From a virus, in IMG/VR virus record IMGVR_UViG_3300030294_000096, positions 1-37,981 of that record: a DNA stretch of 37,981 bases. One strand, given 5' to 3'. Shown in pieces: positions 1-37,981 of the stretch. The position numbers were made by a program, and so were the translations under genes. The notes under the pieces were generated by a model. The model did not search any database. It was not told where the DNA came from and saw nothing but the letters and a program-made list of their open reading frames with translations. The first letter of the stretch is position 1, and each line of letters starts with the position of its first letter.

Positions 1-2
1 AT

Positions 3-74
3 AAAACTTTCAATTTAAAAGAGTATCGAAAGGAAAAAGAATTTGATAAAACAGTAAAGAAATTTAATTTATAA
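3..74 (+). CDS. C-terminal end of a tagged cassette protein (partial)
   Basis: The window opens inside this gene. The visible 23 codons end in KKFNL followed by TAA, the C-terminal signature of the tagged cassette family, and an earlier KTFNL occurs near the window edge. The next gene does not overlap it. The N-terminus lies outside the window, so the protein core cannot be identified. Confidence 0.6.
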   Translation, partial: KTFNLKEYRKEKEFDKTVKKFNL

Positions 75-96
75 CATATTTAAAAAACAATATATT

Positions 97-366
97 ATGA
101 TAAGCATTAAATCAACAAAAACAAAACCTAAATATAAAATAGGTGATTATGTTAAATTAATTGATGATAATTGGGAGATTGAAAATTTAGTACATATTTT
201 AGATATAAATGATGATATCGAAAATCCAGATTATTATGTAGACGCAATCTATATTAAAACAAAGGAAAGAGTAAAAGTGTGGATTGATGAAGAAGAAATA
301 GACAAGAAAACTAATGCAAAAGAAAAAATAAAATTTAAAAAAATTGAAATACATAAAAAAATATGA
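97..366 (+). CDS. Small GDYV-type barrel-like protein with altered C-terminus
   Basis: This 89-residue protein has the segment KIGDYVKLID at residues 14-23. That resembles the GDYVL motif of the genes at 7429, 7779, 8087, 8413, 18162, 18940 and 27419, and suggests a small SH3- or KOW-like beta barrel. It lacks the N-terminal MKYIKKFE tag. It reads KIKFKKIEIHKKI at its end, where relatives read KFNL and stop. Its last 23 bases overlap the next gene, which suggests the normal stop of a standard junction was lost and translation runs on. The function is unknown. Confidence 0.65.
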   Translation: MISIKSTKTKPKYKIGDYVKLIDDNWEIENLVHILDINDDIENPDYYVDAIYIKTKERVKVWIDEEEIDKKTNAKEKIKFKKIEIHKKI

Positions 367-748
367 AAGTTCTAATTTAAATGAAATTGAAAAACTAGTA
401 AATCATTTAATTATTTTTATACGTGGAGATAATGATAATATTAATTATACATCATATAATGGAGATTATGCATTTTTATATACTATCAGTGGTGTTCAAA
501 ATAAATATTTTATGAATGTAAGATTGTCAACTAATAAAGAATATATTTTATTTAATATTGATACTATAATTCAAAATCCAGGGTGGATAAATAAATATAT
601 TGAAGAAATATCACAATTTATTAAATTTATAATGGATAAATACACAGAACTTGGTAGAATAAATATTTCAAATGTTGATAATATTATAAATGATGTTACA
701 AAAGAAAAGTATGAAATTTATTTAAATACACTAAAATACAATTTATAA
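344..748 (+). CDS. Tagged cassette protein, TTG start
   Basis: The protein has 134 residues and begins (L/M)KYIKKYESS, so the start codon is TTG at 344. It ends LKYNL, a variant of the family C-terminus. The tag fixes the start: every paralogous junction has ATG at this point. The core is predicted alpha/beta with no recognisable domain. A bidirectional hairpin terminator follows directly. The function is unknown; a head-packaged protein is possible by analogy with the T4 capsid-targeting sequence. Confidence 0.75.
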   Translation: MKYIKKYESSNLNEIEKLVNHLIIFIRGDNDNINYTSYNGDYAFLYTISGVQNKYFMNVRLSTNKEYILFNIDTIIQNPGWINKYIEEISQFIKFIMDKYTELGRINISNVDNIINDVTKEKYEIYLNTLKYNL

Positions 749-751
749 AAA

Positions 752-779
752 AAAGAGAGAATCTTTGATTCTCTCTTTT
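752..779. terminator. Bidirectional hairpin terminator
   Basis: The 12-base stem AAAGAGAGAATC / GATTCTCTCTTT closes on a TTT loop, with A-rich and T-rich flanks. It separates the plus-strand gene ending at 748 from the convergent VWA gene ending at 814. Confidence 0.85.
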
Positions 780-813
780 GCTATTTAGGTTCATTAAATC
801 GCACGGTTTATCT

Positions 814-1422
814 TTATTTTTGAAAAAGATTATCCTTCACATTATTTTCTGCATAATAAGTAGTAGCTGCAGATATATTTGAATATGCTACTGTTATTCC
901 ATCATTTGTTGCATCATAATTAAAAGAATTACTACTACTCATTCCCATTGATTCAGCAACAAAACAAGAATCTTGATTTGCTCCAAGATATATAAATTCA
1001 GTATTAAATTCCTCTCTCATTTCTGTTACCATGTTTTTTATTAATTCTCTATGATACACTCTTGATGAATTTTCTTCACCATCTGTTAATATAACAAATA
1101 ATGTTTTATCACTTCTTTTGCTTTTTTTAGTTGATCCTAAGAGATCTAAATAATTATCAATACATGTACCAAGTGAATCATATAAACTTGTTCCACCATT
1201 AGCATAATAAGTATCTTCATTAAGTTCGTCTACATCATTAATATCAACATTATTATATGGCATATAAAAACTTGTATCAAAAAACATCAATGAAAAATTT
1301 ATTTTATTTCCACTTTCTTTTTGTTCCATTAAGAATTTATTGAATCCTTCTCTTGCTTTCTCTATTATCGAACTCATTGAGCCAGACATATCTAACATAC
1401 AAACTATATCTATCTTATTCAT
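814..1422 (-). CDS. von Willebrand factor A (VWA) domain protein
   Basis: This 202-residue protein is essentially one VWA domain, a Rossmann-like fold that binds partners through a divalent metal. The metal-binding site is visible as DMSGSMS near residue 11, the threonine of NGGTSLYD near residue 77, and the aspartate of LTDGEEN near residue 113. There is no signal peptide or membrane segment, so it is probably cytoplasmic. It follows the zinc-ribbon gene at 1426-2313 by 3 bases, so the two are probably cotranscribed and may act together. The ligand is unknown. The family call is firm. Confidence 0.92.
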   Translation of the reverse strand: MNKIDIVCMLDMSGSMSSIIEKAREGFNKFLMEQKESGNKINFSLMFFDTSFYMPYNNVDINDVDELNEDTYYANGGTSLYDSLGTCIDNYLDLLGSTKKSKRSDKTLFVILTDGEENSSRVYHRELIKNMVTEMREEFNTEFIYLGANQDSCFVAESMGMSSSNSFNYDATNDGITVAYSNISAATTYYAENNVKDNLFQK

Positions 1423-1425
1423 ATA

Positions 1426-2313
1426 TTATATAATTTTTTCTCCACATTTTGGACAAAATTTCCAAGTAGATTTTCTCAAACGATACCCGCAATCTCCACA
1501 GTACTCTCTTATCTCATTAATACTCTGTGATTTAGAAGAATAAGGCATAAGTTTATAAGATATTGAGTGAAAAAATGTATCTGAAAACGCCACATTTACA
1601 TTTTTCAATTTTTGTTCTGACAAATCTCCTTTTTCAATTCTACCAGTTTCAATAGTATTAACACTTAAAGTTGATGTAGGTGTTGAGTTAATATTTAAGC
1701 TTGATGTATATGTTGAACTAATACCAAGATTATCTGTGCTGCTAAATGACATATTACCTATGTTATTACAACTTTGTGTATAGATATTATTTATACCACT
1801 TAAATCAGAATAGCATCTTGAATTTGAATTGCTGCTATTAAATGTAGAATTTCCAGATAGTGTTATGAATGTAGAATTACCGTAATTATTTTCATATTTA
1901 GTTGGTTTAGGTGGAAATTCATATTTCACATTGACTTCATTGCTATTATTACTTCTAAAATATTCTTTATAAAAATTAAAAGTAATTAATCCATTGTTTT
2001 CAACAGCTTCAACAGCTTCTTTATTGTTTCCATCAATGTTATAGGTTTCAAATAACATTTTACGTTGCTCATCTAAAAATCTGTCTAAGAATACATCTTG
2101 ACCAGGATTTAAAATTAAATAAGAATCTCCTTTTTTTACTGAATTGAAAATTATTTCTACCCCTATTTTTTCTTTTAAAGGGTTAAATAATTTAAGTTCA
2201 AAGTTATCTCCATCATTCAAGTAAATGATGTTATCCTGATAAACTTTTAATTCGTTACGTTTACTAGTAACTTGAACAGAAGGGTTTCTGTTCAACATTT
2301 TGTTGTTTTTCAT
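1426..2313 (-). CDS. Zinc-ribbon protein with Ser/Asn/Thr-rich linker
   Basis: The protein has 295 residues. The C-terminus carries a rubredoxin-like zinc ribbon with CGDCGYRLR and, after about 12 residues, FCPKCGEKII, giving four cysteine ligands. Residues 1-130 look like a compact beta-rich domain containing NLNPGQDV-like turns. Residues 140-215 are low-complexity Ser/Asn/Thr, probably a flexible linker. It is the first gene of a two-gene unit with the VWA protein. No specific function is recognised; a scaffold or nucleic-acid-binding partner for the VWA protein is conceivable. Confidence 0.82.
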   Translation of the reverse strand: MKNNKMLNRNPSVQVTSKRNELKVYQDNIIYLNDGDNFELKLFNPLKEKIGVEIIFNSVKKGDSYLILNPGQDVFLDRFLDEQRKMLFETYNIDGNNKEAVEAVENNGLITFNFYKEYFRSNNSNEVNVKYEFPPKPTKYENNYGNSTFITLSGNSTFNSSNSNSRCYSDLSGINNIYTQSCNNIGNMSFSSTDNLGISSTYTSSLNINSTPTSTLSVNTIETGRIEKGDLSEQKLKNVNVAFSDTFFHSISYKLMPYSSKSQSINEIREYCGDCGYRLRKSTWKFCPKCGEKII

Positions 2314-2516
2314 TGTTTTTTATTTTTTTTATATTTTTAGTTTGCTAATTCATTCATTGCCTTTCAACAATTCCAAAGTCATAATGGCTCTAAACTAACA
2401 CAACCCAAAAAAATGAACCTTGTCACTTTAAGTGCGACATTATTATATATAATTTTTCTATCACCCCCATAGTATTAAAATATATTAAAATTTAAATTAT
2501 ATTCAATTTTTATTTG

Positions 2517-2524
2517 TATCTTTG
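2517..2524 (+). promoter_or_regulatory. Bacteroidota-type -7 element
   Basis: TATCTTTG matches TAnnTTTG and lies 25 bases before the start of the gene at 2549. I see no clear -33 TTTG at the usual distance. The 235-base divergent intergenic region (2314-2548) also holds a short palindrome CACTTTAAGTG near 2430. Confidence 0.55.
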
Positions 2525-2548
2525 TAGAATAATTTAAAATAATATGTT

Positions 2549-2758
2549 ATGAAAGCAGAAAAAACAGTTTGGTCATATTATTATGATGATTATATTATTA
2601 AATCAGATTCAATATATATTGAAAATTTAGGAATATTTAATGGTGATTATAGATATAAAGGTGATGAAACATATTGGTTTTCAGAAAAATATGATGAATT
2701 CTATGACAATGAGATAACTATTGATGAAGTTGAAAAATTTAAAAACAATACCAAATGA
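2549..2758 (+). CDS. Small acidic, aromatic-rich hypothetical protein
   Basis: The 69-residue protein is rich in Tyr, Asp and Glu (YYYDDY, FSEKYDEFYDNE). It has no recognisable domain. It is the first gene of a four-gene plus-strand unit (2549-3580) behind the TATCTTTG element, and overlaps the next gene by 4 bases. Confidence 0.75.
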   Translation: MKAEKTVWSYYYDDYIIKSDSIYIENLGIFNGDYRYKGDETYWFSEKYDEFYDNEITIDEVEKFKNNTK

Positions 2759-3033
2759 TTAAATTTTTTAAAATTACCAAAAAAACAATACAGGACCATA
2801 TGATTATGCCAGTTAAATATCATGAGAAAAAGGTTCTTCAAAAACAAGAAGAATATGATGCTATTCAGATAAGATTAAAAAAGTTTGAGAAAGAACAAAT
2901 TGAACGTAATAAATTAATATCTGAACTTGATGATATTCATATGAGATTAGAGAAAAGTAAAGTTGATAAAATTTCATCTGAAGAATATCATGAAATTTAT
3001 AAAAAATTATTAGAAATAGAAAAACAAAAATAA
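2755..3033 (+). CDS. Small coiled-coil protein
   Basis: This 92-residue protein is highly charged and almost entirely helical from residue 20 on. Heptad-like runs such as EEYDAIQIRLKKFEKEQI predict a coiled coil. There is no membrane segment. Its start overlaps the stop of the preceding gene by 4 bases, which suggests coupled translation. The function is unknown. Confidence 0.72.
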   Translation: MIKFFKITKKTIQDHMIMPVKYHEKKVLQKQEEYDAIQIRLKKFEKEQIERNKLISELDDIHMRLEKSKVDKISSEEYHEIYKKLLEIEKQK

Positions 3034-3035
3034 TT

Positions 3036-3227
3036 ATGAAAAATGTAACATTTTATGTCATTTGCTTTATTATTGGTATTATAATAGGATGTATTCCTAG
3101 CTTGTTTAAAATTGAATATATATCATTTAAATGGTGGACAATAATTTTAATATCTGACATTTTATTTGTACAAATTTTAAGTTACATAGATTCAATGATA
3201 AAAAATAAAAAGTCAAAATCAAAATGA
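3036..3227 (+). CDS. Small two-helix membrane protein
   Basis: The protein has 63 residues. Two hydrophobic segments (about residues 4-22 and 34-52) are separated by a short polar loop, and the tail is Lys/Ser-rich. It is likely an inner-membrane hairpin protein. It sits between a coiled-coil gene and the gene at 3224, with a 4-base overlap to the latter. The role is unknown; small phage membrane proteins often act in exclusion or lysis, but nothing here decides that. Confidence 0.68.
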   Translation: MKNVTFYVICFIIGIIIGCIPSLFKIEYISFKWWTIILISDILFVQILSYIDSMIKNKKSKSK

Positions 3228-3580
3228 AAGACTTAAAAAATATCACTCAAGAAGAGGTTGAAACAATATGTGAATTACTTGAAGAACCATATATAAATCA
3301 TATGGCTGGACTTTGGAATTATGGGCTGGCAGTTCAAATAATTACAACATCAACTGCAAATAATAACAGAGATGATTCTTATGTAACCATTTTTTATGAT
3401 GGAAAAATTAATTTACATAGAAATAATGGTAATTGGGGTGGTATGAGAGATGAATCAATATGTTCTTTGATTATAACTGACTACTTGAGAAGTGAAGGCT
3501 ATGAATTCAAGTATGAAATACCTAAAAAATTAGAAAGAAAGTTTAAATTAAATGAATTAAATAAAATATCTAAACTATAA
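3224..3580 (+). CDS. Hypothetical protein, last gene of a four-gene unit
   Basis: The protein has 118 residues. The central part predicts several beta strands (GLAVQIITTST, SYVTIFYDGKINLHRN) between helical ends. No known motif is recognised. Its start overlaps the upstream membrane-protein gene by 4 bases, and a terminator follows at 3601. Confidence 0.75.
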   Translation: MKDLKNITQEEVETICELLEEPYINHMAGLWNYGLAVQIITTSTANNNRDDSYVTIFYDGKINLHRNNGNWGGMRDESICSLIITDYLRSEGYEFKYEIPKKLERKFKLNELNKISKL

Positions 3581-3600
3581 CTCACTAATAATATTAATTT

Positions 3601-3634
3601 AAAAAGACTACAGAAATTTCTGTAGTCTTTTTTT
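3601..3634 (+). terminator. Intrinsic terminator
   Basis: A perfect stem AAAAAGACTACAGAAA / TTTCTGTAGTCTTTTT is followed by more T residues. It ends the unit 2549-3580. Its A-rich left flank could also allow termination on the minus strand. Confidence 0.85.
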
Positions 3635-3680
3635 GTATTTTTTGACTTCATTATATTTATATATACATATAAAACATTAT

Positions 3681-3824
3681 ATGAAAGTACAAAAAACGTT
3701 TACAATAGAAAAAGAAATATCAAAAGAATTTGATAAGATTTCAAAAGAGAAGTCAATTAATAAATCATTATTCATAGAAAATGCTATGAAAGAATTTATT
3801 CAAAAAACGATAAATCAAAAATGA
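3681..3824 (+). CDS. Ribbon-helix-helix (CopG/Arc-like) DNA-binding protein
   Basis: The 47-residue protein begins MKVQKTFTIEKE, a beta-strand pattern for operator contact. It is followed by two helices (ISKEFDKISKEK and NKSLFIENAMKEFIQK), the classic ribbon-helix-helix layout and size. I chose the ATG at 3681 because an in-frame ATG at 3633 would place the terminator and an AT-rich leader inside the protein. It overlaps the homing endonuclease gene by 4 bases, so it may regulate or accompany that mobile gene. Confidence 0.78.
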   Translation: MKVQKTFTIEKEISKEFDKISKEKSINKSLFIENAMKEFIQKTINQK

Positions 3825-4702
3825 TTATTGGTGTATATAAAATAACAAATCTAATAAATAATAAATGCTATATTGGATCATCAATAAATGTCAAAGGAAG
3901 AATATGTGCGCATAAAAATGATTTAAAAACTAATAAACACCATTCTATTAAATTACAAAGAGCATATGATAAATATGGAATTGAAAATTTTAAATATGAA
4001 ATTATAGAAGAATGTGAAATAGAAAATATAATAATTAGAGAACAATATTATATTGATTTTTTAGATTGCTGTAAAAACGGATATAATGTATTACCAAATG
4101 CTGGTAATAATTTAGGTATGAGACATAGTGATAAGACAAAGGAAATATTAAGGCAGAAAAGTATGGGAAATAAAAGTCATTTTGGTATAAAACAAAGTGA
4201 TGATACTAAAAAAAGAATATCAGAAAAATTAAAAGGAATACCTTTATCCGAACAGACTAAATTAAAAATGAGTAAATCAAGAAAAGGTAATGTTTCAGAA
4301 AAATCAATTATTTATTTAATAAAATTTAATAAATCAAGAATAGGAATTCCGTTATCAGATGAAACAAAAGAAAAAATAAGTATCTCAAAAAAAGGTAAAC
4401 ATCAAAGCAAAGAGACTATTGAAAAAAGAGTAAAAAAGAATACTGGACAGACAAGAACAGATGAAGTTAAATTAAAAATGAGTAAAGCTATGACTGGGAT
4501 AAAAAAAATACCGATGTCTGAAGAAAATAAATTATTGAGATCTAAAAAAGTTGCTCAAATATCAGAAAGTGGTGAAATAATAAAAGAATTTGATAGTTTA
4601 ACAAAATGTGCTACTTATTTTGGTACTAAAATTAATAGAATATGGGAAGTGTTATCAGGTAATAAAAAATCATACAAAAAAAATTATTTTAAATATTTAT
4701 AA
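3821..4702 (+). CDS. GIY-YIG homing endonuclease with NUMOD repeats
   Basis: The protein has 293 residues. The N-terminal GIY-YIG nuclease domain shows GVYKITN and CYIGSS with the catalytic Arg in the following helix, and a conserved Glu in IREQYYIDF near residue 85. Residues 100-230 hold several NUMOD3-type modules with the pattern SDETKEKIS..KKGK. The last 50 residues resemble a NUMOD1 DNA-binding element (VAQISESGEIIKEFDS). Length and architecture fit free-standing Seg-like endonucleases of T4-type phages. It is probably a selfish mobile gene together with the RHH gene. Confidence 0.93.
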   Translation: MIIGVYKITNLINNKCYIGSSINVKGRICAHKNDLKTNKHHSIKLQRAYDKYGIENFKYEIIEECEIENIIIREQYYIDFLDCCKNGYNVLPNAGNNLGMRHSDKTKEILRQKSMGNKSHFGIKQSDDTKKRISEKLKGIPLSEQTKLKMSKSRKGNVSEKSIIYLIKFNKSRIGIPLSDETKEKISISKKGKHQSKETIEKRVKKNTGQTRTDEVKLKMSKAMTGIKKIPMSEENKLLRSKKVAQISESGEIIKEFDSLTKCATYFGTKINRIWEVLSGNKKSYKKNYFKYL

Positions 4703-4730
4703 ACTTATTATTTTTTTATACTATATAAGA

Positions 4731-4748
4731 AGTGGAAAATTATCCACT
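4731..4748 (+). promoter_or_regulatory. 5'-leader hairpin before the cold-shock gene
   Basis: AGTGGA and TCCACT form a 6-base stem around an AAATTA loop, 22 bases upstream of the cold-shock gene start. No T-run follows, so it is not an obvious terminator. It may sit in the 5' untranslated region. Preceding TATA-rich sequence (4718-4728) could be the promoter. Confidence 0.4.
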
Positions 4749-4770
4749 AAATATAAAAATAAATAGTTAA

Positions 4771-4971
4771 ATGATTAAATTACAAGGTGTTGTAAAATTT
4801 TACAACGAAACTAAAGGTTTTGGATTTATTAAAAATACTGAAACAAACGAAGACGTATTTGTACACGTTAGCGGATTAATTGACAAAATCTATGAAAATG
4901 ATAATGTTACATATGAAACAACTCAAGGTAAAAAAGGGTTAAATGCTATTCAAGTAGAATTGGCTGATTAA
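4771..4971 (+). CDS. Cold-shock domain protein (CspA family)
   Basis: The protein has 66 residues, the full length of a single cold-shock domain. RNP1 is seen as KGFGFI (residues 15-20) and RNP2 as VFVHV (residues 29-33). The usual start motif for the fold is present (GVVKFYNETKGFG). These proteins bind single-stranded RNA or DNA and act as RNA chaperones or antiterminators. It stands alone between the homing endonuclease and a terminator, and could serve phage transcript stability. Confidence 0.96.
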   Translation: MIKLQGVVKFYNETKGFGFIKNTETNEDVFVHVSGLIDKIYENDNVTYETTQGKKGLNAIQVELAD

Positions 4972-4991
4972 GATATATTCTTAAAGATTTT

Positions 4992-5024
4992 AAAAAAAGA
5001 CTCAATTAAATTGAGTCTTTTTTT
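4992..5024. terminator. Bidirectional hairpin terminator
   Basis: The stem AAAAAAAGACTCAATT / AATTGAGTCTTTTTTT lies between the convergent cold-shock gene and the ankyrin gene ending at 5023. It touches the stop codon of the latter. Confidence 0.88.
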
Positions 5025-5517
5025 ATATATTGAATTTATCAGCAGTTTGAGATAATAAATAATCTTTATATTTTTCTGGATAATCTTTTATTATTTTTTT
5101 CTTAGTTTCTGGTTTCAAATAATCAAAAAATGTAATATTAACTGTTGTGCCTTTATCATTCCAATTAGCATTTGAATCAATTAATAATTTCAAAATATCA
5201 TAATACACCACTTCGTTCAATTCAATAATTGAGCTATAAAATCCAGCAAGTAATAATGGTGTCCAACCTTGACTTGTATTATCTTGAAAATTTACATCAG
5301 CGCCTTTTTCAATTAAAATCTTAACAATATTTATATCAGCATCTTTATTAATAGAATATATCAAAGAAGTATATCCTTTATCATTTATATAATTAACATC
5401 AGCACCTTTATTTATTGCGCTTACTACATTTTCTATATCTGAGTCTATACAAGCCTCAATTAATTCTTCGTTTAAATCAATCTGATTGTTTTGTTCAAAA
5501 TTTTTTAAATATTTCAT
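5023..5517 (-). CDS. Tagged ankyrin-repeat cassette protein
   Basis: The protein has 164 residues. Its N-terminal tag is MKYLKNFEQNN and its C-terminus is TADKFNI. Ankyrin repeats are visible from about residue 17: ACIDSDIENVVSAINKGADV, then KGYTSLIYSINKDADINIVK followed by GADVNFQD, then GWTPLLLAG. It shares the YPEKYKDYLL segment near its end with other ankyrin cassettes. ATG overlaps the stop of the upstream ankyrin gene (ATGA). It is likely a protein-binding adaptor or decoy. The target is unknown. Confidence 0.9.
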   Translation of the reverse strand: MKYLKNFEQNNQIDLNEELIEACIDSDIENVVSAINKGADVNYINDKGYTSLIYSINKDADINIVKILIEKGADVNFQDNTSQGWTPLLLAGFYSSIIELNEVVYYDILKLLIDSNANWNDKGTTVNITFFDYLKPETKKKIIKDYPEKYKDYLLSQTADKFNI

Positions 5518-6038
5518 AAATTAAATTTGTCTGCATTTTTTTTCGTTAAATATATTTCATATTGTTTATGATATTTCTTTAATATATGGGATTTTACTTC
5601 TTCATTTTTTGATAAATACCAAAAAAAATCTTTTGAATAATCGACAGAAAAATGATGTTTAATATTCCAATCAGCTCCTGCTTTAATTAATTTTTCCATC
5701 ATTGATGTGAAATAATCACTGCTTGCACCAGTAAGTCCCATAGATGATAATATCAAAGCTGTTGTTCCATTTTCATCTTGATAATCTAAATTTGCTCCTG
5801 ATTTTATTAATTCATCAAAAACTTTTTCATATCTATTAATAATAGCAAATTGCAGAGCAGTTTTCTTACTTAATTGGTCTTGTAGATTTAAGTTTATTTG
5901 ACCAGATTTTATCATATTAATCATTTCATTTTCTCCTCTTATATTTAAATCTTTTTGTCTTACTAGATTTAACAAATCATAAGTATGGTATTGTTTTTCA
6001 TTGAATTTTAGTTCTTCGTATAATTTAATATGTTTCAT
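5514..6038 (-). CDS. Tagged ankyrin-repeat cassette protein
   Basis: The protein has 174 residues, starting MKHIKLYEE and ending NADKFNL. Ankyrin repeats lie around residues 50-125, with KKTALQFAIINRYEKVFDEL, then SGANLDYQDENGTTALILSS and AGADWNI. The GADWNI segment recurs in the ankyrin cassettes at 19251, 30227 and 32663. It is first in a two-gene minus-strand unit. An AT-rich element TTTAATATATAAAA (minus strand, 6041-6054) lies just before the start. Confidence 0.9.
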   Translation of the reverse strand: MKHIKLYEELKFNEKQYHTYDLLNLVRQKDLNIRGENEMINMIKSGQINLNLQDQLSKKTALQFAIINRYEKVFDELIKSGANLDYQDENGTTALILSSMGLTGASSDYFTSMMEKLIKAGADWNIKHHFSVDYSKDFFWYLSKNEEVKSHILKKYHKQYEIYLTKKNADKFNL

Positions 6039-6132
6039 AGTTTTATATATTAAAAAATAATTATTATTTTATTGAAATCAAGTTAAAAAAATACCTCACA
6101 TTTTTTATATATAGTTAAAATTAATTTTTAGT

Positions 6133-6444
6133 ATGAAAATAGAAAAATTCAATGAAAAGTCAGATAGCAGTACGGGAATATACGCGATTGTTAGCATACC
6201 TGAGGATAAACGTCAAATTAATTTTAATGATTTGTTGAAAGATGAATATTATATAAAATATAAAAAAGTTCATGAGAATGATGAAAAATCTTTAATTCAA
6301 TATTCAATTGAGCACTATCTTTTTGAGCAAGGATTATTAAAATTTAGTTATAAATTAGTTGATGAATCTGGTACTGAGGTAAAAATTGAAGAATTAGATA
6401 AAAGGATAGAACTTAACAATAACACAAACAAATTTAATATATGA
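6133..6444 (+). CDS. Tagged cassette protein, MKIEKFNE variant
   Basis: The protein has 103 residues. Its start MKIEKFNEK is a variant of the family tag, closer to the F-x-E end of the T4 capsid-targeting sequence, and it ends NTNKFNI. The core has mixed alpha/beta character with no known domain. It is the first gene of an unbroken chain of overlapping cassettes to 9478. A TTTTTTATATATAG element sits at 6101-6114. Confidence 0.8.
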   Translation: MKIEKFNEKSDSSTGIYAIVSIPEDKRQINFNDLLKDEYYIKYKKVHENDEKSLIQYSIEHYLFEQGLLKFSYKLVDESGTEVKIEELDKRIELNNNTNKFNI

Positions 6445-6929
6445 AATATATAAAAACATTTGAATCAAATAAGCAGGAAAAAAAGATTACTCTAATTAAT
6501 TTAGATGATGATTCAAAAACAATAAAAGTCACTCAAGGTGAACTTGATGATTTAATAGAAGATGATTTTACTATTCTATATGATGATGAAGAAATAGAAT
6601 ATGATTCAAACCATCCAGATGAATGGAGATATGATTCAGATGAAGAAGATGATATAAAAAATGCATTAAAAACATATAGAAGTATGATAAAAATGTATTC
6701 ATTAGGTAGTAAAAAAATGATAAAAGTCACAAAAGAAGAACTTGATGTGTTAATAGAAGAAGATTTTACAATTCTGTATGATGATGAAGAAATAGGGCAT
6801 GATCCAAGTCTACCAAATGAATGGAGATATGATGATGATGACGAAGAAGAAATAACTAGATGGTTGGAATTATATAGAATATTAAAAGATCCAGAAAAAG
6901 TTAATCAAACAATAAAATTCAACTTATGA
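6441..6929 (+). CDS. Tagged acidic cassette protein with internal duplication
   Basis: The protein has 162 residues, MKYIKTFESN to TIKFNL. It contains two copies of an acidic unit of about 55 residues: the first has IKVTQGELDDLIEDDFTILY then DEWRYDSDEE, the second IKVTKEELDVLIEEDFTILY then NEWRYDDDDE. The duplication is recent enough to be obvious. The strongly negative charge is reminiscent of DNA-mimic proteins, but no such family is recognised. Confidence 0.87.
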   Translation: MKYIKTFESNKQEKKITLINLDDDSKTIKVTQGELDDLIEDDFTILYDDEEIEYDSNHPDEWRYDSDEEDDIKNALKTYRSMIKMYSLGSKKMIKVTKEELDVLIEEDFTILYDDEEIGHDPSLPNEWRYDDDDEEEITRWLELYRILKDPEKVNQTIKFNL

Positions 6930-7432
6930 AATATATAAAGAGATTTGAATATTTAAATCAAGATGATGCATTATTTTATATGGAAGTAACTCCAGAAGTT
7001 GCACTTAGCTATTGTAGTGGTAATCCTCTACCTTCCAATGACCCTATTCCATTAAACTATCAAATATTAGAATATGCATTTGGAATGCCAATTGGCGGTG
7101 CAACAGATGAAGAATACGATGAAGTTGCTCAGGAGAATTGCGATTGGTATGATGGAACATTACAATCAATAAAAGATGGCATCAATACTGTCAACTCTTT
7201 TGATTTTGCAAGTGAAGGACCAGATTTTGTATTGGGCATAAATTATGAAGGAAACTTAGAAGATGAATCAGCAGAATTTGGTGATCTTTATATTTTTTTT
7301 AAAGATTACAGAAAGATTGAACTGATTTTTGTTTATGATTGTAAAAAGGAGAAATATTATAGTCCACACATATTCAAAAATCTTTATCGTACTCCTGGAT
7401 TATACAATAATATAGATAAATTTAACTTATGA
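6926..7432 (+). CDS. Tagged cassette protein, unknown core
   Basis: The protein has 168 residues, MKYIKRFEYLN to NIDKFNL. The core carries scattered acidic residues and predicted strands (DFVLGINYEG, LYIFFKDYRKIELIFVYDC), and contains three Cys that do not form a zinc motif. It overlaps its neighbours by 4 bases on both sides. No domain is recognised. Confidence 0.82.
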   Translation: MKYIKRFEYLNQDDALFYMEVTPEVALSYCSGNPLPSNDPIPLNYQILEYAFGMPIGGATDEEYDEVAQENCDWYDGTLQSIKDGINTVNSFDFASEGPDFVLGINYEGNLEDESAEFGDLYIFFKDYRKIELIFVYDCKKEKYYSPHIFKNLYRTPGLYNNIDKFNL

Positions 7433-7782
7433 AATATATAAAAAAATTTGAAAAATTTGAAAATATTCTAAAAATAGGAGATTATGTTTTGGCTATATCA
7501 AAGGCTAATGATGTGATTTTCACCAGTTATATTAACAATTCAATCGGTGAAGTAATTAAAATTACTCCTGTATATTCTAAAAATGAAGGAAATAAATATA
7601 AAGTATACGATGATATTGATATTAGATATTATGGTGTACCAAAAAGTGAAATTGATTTGTTTACAAAAGAAAAAAAGCATAACTCATATAAAATAAAATT
7701 TCCTTCGTATATGATTTATAAATTTTCAGAAAATAAAGAAGAATTAGAAATTGAAATAAACGCAAATAAATTTAACTTATGA
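7429..7782 (+). CDS. Tagged GDYVL barrel-like cassette protein
   Basis: The protein has 117 residues. After the tag MKYIKKFEKFE comes ILKIGDYVLAIS, a small-barrel signature, then IGEVIKITP and YKVYDDIDIRYYGVP. It ends NANKFNL. It is the first of four consecutive paralogues (7429-8748) that share the motif order GDYVL, a central (N/S)xxGxI segment, a YENIP-like segment and a helical end. The four probably arose by tandem duplication. Confidence 0.85.
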   Translation: MKYIKKFEKFENILKIGDYVLAISKANDVIFTSYINNSIGEVIKITPVYSKNEGNKYKVYDDIDIRYYGVPKSEIDLFTKEKKHNSYKIKFPSYMIYKFSENKEELEIEINANKFNL

Positions 7783-8090
7783 AATATATAAAAAAATTCG
7801 AACAGAATATAGATTTACCAGAAAGAGGTGATTATGTATTAATGAATAGTTATGGAATATCTGAAGTTGAATATTTTGTAACTCATAATTATGGAGTATA
7901 TCTTAATGCTTATATTGATAAATTGACTAAAGATCCAAAAATTAGAGTTAGATATGAAAATATACCAGGCAACATAGCTTTGTTTTTTCATGATGACACA
8001 ATAACATTTGATATGGAGTTATTAGTTGCTTATGGTAAAACAATAGAAGAGTTAGAAATGAAATTAAAAGCAAATAAGTTTAACTTATGA
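7779..8090 (+). CDS. Tagged GDYVL barrel-like cassette protein
   Basis: The protein has 103 residues. The tag MKYIKKFEQN is followed by PERGDYVLMNS. RVRYENIPGNIALFF is close to VKYENIPENIKNFF of the next gene, showing recent common origin. It ends KANKFNL. A short beta-barrel adaptor is the likely fold. The partner is unknown. Confidence 0.86.
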   Translation: MKYIKKFEQNIDLPERGDYVLMNSYGISEVEYFVTHNYGVYLNAYIDKLTKDPKIRVRYENIPGNIALFFHDDTITFDMELLVAYGKTIEELEMKLKANKFNL

Positions 8091-8416
8091 AATATATTAA
8101 AAAATTTGAATTGAATACAAATATACCTGAGATTGGTGATTATATATTGACAGTATATGACATAAAAAATGATAGAAATACTTCTATTAATCAGTTAAAA
8201 AAATTCATAGATAATACCATAGGAATAGTAGTAGATGACTTAGAATTTGGTGTACATAATAATTATGTTCGTGTAAAATATGAAAACATTCCTGAAAATA
8301 TAAAGAATTTTTTTATAGATGATAGAAAGAGATTTAATATTGTTAGCATAGTTGATTATGATAAAGATTTAGAAACATTAAAATATAAAATTGAAGCAAA
8401 TAAATTTAACATATGA
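8087..8416 (+). CDS. Tagged GDYVL barrel-like cassette protein
   Basis: The protein has 109 residues. The tag MKYIKKFEL is followed by PEIGDYILTVYD, then NTIGIVVDDLEFG and VKYENIPENIKNFF. It ends IEANKFNI. It is a paralogue of the genes on both sides, with 4-base overlaps at each end. Confidence 0.86.
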   Translation: MKYIKKFELNTNIPEIGDYILTVYDIKNDRNTSINQLKKFIDNTIGIVVDDLEFGVHNNYVRVKYENIPENIKNFFIDDRKRFNIVSIVDYDKDLETLKYKIEANKFNI

Positions 8417-8748
8417 AATATATAAGGAAGTTTGAAGAAAAAAATAGTGAACCAAAGGAAGGAGATTATGTATTAATGAATTCTACAATGATGAATCCTA
8501 ATCTAAATGAATTTATTGATAATGAAGTTGGTAAAATCGTAAAAATTGATGATAAACGTGGTTTCATATCAGTAGAAGTTGAATATGAAAATATTCCTAT
8601 GGAAATTGCAAGCTTATTTGGATATAATGATTATAAAAATCATGAAAATACAGGAATAAAAGTTTTTTTAATGAGTAGTATAATTGAATTTTCTGATAAC
8701 AAAACAGATTTAGAATATAAAATAAACGCAAGAAAATTTAACTTATGA
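8413..8748 (+). CDS. Tagged GDYVL barrel-like cassette protein
   Basis: The protein has 111 residues. The tag MKYIRKFEEKN is followed by PKEGDYVLMNS, NEVGKIVKIDD and VEYENIPMEIASLFG. It ends NARKFNL. It is the fourth of the tandem paralogues. The GDYVLMNS segment is identical to that of the gene at 7779, so these two may share the most recent duplication or a recombination tract. Confidence 0.86.
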   Translation: MKYIRKFEEKNSEPKEGDYVLMNSTMMNPNLNEFIDNEVGKIVKIDDKRGFISVEVEYENIPMEIASLFGYNDYKNHENTGIKVFLMSSIIEFSDNKTDLEYKINARKFNL

Positions 8749-9083
8749 AACATATAAAAAAATTTGAAATATATAAACAGTGGGATAATGAAAATAGATA
8801 TTGGGAAGTGACATTGTTACGTCCATATTTTATTTTATCATTAAGAAAAATCGGAGTTCCAAATGATTTAATTGCGGAATGGGATGAACAGTACTTAAAT
8901 GAAGATCATATTGTATACGTATATAAAGAAGAAATTAAAAATTATGATAGTTTGATTGATGACTATGATATTATAACTGAATGGAGATTGCAGCTAGATA
9001 AAGATGACAGAGATAAATATATATTTGGAGGTAGAATTAAACTTAGAGAATTTGAAATAGATGCAGATAAATTTAACTTATGA
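8745..9083 (+). CDS. Tagged cassette protein, unknown core
   Basis: The protein has 112 residues, MKHIKKFEIY to DADKFNL. The core is rich in aromatic and acidic residues (QWDNENRYWEVTLLRPYF). It has no GDYVL motif, so it is not a member of the preceding family despite its position. It overlaps the following interrupted gene by 4 bases. Confidence 0.82.
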   Translation: MKHIKKFEIYKQWDNENRYWEVTLLRPYFILSLRKIGVPNDLIAEWDEQYLNEDHIVYVYKEEIKNYDSLIDDYDIITEWRLQLDKDDRDKYIFGGRIKLREFEIDADKFNL

Positions 9084-9478
9084 GATACATAAAAACTTTT
9101 GAAAGTTCTTTAAATCAAGAAGAAAAAGAAACATTACTAAATAATACTGCTTATTATTTAGAAGAAGTTATACCAAAAATAGAAGGATTTTAAGAATGCG
9201 TATGGTCAGCCACTGATTGGATTGATTATGATGTTGATAACGATGTTGAATTTACATTTTATTTTGATACTATGTATTTTGAAGATGAGGAAGATTTTGA
9301 AAAATTTGAAGAGTTCTTAACTGAAAACAATTTAGATAATGATATAAAAGAGAGTTATTATGACATAAAAGATAATTTTATTAATAAAAGAATGTTAAGC
9401 ATGTCAATAAAAATACCAATAAAAAAGGTGATTGAATTAGGAGAGTTATATAATTCTATGCATAAATTTAACATATAA
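9080..9478 (+). pseudogene. Tagged cassette gene interrupted by an in-frame TAA
   Basis: The reading frame opens with MRYIKTFESS at the standard overlapping junction and stops at TAA in 9191-9193 after 37 codons. The same frame then continues without interruption (GF-stop-ECVWSATDWIDYD) to the family C-terminus MHKFNI at 9478. A single base substitution in an AAA, GAA or CAA codon would explain this. An internal ATG at 9272 could still express the last 68 residues. TAA is used as a normal stop elsewhere, so recoding is unlikely. Confidence 0.8.
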
Positions 9479-9576
9479 AAACCAAAATAAAAAATTAATA
9501 TATAATTATAACCATATCAATATTTTATCATTTTTTTATTTAAAAATGAAGATAAAATTAATATAGAGTTATAATT

Positions 9577-9789
9577 ATGAAAGTTAAAATAAACGATTTA
9601 AATCAAATCACGAAAGAAATAGCATTAGATAAACTTTCTGAATCAAACACATTAGATTTAGATCAAATCGATGAATATCTTGATATTTTATCTGCTTTGA
9701 AGGACGGAATGATTGTTTTTAATATATCAACAACTGCAGGAGATTATATATTATTTATAACTGCGAATCAATCTAAAAATTTAATATAA
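9577..9789 (+). CDS. Small hypothetical protein without the tag
   Basis: The protein has 70 residues and starts MKVKINDLNQITKE. It lacks both family ends. The predicted pattern is helical for residues 8-40 followed by strands (GMIVFNISTTAGDYILFIT). It lies 98 bases after the interrupted cassette and 3 bases before the next cassette. TTAATATAGAG at 9557-9567 may be part of its promoter. Confidence 0.65.
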   Translation: MKVKINDLNQITKEIALDKLSESNTLDLDQIDEYLDILSALKDGMIVFNISTTAGDYILFITANQSKNLI

Positions 9790-9792
9790 TTC

Positions 9793-10308
9793 ATGAAATA
9801 CTTAAAAACTTTTGAGAAACAAAAAGAAAAGGAAAAAGAAGATATTATATTATATAAAAATGAGGATTTTACAATTACAGTAAATGATAAAGGTAATATG
9901 ACTTATTTTAATGATTATATGTCAAAATCTCCAATTTATGGTATAATGTTTGAAATAAAAAACAAATCTAAATATTTAAATGATACTGAATTACGAGATA
10001 TTAAAATAACAGAATCAGAAAAATACTTTGCTATATTATCATTAGATCCAAAATATGAAAGTAATAGGGTTAAATATCATTCCTCTATTATAAATAACTT
10101 CTTGATAAGAAATGGAAATAAAATAGAACTATCAGATATTTCAGATAAAGCTTACACAGCATTGAATGAAAGATATTTTCCTATGATAGAAGATATTATA
10201 AAAAAATCTGAAACAATTGGTGATTTAATTGATTATTTTAAAGTTTTATATGATGAAATAACAGAGAATTTACCTACCTATTTGGCTACATCAAAATTTA
10301 ACATATAA
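9793..10308 (+). CDS. Tagged cassette protein, unknown core
   Basis: The protein has 171 residues, MKYLKTFEKQKE to ATSKFNI. The C-terminal signature is kept although a terminator, not another cassette, follows. This shows that KFNI is under selection, or inherited, at the protein level and is not just a by-product of junction overlap. The core is alpha/beta with no recognised domain. Confidence 0.83.
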   Translation: MKYLKTFEKQKEKEKEDIILYKNEDFTITVNDKGNMTYFNDYMSKSPIYGIMFEIKNKSKYLNDTELRDIKITESEKYFAILSLDPKYESNRVKYHSSIINNFLIRNGNKIELSDISDKAYTALNERYFPMIEDIIKKSETIGDLIDYFKVLYDEITENLPTYLATSKFNI

Positions 10309-10338
10309 AAAACTCATCAATTAAATTGATGAGTTTTT
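10307..10338. terminator. Bidirectional hairpin terminator
   Basis: AAAACTCATCAATT pairs with AATTGATGAGTTTT between the convergent cassette gene (ending 10308) and the cysteine-rich gene (ending 10341). Confidence 0.87.
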
Positions 10339-10340
10339 AT

Positions 10341-11033
10341 TTATTTCCATTTTTTAATAAATTCTTTTTCATTTTTTCTAAATAAAAGATCAAATCTATA
10401 TCCATCACAAGTAAGAATTTTGTCCACAGAATATTTGAATTTAACTTTACCATAATGTTCATTATACTCAAACATTTTCTTACCGCAAATTTTAAATATT
10501 TTCTTACGCTTTCTTGGTAATCTCTTTCTAACCATTTCCCAACGAGAAGGATTTGGATTTTTTGGTTTTGTGTATGAATGTTTTTTACAATAATAATTGT
10601 CTTTATAATCAGTGCTATATGATGTTGGTTTACCACATTTACAGCAAGTTGTTAGTGGTTCAAATACAGTAGCTGAATATGAGCATTTTTTACAATATGC
10701 ATATCCATCTGTTCTATCTCTACGTTCCATTTCATGTTCACACACTGAAATTTTTTGAAATTTTTGCCAAGCATTTTCTTCAGCTTCTTCAATTGTATTT
10801 CCTTCTCCTCTGATAAAACAATCTGGTTGTTTTGGAAATGCTTCAAAGAATGCTGTTTCATAACATTCTTTATTTGAAAGTTCATCAGATAATGCATCTA
10901 AAGTATTACCAGAAAAGATTTTATCTAAACTACCTGATGGTAAAACAACTCCATGTTCTCCTCCTTGACAAAAACAATTCCATTCATACTTAGAATCATA
11001 TCCTTCTTTTTTGCCTGATATTTGTACTTTCAT
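10341..11033 (-). CDS. Cysteine-rich putative zinc-binding protein
   Basis: The protein has 230 residues. Residues 1-100 contain a segment FIRGEGNTIEEAEENAWQKF typical of small alpha/beta domains that take a substrate or ligand across a sheet. Residues 98-155 hold CEHEMERR, YCKKCSY, CCKCGKP and YYCKKH, which look like two treble-clef or ribbon zinc sites. The basic segment RKRLPRKRKK near residue 173 suggests nucleic-acid binding. The exact family is not recognised. Confidence 0.82.
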   Translation of the reverse strand: MKVQISGKKEGYDSKYEWNCFCQGGEHGVVLPSGSLDKIFSGNTLDALSDELSNKECYETAFFEAFPKQPDCFIRGEGNTIEEAEENAWQKFQKISVCEHEMERRDRTDGYAYCKKCSYSATVFEPLTTCCKCGKPTSYSTDYKDNYYCKKHSYTKPKNPNPSRWEMVRKRLPRKRKKIFKICGKKMFEYNEHYGKVKFKYSVDKILTCDGYRFDLLFRKNEKEFIKKWK

Positions 11034-11036
11034 GAT

Positions 11037-11252
11037 TTATTCACTTATTTCGTTTAACTGTTTTAACTTTTTTTTTCTTATTTCTTTTTCAGTATAAAAA
11101 TAATTATTTATATTTGATATGAATATTTCTTCAAAATCATAAAAATAATATTCATTAATAAATATAAATCCGTTATTATTCTCATTTTTGCCATAATACA
11201 TTTTTCCTACTATAAAATTATCATTGTATGCTTTTTTACATAAATATTTCAT
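11037..11252 (-). CDS. Small LCKK-family protein 1
   Basis: The protein has 71 residues. Its N-terminus MKYLCKKAYNDNFIVGKMY and C-terminus FYTEKEIRKKKLKQL are shared with three neighbours (11236, 11507 and 11767), defining a local paralogous family. The core between the ends is variable, with strands of about 6 residues. It overlaps the preceding gene by 17 bases. The function is unknown. Confidence 0.75.
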   Translation of the reverse strand: MKYLCKKAYNDNFIVGKMYYGKNENNNGFIFINEYYFYDFEEIFISNINNYFYTEKEIRKKKLKQLNEISE

Positions 11253-11499
11253 TTAATTTTTTCAATTTAAGTTTTCTGTTTTCTCCAATATTAATAAAAT
11301 AATCTTTTAATTTTGGTTCTAAATTTCCAGACACAACAAATTTGGTATTACAAACAAAAATATATTCATATGCTAAATATTTATTTTTCAATCTAATATT
11401 GCTTAGATTATATTTATTAAGATGAATAATATTATCACTATGATAATATTCTCCTGATTTAATATAACTAGAATAAGTTTTTATACATTTTAATCTCAT
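11236..11499 (-). CDS. Small LCKK-family protein 2
   Basis: The protein has 87 residues. The start MRLKCIKTYSSYIKSGEYY corresponds to the family pattern M-x-x-x-C-x-K-x-Y, and the end is LKDYFINIGENRKLKLKKL. The segment NLEPKLKDYF matches AEPKLKDYF of the next paralogue. It overlaps the downstream gene. Confidence 0.73.
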   Translation of the reverse strand: MRLKCIKTYSSYIKSGEYYHSDNIIHLNKYNLSNIRLKNKYLAYEYIFVCNTKFVVSGNLEPKLKDYFINIGENRKLKLKKLNEIFM

Positions 11500-11506
11500 A
11501 TGTAAT

Positions 11507-11731
11507 CTACTGTAATTTTTTCAATTTTATTTTTCGTATTTCTTTTTCAGTATAAAAATAATCTTTTAATTTTGGTTCTGCAATTCCATCAATTACAAAT
11601 TTATATCCTTTTAGATTAATATATTTAAAAAAAGAACCTGATAATAAATAATCAGAATGAATAATATCATCACAACTGCAATAATTTCCAACATTAATGT
11701 TTCTATATGTTTTTTTACATAAATATCTCAT
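11507..11731 (-). CDS. Small LCKK-family protein 3
   Basis: The protein has 74 residues. MRYLCKKTYRNINVGNY leads to AEPKLKDYFYTEKEIRKIK. A TATCTTTG promoter element lies 21 bases before its start, so genes 3, 2 and 1 and the zinc protein at 10341 may form one unit. Confidence 0.75.
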   Translation of the reverse strand: MRYLCKKTYRNINVGNYCSCDDIIHSDYLLSGSFFKYINLKGYKFVIDGIAEPKLKDYFYTEKEIRKIKLKKLQ

Positions 11732-11751
11732 ATAATAATTTTAAGTAAAAA

Positions 11752-11759
11752 CAAAGATA
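11752..11759 (-). promoter_or_regulatory. Bacteroidota-type -7 element
   Basis: On the minus strand this reads TATCTTTG, 21 bases upstream of the gene starting at 11731. No strong -33 element is seen. Confidence 0.55.
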
Positions 11760-11766
11760 CAATAAA

Positions 11767-11985
11767 TTATTTAATATTACACAATATTTCTAATTTTATT
11801 TTTCGTATTTCTTTTTCACTATAAAAATAATCATTTATTTTTGGAGAACAATATAGATTATTATCATCTGTTAAAAAAAGTAAACTATTTATTTGAATCA
11901 TTTTAGAATTAGTTAAAATAACACAATCATAAAATTTTCCAATAATAATATCTTTTGAATATGTTTTTTTGCATAGATATTTCAT
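11767..11985 (-). CDS. Small LCKK-family protein 4
   Basis: The protein has 72 residues and starts MKYLCKKTYSKDIIIGKFY. It ends with NDYFYSEKEIRKIKLEIL. I chose the ATG at 11985, not one two codons earlier, because it gives the usual ATGA overlap with the upstream stop and matches the family N-terminus. Confidence 0.75.
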   Translation of the reverse strand: MKYLCKKTYSKDIIIGKFYDCVILTNSKMIQINSLLFLTDDNNLYCSPKINDYFYSEKEIRKIKLEILCNIK

Positions 11986-12185
11986 TTGCACTTATTCATT
12001 ATTGTTAATATTTCATCTTTGTCATTGATAGTATATTTTTTTAAATCATTCATTATATTTAAAGAGAATGAATCTTCAAATAATACTACATCACTTTTAA
12101 AATATTTAAAAAAATTCAAATAATCACCTGAATTTGATATATTTTTAAGTGAATCTTTTGATATAAATCTTTTGTTGAATCCCAT
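11982..12185 (-). CDS. Small hypothetical protein
   Basis: The protein has 67 residues starting MGFNKRFISKDSLKNI. It is not a member of the LCKK family but is translationally coupled to one through a 4-base overlap. It predicts alternating helix and strand. No domain is recognised. Confidence 0.68.
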   Translation of the reverse strand: MGFNKRFISKDSLKNISNSGDYLNFFKYFKSDVVLFEDSFSLNIMNDLKKYTINDKDEILTIMNKCK

Positions 12186-12280
12186 AATTTTTTATTTTTA
12201 ATTTATATGATTATTAATTTGGTATGTTTTATATTTAAGAATATTTAACCACAAAATAATGATATTAATTGACATATATT

Positions 12281-12310
12281 TTTGTATATCAGATTTTTGT
12301 TGTACTTTTG
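12281..12310 (+). promoter_or_regulatory. Bacteroidota-type promoter
   Basis: TTTG (12281-12284) and TACTTTTG (12303-12310) are separated by 18 bases. Transcription would start about 12317 and drive the three-gene unit 12338-14659. Confidence 0.72.
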
Positions 12311-12337
12311 TGTATCATTAATTAAAACACAAACAAC

Positions 12338-13099
12338 ATGAAATTAATTGGATTTGCAAATAAATTTTATACTCTGTGGAGTTATTCAGAAGAAGAGTTA
12401 TATACTACAGTTAATAATCAACCATATAAATATGGAGTCAAACAGATATATTCTTATATTAAGAATATTTCTTTTGATTTAGATAAAGTAAAAGAACTTT
12501 ATCCTAATGTGAAAATTGATGATGATTTGAAAGGTAAAAGTGCAAGTTGGTCAACTGAACCAAAAATTCAATATCCTGCTGAATGTTTTCATTTTGGTAA
12601 ATATGAAGGAAGTTTCATAAGTGAGTGTACAGATAAATCTTATCTGATTTGGTACTTTGAAAATGGTGTTTATGATGAGCGTCGTACAATAACAACAAAC
12701 AGATTAATTGAATTAGGATGTTATTTTTATAATGATATATTATTTCAATCTATTGAATTACTTAACCAGTATACTGATCATATCAAAAAGCAAGCTGAGA
12801 TTTCAAAGATGATTATAGAAACATATGAAAAATATAAAATATCTGGTATTTTTTCATATAATTTTTATAATTCATTAAGTAGTGAAGGAAATTATAGAGA
12901 TAATTCTTTTGAATTTAGATTTAATGAATTTTCTCAACAGTGTTATGCTGGATATGATTATGGCTTGCCTTTAATGAATGGAAAATCTAAAAGAATTAAA
13001 AATAAAGTTCTTGAAATGGAAGTAATTACTGAAGAAGATAAAACTTTTGGTAATAAATATCTAAGAGTTTTAAGCATCAAATCTATAAAAAATATTTAA
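12338..13099 (+). CDS. Protein with FGKYxG-type motif, first gene of the PARG operon
   Basis: The protein has 253 residues. FHFGKYEGSFISE followed by DKSYLIWYFEN (residues 85-110) resembles the short F-GKYKG-x-DxxYLxW module seen in several phage and bacterial nuclease-associated proteins of the DUF3820 type. The rest is not recognised. It is separated by one base from the PARG-like gene and has its own promoter, so it likely works in the same pathway. Confidence in the gene is high; the family suggestion is modest. Confidence 0.82.
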   Translation: MKLIGFANKFYTLWSYSEEELYTTVNNQPYKYGVKQIYSYIKNISFDLDKVKELYPNVKIDDDLKGKSASWSTEPKIQYPAECFHFGKYEGSFISECTDKSYLIWYFENGVYDERRTITTNRLIELGCYFYNDILFQSIELLNQYTDHIKKQAEISKMIIETYEKYKISGIFSYNFYNSLSSEGNYRDNSFEFRFNEFSQQCYAGYDYGLPLMNGKSKRIKNKVLEMEVITEEDKTFGNKYLRVLSIKSIKNI

Positions 13100-13100
13100 T

Positions 13101-13904
13101 ATGATCAAAGAAGAATTAATACAGGTATTTGAAGATACTAAACTACACAGTGAAGGTATATTGAAATCTGAAACAACATATCATTCATTTGATGACAGAT
13201 TAATGTCAGATGTTAGTATTCCTTGTAGTCAAAACATACAGGTTATTAATTCTGATAGTGTATCTGCTATTACAGAATATAGCAAATTAGGGAAAACTTG
13301 TGTTCTTAATATGGCATCATTTAAACGTCCAGGTGGTGGAGTTGCAAAAGGCTCAAAAGCACAAGAAGAATGCTTATTTAGGTGCTCAAATTTGACTCAT
13401 CTTATTAATACTGATAACTATCCATTAGGAGATGATAAAGCTTTATATACAAAGGATGCAGTATTTTTTAAGGATGTATATTATAACTATATGGATGAGG
13501 TTAAATCTGATGTCATAACAATTGCAGCACTAAATCTTAAAAATATTGAGGTTAATAGTAATTTTGATACAATATCGAAAGATAACATATCATCAATAAA
13601 TTCTGATGGAGCAAAAATATCAAGGCATGATTATGAAGAATTAACAAAGGAAAAAATAAGATTAATGTTATCACTTGCAATTAAAAATGATGTTGATATT
13701 ATTGTATTAGGTTCATTCGGTTGTGGTGTTTTCCAAAATGTTCCTGAAACAATGGCTAAAATGTTTAAAAAATTATTAGTAAATGAAGGATATTCTAAAT
13801 ATTTTGAGAAAGTAATATTTGCAATCATCAATGATAAAAACTCAGTTGGTAATAATTATGAGATTTTCAAAAATGTTTTTAGTGATTATAATTTAATATA
13901 TTAA
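13101..13904 (+). CDS. Bacterial-type poly(ADP-ribose) glycohydrolase (macrodomain-like)
   Basis: The protein has 267 residues. The PARG signature is clear around residues 75-92: FKRPGGG, then VAKGSKAQEECLFR, where GGG and QEE bind and hydrolyse the ribose-ribose bond. Further family marks are the start segment with TTYHSF and IQVINSDS, and LGSFGCGVFQNVPE near residue 200. The length fits the microbial PARG family (TIGR02452/PF10021). It would remove ADP-ribose from proteins or nucleic acids, perhaps countering ADP-ribosylation or NAD-based host defence. It sits between the genes at 12338 and 13907. Confidence 0.93.
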   Translation: MIKEELIQVFEDTKLHSEGILKSETTYHSFDDRLMSDVSIPCSQNIQVINSDSVSAITEYSKLGKTCVLNMASFKRPGGGVAKGSKAQEECLFRCSNLTHLINTDNYPLGDDKALYTKDAVFFKDVYYNYMDEVKSDVITIAALNLKNIEVNSNFDTISKDNISSINSDGAKISRHDYEELTKEKIRLMLSLAIKNDVDIIVLGSFGCGVFQNVPETMAKMFKKLLVNEGYSKYFEKVIFAIINDKNSVGNNYEIFKNVFSDYNLIY

Positions 13905-13906
13905 AA

Positions 13907-14659
13907 ATGAAAAATAAGTTAAACATATTACAAACAAGAAAATTGAGTGATATTGTAAGCAATTTATATAAAGATGGTGAATTAGAAAAAATTCTACCTG
14001 AATTATGTAAATTACATACTACTACTAATGGTCATAAAAATAATTTTTATCATACATTAGGAGTACTTAACAACGTGATTGAATATGATAATGATAACTT
14101 AAAAATGAAGATTGTCGCTTTATTACACGACATTGGAAAGATTTCTGTTAGAACAAAAAACAATGAAGGAAATTGGACATTTCATGATCATGAAAATGTA
14201 GGTGCAAAAATGATACATAAAATTTTAAAAAGATTCAATATAACTAATAAGAAAACTGTTGATTATATTTACAGAATGGTAAAGTATCATGGTAGGGTAA
14301 AGATGCACAGGGATGTAACAGAATCAGCTATAAGAAGGTTAGATGTAGAAGTTGGACATGATATAGTATTAGAGTTAATAGAGTTCTGTAAGTGTGACAT
14401 AACAACTAAATATGATGATAAGCGTCAACGTATTGTTTCAGGATTAGATGAAATAAAGAATAGAATATTAGAGGTTCGTGAGAAAGACAAAGAATCTAAA
14501 TGGCGTTCTCCAATCACAGGTATTATAATAATGAAAATGTTAGAAATTACTACTGGTAGAATGGTTGGAGACATAAAGAAAGTAACTGATGAAAAAATAA
14601 AATCAGGTGAATGGACTGAAGAAGATGCTATTAAATATATTAATACATTTAGAAAATAA
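13907..14659 (+). CDS. HD-domain protein resembling the C-terminal half of a tRNA nucleotidyltransferase
   Basis: The protein has 250 residues. It begins with a helical segment DGELEKILPELCKL. An HD domain follows with histidine in FYHTLGV, ALLHDIGK, then FHDHENVGAKMIHKILKRF and MVKYHGR. This order (ILPEL, H-T, LLHDIGK, HENVGA, H) is that of the HD region following the nucleotidyltransferase and neck in many bacterial CCA-adding enzymes. No nucleotidyltransferase domain is attached; that half is encoded at 35372-36094. It may instead be an independent 2',3'-cyclic phosphodiesterase or phosphatase. Confidence 0.85.
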   Translation: MKNKLNILQTRKLSDIVSNLYKDGELEKILPELCKLHTTTNGHKNNFYHTLGVLNNVIEYDNDNLKMKIVALLHDIGKISVRTKNNEGNWTFHDHENVGAKMIHKILKRFNITNKKTVDYIYRMVKYHGRVKMHRDVTESAIRRLDVEVGHDIVLELIEFCKCDITTKYDDKRQRIVSGLDEIKNRILEVREKDKESKWRSPITGIIIMKMLEITTGRMVGDIKKVTDEKIKSGEWTEEDAIKYINTFRK

Positions 14660-14741
14660 TATGTAGTGTAATTAACACACTTGATACCCAAAAAAGGAAA
14701 ACAATTATACTCAAGAGATACTGTAAAATCAGTCATATTCA

Positions 14742-14773
14742 GAAAAAGATAATACTTAGGTATTATCTTTTTT
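14742..14773 (+). terminator. Intrinsic terminator
   Basis: AAAAGATAATAC and GTATTATCTTTT form a stem around TTAG, followed by TTGTTTT. It closes the operon 12338-14659. Confidence 0.85.
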
Positions 14774-14789
14774 GTTTTATAACTCATTA

Positions 14790-14805
14790 TATTAATATAT
14801 AAATA
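14790..14805 (+). promoter_or_regulatory. AT-rich putative phage promoter
   Basis: TATTAATATATAAATA lies 12 bases before the epimerase start. The 3' half resembles the T4 late box TATAAATA. Related TTTAATATATA elements lie before 6133, 18162, 26011, 28175, 6038 (minus) and 28068 (minus). Such motifs are frequent by chance in AT-rich DNA. Confidence 0.35.
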
Positions 14806-14816
14806 AAAAATAAAAA

Positions 14817-15686
14817 ATGCAAAGAGTATTAGTAACAGGAGGTTCTGGATTTGTAGGAACTAATCTTATTAAATATTTAAATAAAAATTATAAAGGTATT
14901 GAAATATCATCATTAGACAATTACTTCACAGGTAAAGAAGAAAATCATGTAGATGATGTTACATATTACAATGGTAATACATGGGATGCTCCTGAAATAT
15001 TAAAAAATAAGAAATTTGATACAGTTTTTCATTTTGGAGAATACTCTAGAATTGTAAAATCATTTGATGATATTAAATATGTCGAAAAAACAATTTTATA
15101 TGGCACACCAATAATAATGGAATTGTGTAGAGAATGGAATGCAAAATTAATATATTCTGCTTCATCTTCTAAATTTGGAAATAATGGTGAAAATGAAAAT
15201 TTAGCTCCTTATTCATGGATGAAAGCAAAGATTGTTGAACTTATAAAAAATTACAATAAATGGTATAATTTACAATATGAAATTTGCTATTTTTTTAACG
15301 TGTATGGTGAAGGTCAAATAATGACAGGAGATTATGCTACTGTAATAGGCATATTTGAGCATCAATACTCAGAAGGTAACAAATGTACAGTTGTTGAGCC
15401 AGGTACTCAGAGCAGAGACTTTACCCACATTGAGGACATTGTTAGAGGTGTAGTATTATCATCTTTTACAAATATGAATCATGAATGGTATTTACGTTCT
15501 GGAATAAATACTAGCATTATAGATGTTGCTAAAATGTTTGGAGAATTTGAATTTGTGTCTAAAAGAAGAGGAGAAAGATATAATTCAGAAGAATTTGAAA
15601 CTGATACAGAAAGAGAATTAAATTGGGTACCAGAACACAAATTAGATGATTGGATTAAATCAATAAAAAACAAAAAGAGAGATTAA
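14817..15686 (+). CDS. NAD-dependent epimerase/dehydratase (extended SDR)
   Basis: The protein has 289 residues. The Rossmann motif is VTGGSGFVG (residues 6-14) and the catalytic tyrosine-lysine pair is in YSWMK. SASSSKFG precedes it, and the substrate region FFNVYGEGQ follows. It resembles UDP-glucose 4-epimerase and dTDP-glucose dehydratase relatives, a little shorter than usual (about 310-330). It probably modifies a nucleotide sugar for DNA, virion or host-surface glycosylation. No glycosyltransferase is next to it, so the substrate cannot be named. Confidence 0.93.
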   Translation: MQRVLVTGGSGFVGTNLIKYLNKNYKGIEISSLDNYFTGKEENHVDDVTYYNGNTWDAPEILKNKKFDTVFHFGEYSRIVKSFDDIKYVEKTILYGTPIIMELCREWNAKLIYSASSSKFGNNGENENLAPYSWMKAKIVELIKNYNKWYNLQYEICYFFNVYGEGQIMTGDYATVIGIFEHQYSEGNKCTVVEPGTQSRDFTHIEDIVRGVVLSSFTNMNHEWYLRSGINTSIIDVAKMFGEFEFVSKRRGERYNSEEFETDTERELNWVPEHKLDDWIKSIKNKKRD

Positions 15687-15703
15687 AAATCTCTCATTTT
15701 TTT
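15673..15703. terminator. Bidirectional hairpin terminator
   Basis: AGAGAGATT and AATCTCTC pair around AAA, followed by ATTTTTTT. It sits between convergent genes ending at 15686 and 15702. Confidence 0.83.
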
Positions 15704-15923
15704 ATAATGCTCCTGATGTCCTCATATCATCTTCTAATTTTAAAACTCTTTCTTCAAGAGCTTCTTTTTTATCTTTCCACATGTAAGCTACGTTATTGTA
15801 GAATTCTAACCTCCATAATCTATTTGAATATTTCCATTCTGAATGACGTTTTAATCTGTCAATTAATGAATAATATTCAGGACTATAAGTTTGTGAGACG
15901 TTTTGAGTTGAGTCGTTTCTCAT
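15702..15923 (-). CDS. Small hypothetical protein
   Basis: The protein has 73 residues, rich in Arg, Lys, Trp and Tyr. YYSLIDRLKRHSEWKYSNRL and EALEERVLKLEDDM predict two helices, the second amphipathic. It is the last gene of the minus-strand unit 16577-15702. The opposite strand also has an open frame of similar length, but its composition is atypical. Confidence 0.72.
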   Translation of the reverse strand: MRNDSTQNVSQTYSPEYYSLIDRLKRHSEWKYSNRLWRLEFYNNVAYMWKDKKEALEERVLKLEDDMRTSGAL

Positions 15924-15928
15924 GATTA

Positions 15929-16186
15929 TTATTTAGTTACTCTTACAATAGTAAATTTTTCAGAAAAATCACCATTATCATGCTTTGTTTTTTCAACTTG
16001 AAATTCTCCTTTATTTAAAGAATTTAAGTATTTAGAAAAATTTGATTCTTCTCCTTTTGAATTTTTTCCTGAATAACCTATACAGTTAAATTCTTTTATT
16101 TCTTCTTCTGTGAGAAAATTTAATTTATCATAAAAAGATGATAAATATCCACTATTTGTTACTATGTTATGAATTTCTATAGCCAT
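15929..16186 (-). CDS. Small hypothetical protein
   Basis: The protein has 85 residues starting MAIEIHNIVTNSGYL. I chose the ATG at 16186, 4 bases after the upstream stop, in place of a farther one at 16234 that would overlap the upstream gene by 44 bases. The C-terminal part is a predicted sheet (GEFQVEKTKHDN then FSEKFTIVRVTK). No family is recognised. Confidence 0.72.
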   Translation of the reverse strand: MAIEIHNIVTNSGYLSSFYDKLNFLTEEEIKEFNCIGYSGKNSKGEESNFSKYLNSLNKGEFQVEKTKHDNGDFSEKFTIVRVTK

Positions 16187-16190
16187 AATA

Positions 16191-16577
16191 TTAATTAATT
16201 TCACATATTTGTAATTCTGAATTAACTTTTTCAACGAAAATTAATATTTTTTCTACAACTTTTTCTATTGATTTGACTGTACATTTTCTGAATTTAGAAT
16301 TTAATCTATCTCTACTTGATGAATTTTTTTGATGTAAAGAACATTCAAATACTTCTACTTCACCAGATTGTTCAATACAAAATCTCAAATAGTTTGAATT
16401 TTGAATATAGCCATAATGCCAATTTTCTTTTTTATCAAAAGATAAAGTCAACATAATAGTATCTTTACCAATGCTAGCCTTTGATACATCAAGATACTCT
16501 ACTTTGCCAGTTAGTTCATTACGTAAAAATTCAATTGCATCTACTCTTAATAAATTTTCAATATTGAAGATTCTCAT
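16191..16577 (-). CDS. Hypothetical protein
   Basis: The protein has 128 residues. Predicted strands in the first two thirds (KDTIMLTLSFD, NYLRFCIEQSGEVEVFEC) are followed by an amphipathic C-terminal helix (SIEKVVEKILIFVEKV). It has its own TACTTTTG promoter element. The function is unknown. Confidence 0.76.
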   Translation of the reverse strand: MRIFNIENLLRVDAIEFLRNELTGKVEYLDVSKASIGKDTIMLTLSFDKKENWHYGYIQNSNYLRFCIEQSGEVEVFECSLHQKNSSSRDRLNSKFRKCTVKSIEKVVEKILIFVEKVNSELQICEIN

Positions 16578-16610
16578 ATATTTATAACTTTAAATGATTA
16601 ATTTATAATA

Positions 16611-16618
16611 CAAAAGTA
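16611..16618 (-). promoter_or_regulatory. Bacteroidota-type -7 element
   Basis: The minus strand reads TACTTTTG (TAnnTTTG), about 34 bases before the gene starting at 16577. The -33 region is T-rich but not exact. Confidence 0.6.
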
Positions 16619-16671
16619 CAAATAATTAGTCACATATGGAAAAAACATAAAAAGTTTTAATATTTTTTATA

Positions 16672-16998
16672 CTATTCTTCTATTATATTACCTAATTTAT
16701 CTAACTTAGTCTTTCTTACATACTGAACACATTCATCATAATATTTTTTACAATCTCTATTATAAAAAGTTTCTACATTCTGCCGTCCTTTCTCATTTGC
16801 TTCTTTAACAACATCTTTTAAGCATTCTTCACAACAGTATGACCACAATGTACTCATTCTAGTATCATCACCAAGAAAAACTGAAAATTCTTGTTTATGA
16901 GTTTTGCAGTTGTTACATAATATTGAACTTGTTCCTGAATATCCTACTATAACATGACTAAATAGTTTATAATATTCATTTTTATCTGGTTTTTTCAT
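16672..16998 (-). CDS. Small cysteine-rich putative zinc-binding protein
   Basis: The protein has 108 residues and starts MKKPDKNEYYK. ILCNNCKTHK and, about 35 residues later, YCCEECLKDV give CxxC pairs likely to hold one zinc ion. I preferred the ATG at 16998, which follows the upstream stop by one base; an earlier in-frame ATG at 17055 would overlap the upstream gene by 56 bases and add a sequence unlike the rest. The role is unknown. Confidence 0.78.
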   Translation of the reverse strand: MKKPDKNEYYKLFSHVIVGYSGTSSILCNNCKTHKQEFSVFLGDDTRMSTLWSYCCEECLKDVVKEANEKGRQNVETFYNRDCKKYYDECVQYVRKTKLDKLGNIIEE

Positions 16999-16999
16999 A

Positions 17000-17416
17000 T
17001 TATAATATAAATCCAAATTTGATACCAATTCCTGTGCTATTAGTATAAAATACACTAGTAATCAATGTATTTTCATAAATATATCCTATCTCTGCTCCTC
17101 CACTAAATAATTGTTTATTACTTACTAATTTAATATCATTTTGAGGTGTTGCACACATACCAGCTAACCCCATAATATAAAAATTAGAATCAAAAACATA
17201 ACCTATTCCATAATTAAAATAATCTGGTAGTCTATCATCAACTGGTAATGATATGCTTAAACATTGATAAATTGATTTTTCAGAAATATATCCAAAATCT
17301 ACACCAACTGATTTGCTAGAGTATGATAATTTTGTGATTAACTTAGTCTGATCATTTTGTGAAAACATTGAAATTGATATAAATAACAATACAATGATTA
17401 ATTTAAAGTTTTTCAT
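17000..17416 (-). CDS. Secreted or outer-membrane small beta-barrel protein
   Basis: The protein has 138 residues. The signal peptide MKNFKLIIVLLFISISMFSQ is of the kind common in flavobacteria, with cleavage likely near SQN. The mature part has alternating aromatic-rich strands (GVDFGYISEKSIYQCLSISL, GYVFDSNFYIMGLAG, GAEIGYIYENTLITSVFY, GIGIKFGFIL) and ends in an aromatic-hydrophobic tail, as outer-membrane barrels do. In a phage it could change the host surface, for example to block superinfection. It overlaps both neighbours' ends closely. Confidence 0.83.
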   Translation of the reverse strand: MKNFKLIIVLLFISISMFSQNDQTKLITKLSYSSKSVGVDFGYISEKSIYQCLSISLPVDDRLPDYFNYGIGYVFDSNFYIMGLAGMCATPQNDIKLVSNKQLFSGGAEIGYIYENTLITSVFYTNSTGIGIKFGFIL

Positions 17417-17709
17417 AATTTATTTAATTTATTTAATTTTTTCCTTCTCAAAAATTGCTCAATTTTCATATCAAGAAGTTGTTTACTAACAAAATAACTA
17501 CCTCTTCCTGCGGTATAATCACACTGATCAAGCCATAATTCAAATGATATTCCGTCATCTTCAATATTTTCATGAATAATACTAGAATATTTTCCAAATT
17601 GACCAGATTTATTTAAAATTTCAGTAGCCAATTCTAAATATTGTTCTGTAATAGAATCAGCTTTAATTATTAATTTTGATCTTTTTTCAAATGTTTCGTC
17701 GTAGTTCAT
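17413..17709 (-). CDS. Small hypothetical protein
   Basis: The protein has 98 residues. The first half is helical (SITEQYLELATEILNKSGQF); the second half has a basic end RRKKLNKLNKL. It overlaps both flanking genes by 4 bases. No domain is recognised. Confidence 0.72.
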   Translation of the reverse strand: MNYDETFEKRSKLIIKADSITEQYLELATEILNKSGQFGKYSSIIHENIEDDGISFELWLDQCDYTAGRGSYFVSKQLLDMKIEQFLRRKKLNKLNKL

Positions 17710-18041
17710 TGAATTTCATCTTTTAACCAATTTAAAAAATCTTCTTCATTTGAAAAAGACAAAATAGAATCTTCATCATATGGAAATTCACACATAACAC
17801 TTGAACCAGATGTATTTTTTTCTATTTTTATATTATCTGATGTGAAAATAATTTTGACTTGAGTAGTTTCTCCTTCTTCATAATCAGTCCAACCATAAGT
17901 TGCTTCAATAATATTATCAAAAGTTACATCATAATCTAATATTGGTCCAGTTTCACTACCATTACTATAATGTTCAGAATTTATTTTTTCTTCTTTATCA
18001 AATAAAGCAATAGCATTTAACATTACATCTGTTACATTCAT
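17706..18041 (-). CDS. Hypothetical acidic protein
   Basis: The protein has 111 residues and is acidic. A predicted sheet runs through TTQVKIIFTSDNIKIEKN, and the C-terminal helix is EDFLNWLKDEI. It is the first gene of the unit transcribed leftwards from the TATCTTTG element at 18073. Confidence 0.75.
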   Translation of the reverse strand: MNVTDVMLNAIALFDKEEKINSEHYSNGSETGPILDYDVTFDNIIEATYGWTDYEEGETTQVKIIFTSDNIKIEKNTSGSSVMCEFPYDEDSILSFSNEEDFLNWLKDEIQ

Positions 18042-18072
18042 AATATTTATATTATTAGAGATTATTAGAATG

Positions 18073-18080
18073 CAAAGATA
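18073..18080 (-). promoter_or_regulatory. Bacteroidota-type -7 element
   Basis: The minus strand reads TATCTTTG, about 32 bases upstream of the gene starting at 18041. It drives the unit 18041-16672. Confidence 0.6.
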
Positions 18081-18161
18081 CTAAATATAATTCGAATAAA
18101 AAAATATTATTTGTTTTTTTAAATTTTATTTTTAATGATTATATTTAATATATATAGTCAT

Positions 18162-18512
18162 ATGAAATACTTAAAAACATTTGAATCATTATTATATAGT
18201 GATTATAAGGCTGGAGATTACGTACTACTTGATTTAATTAAAATAAAATCTAATAACAAAGATAATGATTATGAAATGGATGAAGTTGATGAATATGGCA
18301 ATTCTATACCAATTGATGAATTTGCATTAATAAAGGATAAGACTGTTGAATTAAATAATGGACTTTATTTATATAGTGTAACTTTTTATAATTATAATAA
18401 TGAAAAAAATGATTCTTATGGTGTTGAGTCAGATGAAATAATAAGAAAGCTAAATACAAATGAGATAGAAGAGTTCAACAGAAAAAAAGAAGCATTGAAA
18501 TACAACATATGA
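18162..18512 (+). CDS. Tagged GDYVL barrel-like cassette protein
   Basis: The protein has 116 residues. I chose the ATG at 18162 because it gives the tag MKYLKTFESLL; a longer in-frame start at 18135 would add an atypical leader. KAGDYVLLDLIKI follows at residues 17-29. It ends ALKYNI. It is the first gene of the overlapping chain to 21071. TTTAATATATATAG lies only 5 bases before the start, so the message might be nearly leaderless. Confidence 0.83.
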   Translation: MKYLKTFESLLYSDYKAGDYVLLDLIKIKSNNKDNDYEMDEVDEYGNSIPIDEFALIKDKTVELNNGLYLYSVTFYNYNNEKNDSYGVESDEIIRKLNTNEIEEFNRKKEALKYNI

Positions 18513-18943
18513 AATATTTAAAAAAATTTGAAAATAGATTAACTAACGTATTTAAATCTAAAGATGTAGATATGTGGGATGAATATATAGAAACTGAGTT
18601 AGAAACCGAATATGGATATAATAAACTCATTGGGGCTGTACATGCTGGAAATCTTAAAAGATTTGAATATTTATTACCAATATATAAAAATAAAATAAAT
18701 AATATTTATGATGGAAAGAATGTATTAATTGAGGTTATAATACGAGATATTGATTTATATGAAAAAAAGAAAATGATTGAATTATTATTGGATAATGGAG
18801 TTAATTATAAGCTCGAGTTTGGAGGTGATACATTTTATGATTTGATTACTAATGATAAATTAAAAAAATGGTTTGACGATAAATATCCAGATATAGTAAA
18901 AGAGCTTAATTTATATAAAAATACAAATAAATATAATTTATGA
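18509..18943 (+). CDS. Tagged, degenerate ankyrin-type cassette protein
   Basis: The protein has 144 residues, MKYLKKFENRL to NTNKYNL. LIGAVHAGNLKRFEYLLPIY, then MIELLLDNGVNYKLEFGG, has ankyrin spacing without the full consensus. WFDDKYPDIVKELNLYKN corresponds to the KYPxxYKEYL end region of the other ankyrin cassettes, supporting a common origin. Confidence 0.82.
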   Translation: MKYLKKFENRLTNVFKSKDVDMWDEYIETELETEYGYNKLIGAVHAGNLKRFEYLLPIYKNKINNIYDGKNVLIEVIIRDIDLYEKKKMIELLLDNGVNYKLEFGGDTFYDLITNDKLKKWFDDKYPDIVKELNLYKNTNKYNL

Positions 18944-19254
18944 AATATATAAAAACATTTGAAAAATTAGATAGAAAAATAAAAAAAGGAGATTATGCTA
19001 TAATCGATTTTAAAACAACTAATCCTGGAGTTACAGAATTTTTTCAAAATAATATTAGTAAAATTATCGAAGTAAGAGGAATATGGATTAAATTTGGTTA
19101 TAAATATGTACCAGAAGAAATCAAGGAATATTTTTATAAATCTAGAGTATATTATATATATCAAATAGAGTTAAACTTAGAAGATGTTTACTCTTATGCT
19201 ATCTCAAAAGAAAAATTAGAATTAGAATTATCAACAAAAAAATTCAACATATGA
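18940..19254 (+). CDS. Tagged GDYV barrel-like cassette protein
   Basis: The protein has 104 residues. The tag MKYIKTFEKLD is followed by KIKKGDYAIIDF, NISKIIEVRGIWIKFGY and KYVPEEIKEYF, matching the motif order of the genes at 7429-8748. It ends STKKFNI. Confidence 0.84.
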   Translation: MKYIKTFEKLDRKIKKGDYAIIDFKTTNPGVTEFFQNNISKIIEVRGIWIKFGYKYVPEEIKEYFYKSRVYYIYQIELNLEDVYSYAISKEKLELELSTKKFNI

Positions 19255-19829
19255 AATATATAAAAACATTTGAATTATCAACTTTTTATGATGAAAAAGA
19301 TATATTTTGGTATATCCATAATATTAATTTACCTAAAATTAAAGAATTAGTATCTGAAATACCTAATATTAATCTTAATATTAAAGATAGTACTGGTGAA
19401 ACACCTTTGCTTCAGTCAGTTAGGTTTAGTTTATATAACGTGTTTAAATTTTTGATAGAATCAGGAGCAGATGTAAATTGTACATGTACTAATGGAGTCA
19501 CTCCATTGATGATAGCAGCAAGAAATAAAAAAGAAGAATTTGTTCAAGATTTAATAGATGCTCACGCAGATTTGAATATTAAAAATGATGACGGCGAAAC
19601 TGCATTAATTATGATTTCTAGCTACACAGATAAAAAGGCTTTTAAAATAATTGAAAACTTAATTGAAAGTGGTGCAGATTGGAATATATCTGATAATTAT
19701 AATAATACTTTTTTGATGCATTTACAACCTGCATATATGAAAAAAATAATAGAAAAATATCCAGATAAATATGAAGAATTTATTAAAGAATATAATTTTA
19801 AAAATGATATAAAAAAATTCAATTTATGA
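19251..19829 (+). CDS. Tagged ankyrin-repeat cassette protein (long)
   Basis: The protein has 192 residues, MKYIKTFELS to IKKFNL. Four ankyrin repeats run from about residue 25 to 155, for example GETPLLQSVRFSLYNVFKFL, then SGADVNCTCTNGVTPLMIAA, then AHADLNIKNDDGETALIMIS and SGADWNISDN. The end FIKEYNFKNDIKKFNL is almost the same as that of the non-ankyrin gene at 21074 (FIKDHNFKKDIKKFNL), evidence of end exchange. Confidence 0.92.
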   Translation: MKYIKTFELSTFYDEKDIFWYIHNINLPKIKELVSEIPNINLNIKDSTGETPLLQSVRFSLYNVFKFLIESGADVNCTCTNGVTPLMIAARNKKEEFVQDLIDAHADLNIKNDDGETALIMISSYTDKKAFKIIENLIESGADWNISDNYNNTFLMHLQPAYMKKIIEKYPDKYEEFIKEYNFKNDIKKFNL

Positions 19830-20227
19830 AATATATAAAAAAATTTGAAAGTGAAATATCAGATGATGAGAAAGCTATTTTGGATAGTCAAAAAGCGGAA
19901 GATAATTATCTTAGACAAAGATATAAAGATATGAAGAAATATTTATTTTTTAAAGATAGAACGGGTAATATAGATAATGGAACATATTTTATATTAGAAA
20001 AAGATAGAATGGAAGCAGTATATGATCACACTAACCTTTTTATTGTGACTAACAAATTATATACATATAATTTGAACACAGATAAATTGAAAAATGAAAA
20101 AAGAAAAGATAAGCATTACAATTTAAATAAATATAAACTTGGTTATATAATGACAGATTCAGATAATTTACAGGATTTATTAGATTATATACCTGCTCTA
20201 AAACACACAAATAAATTTAATCTATGA
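19826..20227 (+). CDS. Tagged cassette protein, unknown core
   Basis: The protein has 133 residues, MKYIKKFESE to HTNKFNL. It is basic in the middle (KNEKRKDKHYNLNKYK), with a predicted short sheet (NGTYFILEKDRMEAVYD). No domain is recognised. It has 4-base overlaps at both ends. Confidence 0.8.
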   Translation: MKYIKKFESEISDDEKAILDSQKAEDNYLRQRYKDMKKYLFFKDRTGNIDNGTYFILEKDRMEAVYDHTNLFIVTNKLYTYNLNTDKLKNEKRKDKHYNLNKYKLGYIMTDSDNLQDLLDYIPALKHTNKFNL

Positions 20228-20697
20228 AACACATTAAAACGTTTGAAAATGCATTCACTGACATATTTAAAAAAAGGAAGAAATTACCTCACGAAGTTAT
20301 TAATTTTGGTGATGTATTAACTAAATTTATAGAGAAAAATATTGATATGGAATGGGATGTTTATTCAAATACATATGAAAGTAGTAATAAAAAATATTAT
20401 GATGTTGTAAGAATTTTTATTGACCCACATGATATAGATGATGCTGCTGAAGTTTTGGAATTGCATTATAATTATGATAGAAATTCTATTTTATATTGTT
20501 ACCATCCAATAATGAATTTTATGGAAGATATTAAAGACTATTTAGGAAATATTGTAAAGAATAGTTCTATTGAAGATGTTTCATCTGCTGGAGATAATAG
20601 ATATTGGATACCACTAGATAAATTACCTGAAATAATAAATAAAATAAATAGCTCTGATTTTGATTATTATAAGTCGACAAAAAAATTTAACATATGA
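20224..20697 (+). CDS. Tagged cassette protein, unknown core
   Basis: The protein has 157 residues, MKHIKTFENAF to STKKFNI. The alpha/beta core contains DVVRIFIDPHDIDDAAEVLE and a final segment RYWIPLDKLPEIINKI. It is not recognised. It is coupled to both neighbours through ATGA overlaps. Confidence 0.8.
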   Translation: MKHIKTFENAFTDIFKKRKKLPHEVINFGDVLTKFIEKNIDMEWDVYSNTYESSNKKYYDVVRIFIDPHDIDDAAEVLELHYNYDRNSILYCYHPIMNFMEDIKDYLGNIVKNSSIEDVSSAGDNRYWIPLDKLPEIINKINSSDFDYYKSTKKFNI

Positions 20698-21071
20698 AAT
20701 ATATAAAAAAATTTGAACGTAAAAAGAATGAATTTTATACAATTAAAAATGAATTAATTAATGCTGTATATCATGGTAATTATTCTAAAACTAAAAAATT
20801 ATTAGATTCTGGCTTTGATGTTAATAGTAATATAGATGGAAGAAATTCTGCATTATTATATGCTTCTTATAAAGGAGAATGGAATATTTTATTTCTAATA
20901 TTAAAATATAATCCTGATTGGTACATAAAAGATATTTCAAAATATGATTTTATTGACTATATAAATGATCATATAGATGGAGATAAAGTAATAGAAAAAA
21001 TAACAAAAAAATATCCTGTTAAATACAATGAGTATTTAATGATAAAAAAATCAGAAAAATTTAATTTATAA
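20694..21071 (+). CDS. Tagged ankyrin-repeat cassette protein (short)
   Basis: The protein has 125 residues, MKYIKKFERKK to SEKFNL. Repeats: ELINAVYHGNYSKTKKLLDS, then GFDVNSNIDGRNSALLYASY. It shares with other ankyrin cassettes an end module KKYPVKYNEYLM. It closes the chain of overlapping cassettes; the next start is 2 bases beyond its stop. Confidence 0.88.
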   Translation: MKYIKKFERKKNEFYTIKNELINAVYHGNYSKTKKLLDSGFDVNSNIDGRNSALLYASYKGEWNILFLILKYNPDWYIKDISKYDFIDYINDHIDGDKVIEKITKKYPVKYNEYLMIKKSEKFNL

Positions 21072-21073
21072 AT

Positions 21074-21379
21074 ATGAAAGTAGAAAAATTTAATGAGCAT
21101 AATTTTACAACATTTGATGATGATATTGTATATGCAGGTAAATCTAAATACCCAGTAGGCACCAAAATTAAATTTAAAGATGATGGTGAGTATTTAACTG
21201 GTACTTTGACACATCCATTTGGTTATGGTGATGTTGGTGTATTCTTAGATGAAAAAGGTAAATATAAATATGATAGGGTATCACTAAAAAACAATGAATA
21301 TACAGTAATTGATGATGATGTTGATAAATTCATTAAAGATCACAATTTCAAAAAAGATATAAAAAAATTCAATTTATAA
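21074..21379 (+). CDS. Tagged cassette protein, MKVEKFNE variant
   Basis: The protein has 101 residues starting MKVEKFNEH. The core PVGTKIKFKDDGEYLTGTLT, then GVFLDEKGKYKYDRVSLKNN, predicts a small SH3-like barrel. The end IKDHNFKKDIKKFNL is shared with the ankyrin gene at 19251. The stop codon lies inside a hairpin that is repeated immediately downstream. Confidence 0.82.
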   Translation: MKVEKFNEHNFTTFDDDIVYAGKSKYPVGTKIKFKDDGEYLTGTLTHPFGYGDVGVFLDEKGKYKYDRVSLKNNEYTVIDDDVDKFIKDHNFKKDIKKFNL

Positions 21380-21425
21380 GTGAAATAGCTTATAACTTAT
21401 GTTTATAAGTGAAATAGCTTATAAC
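21374..21425 (+). repeat. Tandem hairpin repeat at a gene end
   Basis: Two identical 23-base copies (21374-21396 and 21403-21425), each with stem TTATAAG / CTTATAA and loop TGAAATAG. The first overlaps the stop of the gene at 21074. They directly precede a terminator and may be mRNA-stabilising or processing hairpins. Confidence 0.75.
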
Positions 21426-21426
21426 G

Positions 21427-21467
21427 AAAAAATCCTATCTAATTTTTCAATTAGATAGGATTTTTTT
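21427..21467. terminator. Bidirectional hairpin terminator
   Basis: AAAAAATCCTATCTAA and TTAGATAGGATTTTTT pair around TTTTTCAA. It ends the plus-strand cassette chain and, read leftwards, the minus-strand RNA at 21470-21757. Confidence 0.88.
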
Positions 21468-21469
21468 TA

Positions 21470-21757
21470 ATATTGCTTGAGAATACAGCATTATAGAGAA
21501 GAACTTTAGAAACTATTATTTTTTTCTCACTAACATTTGAATTAGTATTCTTCTAATACAATCTAAGAAATAATTAAACTTCTTTTGTTGTTAGATAGTT
21601 CGGTAAAATGATAAAAAATAATTAAATTCATTAAATTTTAATTAATATTTTACTTTTTTTTCTTCATTCATAGAGGATCTAATGGATTTACTCTCCTGAA
21701 GCGTTAATTTGGGTGAACTCAACCCTATTTTAATATTTTTTTATTAAAAATAAATAA
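21470..21757 (-). ncRNA. Structured noncoding RNA, short relative of the large RNA
   Basis: No substantial open frame is seen. Read leftwards it ends at the terminator at 21427-21467. Its last ~135 bases (21472-21606) align by eye with 21808-21957 of the large RNA. Shared blocks on the plus strand are GCTTGAG/GGCTGAG, TTATAnAGAAGAA, a stem ACTAA-loop-TTAGT, and CTTTTGTTGTTA. The 5' part contains GGAGAGTAAATCC and GGGTTGAG-TTCACCC pairs. It is probably a truncated or divergent copy. Confidence 0.5.
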
Positions 21758-21762
21758 ATGAA

Positions 21763-21800
21763 AAAAAACACTACTTAATATTGAATTAAGTAGTGTTTTT
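21763..21800. terminator. Hairpin terminator of the large RNA
   Basis: AAAACACTACTTAAT and ATTAAGTAGTGTTTTT form a long stem. Read on the minus strand it follows the 3' end of the large RNA (21802-22716). The symmetric A/T flanks make it bidirectional. Confidence 0.85.
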
Positions 21801-21801
21801 A

Positions 21802-22716
21802 TTTGTAATAGGCTGAGAAATATACCTTATACAGAAGAATCTTAAAAAGTTATTATTGTTTCTACTTTCTTTCCACTAATATTGGTTTCCCTAACATTAG
21901 TAATTCTCAATGACAGTCAATTAGATTAACTAATCCTTTTGTTGTTAATTACTCTCTCAGTACTTATTACCTATCTAGGTTGCCACCCAAACTCAATCTT
22001 GCTACAGATTTAAGGAATTTTTCTGAAAATCATGTCAAACTTGGGGTTCTTCACGGCTACGACGATTTTCATCTCATAACTAGTAGTCACCTTTCATCAA
22101 CAACAGTCGAACACTTTTCCTTTATTTGTTTTATTTTAATTGTGCATTAAATTTGCAATTTAAAGTTTGTTTTGTGGATAATGAAAGTAGTGGTTCGACA
22201 ACCAGCGTCTCCATCTTTTGAACGGAAATATACTAAACTACTCTCTGAGATATCCCTATCTCCATATTTTAAGTCAACTAAGATACTCTCATAGCACTTG
22301 GTAATGCTAAGGTAACCTTAATAACAGCACCACCTGTACATTGTATTACAATCTAATATTACCTTTCGGTTTTAAGCTAACTCTCATAATGGACAACGCA
22401 ATTATACAACTGGAAATCGTATTTCTTGCAATAATCCTTCAGGTTATTCTTATTGATGTTCCCATCTCACTTAGACTACCCACATAGCCTTTGCATTAAA
22501 CCACTTTCTCTACAGTGTTACCCTCGATAATTAAGGTTTAATGATATCCTGATTGTCTGCTCAAACACTAAATAATGTATTAATAACAAATTAACTAACT
22601 ATTAACTATTCATATTAATGAGTATGTGAAGAATCTTACCGAAGCAAAATCAATTACACACAAAAAAATGTGTCAAATTAATAATTGTTGTATCTGTTGA
22701 TTAATAAATAATTTAA
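21802..22716 (-). ncRNA. Large ornate noncoding RNA candidate (about 0.9 kb)
   Basis: This 0.9-kb block has no long open frame on either strand, higher GC than its surroundings and many local inverted repeats. Near the 3' end CTGAGA (minus, about 21956) can pair with TCTCAG (about 21812), closing a multibranch domain. Inside it GTAATT/AATTAC, ACTAAT/ATTAGT and ATTAG/CTAAT stems are nested. It has a candidate -7 element TATATTTG (minus, 22722-22729) at its 5' side and a strong terminator at its 3' side. Size, phage context and a nearby tRNA-like element recall the GOLLD and ROOL RNA classes, but I cannot match their consensus from memory. Confidence 0.55.
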
Positions 22717-22721
22717 TGTCG

Positions 22722-22729
22722 CAAATATA
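22722..22729 (-). promoter_or_regulatory. Candidate -7 element for the large RNA
   Basis: The minus strand reads TATATTTG. No TTTG is seen at 18-20 bases upstream, so the promoter is uncertain, but a start near 22716 would give a transcript reaching the terminator at 21763-21800. Confidence 0.4.
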
Positions 22730-22986
22730 TAGAAACAACTACATATTCACTTTATCCTACTTTCGTAGTTTATTTAATGACTACAGACAGCCAAATATTT
22801 TCAATTTTTACAAAGAACGCTTTTAATAAAAAACAAACATTTAGATTGTAGTAAAAATTTATACTATCACTTCTTAACTAAAAGAAGTTAGTTCTAATAA
22901 AAGGAATTAACCTTTTAAACTTGTAAATTAACCATTTTCATAGTTATATATACTAATCAATCTAAATGTGTTGTTTCTTGTTGTTT
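22730..22986. other. Gene-free spacer with small inverted repeats
   Basis: No gene is visible. CTTCTTAACTAAAAGAAG (22871-22888) and GGAATTAACC-rich sequence suggest weak hairpins. A degenerate relic of the 62-base repeat (TCTAAATGTGTTG) lies near 22961. It might be the tail of the transcript from the promoter at 23698. Confidence 0.4.
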
Positions 22987-23002
22987 CAAGTACGTTTACT
23001 TG
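22987..23002. promoter_or_regulatory. Palindrome CAAGTA-N4-TACTTG, copy 1
   Basis: CAAGTA CGTT TACTTG is a perfect 6-base inverted repeat. It lies at the left end of the RNA unit transcribed from 23698. Four copies recur, each at the boundary between units. In the minus direction A residues, not T, follow it, so it is either an operator or a processing hairpin. Confidence 0.6.
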
Positions 23003-23014
23003 AAAAATGACACA

Positions 23015-23160
23015 AATCTATTTCAGTCCATTTTTTTCTTTTCAGAACTTTTTTCAGTGGAACAATAAACATTTGGTATGTTCATTATATTTACTGTTAT
23101 AATATAAATCCTTAAATTTGTATTACATTTGCAACATTTACTTCTGTAATATTAATCGTA
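23015..23160 (-). repeat. R3 repeat, copy 1 (divergent)
   Basis: Shared with copies 2 and 3 are CATTTACTTCTGTAATATTAA, a TTCATTATATTTACTGTTAT segment and a CTTTTCAGAAC segment (plus strand), within a gene-free stretch. It lies between the palindrome at 22987 and the R1 array. Confidence 0.5.
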
Positions 23161-23648
23161 CACTTTTGCAAGCTTCAAGTTGGCTTTTGCCTTTGATTAT
23201 TTTTATTACTTTTTCAATTTCATTAATATCTAAGTGTGTTTAGTTGCACTATCTCCTTTTGCAAGCTTCAAGGTGGTTTCTGTACCATTAGATTTTTCAT
23301 TGCTTTTACTATCTAAGTGTGTTTAATTGCACTATCTCCTTTTGCAAGCTTCAAGGTGGTTTCTATACCATTAGATTTTCAGTTTCATTTACAATTTAGT
23401 TTATTTCTACATGTGTTCATTTATAGTTATACACCTATTGCAAGCTTCAAGGTGATTTCTGTATCAACATTTTTCATTGTATTTGAAATATATAAGTGTG
23501 TTCATTTGCACTATCTCCTTTTGCAAGCTTCAAGGTGGTTTCTATACCATTATATTTCTCATTGTATAAGCAAGATAATTAATATGTAAGTGTGTTCATT
23601 TGCACTATCTCCTTTTGCAAGCTTCAAGGTGGTATTTTATACCATTAC
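23160..23648 (-). repeat. R1 array: six tandem copies of a 62-base RNA repeat
   Basis: Copies begin (plus strand) near 23165 (partial), 23230, 23313, 23407, 23492 and 23586, about 83-95 bases apart. On the minus strand each reads CTAATGGTATAGAAACCACC, then a hairpin, then GATAGTGCAAATGAACAC. The hairpin stem is CCTT/AAGG in most copies, ACTT/AAGT in the first and CACCT/AGGTG in the fourth. The loop (G)AAGCTTGCAA is constant. The ATG seen in some copies is not conserved (CTA or TTA in others), so this is RNA, not coding. Confidence 0.8.
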
Positions 23649-23697
23649 ATTTTTCATTGCTTCAATCTGAAATTTGATTTGTTTCATTATTGTAGTT

Positions 23698-23729
23698 CAA
23701 AATTACAAAAAGTTTTTTGTTTTACCAAA
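23698..23729 (-). promoter_or_regulatory. Promoter a of the RNA locus
   Basis: On the minus strand TTTG (23726-23729) and TAATTTTG (23698-23705) are separated by 20 bases. It would transcribe six R1 copies and R3 copy 1. Confidence 0.8.
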
Positions 23730-23757
23730 TATTTAATGTTAAAGTTTTGAACTTTTT

Positions 23758-23773
23758 CAAGTACTCTTACTTG
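23758..23773. promoter_or_regulatory. Palindrome CAAGTA-N4-TACTTG, copy 2
   Basis: CAAGTA CTCT TACTTG lies 28 bases upstream of promoter a. A second palindrome AAAGTT-TTG-AACTTT lies between the two. The fixed spacing favours an activator or operator site. Confidence 0.6.
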
Positions 23774-23775
23774 AA

Positions 23776-23880
23776 TGAGTATTAAAAAACCAAGTCATTT
23801 ATAAGTTCTGTTAGCTTCTCAGCTTAGAAAAATAAACTTTCATTTGTCATATTTATTCTTGTAACTTTACAAATCTGCGA
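23776..23880 (-). repeat. R3 repeat, copy 2
   Basis: Contains (plus strand) CTCAGCTTAGAAAAATAAAC, TTTCATTTGTCATATTTATT and CTTGTAACTTTACAAATC, matching R3 copies 1 and 3. It belongs to the RNA unit started by promoter b. Confidence 0.6.
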
Positions 23881-23897
23881 AATGTATTATTATCAAT

Positions 23898-23960
23898 CTA
23901 AGTGTGTTCATTTGCACTATCTCCTTTTGCAAGCTTCAAGGTGGTATTTTATACCATTAG
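23898..23960 (-). repeat. R1 repeat, single copy
   Basis: A full-length R1 copy with stem CCTT/AAGG and loop GAAGCTTGCAA on the minus strand, just downstream of promoter b. Confidence 0.78.
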
Positions 23961-24005
23961 ATTATCTATTAAATCTGATATATGTTTTGCTTTTTTATTG
24001 TAGTT

Positions 24006-24037
24006 CAAAATTACAAAAAGTTTTTTGTTTTACCAAA
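24006..24037 (-). promoter_or_regulatory. Promoter b of the RNA locus
   Basis: TTTG (24034-24037) and TAATTTTG (24006-24013) on the minus strand, 20-base spacer. It would give an RNA of roughly 240 bases with one R1 and one R3 repeat. Confidence 0.8.
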
Positions 24038-24067
24038 TATTTAATGTTAAAGTTTGAACTATTTTTT

Positions 24068-24083
24068 CAAGTACTCCTACTTG
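24068..24083. promoter_or_regulatory. Palindrome CAAGTA-N4-TACTTG, copy 3
   Basis: CAAGTA CTCC TACTTG lies 30 bases upstream of promoter b, at the end of the unit carrying the tRNA-like element. Confidence 0.6.
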
Positions 24084-24162
24084 TTTTTGTTATGAATAAT
24101 AATCAAGGAACTTACTTCTTCTGACAAGTCAGTGTTTCAGTGTTAAAATTAATATTCATAGT

Positions 24163-24247
24163 GAAGATAGATGGAGTTGAACCCAGTGTCAGTAACACTT
24201 GCCTTCTGCACAATTCGAATCGTGCTGCACCCTGTGTGCTTATCTTC
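24163..24247 (-). tRNA. Class II tRNA-like element (uncertain, possibly degenerate)
   Basis: On the minus strand a 7-base acceptor stem GAAGATA / TATCTTC encloses four hairpins in tRNA order. The D-like arm is GCAC-ACAGG-GTGC. The anticodon-like arm is GCACG-ATTCGAAT-TGTGC. The long variable arm is AGTGT-TACTG-ACACT. The T-like arm is TGGG-TTCAAC-TCCA with GGTTCAA. The anticodon loop has 8 bases (canonical 7), position 8 is not T, and the T stem has only 4 pairs. It may be a frameshift-type tRNA, a decayed tRNA-Ser, or a tRNA-like domain of a longer RNA. Confidence 0.4.
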
Positions 24248-24591
24248 ATCATTTTTATAATTTAATCAATAGTCAGTCCTTGTAGAGAAATAATAGCAGT
24301 CAGTCACTGATCATCTGACATTAGGTTCACACATCATCAAAAATTAATTTGATAGGTAATTTCCACGGTGTAGTTACTATTTACATTTATAACAAGATAA
24401 GTTCTACAGTTCTCATATCTATTTCAATGGACTTTTCATCTTTGATAATTTTCATTATCATTAACTCACCACTATTAGCATCAAATTCATCTGGTTCATA
24501 TATATTTTGTTACAAACATATACACTCTGATTTCAGATATTGCTGATATTTCTTGTTTAAATCTGATTTTTTGATTTAAATTATTGTAGTA
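24248..24591 (-). other. Gene-free leader of the tRNA-like transcript
   Basis: No convincing gene. One 24-codon minus-strand frame (24387-24461, starting MIMKIIKDEK) has plausible composition but no relatives that I recognise; upstream codons in the same frame (YEPDEFDANSGE) hint at the remains of a larger gene. Promoter c lies at the right edge. Confidence 0.35.
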
Positions 24592-24623
24592 CAAATATAC
24601 AAAAAGTTTTTTGTTTTACCAAA
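24592..24623 (-). promoter_or_regulatory. Promoter c of the RNA locus
   Basis: TTTG (24620-24623) and TATATTTG (24592-24599) on the minus strand, 20-base spacer. It would transcribe the tRNA-like element. Confidence 0.75.
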
Positions 24624-24653
24624 TATTTTTTGATATTTTTTCTACATTTTTTA

Positions 24654-24674
24654 CTCAAGTACGTTTACAAGAGT
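24654..24674. promoter_or_regulatory. Degenerate palindrome, copy 4
   Basis: CAAGTACGTTTACAAG keeps the left half of the CAAGTA-N4-TACTTG element. The flanks ACTC/GAGT create an alternative inverted repeat. Confidence 0.45.
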
Positions 24675-24775
24675 TTTAAAAAATCAAATCATTTTTCAGT
24701 TCTTTTTATCTTCACAGATTAGAAATAACATTTTTTCATTTGTTATATTTACTTCTGTAACATTAAATTTATGTA
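24675..24775 (-). repeat. R3 repeat, copy 3
   Basis: Contains (plus strand) TTCACAGATTAGAAATAACA and CATTTGTTATATTTACTTCT, then GTAACATTAAAT, matching R3 copies 1 and 2. It is downstream of promoter d. Confidence 0.58.
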
Positions 24776-24789
24776 TTTTCAGTTTCACT

Positions 24790-24909
24790 ATAATCTTGTT
24801 CAAGATTAAGGGTGGTTTCCTTACTACTAAATTGTGATTACTTTAATCTAAGTGTGTTCATTTGCACTATCATTCTCTTGCAAGCTTTGAGAGGTTTTTA
24901 TACCATTAG
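24790..24909 (-). repeat. R1 repeats: one divergent and one full copy
   Basis: The full copy (24848-24909) has hairpin stem TCTC/GAGA in place of CCTT/AAGG but keeps loop AAAGCTTGCAA and both flanks. The divergent copy (about 24790-24835, minus strand) keeps GGAAACCACC and ATAGTG but has a different hairpin, AATCTT-GAAC-AAGATT. Stem changes are compensated in both. Confidence 0.7.
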
Positions 24910-24950
24910 ATTTTTTTCAATCTGAAATTTGATTTGTTTTTATTGTAGTT

Positions 24951-24982
24951 CAAAATTACAAAAAGTTTTTTGTTTTACCAAA
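24951..24982 (-). promoter_or_regulatory. Promoter d of the RNA locus
   Basis: TTTG (24979-24982) and TAATTTTG (24951-24958) on the minus strand, 20-base spacer, 42 bases upstream of the full R1 copy. Confidence 0.8.
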
Positions 24983-25060
24983 TATTTAATGTTAAAGTTT
25001 TGAACTTTTTTTCAATTGAAATTTAATTTTTGTGATTATATTTCTTTTGATATTGTAGTG

Positions 25061-25092
25061 CAAAATTACAAAAAGTTTTTTGTTTTACCAAA
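25061..25092 (-). promoter_or_regulatory. Promoter e of the RNA locus
   Basis: TTTG (25089-25092) and TAATTTTG (25061-25068) on the minus strand, 20-base spacer. Only about 70 bases lie between it and promoter d, with no R1 repeat. Confidence 0.78.
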
Positions 25093-25120
25093 TATTTAAT
25101 GTTAAAGTTTTGAACTTTTT

Positions 25121-25136
25121 CAAGTACTCTTACTTG
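25121..25136. promoter_or_regulatory. Palindrome CAAGTA-N4-TACTTG, copy 5
   Basis: CAAGTA CTCT TACTTG lies 28 bases upstream of promoter e, the same distance as at promoter a. Confidence 0.6.
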
Positions 25137-25161
25137 AAGTTTTTTGTTTTTTATTGTAGTA

Positions 25162-25193
25162 CAAAATTAATAAAAGTTTTTGATACTACCAAA
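25162..25193 (-). promoter_or_regulatory. Promoter f of the RNA locus
   Basis: TTTG (25190-25193) and TAATTTTG (25162-25169) on the minus strand, 20-base spacer. It lies just downstream of the gene at 25217-25555. Confidence 0.76.
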
Positions 25194-25216
25194 TATTTAA
25201 TGTTAAAGTTTCAGTT

Positions 25217-25555
25217 TTAATATACGCATTCATATCCATCTGAATTCTCAAGTGTTTCAATAATTTCCAATAAAAAATCATTAAAGTTTTTACTTGTATA
25301 ATCTTTTGAAAAGAAATAATGATATTTTTCTAAAATCTCATCTCCTCTATTATAAAACAATTTTAATTTTGTTGCAGTATCTAATGCATCATCTTTTGAC
25401 ATTTCATGAGCCATATCTGCATAGTGCTCATTTTGACAATATTCATTATCTTGAAATTTCGCACCAATTTCTCTACATAAAGTTTCAATTAGATGTTCTC
25501 TATTTATGCTTGTTATAAACTTAATACCACTTTTTGTAATAATAGTTTTACTCAT
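25217..25555 (-). CDS. Hypothetical protein downstream of an RNA-locus-type promoter
   Basis: The protein has 112 residues starting MSKTIITKSGIKFITSINRE. The middle is helical with scattered His and Cys (REIGAKFQDNEYCQNEHYAD, then MAHEMSKDDALDTATKLK). No known domain. Its promoter (25581-25612) has the same layout as the RNA-locus promoters, so it may be expressed with them. Confidence 0.8.
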   Translation of the reverse strand: MSKTIITKSGIKFITSINREHLIETLCREIGAKFQDNEYCQNEHYADMAHEMSKDDALDTATKLKLFYNRGDEILEKYHYFFSKDYTSKNFNDFLLEIIETLENSDGYECVY

Positions 25556-25580
25556 ATATTTATGTTTTTAAACTGAATTA

Positions 25581-25612
25581 CAAAATTACAAAAAGATTTT
25601 CATACTACCAAA
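25581..25612 (-). promoter_or_regulatory. Promoter g, for the gene at 25217-25555
   Basis: TTTG (25609-25612) and TAATTTTG (25581-25588) on the minus strand, 20-base spacer. It is the only one of the seven that clearly precedes a protein gene. Confidence 0.8.
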
Positions 25613-25630
25613 CATTCACAAGTTAATTTT

Positions 25631-25975
25631 TCAATTATTTTTAAAATCTTCCAATGTTTTGTAATAACTACACATATTTTCAATTGAATAGAAAACTAAT
25701 ATATTATTTTTTATTGCAAATTCAACTTCCTTATCTGCACCACTTGATTCTCCTGGTAATCTCAATATACAATCACATACTGGAATCCACTCAAAATCAA
25801 TTTTAAGCCAATCTTCATATGGTCTAGGATGAGCCATATGCTGAAAATGTGAATATAATGGTGTAAATGGCACAAAACCTTTATTCATTAATTCATCTGC
25901 TGTGTCCATTTGTATTTTAACATTAACAGCAACATCACCTTTTGTATATGGTGAAGCTATATAAACTTTAATCAT
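25631..25975 (-). CDS. Nucleoside 2-deoxyribosyltransferase-fold protein (DUF4406/DUF1937-like)
   Basis: The protein has 114 residues. IKVYIASPYT at the N-terminus, GFVPFTPLYSHF near residue 33, DWLKIDFEWIPVCDCILRLP in the centre and GESSGADKEVEFA are typical of this small fold, where the glutamate acts as nucleophile in true transferases. It could act in nucleotide salvage or cleave a nucleotide signal. The catalytic activity is not certain for the DUF branch. Confidence 0.84.
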   Translation of the reverse strand: MIKVYIASPYTKGDVAVNVKIQMDTADELMNKGFVPFTPLYSHFQHMAHPRPYEDWLKIDFEWIPVCDCILRLPGESSGADKEVEFAIKNNILVFYSIENMCSYYKTLEDFKNN

Positions 25976-26010
25976 ATTTTTATTTTATTTTTTAATATAT
26001 ATATGATATA

Positions 26011-26538
26011 ATGAAAAATATAAAAAGTTTTGATAAATACAATGAAGATGTACTAACTGATGGTTTTACTCCTGAGAATGCAAGGTATAATGCAGGTATA
26101 AAAGCAAATAGAATAATATATCAACTTAAAAATTTATTATTACCTGTTGGTAAATTAACTGAGCAAGTTGTCACAAGGTCAATTGAATCAATAAATTCAT
26201 TAAATAGAATTATTAATGATGAAATTATTGAAGATGATGCTATGATAACTCAATTAAAAAAATCAGATACTTCAAATACAATATTTGATGTTATAAAAAA
26301 TATTGAAGTTAATCAAAATGGTATAAATAGATCTACAAATAAATACTCAGCTACAATAAATACTTTGTGGTTAGGAGGAAAAAAATATGATTTAATAGTA
26401 AAGCCATTATCATTTTGGTTGAATATGGCAAAAAAAGACAGAGAAACAGAAAATAAAATATCCAATCAACTATGTGGTTGGATAAATAGTAATATAAATT
26501 TAACTATTGAATCATTAAATAAAATAACACACAAATGA
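26011..26538 (+). CDS. Tagged-type protein, MKNIKSFDKYNE variant
   Basis: The protein has 175 residues, beginning MKNIKSFDKYNED, which resembles a capsid-targeting sequence ending in YNE. The remainder is largely helical (NRIIYQLKNLLLPVGKLTEQ). It lacks the KFNL end. It overlaps the membrane HExxH gene by 4 bases, so the two may act together. The function is unknown. Confidence 0.8.
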   Translation: MKNIKSFDKYNEDVLTDGFTPENARYNAGIKANRIIYQLKNLLLPVGKLTEQVVTRSIESINSLNRIINDEIIEDDAMITQLKKSDTSNTIFDVIKNIEVNQNGINRSTNKYSATINTLWLGGKKYDLIVKPLSFWLNMAKKDRETENKISNQLCGWINSNINLTIESLNKITHK

Positions 26539-27080
26539 GCAAACCAATTAAAATAATAGGTATAATATTATTTAGTTTTATACTTATTTTTATAGCATAT
26601 GAAATATTCATACCAACTAAAGATTATCCTTTTAGTAAAATTGAAATTGTTAATTATCATCATCTATATAACTTAACAAATAGAACTTATCTAGATACAA
26701 TTGTAGAATCAGGATTACAATCACTTAAAATTGATACTGTTACTGTTGTTATTAAAAATATTGATAAATCATCAATAGTAATTAATGGCGAAGATATTGA
26801 TTTGAAAGCATATATAGTAGTTAATAACGATACATATTATATATTTATTGGTGACTATAGTAGAAATGAAAGTATTACAATATTATCTCATGAATTAATT
26901 CATTTAAGACAATATTATGACAAAATGTTATTAATTAGTAGAACAGGAGTTTATTTATGGCTTGGTGATGTTATAGATATATCAAATATGGATTATAATC
27001 AAAGACCTTGGGAAATAGAAGCATTTGATAATCAATCAGATAATGCAAATGCAATGAAATATATTTTATATAAATTATAA
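26535..27080 (+). CDS. Membrane-anchored HExxH (zincin-like) protein
   Basis: The protein has 181 residues. An N-terminal membrane helix (about residues 5-23, IKIIGIILFSFILIFIAYEI) is followed by an outside or periplasmic domain. SHELIHLRQYYD near residue 118 contains HExxH, the zinc-binding and catalytic motif of zincins. The downstream glutamate in WEIEAFDNQS is well placed as third ligand. The short length suggests a minimal peptidase. A role at the envelope is likely; the substrate is unknown. Confidence 0.83.
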   Translation: MSKPIKIIGIILFSFILIFIAYEIFIPTKDYPFSKIEIVNYHHLYNLTNRTYLDTIVESGLQSLKIDTVTVVIKNIDKSSIVINGEDIDLKAYIVVNNDTYYIFIGDYSRNESITILSHELIHLRQYYDKMLLISRTGVYLWLGDVIDISNMDYNQRPWEIEAFDNQSDNANAMKYILYKL

Positions 27081-27422
27081 GTTGAATTTTTTTGATGCAT
27101 TAATTATATTATAAAACTCTTCTGTTGTAAATTTATTTGGAAAAAAGTATTTACTATCTCCGTCATCTTTATCACAAATAATATATCCTTTTTTATCTCT
27201 AAGTGTTATTATATCTCCATCACCTATTTTATAAACATTATTATAAGATCTCTTACCATTATATTCTGAATATTTTAAAATAGAATCAATAATATATATC
27301 TCACCATATTTCAAATAATTACTCTGAAGTCCAATATATATAATTTCATCACCTATTTTTAAATCATTTAAGTAATCAGGATTATCATGTTGTACTTCAT
27401 ATATTTTAAAATTTGTTATCAT
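27075..27422 (-). CDS. GDxI barrel-like cassette protein, MITNFKIYE tag
   Basis: The protein has 115 residues starting MITNFKIYEVQ, a tag variant. KIGDEIIYIGLQ is the barrel motif, and GDGDIITLRDKKGYIICDKDD continues the sheet. It ends NASKFN with a final L. It converges on the HExxH gene with a 6-base overlap and no terminator between. Confidence 0.82.
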   Translation of the reverse strand: MITNFKIYEVQHDNPDYLNDLKIGDEIIYIGLQSNYLKYGEIYIIDSILKYSEYNGKRSYNNVYKIGDGDIITLRDKKGYIICDKDDGDSKYFFPNKFTTEEFYNIINASKKFNL

Positions 27423-27772
27423 ATATTAAATTTATTAGTTTGTGTTAAAAATTCTAATTTTGATTTATCATCAGATATATGAATCAATTCTTCTAATGAA
27501 AAAGACATGGCATTTTTATATTTTTTGCTATAATCTATTTCGCTATGATAAATTTGATATGATTCTAAATAATCAGGAATATAATCAAATTGAACTATAA
27601 ATCTATCCCAACGATATTTAATATCAATAATTTCTATTATCTGTCCTATATTACTTAATGTAAAACTATTTAGTTCAGTAAAATCAATACTTTCACATAT
27701 AACATAATCTCCAATAGATGGTAGTATTGATGATTTTTTATTTTTTTCATATATTTTAAAATCTGTTATCAT
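27419..27772 (-). CDS. Tagged GDYV barrel-like cassette protein, MITDFKIYE tag
   Basis: The protein has 117 residues. MITDFKIYEKN is followed by PSIGDYVICESIDF, NIGQIIEIIDI and VQFDYIPDYLESYQ, the motif order of the family at 7429-8748. It ends QTNKFNI. Overlaps on both sides are ATGA. Confidence 0.84.
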   Translation of the reverse strand: MITDFKIYEKNKKSSILPSIGDYVICESIDFTELNSFTLSNIGQIIEIIDIKYRWDRFIVQFDYIPDYLESYQIYHSEIDYSKKYKNAMSFSLEELIHISDDKSKLEFLTQTNKFNI

Positions 27773-28068
27773 ACATTAAAATTGTTGGATTTATTAATTA
27801 ATTTCAGTCTATCTTCTAATATTTTTCTAACTGATGAGTATTTGTATACATCTTTTTTATCTATCCAAAAACCATCTTCATGATAATAATCTTTAAAATC
27901 AATTTTATATTGTGATTTACTTTTATTTATTATTTTAAAAATATTATTGCTTATTTTGGTTTTATATTGAATATCATAATTTATTCCTTTAAGAACAGGT
28001 ATAACATAATAATCAACAGGTATTTCTATCTGGTTATTAACAAATTCATATTTTTTTATATATTTCAT
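27769..28068 (-). CDS. Tagged cassette protein, distant barrel-like
   Basis: The protein has 99 residues, MKYIKKYEFVN to SNNFNV, a slightly divergent C-terminus. VDYYVIPVLKG sits where GDYVL is found in relatives, followed by NNIFKIINKSKSQYKIDF. It is the first of three minus-strand cassettes. TTTAATATATAG (minus, 28101-28112) lies 33 bases upstream. Confidence 0.8.
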   Translation of the reverse strand: MKYIKKYEFVNNQIEIPVDYYVIPVLKGINYDIQYKTKISNNIFKIINKSKSQYKIDFKDYYHEDGFWIDKKDVYKYSSVRKILEDRLKLINKSNNFNV

Positions 28069-28174
28069 AATTATATTTTATAATTTATATTTTTGATATA
28101 CTATATATTAAAAATAAAAATAACAATCTTATTTTTTTATATATAATATAAACAATAAAACAGCACAATTATAT

Positions 28175-29818
28175 ATGTTAAAATATGATGATTATAATAA
28201 ATTGAATGAGGCTTTCTTTCATCGTAGTAAAGATGAGTTAGAAAATCTCATACATTCATTTAAAAGCTTGATTATAAATCTAAAACAATCAATAGATAAA
28301 AAATATACATTAGATTTCTATAAAACTCAAATCAAAGAGGATTTAGAATCATATAAAATAAATATATTGAATAATTACAATAAAAATACAATTAGTAAAT
28401 TTAAAGATTTGTTTAAAGAATTTTTAAATAATGTAGATAATGACATAATTAAGCATATGAAATTAGGTAAATTTGCTAATGATATATTAAAGATATATTC
28501 TATTAATAATTCTTTTGATATTAACATAAAGAATGTAAATAGTGTGTTTAAAGCTTATCTTGATAATGTTGATAGATATATAGACAACACATATGATTTT
28601 TTCTACAATAAGATTGAGACTGATAAATCATATGAACCATATAATAAAATTGATATTAAAATAAATAAAGTCCCTATTGATGAATATCAAAAAACAAAAT
28701 ACAAATATCAAATTGAGTTATTAAAATTACAAGAATGGATTACATACAACAATAAAAAAGTATTGATTATATTTGAAGGTAGGGATGCTGCAGGAAAAGG
28801 TTCAGCGATTAGAAATATCACAAGATTTCTAGATCCAAAGCATTTTAGAGTACAGACATTTGGTATACCTACAGAAGAAGAGAGTAATAATTGGTTTGAT
28901 AGATATGAAAAATCTTTACCTAAAAATGGAGAAATTGTTTTTTTTGATAGATCTTGGTATACAAGAGGTTATGTTGAACCAGTGATGAAATATTCAACTG
29001 AAGATAAATATAATAAATTTATGAAAGAAGTCAATAACTTTGAAGATAAATTAATAGATGATGACATCATACTTATAAAAATATGGTTCTCCATATCTCA
29101 AGATGTACAAAAAATGAGATTTGAATTAAGAAAATCTAATCCATTGAAATACTGGAAGTTTAGTAAGAATGATGAGCAAACATTAGACAAATGGGATGAA
29201 TTTACTAAATATATAAATGAGATTTTCAAAAAAACAAATACTAAAGATTCTCCTTGGATAATAATAGATGCTGATGATGAAAATTATTCAAGATTAGAAT
29301 CTTTCAATAGTATAATAAAATCAATAGAAAAAGATAAATCAAACATCAAAGAGGGTGGAATAAAAGTAATATTTGAAGATTTAGATGGACCATTAATTCC
29401 ATATGATAAAAATTCAGATACCGACTATCATAAATTTTTTAATGATCCAGAAAAATGGAGTAAGACTGCTATGAGCAATTTAAACAATATTATTGAAAAG
29501 ACAGAAGCAAAAGTAGTATTATCTTCTTCATATAGAGATGATAAACCATTAAGCGAAATAGAAAAGATGATGAAAACTGCTGGATTTAAATATAAAATAT
29601 ATGACGTTGTTCCAAATGACAAATCTAAAAAACGTGGATCTGATATAAAAGATTGGTTAAAGAATAATAAATCAGTTAGTAATTTTATTATTATTGACGA
29701 TAATAAGCATGACTTATATGAAGTATTTAGCAAAAAACACATTGTTAAAACTACTCATGAATTAGGAATAACAGATGATATTAAAGATGAAGCTATTGAT
29801 AAATTAAATACTAAATGA
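28175..29818 (+). CDS. PPK2-family polyphosphate/nucleotide kinase fused to a HAD domain
   Basis: The protein has 547 residues in three parts. Residues 1-165: a helical region starting MLKYDDYNKLNEAF, a possible capsid-targeting sequence ending LNE. Residues 170-385: a PPK2 domain with Walker A GRDAAGKGSAI, the DRSWYTRGYVEPV motif and the lid region KMRFELRKSNPLKYWKFS. PPK2 enzymes transfer phosphate between polyphosphate and nucleotides. Residues 395-547: a HAD-like domain with VIFEDLDGPLI (DLDG), VVLSSSYRDD, RGSDIKDWL and IIIDDNKHDL, like the HAD domain of Swiss-army-knife RNA-repair proteins. I have not seen this fusion described. Confidence 0.93.
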   Translation: MLKYDDYNKLNEAFFHRSKDELENLIHSFKSLIINLKQSIDKKYTLDFYKTQIKEDLESYKINILNNYNKNTISKFKDLFKEFLNNVDNDIIKHMKLGKFANDILKIYSINNSFDINIKNVNSVFKAYLDNVDRYIDNTYDFFYNKIETDKSYEPYNKIDIKINKVPIDEYQKTKYKYQIELLKLQEWITYNNKKVLIIFEGRDAAGKGSAIRNITRFLDPKHFRVQTFGIPTEEESNNWFDRYEKSLPKNGEIVFFDRSWYTRGYVEPVMKYSTEDKYNKFMKEVNNFEDKLIDDDIILIKIWFSISQDVQKMRFELRKSNPLKYWKFSKNDEQTLDKWDEFTKYINEIFKKTNTKDSPWIIIDADDENYSRLESFNSIIKSIEKDKSNIKEGGIKVIFEDLDGPLIPYDKNSDTDYHKFFNDPEKWSKTAMSNLNNIIEKTEAKVVLSSSYRDDKPLSEIEKMMKTAGFKYKIYDVVPNDKSKKRGSDIKDWLKNNKSVSNFIIIDDNKHDLYEVFSKKHIVKTTHELGITDDIKDEAIDKLNTK

Positions 29819-29822
29819 TATT

Positions 29823-30230
29823 ATGAAATATTTAAAAAAATATGAAATGTTAAACAAATTAGACACATCAGATAATCCTATATTTATAGAATTTATGATT
29901 AATTTCATAACATCTTTAGATTATGACTTAACCACAAATTACAATAAAAAATACTCTAGAAATGAGATATTTTTTTATAACAAAGATATAAATTCTGAGG
30001 GTTTAAAATTTTGTATTGAAATAACAAATGATGAATTAATTTTTAAAAAATACCATAATAATTTTAAGATTATTGAAGAATATTTAGAAACTATCAATGG
30101 ATTAAATTTAATAAATATTGATCATCACATATACAACTTTAAGATATCAGGAAATACTCTAGATATCGAAGAACAGATAACAAAAAAGAATTTTGATATG
30201 TTTAGAGAAGCAAATAAATTTAATTTATGA
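29823..30230 (+). CDS. Tagged cassette protein, unknown core
   Basis: The protein has 135 residues, MKYLKKYEMLN to EANKFNL. The core pattern (FIEFMINFITSLDYDLTTNY, then FFYNKDINSEGLKFCIEITN) resembles the gene at 344-748 in layout, with long helix, sheet and C-terminal helix, but similarity is weak. It starts 4 bases after the PPK2 gene stop, so the two are probably cotranscribed. Confidence 0.82.
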   Translation: MKYLKKYEMLNKLDTSDNPIFIEFMINFITSLDYDLTTNYNKKYSRNEIFFYNKDINSEGLKFCIEITNDELIFKKYHNNFKIIEEYLETINGLNLINIDHHIYNFKISGNTLDIEEQITKKNFDMFREANKFNL

Positions 30231-30568
30231 AATATTTAAAAAAGTTTGAATCTAAAGAAGTAGATTTATTTAATGCTATTGTAAATGACAACACAAAAAG
30301 AGTTGAATATTTAATTAGACTTAATGCTGATATAAACATTCAAGATGCTGAAGGTAGAACTCCATTATTTTATGCAGCAAATCATGATTTTATGAGTATT
30401 GTTAATATACTTATTGAAGCAGGAGCGGATTGGAATATTATTAACAACAAAGGATATGATTTTACATATTTATTAAGTGATAAACAATTTGATTATATTA
30501 TGAAAAAATATCCTGATGAATATAAAGAATATTTAATGAAAAAAACAGCAAACAAATTTAACTTATGA
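30227..30568 (+). CDS. Tagged ankyrin-repeat cassette protein (short)
   Basis: The protein has 113 residues, MKYLKKFESKE to TANKFNL. Repeats: DLFNAIVNDNTKRVEYLIRL, then NADINIQDAEGRTPLFYAAN, then IVNILIEAGADWNI. The end KKYPDEYKEYLMKKTANKFN is almost identical to that of the gene at 33175, pointing to recent exchange or duplication. Confidence 0.91.
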   Translation: MKYLKKFESKEVDLFNAIVNDNTKRVEYLIRLNADINIQDAEGRTPLFYAANHDFMSIVNILIEAGADWNIINNKGYDFTYLLSDKQFDYIMKKYPDEYKEYLMKKTANKFNL

Positions 30569-30996
30569 ACCATTTAAAAATATATGATAATTATAAAGAT
30601 AAAATGAATTCAAAGAACAAATTCAATAATATGATAAATGAGTATATACCAGGATATTACATGATATATAAATCTAATACTTATCATTGGAAGCAACATA
30701 GATACAATGAATATATAGTATTATGTAGAATTATAAATCCAGAAGTTTTTGATGAAGTGGATCTAAGATTAAACATAGATATTCTATCTTATTTTTGTGA
30801 ATTAGAACAACATGAATTAAGGGAAGATGAAAAAATAAAGACTGGAAAACAAATAATAAATCCAAATCATTCAACGTTTGAAAGATTATTTTTGTCATCG
30901 TCATTAAAAACATCTCAAGATAAATTTGAAGAATTGAAAGAAACTACATATTATCAATGGGAATTAAATAAAGTCACAGATAAATTTAACTTATGA
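30565..30996 (+). CDS. Tagged cassette protein, MNHLKIYDNYK variant
   Basis: The protein has 143 residues, ending VTDKFNL. The core has MNEYIPGYYMIYKSNTYHWK-like aromatic segments and a C-terminal helix. It is not recognised. Both junctions are 4-base overlaps. The tag is more divergent than in neighbours. Confidence 0.8.
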   Translation: MNHLKIYDNYKDKMNSKNKFNNMINEYIPGYYMIYKSNTYHWKQHRYNEYIVLCRIINPEVFDEVDLRLNIDILSYFCELEQHELREDEKIKTGKQIINPNHSTFERLFLSSSLKTSQDKFEELKETTYYQWELNKVTDKFNL

Positions 30997-31379
30997 AAAC
31001 ATTCAATCAATACAATGAATCTATAAAAAATAAACATTTTCCTATATATTTTAGAAGATATTATGAATCAGGTAGATATAAAATATCAGATATATATTAC
31101 GACATTGAACAAGCAAATAAATATAGTATTGAATATGTTCTATTTAATAATACCACTAAAGGAGATGAGTTCTTTTACTTATATTTATTTCCATGTAATG
31201 AAAATGAATCTAAAATTATTAGTTCTGAGTTAATAGGTATGTTTAATCTATCAAGTATATTTAATGAAGACTTAACAACAGAAGAAAATATAGAATTAAT
31301 AAAAACATCAAAAAATGCGAATATTATAAATTTAGAAGATGTAAATTTAATAATAAATTCAAATAAATTTAATATATGA
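30993..31379 (+). CDS. Tagged cassette protein, MKTFNQYNE variant
   Basis: The protein has 128 residues, MKTFNQYNESI to INSNKFNI. It is paralogous to the next gene: both have a strand-rich core, a long polar loop and the end NxxIINxEDxxxIINSNKFNI-like segment. The N-terminus is very similar to the T4 internal-protein targeting sequence MKTYQEFIAE. Confidence 0.83.
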   Translation: MKTFNQYNESIKNKHFPIYFRRYYESGRYKISDIYYDIEQANKYSIEYVLFNNTTKGDEFFYLYLFPCNENESKIISSELIGMFNLSSIFNEDLTTEENIELIKTSKNANIINLEDVNLIINSNKFNI

Positions 31380-31807
31380 AAACATTTATACAGTTCAATG
31401 AAACTGAAAATTATGGAGAACCAATGTACAGTAATACAAATAGAATAACTCTTAACCTTTATTCTTATAATGACGAAGAAAATGATTTTCCTCTTTTAGA
31501 ACGAGATATCAAAAAATTAGAAGAAAATAATATTTATTATATTATAATTAGTACAACAGACAATTATATTAACTCTACACAATTTCAAACAATGTTTAAA
31601 ATTTATGCATTACCAAAAAATAAAGAACAGAGAGATATAACTTATTATAATATGAATTTTTCTTATAATACTAAAATTAACATAGAATACAATGGTGAAA
31701 ATTTAGATGAAGTTTTAGATGCAATTAAAAAAAGAAATAAAAATTTTTCAATCATAAATAAAGAAGACTTATATGTTATTATAAATTCAAATAAATTTAA
31801 TATATGA
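31376..31807 (+). CDS. Tagged cassette protein, MKTFIQFNE variant
   Basis: The protein has 143 residues, MKTFIQFNETEN to INSNKFNI. It is paralogous to the preceding gene (shared end INKEDLYVIINSNKFNI) and, more weakly, to the next. The core predicts a sheet (NIYYIIISTTDN, QFQTMFKIYALP). The function is unknown. Confidence 0.83.
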   Translation: MKTFIQFNETENYGEPMYSNTNRITLNLYSYNDEENDFPLLERDIKKLEENNIYYIIISTTDNYINSTQFQTMFKIYALPKNKEQRDITYYNMNFSYNTKINIEYNGENLDEVLDAIKKRNKNFSIINKEDLYVIINSNKFNI

Positions 31808-32163
31808 AAACATATCAACAATTTAATGAAATGAGCAATGTTGGATGTACTATATTTTTCAAAGTATATTTTAAATTTGAAAATGTGTATAAACAAATTG
31901 AGATATTAGATGAAAATAGAATAGATTATGATATATCTTATCATAATAAATTCATTAAAATAGATGCTTATGCTTATTCTATAAGTGAGTATAATTTTCT
32001 TATATCAATTGAATTCAAAATAAATAAAAAATCACAAGAACTAATAAATCCAAATATGTCACTTGATAAAATTAGAAGTATTGTAAAATCAGACAAAGGT
32101 TGGACGCCAACAAGTAAAGAAGAATTACCATACATTAATGATATAAATAAATTCAACTTATGA
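31804..32163 (+). CDS. Tagged cassette protein, MKTYQQFNE variant
   Basis: The protein has 119 residues starting MKTYQQFNEMSN, the closest match in this window to the capsid-targeting sequence of T4 internal proteins II and III, including the F-x-E that the T4 head protease cuts after. It ends DINKFNL. The core is strand-rich (GCTIFFKVYFKFENVYKQIE). Confidence 0.83.
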   Translation: MKTYQQFNEMSNVGCTIFFKVYFKFENVYKQIEILDENRIDYDISYHNKFIKIDAYAYSISEYNFLISIEFKINKKSQELINPNMSLDKIRSIVKSDKGWTPTSKEELPYINDINKFNL

Positions 32164-32666
32164 AATATATAAAAAGATTTGAAAGTATAATAACAGAATT
32201 GAATTACTCAAGTAAAGGATTAACTTCTTTACCTGAGTTGCCTGATACATTAAAGAATTTGGGATGTCATCATAATAAATTAAGATATCTACCAGAATTA
32301 CCAACTACATTAGAAGAATTGTTTTGTGGCGATAATGAGTTAAAAAAATTGCCAACTTTACCAAACACAATAACAAATTTAATGATTCATCATAATGATT
32401 TGACAGAATTGCCAGATCTACCAGATTCATTGATAAATTTTTCATGTGGGCATAATAATTTAACTGAAATACCAAAATTACCAAATAATTTAGTATATTT
32501 TTTATGTGATAATAATAATTTATCTGAATTACCAGAAATGCCAGAAACTGTAACTCAATTTAGTTGTAAGTATAATAATTTACCATATGAAGATTTGAAT
32601 GGATATTGGGATTGGTTTTATGATAGAAATCCAGAAAGAAAACAAGCAAAAAAATTCAACTTATGA
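32160..32666 (+). CDS. Tagged leucine-rich repeat cassette protein
   Basis: The protein has 168 residues, MKYIKRFESII to AKKFNL. Six leucine-rich repeats of 20-21 residues fill residues 14-140, with pattern LPxLPxxLxxLxCxxNxLxx (for example LPELPTTLEELFCGDNELKK). This is the bacterial type also seen in secreted effectors such as IpaH, but no enzymatic domain follows. It is a protein-interaction module; the target is unknown. Confidence 0.93.
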   Translation: MKYIKRFESIITELNYSSKGLTSLPELPDTLKNLGCHHNKLRYLPELPTTLEELFCGDNELKKLPTLPNTITNLMIHHNDLTELPDLPDSLINFSCGHNNLTEIPKLPNNLVYFLCDNNNLSELPEMPETVTQFSCKYNNLPYEDLNGYWDWFYDRNPERKQAKKFNL

Positions 32667-33178
32667 GATATTTAAAAAAATTTGAAAAATATAATGCATC
32701 TTTAGATTTAAATTATATTTTAGAAGATGATGTATATAGTGATTCAGATGCAATAAAATTATTAAAAAAAGTGAAATATGCTATTGACAATGATTGTGTT
32801 ATTGATAATATTAATATACATTGGATGGAAAGAACTCCTTTAATTACATGCGCTGTTTTAGACTGTCATATAAAAACCCAGTCTAAATATAGAAATATAT
32901 TTGAGCAAATAGCAAAAGAACTAATTAATTCAGGAGCTAATATAAATCATATAGATAAAGATAACAGAAGTGCTTTAATATGGGCTACAGATAGAGGACA
33001 TTTTGATGTAATGGAACTATTAATTGAAAATGGCGCAGATTGGAATATTATGGATGTATTCCATCATGAATTTCATGAATATTTGAGTGATGAACATTTT
33101 GAAAAAATTATTCATAAATATCCAGAACAATATGAATTGTATAACATGAAAAACAACACGAACAAATTCAATTTATGA
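32663..33178 (+). CDS. Tagged ankyrin-repeat cassette protein
   Basis: The protein has 171 residues, MRYLKKFEKYN to NTNKFNL. Ankyrin repeats at residues 50-135: ERTPLITCAVLDCH, then SGANINHIDKDNRSALIWAT and DVMELLIENGADWNIMD. It carries the shared end module KYPEQYELYNMKN. Confidence 0.91.
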   Translation: MRYLKKFEKYNASLDLNYILEDDVYSDSDAIKLLKKVKYAIDNDCVIDNINIHWMERTPLITCAVLDCHIKTQSKYRNIFEQIAKELINSGANINHIDKDNRSALIWATDRGHFDVMELLIENGADWNIMDVFHHEFHEYLSDEHFEKIIHKYPEQYELYNMKNNTNKFNL

Positions 33179-33666
33179 AACATATAAAAACATATACTCA
33201 GAAAGAATTGGATGATAATTTGTTGAAATATTCAGCAAAACAGGCATCTTTGCAAAAAGTAAGAGAATTGATAACAGATGGAGCTAACGTTAATTGTTTT
33301 GATCGTATCAGATATAACACGCCATTAATTAACGCATCACAACAACTAAATTATAGTACAATTAAATTGTTAATAGAAAATGGTGCTGATATAAATTTAG
33401 TAAATAAAAACAATAAAAATTGTATATTTTATATTGTTAATCAAAACACATATACTTATACTAAATATAAAAATAAAATTAATAATATAATTGATTTATT
33501 AATTTCATCTGGAATAAATTTAAACAATAAAAATAAAAGTGATGTTGATATTTTTGATAATATTCAAGAATCAAATCCTTTTATTCTTCAATATATAATA
33601 GATAATTATCCAGAAGAATACAAAGAATATTTAATGAAAAAAACTGCAAACAAATTTAACTTATGA
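33175..33666 (+). CDS. Tagged ankyrin-repeat cassette protein
   Basis: The protein has 163 residues, beginning MKHIKTYTQKE, a diverged tag that has lost FE, and ending TANKFNL. Repeats: QASLQKVRELITDGANVNCF, then NTPLINASQQLNYSTIKLLI followed by NGADINLVNKNNKN. The last 15 residues equal those of the gene at 30227 (YKEYLMKKTANKFNL). Confidence 0.91.
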   Translation: MKHIKTYTQKELDDNLLKYSAKQASLQKVRELITDGANVNCFDRIRYNTPLINASQQLNYSTIKLLIENGADINLVNKNNKNCIFYIVNQNTYTYTKYKNKINNIIDLLISSGINLNNKNKSDVDIFDNIQESNPFILQYIIDNYPEEYKEYLMKKTANKFNL

Positions 33667-33983
33667 AATATATTAAAGCATATGAAACAGTTGAAGTCTG
33701 GAACGATAATAAAAGGATAAAAACATATGATTCATCAGAATACGAATTAAGTGATTATGTGATTTTGAATAAGCTTTATTTTCCAGATATAAGTGATAAT
33801 TACACATATCTTATAGGTAAAATAATAGACATTTCAGAAAATAATAATATGTTTTATTGGGTTATTAAATTACCAGATAAAAAAGTAGTATGGACTGGAG
33901 ATTATGAAATACATAAAACTATAACAAAAGAAGAATATGAAACGCTAGAAATAAAAAATTCATCAGATAAATATAATATATAA
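33663..33983 (+). CDS. Tagged SDYV barrel-like cassette protein
   Basis: The protein has 106 residues, MKYIKAYETVE to SDKYNI. ELSDYVILNKLYF fits the GDYVL position of the barrel-like family, followed by LIGKIIDISENNNMFYWVIK. It is the last of the overlapping chain; the next gene starts 5 bases later. Confidence 0.82.
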   Translation: MKYIKAYETVEVWNDNKRIKTYDSSEYELSDYVILNKLYFPDISDNYTYLIGKIIDISENNNMFYWVIKLPDKKVVWTGDYEIHKTITKEEYETLEIKNSSDKYNI

Positions 33984-33987
33984 GAAT

Positions 33988-34320
33988 ATGATAAGTAAAT
34001 ATAATGACTTCATTTTAGAAAATAAATATGAAGATGAACGTGAAGATGTCACAGGTAAAGTTAACAGAAGTAAAAAGTTATCGAAAGAAATGAAGGAAAA
34101 AATATTACCTTTGATTATTCCTGGTAATACAAAATACAAAAATGGTAGAATTTTTGATTTACATATACCTAAAATCGAAGGTAAATCATTTAAATTAGTA
34201 AGCTTAGGTGCAGATAAAAATGGATTTTTTGTATTTACTCATAGAGCAAGATGTAAATCTAAACCAAATATTGAAGATATTCCAAATAAAGATATTGAAT
34301 TTATTGAAACAACAGGATAA
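33988..34320 (+). CDS. Hypothetical protein, MISKYNDFILE start
   Basis: The protein has 110 residues. The start MISKYNDFILENKYEDE has the spacing of a capsid-targeting sequence (F-I-L-E) but is otherwise unlike the cassette tag. The end lacks KFNL. The core (KSFKLVSLGADKNGFFVFTH) is a predicted sheet with basic loops. No domain is recognised. Confidence 0.78.
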   Translation: MISKYNDFILENKYEDEREDVTGKVNRSKKLSKEMKEKILPLIIPGNTKYKNGRIFDLHIPKIEGKSFKLVSLGADKNGFFVFTHRARCKSKPNIEDIPNKDIEFIETTG

Positions 34321-34338
34321 TAAAATAATATATAGAAT

Positions 34339-34557
34339 ATGAAAATTAAAAAATTTAAAGAATTAAATGAAGCTGATACTAATCAGATACCAGGTACATC
34401 ATTAGATAAATATTATTCTTATTATAAAAGATGGTGTGATGAAAATGGATTTGAATATAATTTTAAAGATATATCAGAAGATGAAATTATTGAGATAGCA
34501 AAAAAATACGCTGATGATAATAATTTACCGAATATGACATATTACAGAAATGATTAA
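34339..34557 (+). CDS. Small hypothetical protein, MKIKKFKELNE start
   Basis: The protein has 72 residues. Tag-like MKIKKFKELNEAD, then a helical body (YYSYYKRWCDENGFEYNFKD, DEIIEIAKKYADDN). It lacks the KFNL end. AATAATATATAG lies immediately before the start. A terminator follows. Confidence 0.75.
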   Translation: MKIKKFKELNEADTNQIPGTSLDKYYSYYKRWCDENGFEYNFKDISEDEIIEIAKKYADDNNLPNMTYYRND

Positions 34558-34573
34558 TATATTTAACAATAAA

Positions 34574-34609
34574 AAAATGAATTATTTATTATAATTCATT
34601 TTTTTTGAT
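34574..34609. terminator. Hairpin terminator
   Basis: AAAAAATGAATTAT and ATAATTCATTTTTTTT pair around TTATT. It ends the long plus-strand cassette unit. Confidence 0.83.
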
Positions 34610-34639
34610 TATATTCGTAGATAAAAATAAATAGATAAA

Positions 34640-34822
34640 ATGACAAAAATATTAGATATTATAAATAAATTATTCTTATTTTTTGCTTTGCTTTGGTTAG
34701 CCTTATCATTGTGTGTAATAATTATATTATCATTAATTAAAACTTTTTTGAGAATAACATATAAATCAATTAAGAATAAAATCAAAAGAAAAAATGAAAA
34801 AAAAATTACTATGGTTGGATGA
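34640..34822 (+). CDS. Small membrane protein (tentative)
   Basis: The protein has 60 residues with one or two hydrophobic helices (LFLFFALLWLALSLCVIIIL) and a basic tail (KSIKNKIKRKNEKK). It overlaps the next gene by 29 bases, more than usual here. A minus-strand frame of similar length is an alternative. The plus-strand call is favoured by the direction of neighbours and an A-rich leader. Confidence 0.5.
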   Translation: MTKILDIINKLFLFFALLWLALSLCVIIILSLIKTFLRITYKSIKNKIKRKNEKKITMVG

Positions 34823-35132
34823 TTCTCGTAATCCATTAGAAAATGATTGGTTAGTTTTTAGTCCAATTGGAAAAGATGTAGAAGTGAGTTGGGTTATGAC
34901 TCAAACTGAATTTGAAGATTGTATTATGATTAATGGATTACCTGATGCAATATGTTTTGATCATGACTTGGGTACAGGTAATGGTGATGGATATGAGTGT
35001 GCCAAATGGTTATGTAGATACTGTGACAACAAAAAATTAAAACTACCTTTATATGCTATGCAATCAGCTAATACAGTAGGAAGAGAAAATATTGATTGCT
35101 ATTTAAAAAATTATATGAAACACTGCTATTAA
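34794..35132 (+). CDS. Cyclic-phosphate-processing receiver-like (cREC) protein
   Basis: The protein has 112 residues. KKLLWLDDSRNP at the start, CFDHDLGTGNGDGYECAKWL in the middle and YAMQSANTVGRENI near the end match the small receiver-derived family linked by comparative genomics to RNA-repair and nucleotide-signal systems. The acidic cluster LDD and DHDLG is intact. A role in processing cyclic-phosphate RNA ends has been proposed for this family; that is family knowledge, not shown here. Confidence 0.86.
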   Translation: MKKKLLWLDDSRNPLENDWLVFSPIGKDVEVSWVMTQTEFEDCIMINGLPDAICFDHDLGTGNGDGYECAKWLCRYCDNKKLKLPLYAMQSANTVGRENIDCYLKNYMKHCY

Positions 35133-35136
35133 TATT

Positions 35137-35334
35137 ATGAAAAACGAAAAAGAAAAAGAAATAAAGGATTTTGAAAAATGGAGAATAAAAGAAGAATTAA
35201 CTCTTCAAATTTTGATTGGATTAAATAAATCAATTGAAGATTTTAAATCTACTACAATTGAAGGATATAAACCAACAAATAAAGATATAAATTCTGTTCT
35301 AAGTACAATTTTAAGCAAAAGGTTAAATAAATAA
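35137..35334 (+). CDS. Small helical hypothetical protein
   Basis: The protein has 65 residues, charged and helical (KEKEIKDFEKWRIKEELTLQ), followed by a second helix (NSVLSTILSKRL). It lies 4 bases after the cREC gene and is probably cotranscribed with it. Confidence 0.72.
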   Translation: MKNEKEKEIKDFEKWRIKEELTLQILIGLNKSIEDFKSTTIEGYKPTNKDINSVLSTILSKRLNK

Positions 35335-35368
35335 AAAAAGAGTTATGATTTAAATCATAACTCTTTTA
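35335..35368. terminator. Bidirectional hairpin terminator
   Basis: AAAGAGTTATGATTT and AAATCATAACTCTTT form a stem between convergent genes ending at 35334 and 35372. Confidence 0.86.
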
Positions 35369-35371
35369 TTT

Positions 35372-36094
35372 TTATTTCTGAAATGATGGTTTCAGCCACA
35401 TTTTTGTGTGTTTAAAAATATAATCTCTTAATTCTGGAAATTCATTCAGCATCAAAATTGTTTTTAATGTATCATACTTAAAACACTTTGTAAGTTCATC
35501 TTGAATTCTTTCATTAGAAACTACTTTCATTTTTGATTCATAATCATAATTTTTGATAGCGATTTCAATATCATCAGTCATTCTGAATCCTTTTGTGATA
35601 CAAAAACGGACGCATCTCAAAATCCGTAGGCTGTCCTCATCAAATGTAAGTTCACATGGTCTTGGAGTTCTAAGAATTCCCATTTTTAAATCTTTCACAC
35701 CATCAAACAAGTCAATCAAAGTACCATTCTCATCAACAGCCATAGCATTTAATGTGAAATCACGTCTTATTAAATCATCTTCTAGTGTACCAAGTTCTAA
35801 AATTGGACGTCTTGTACCTTCATAATAGCCAATTTCCTTTCTTGCCATTACAAAATCTGCTGTCAATCCTTCATGCTTATGTCCTTTTGGAAATTTTGCT
35901 TTGATAGTAAAACATCTTGGTGTTGAATTGTATATAGTGTAACCATTTTTACGTAGCCATAACTCCATATCCATAAATCCAGATTCAACTGATTGATTCA
36001 TATCATCTAATACAAAAGTAAAGTCAATGTCTTTACAATCAACTCCTAAAATACGGTCACGAACCGCTCCTCCCACTTCATAAATTTTTGGCAT
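35372..36094 (-). CDS. tRNA nucleotidyltransferase / poly(A) polymerase catalytic half
   Basis: The protein has 240 residues, about half the length of usual bacterial CCA-adding enzymes. Head: GGAVRDRILGV and the DID carboxylates in CKDIDFTFV. Neck: RRDFTLNAMAVDENG and EDSLRILRCVRF. Body start: SNERIQDELTKCF. It ends at PELRDYIFKHTKMWLKPSF, where a full-length enzyme would continue into a body/HD region. The missing region corresponds to the gene at 13907-14659. It would add or repair the CCA end of tRNAs, or act as a poly(A) polymerase; sequence alone does not separate these. Confidence 0.93.
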   Translation of the reverse strand: MPKIYEVGGAVRDRILGVDCKDIDFTFVLDDMNQSVESGFMDMELWLRKNGYTIYNSTPRCFTIKAKFPKGHKHEGLTADFVMARKEIGYYEGTRRPILELGTLEDDLIRRDFTLNAMAVDENGTLIDLFDGVKDLKMGILRTPRPCELTFDEDSLRILRCVRFCITKGFRMTDDIEIAIKNYDYESKMKVVSNERIQDELTKCFKYDTLKTILMLNEFPELRDYIFKHTKMWLKPSFQK

Positions 36095-36118
36095 ATTTTT
36101 ATTTTTATTTAATTCTCA

Positions 36119-36126
36119 CAAAGATA
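36119..36126 (-). promoter_or_regulatory. Bacteroidota-type -7 element
   Basis: The minus strand reads TATCTTTG, 25 bases before the nucleotidyltransferase start, so this gene has its own promoter. Confidence 0.62.
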
Positions 36127-36166
36127 TGGAGAATAATTGATACTAGCAAATCTTTAAGTTAAAAAA

Positions 36167-36730
36167 TCAATCTATAGGTAATCCACCAAAAGTCTTTTGA
36201 GCCCATACAGCTAATGAGTGTCTTTCGGAATCTGTGTAATTATTAACATGGTTGTGGTAGTAATTATAAGTTTTAACTTCCTCAGCATATCTTCTATCTT
36301 CTATTTCCGATTTTAAAGTACTGTTAACTTCTATACCTTTTATATTATTGTGATTGAGTAACGTTTCTAGTATTGAAGTTTTAATATCTTCTAACTTGTA
36401 ATCCTTAATTACAGAACCTATTACAATAGGTAACCTCTTTGTATTATCCAATACTGAATTGAGTGTGTTTGGATCAGTAAACTTTAAATATACATAAGCC
36501 CCATACATATCAATATCTAAGTTATACATGTCAAATAGTATTACGTTCTTGGAACAATAATTACCATGACAAAGAAGAGAATGTAAACTAATATGATTCT
36601 CATGAAGACAATACCTATCATCTAGTGATAACTCTTTTAATACTTTCTCAAAATATTCAGGAGTAGTTTTCTTATCTTGAACTGCCTGATGGACAATTCC
36701 TGCATTAGGGTGATATTTGTAATCTCTCAT
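36167..36730 (-). CDS. Hypothetical protein
   Basis: The protein has 187 residues. It is rich in His, Tyr and Asn (LHENHISLHSLLCHGNYCSK). The first half suggests a helical-repeat arrangement with short alternating segments; the C-terminus is WAQKTFGGLPID. No known motif is complete. It lies 5 bases downstream of the small membrane protein gene at 36736. Confidence 0.82.
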   Translation of the reverse strand: MRDYKYHPNAGIVHQAVQDKKTTPEYFEKVLKELSLDDRYCLHENHISLHSLLCHGNYCSKNVILFDMYNLDIDMYGAYVYLKFTDPNTLNSVLDNTKRLPIVIGSVIKDYKLEDIKTSILETLLNHNNIKGIEVNSTLKSEIEDRRYAEEVKTYNYYHNHVNNYTDSERHSLAVWAQKTFGGLPID

Positions 36731-36735
36731 GATTT

Positions 36736-36966
36736 TTATTTTTTATATTTTTTAAACCACATACTGTAAATCGAATATATATACACACTTAGAAGAAACA
36801 AAATAAACACACCTAGTATAATACAAATACTAGTAAAATCTACATTATGATTATTTATATTTGAATTATAAATTATCATAATAACTTTAATTGACATTGA
36901 AATAAGATACATATACATAGCTGATACTGCTATTGTACCGAAAATTTTAAAAAATTTAATGTTCAT
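36736..36966 (-). CDS. Small two-helix membrane protein
   Basis: The protein has 76 residues. Hydrophobic segments at about residues 8-32 and 46-68, the end basic (WFKKYKK). It overlaps the end of the preceding small membrane gene by 11 bases. It is part of a cluster of three short membrane genes. The function is unknown. Confidence 0.72.
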   Translation of the reverse strand: MNIKFFKIFGTIAVSAMYMYLISMSIKVIMIIYNSNINNHNVDFTSICIILGVFILFLLSVYIYSIYSMWFKKYKK

Positions 36967-37129
36967 ATCTTTTTTTATTTATATGTTTATCTTCTATTTT
37001 ATCAGCGAATTCATTAATATCTTCTGATAATGCTATTAATAAGAAGCCTATTAATATAACACAAGTAAAAATACCAATGAAGCCTATTAATAAAGCTAAT
37101 AATCTCAATAATGTTATTATGAATCTCAT
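36956..37129 (-). CDS. Very small membrane protein
   Basis: The protein has 57 residues, starting MRFIITLLRLLALLIGFIG. One long or two short hydrophobic helices are followed by a charged tail SEDINEFADKIEDKHINKKR. It lies in phase with the cluster of membrane genes (11-base overlap with the next, about 11 bases after the previous stop). Confidence 0.68.
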   Translation of the reverse strand: MRFIITLLRLLALLIGFIGIFTCVILIGFLLIALSEDINEFADKIEDKHINKKRYEH

Positions 37130-37140
37130 ATTATTTTTTT

Positions 37141-37374
37141 TTATTTTTTTAATATCTTATATGAAAAAATTAATATTATAATAATTAAAAAAAGAGTGAT
37201 AATTGTTCCTATTCCAAAAAAAATATAATTCTCTATACATTTATTTAATGAATAATAATTAACATCATATAGATAATGTGTCATTTTAATTCCATCAATT
37301 ATATAATATAACATGTATCCGTATCCAATCAATAACAAAAAATTAAAAACTATATTAAAAATTTTTTTCACCAT
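37141..37374 (-). CDS. Small two-helix membrane protein
   Basis: The protein has 77 residues. Hydrophobic helices at about residues 5-26 and 49-72, joined by a polar Tyr/Asn-rich loop, ending KILKK. It follows the zinc-binding gene at 37383 by 8 bases. Confidence 0.72.
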   Translation of the reverse strand: MVKKIFNIVFNFLLLIGYGYMLYYIIDGIKMTHYLYDVNYYSLNKCIENYIFFGIGTIITLFLIIIILIFSYKILKK

Positions 37375-37382
37375 AATATTAT

Positions 37383-37655
37383 TTATAGTTTAAATACATA
37401 ACCTTCTGGAAACTTCTTTCTACATTCTGAACCAACTCCCATAACCCATGCATTATCATAAGTTTCTTTATCATCTGCTTTATACATTCCACCACCAAAT
37501 ATTGAATTGATGAAATATTTTGGCTCTTTTAATATTCTACCGCAACATGGACAATGATCCATATTCATACTATCTGCTTTATCAGCATTAGAATAATATA
37601 AATCAAGATTCTCAATTGTAGGAATACTAATAATATCTTCAGGTTCTTTATTCAT
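37383..37655 (-). CDS. Small zinc-finger-like protein
   Basis: The protein has 90 residues. HCPCCGRIL near residue 34 and GSECRKKFP near residue 75 provide Cys ligands for one zinc site. Many phages carry small proteins of this kind with CxxCGR and a later GxxC. The function is unknown. It is the first gene of the leftward unit behind TACCTTTG. Confidence 0.8.
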   Translation of the reverse strand: MNKEPEDIISIPTIENLDLYYSNADKADSMNMDHCPCCGRILKEPKYFINSIFGGGMYKADDKETYDNAWVMGVGSECRKKFPEGYVFKL

Positions 37656-37681
37656 ATAGTTGATTATTTATAATTACAATA

Positions 37682-37689
37682 CAAAGGTA
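37682..37689 (-). promoter_or_regulatory. Bacteroidota-type -7 element
   Basis: The minus strand reads TACCTTTG, 27 bases before the zinc-finger gene start. Confidence 0.6.
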
Positions 37690-37693
37690 TATA

Positions 37694-37728
37694 AAAAGCC
37701 TTGAATAAAAAATATTCAAGACTTTATT
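37694..37728 (-). terminator. Intrinsic terminator
   Basis: On the minus strand CTTGAATA and TATTCAAG pair around TTTTT and are followed by GCTTTTTA. It ends the gene at 37748 and lies just upstream of the next promoter. Confidence 0.78.
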
Positions 37729-37747
37729 TAATATATTTTAATACTAA

Positions 37748-37981
37748 TTAGAAAAAATTGGAAGCGTCAACATATTTGAATCCACATCTTTTAGCGAATG
37801 TTTTATCACTTGTCAAATCTCCAACCATTGTACATTGTGATGAGTCAAGTTTATATTTTTCAATAAAATCTACACCTAATCCTACACCTGGTTTTCTACA
37901 ATAACAAATTATTGGAGGTACTGAATGTCCACAATATTTATAATCAATATTAACTCCTAACATTTCATTTGTTTTTTCAAA
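37748..37981 (-). CDS. HAD-superfamily 3'-phosphatase-like protein (partial)
   Basis: The gene runs off the window; the frame is open to the last base (FEKTNEMLGVN). The visible 77 residues contain CYCRKPGVGLGVDFIEKYKL and MVGDLTSDKTFAKRCGFKYV followed by DASNFF, the C-terminal motifs of the histidinol-phosphatase/polynucleotide 3'-phosphatase branch. The N-terminal DxD nucleophile is outside. A DNA or RNA 3'-end phosphatase is likely, which would fit the other repair functions. Confidence 0.83.
   Translation of the reverse strand, partial: FEKTNEMLGVNIDYKYCGHSVPPIICYCRKPGVGLGVDFIEKYKLDSSQCTMVGDLTSDKTFAKRCGFKYVDASNFF

Follow-up and report, generated by a model that had tools for sequence, protein, structure and literature searches.

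Why should so many small genes of one phage, often with different cores, share both of their protein ends and the DNA at which one gene meets the next? The window, the whole stretch of 37,981 nucleotides that we analyzed, comes from a phage contig of 330 kb (G001), and the phage that carries the set is related to metagenomic phages of 462-735 kb, to the Lak phages and to Sphingomonas phage PAU.

A contig-wide set of genes with shared ends

We found a C-terminal tail of the KFN[L/I] type on 103 of the 558 called genes of G001, where 0.44 were expected, and a strict N-terminal leader of the MKYIKKFE type on 68 genes, 60 of which were also tailed (leader only, 8; tail only, 43; neither, 447; Fisher 2.5e-43). 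Since genes were called with a simple longest-ORF caller (≥50 aa), these counts and those for the other contigs are approximate. Tailed genes numbered 64 of 436, 80 of 386 and 22 of 156 in the relatives G005, G009 and G012 (0.41, 0.27 and 0.17 expected), 17 of 161 in G030 and 14 of 177 in G028; G013, which repeats the matches of one part of G001, was excluded as an independent sample. Within the window, 35 ORFs carry a leader or a tail (tail, 33; strict leader, 28; both, 26). A first-pass annotation of this DNA had claimed about 38 such proteins between positions 5023 and 34557. The set does exist, far above chance, although with 35 members in the window, and it extends beyond those positions, to a gene at 344-748 and across the entire contig. 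The search for proteins with both motifs that the annotation had proposed returned the 26 proteins in the window and the 60 in G001.

The gene at 344..748 (plus strand) reads MKYIKKYESS ... KYNL and starts with TTG, a start that the ORF caller misplaced. On the minus strand, two tagged ankyrin genes (5514-6038 and 5023-5517; 5023..6038) are joined by ATGA. The plus strand then carries eight ATGA-joined tagged genes (6133..9083; genes 6133, 6441, 6926, 7429, 7779, 8087, 8413 and 8745), including members of a GDYV family (7429-8748); a cassette split by one in-frame stop (9080..9478), with a leader part of 37 codons from 9080 (MRYIKTFESS...) and, in the same frame, a tail part in the ORF at 9272-9478 (KFNI); and a solitary tagged gene (9793..10308). 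Eight more tagged genes lie at 18162..21379 (plus; 18162, 18509, 18940, 19251, 19826, 20224, 20694 and 21074). A gene at 26011..26538 (plus) has a leader (MKNIKSFDKYNED) but no tail, two of three tagged genes at 27075..28068 (minus) have the variant leader MIT[ND]FKIYE, and ten tagged genes lie at 29823..33983 (plus; 29823, 30227, 30565, 30993, 31376, 31804, 32160, 32663, 33175 and 33663). Genes at cluster ends had been said to keep the tail, and they do: the last ankyrin gene (5023) and the solitary gene (10308) end in KFNI and the last gene of the 18162..21379 array (21379) in KFNL, none with an overlapping partner.

At 26 junctions in the window, the tail of one gene and the leader of the next overlap in ATGA, and about 40 bases are conserved, from approximately -16 to +23 around the ATG, which bears out the earlier claim that the same junction of some 35 bases recurs in more than 20 places. 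A leader-type start follows all 26 of these ATGA sequences; 25 open listed genes, and one (9083) is stopped after 37 codons. With up to three mismatches allowed, AAATTTAACTTATGA occurred 49 times, compared to 24.5 expected and a maximum of 34 among 100 shuffles. A comparison of junction identities, also suggested in the first pass, found a conserved block, and orthologous junctions were more alike than others (0.865 and 0.833, compared to ~0.76 for non-orthologous pairs). Most junctions have thus been passed down together with the genes they belong to, and homogenization was not seen. We conclude that the shared ends and the shared junction are real and far above chance.

Leaders, head genes and a proposed role in packaging

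In T4, residues 4 and 7 of the leader are the main determinants of capsid targeting and residues 8 and 10 those of processing, and 10 residues are enough (PMC9026906). We examined positions 4, 7 and 8 in the tailed genes of G001, G005 and G009, 247 in all, chosen without regard to the leader. One of ILFYVM stands at position 4 in 203 of them (untailed, 483 of 1133), F or Y at position 7 in 193 (untailed, 166 of 1133), both in 192 (untailed, 91 of 1133) and E at position 8 in 173 (untailed, 76 of 1133). T4 ipIII starts MKTYQEFIAE, and the window has MKTYQQFNE, as well as MKTFNQYNE and MKTFIQFNE, in the ten-gene array. By sequence, then, positions 4 and 7 are where the leader is similar to the capsid-targeting sequence of T4. 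The Glu at position 8 is preceded by K/T-F in the common leader, and the variants INE, FNE, LNE and IFE occur. In AlphaFold models, leader residues 1-10 have a mean pLDDT of 44, and an ordered core follows.

The first-pass annotation had assigned the set no function. We propose that these genes serve a very large phage as interchangeable cassettes for cargo proteins. Since the front tag resembles the T4 head-loading signal, a swappable set of proteins for injection may exist. In each protein, two short address peptides would flank a core that is often unlike the others. The leader, M-K-x-[I/L]-x-x-[F/Y]-E or variants such as MITNFKIFE, MKIKRFNE and MKTYQQFNE, would act as a T4-like capsid-targeting sequence that recruits the protein into the prohead scaffold core, and the prohead protease would probably cut it after a Glu. 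The C-terminal K-[F/Y]-N-[L/I] may be a second address peptide for which all of the proteins have the same partner, most probably part of the head (the shell, scaffold or portal), in the style of a cargo-loading peptide. The proteins would go into the head with the DNA and then be injected. We put the probability that these are swappable cassettes with a T4-like leader and a C-terminal tag, packaged and injected, at just under 0.6; packaging, cleavage, injection, the partner of the tail and recombination at junctions as the cause of swaps are what we infer. A fuller version, which we put forward only tentatively, is a two-part address code in which a cleavable leader and a KFN[L/I] docking tag load about a hundred proteins into the head for injection, from an array of plug-in cassettes in which the overlap of stop and start keeps every swap seamless.

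The address might instead lie elsewhere than the virion, for example in an infection compartment, at the host membrane, or on a phage chaperone or adaptor with many small effectors, produced in the course of infection, as its ligands, and the likeness to T4 would then be partly coincidental. We consider this unlikely, if worth serious attention. It accords with the common leader, which ends in K-F-E or T-F-E, unlike the L/I-x-E cut by T4 gp21, but does not explain why tailed genes are enriched for the T4-type residues at 4, 7 and 8.

Evidence from PAU (18 leader genes in the 192 kb examined) falls on both sides. The leader class marks its scaffolding gene gp152 and four of five genes labelled "internal capsid protein", an association that argues against an address outside the virion; these five leader-bearing genes start MK[TSG][LI]xxLYE, with LNE next in three of them. 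Of the 18 leader genes, 13 lie at 100-115 kb, adjoining the portal, protease and capsid genes. The gene labels are the depositor's, since we found no published basis for them in the literature searched, and gp70, also labelled internal capsid protein, has no leader. The class (MK[TSG][LI]xxL[YF]E in gp142, gp152, gp154, gp199 and gp270) includes tandem small genes round the head module, but such a C-terminal tag is absent from 17 of the 18 PAU leader genes (gp199 ends FFNM), as an address outside the virion would allow. PAU also shares a distantly homologous large protein, gp264 (28% identity).

Head genes bear on both readings as well. A tagged gene in G030 (MKIAKFNE...KYNL) lies 1.4 kb after the portal gene (E 2.3e-186), in a portal-proximal module, which speaks against a non-virion address, and in the 642-kb phage a near-portal gene has both leader and tail (MKYLSKYNMFIEQ...KFNI, L115:1781-2551). 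In relatives of the 642-kb phage, leaders occur in 8 of 69 genes immediately before the portal compared to 73 of 1638 genes, a weak difference. Of 1587 ORFs in the capsid-gene surroundings of 80 such relatives, only 35 have an [FY]N[LIV] ending, which counts against the cargo reading, and 28 of these are by our count one orthologous gene. The relatives examined carry the C-terminal tag seldom or not at all, and we did not recognize a shared C-terminal tag of this kind in the literature searched.

No head gene was recognized in G001, so its arrays cannot be set beside one, which leaves room for an address outside the virion. Home-made capsid, portal and protease profiles found one portal across the tagged contigs, that of G030, and short capsid-like segments but no full major capsid gene. 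The Pfam prohead protease family (PF03420) matched none of 14 records, where the control also matched nowhere, and Pfam gp23 gave a single sub-threshold match (G012). An eight-sequence protease profile matched short weak segments in G005, G012 and G015, and a 150-aa ORF of G028 matched half of it (E 1.4e-19) but lacks the conserved GExxHP and SSR; with Pfam and the home-made profile together, the tagged contigs, themselves fragments, yielded protease-like segments and no complete prohead protease, which counts against the cargo reading. A gp21-type protease is present in the relatives PAU, PTm5, MA9V-2, the 735-kb phage and G035. In PHROGs, the only match for eight candidates was a weak one to "major tail protein", with no head families. 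For 113 G001 proteins, which matched 75 and 38 families, there was no head gene among the top 25 of each by frequency. A short G014 gene (MKKFEEFIKED...) was rejected as the first exon of a capsid gene, as neighboring contigs have no capsid gene after it, and a count of capsid-protein cleavage triplets by regular expression was discarded because it caught an earlier site.

Among the closest parallels to the proposed cargo cassettes is T4, whose IPI, IPII, IPIII and Alt carry a capsid-targeting sequence cut by gp21; these are likewise small, diverse proteins that share a short N-terminal leader, with targeting residues 4 and 7 and a Glu near the leader end, and they form polymorphic sets (PMC9026906, PMC3012670). 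Unlike the few proteins of T4, about 100 genes are involved here, with a conserved C-terminal tag (T4 ipI ends NLL), long ATGA-joined arrays and most leaders K/T-F-E rather than [LI]xE. Head ejection proteins of SPN3US and phiKZ are cut after Glu, with propeptides thought to target them, and the vRNAP beta of 201phi2-1 is cut at TFE; these propeptides, however, are often >100 residues, and the available part of the source describes no shared C-terminal tag or array (PMC5694885). If the cargo reading is right, sequence alone would identify nearly one in five genes of a giant phage as candidate injected effectors, unknown early weapons of huge phages could be listed by their end tags, and the C-terminal tag would offer a second packaging handle, besides the T4 leader, for placing foreign proteins in heads.

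Cores, tails and junction DNA

With their ends removed, the 103 tailed G001 genes fell into 67 blastp groups and the 34 tailed window genes into 26 (blastp may miss distant kin). Pfam identified ankyrin repeats in 7 of 35 window genes and an LRR in one, with nothing or marginal matches in the others, and PADLOC gave ankyrin-type and marginal matches for the tagged proteins. One GDYV core family bears three leader types with the tail nearly always present, so leaders look interchangeable. A Foldseek search with the GDYV barrel returned 532 matches, none at E≤0.001, the best being chromo/tudor-like, and one GDYV protein had no tblastn match in 50,697 phage records. Thus, the earlier description of the cores as unrelated holds for their diversity, but not for the ankyrin and SH3-like GDYV genes, which are paralogs. 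These two families, together with the largest G001 groups (19 and 10 members) and a preference for AAC and ATA in tail codons even without overlap, a hint that the tag DNA was inherited, might suggest that all are ordinary paralogs of one or few families, with ends left from a common ancestor and diverged cores. The number of groups and the three different leaders on one core family make this very improbable, and a single core is unlikely to underlie ankyrin, LRR and barrel folds alike.

We compared the penultimate Asn codon of the tail in 116 ortholog pairs, and found it identical in 69 and synonymously changed in 43. The Asn was replaced in only two of the 116, a figure that counts discordant pairs beyond those with Asn in both, and in these two the whole tail is gone. 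Moreover, 50 of the 103 tailed G001 genes have no overlapping partner. The tail is kept at the protein level, and the DNA junction is needed for neither tail nor leader, in agreement with the earlier view that the ends matter for the protein. Given this synonymous pattern, a specific binding partner for the tail is probable and should be findable. In encapsulins, a short C-terminal peptide common to unrelated cargo docks in an HK97-fold shell; the likeness is an analogy, as the sequence of the tail differs from cargo-loading peptides.

The first pass had taken the DNA junction as the primary object, which does not stand: tail codons change silently while residues are held, and leader starts outside overlaps lack the motif, since 57 leader genes with no tail running into their start matched AAATTTAACTT no better than untailed genes (4.89 and 4.93 of 11). 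Some signals at the DNA level are nonetheless present. The tail Asn is AAC in 76 of 133 overlaps compared to 1915 of 16756 in the background, and in 29 of 70 tailed genes without a close downstream leader gene, an excess beyond what protein selection alone explains. The last tail codon was better kept than in shuffles at G001-G009 junctions (0.64 vs 0.43, p 0.006) but not at G005 junctions (0.29 vs 0.47), and the third position of Phe was no better kept in either (0.58 vs 0.67, G009; 0.71 vs 0.73, G005). Even with ~40 bases conserved at 26 window junctions, and gains and losses that restore the junction exactly, selection of the junction as DNA or RNA (a recombination site, promoter or translational-coupling signal), with the protein ends as by-products, is very improbable and already largely refuted by the synonymous pattern.

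Gain and loss of cassettes

We compared indels between G001 and its syntenic relatives G009 and G005. One-sided indels with tagged flanks had an exact -4 ATGA on the empty side in 11 of 16 cases, compared to 4 of 93 other same-strand indels; this count omits 7 replacement events, the inserted gene lacks the tail in 2 of the 11 clean cases, and with the locus 30993-31807 counted in both comparisons a test statistic on these numbers is a guide only. The control is not neutral, since tagged neighbors conserved in both genomes were ATGA-joined anyway in 26 of 33 and 15 of 19 cases, and the empty site therefore simply resembles an ordinary junction. Turnover of tailed genes was not clearly above that of other genes (12 of 75 compared to 29 of 170 untagged relative to G009; 46 of 95 compared to 112 of 321 relative to G005).

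The first-pass annotation had envisaged gain and loss of genes with breakpoints at junctions, and the exact empty sites agree with it: clean whole-cassette exchange is supported, and homologous recombination at junctions may be its cause. Integron cassettes are likewise exchangeable genes lined up with a shared junction, but the junction here codes on both sides and is conserved as protein. The array would offer a natural example of gene swapping with a silent join, since one tag ends and the other begins within shared bases. The proposed check of relatives found such presence and absence for single cassettes: that at 8087..8416 (plus) is missing in G005 and that at 31376..31807 (plus) in G009, and in each case the two neighbors join by ATGA.

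Shared ends and diverse cores

The window is contained at 100% identity in G001, a phage contig of 330,208 bases (IMG/VR contig 3300029983_000007), at 259124-297104. Among the ORFs of the window, 35 have either an N-terminal tag of the MKYIKKFE type (the leader) or a C-terminal tag of the KFN[L/I] type (the tail); 33 have the tail, 28 a strict leader and 26 both. Counting as tails all [KRNS][FY]N[LIVM] gene ends, with genes from a simple ORF caller, we found 103 in 558 genes of G001, 64 in 436 and 80 in 386 of its relatives G005 and G009, and 22 in 156 of a further contig, G012, compared to 0.44, 0.41, 0.27 and 0.17 expected from how often these residues occur internally. Moreover, the tags occur together: 60 G001 genes have both, 8 only the leader, 43 only the tail and 447 neither (Fisher 2.5e-43), with corresponding counts of 40, 6, 24 and 366 (G005), 54, 5, 26 and 301 (G009) and 7, 3, 15 and 131 (G012). 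Most tailed genes lacking a strict leader have a variant one, with an aromatic-(x)-Glu or [IL]xE site in residues 6-16 (35/43, 19/24, 17/26 and 10/15, in the same order); this site occurs in 70/447, 70/366, 45/301 and 23/131 untagged genes. The degenerate junction, an ATGA stop-start overlap joining the tail of one gene to the leader of the next, had exact matches in 36 stretches of 20 IMG/VR contigs, and a junction pattern with an MITNFK leader was found in 4 more. One cassette (a single tagged gene) of the window is broken, with a leader from 9080, one stop and then an in-frame tail to 9478. We consider the array and its tags well supported.

The cores, which the first-pass annotation had called unrelated, are not all so. 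With ends removed, 34 tailed window genes fell into 26 blastp groups and the 103 tailed G001 genes into 67, the largest of which hold 19 and 10 genes. Pfam searches with 35 window genes identified ankyrin repeats in 7 and an LRR in 1. In the predicted structure of a protein from the GDYV (SH3-like/barrel) core family, the core is ordered, residues 1-10 have a mean pLDDT of 44, and the tail extends a C-terminal helix (residues 97-109), with a pLDDT of 47 at the last residue; Foldseek returned only weak matches to this model, of chromo/tudor type.

Conservation at the junctions

Aligning the 26 window junctions bore out the shared DNA sequence described earlier: conservation spans about -16 to +23 relative to the ATG of the overlap, and a leader-type start follows in 26/26. 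Four findings show that conservation acts mainly on the protein ends, which agrees with the proposal that the ends also matter for the protein. First, many tailed genes have no overlapping partner (50/103 in G001, 30/64 in G005, 33/80 in G009). Second, the tail persists between orthologs while its codons change. Where at least one ortholog of a pair is tailed, both are in 64/66 (G001-G009) and 48/50 (G001-G005). In these 112 pairs the Asn codon is identical in 69 and synonymous in 43, but Asn belonged to the selecting pattern, so the 4 discordant pairs matter: 2 have lost the whole tail, and 2 have Gln in place of Lys and retain Asn. Synonymous and replacing changes number 35 and 14 at the Phe/Tyr codon, 7 and 47 at the last codon, and 18 and 61 at the codon just inside the tail (seventh from the end). 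Third, in 57 leader genes with no tail over the start, upstream likeness to AAATTTAACTT was no better than in untailed genes (4.89/11 vs 4.93/11); thus, this sequence does not act as a start signal. Fourth, the GDYV family has three leader types, differing in DNA and length, and almost always the tail.

Two observations count against a purely protein reading. AAC encodes the tail Asn in 76/133 overlapping tails, 13/44 tails that have a leader gene nearby and 29/70 that have none within 30 bases downstream (G001, G005 and G009), compared to 1915/16756 in the background; possible causes are common ancestry of the tag DNA or an effect of termination context. In addition, the last tail codon is better conserved at orthologous G001-G009 junctions than in shuffles (0.64 vs 0.43, p 0.006), although not at G001-G005 junctions (0.29 vs 0.47).

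Gain and loss of cassettes

Both relatives are syntenic with G001, at roughly 80% DNA identity, and comparison with them supported the proposal that cassettes are gained and lost with breakpoints at junctions. Between orthologous tagged neighbours there are 7 one-sided indels vs G009 and 9 vs G005, excluding 4 and 3 replacements. For instance, the cassette at 8087-8416 is absent from G005, that at 31376-31807 is absent from G009, and G009 has an extra tailed gene between the orthologs of 19251-19829 and 19826-20227. On the empty side the neighbours form the standard -4 ATGA overlap in 11/16 cases (2 of these inserts are without a tail, and one locus enters both comparisons), compared to 4/93 other same-strand indels (Fisher 1.3e-8), a control that is not neutral because conserved tagged neighbours are already ATGA-joined in 26/33 and 15/19 cases. 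Turnover of tailed genes is not clearly higher than that of other genes: 12/75 tailed and 29/170 untagged genes have no syntenic ortholog in G009 (p 1), and 46/95 and 112/321 have none in G005 (p 0.02). Since orthologous junctions are more alike (identity 0.865 and 0.833) than non-orthologous ones (about 0.76), no strong homogenisation is seen. It is plausible that recombination at junctions causes the swaps.

Between two tagged clusters of the window lies a giant ornate RNA, GOLLD (RF02032; 21810-22245, minus strand, 243 bits, full model), also present in G009 (L037:3751-4173, 275 bits); homo-oligomers of GOLLD have been reported by recent cryo-EM (PMC12286853). Upstream of it on the minus strand, AT-rich and apparently non-coding repeats at 22946-25239 (an 83-base unit in about 5 copies, with a 67-base core in 8, and a unit of 104-110 bases in up to 6) are conserved in G005 and G009 and are possibly a long 5' part of the RNA. 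A polyphosphate kinase 2-HAD domain fusion at 28175-29818 (start MLKYDDYNKLNEAFF) has 90-93% identity in both relatives.

Leaders, tails and the phage head

The leaders resemble those of T4 internal proteins, described as 10-19 residues long, with 10 sufficient, targeting mainly through residues 4 and 7 and processing through 8 and 10, where the gp21 prohead protease cleaves after L/I-x-E (PMC9026906). MKTYQQFNE, MKTFIQFNE and MKTFNQYNE in the window recall the T4 starts MKTYQEFIAE (ipIII) and MKTFKEFTST (ipI). Among all 247 tailed genes of G001, G005 and G009, with no selection on leader, 203 have a hydrophobic residue at position 4, 193 have F/Y at 7 and 173 have E at 8, compared to 483, 166 and 76 of 1133 untailed genes. 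The commonest leader ends K/T-F-E, unlike the site cleaved in T4; cleavage at TFE is reported for one protein of 201phi2-1 (PMC5694885).

In Sphingomonas phage PAU, a distant relative, a search with a looser pattern than for G001 showed that a leader of the form MK-x-[LI]-xx-L-[YF]-E begins 18/240 ORFs called in 1-150,000 and 167,414-209,588. The 26 ORFs at 100-115 kb, next to the portal, protease, scaffold and capsid genes, include 13 of these 18. The leader is present in the scaffold and in 4/5 genes labelled internal capsid protein (not gp70), labels that are the depositor's annotation and for which our literature search found no paper giving the basis. In our reading, the tagged genes probably carry T4-style head-cargo leaders, in greatly increased number and in an exchangeable array, together with a second, C-terminal tag. 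By reasoned inference, we put at roughly 60% the probability that the tagged proteins are packaged in the head and injected.

The tail seems to have multiplied in the tagged lineage and to be rare outside it, because only 1/18 PAU leader genes has a tail-like end (gp199, FFNM), and at 80 capsid-gene loci in relatives of a 642-kb phage just 35/1587 ORFs end in [FY]N[LIV], 28 of them one orthologous gene by our count. In the 642-kb phage, a single gene near the portal carries both tags (L115:1781-2551). An aromatic residue, Asn and a final aliphatic residue at the C-terminus of many cores would be expected under selection for binding to a common partner; since the tail usually accompanies the leader, this putative partner is probably a head component.

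A 1059-aa G001 protein had matches in 31 of 50,697 phage records; the 30 listed include phages of 462-735 kb from metagenomes (identity reaching 37% over 99%), Prevotella Lak phages, PAU, Tenacibaculum pT24/PTm1/PTm5, Chryseobacterium MA9V and Flavobacterium MaF61. Portal, gp21-type protease and capsid genes are clustered in the 735-, 642- and 462-kb relatives. The tagged contigs are fragments, on which we found no complete capsid or prohead protease gene, so absence of these genes is not established; a 150-aa ORF in contig G028 matches half of the protease profile, without the conserved GExxHP and SSR stretches. The one portal that we found on them is close to the end of contig G030, with a tagged gene 1.4 kb past it.

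Some loci encode short proteins similar to one segment of either the major capsid protein (about residues 34-98 or 403-556) or the prohead protease, with the rest missing (G014 802-1185; L267 11087-11479; G001 245191-246072 and 109735-110025; G028 130227-130679). Several proteins that otherwise differ begin, or nearly begin, with a further common motif, MK[IV]R[TNK]GFV[SG]NSSSSSF (G001 61590-63837, L048; G012 90555-95188). In the 735-kb phage LR756501 (L103), several small proteins have the motif DPYGEE[DI]W, perhaps another tag, close to their N- or C-terminal end (for example, genes in 32022-33432 and 3065-3601).
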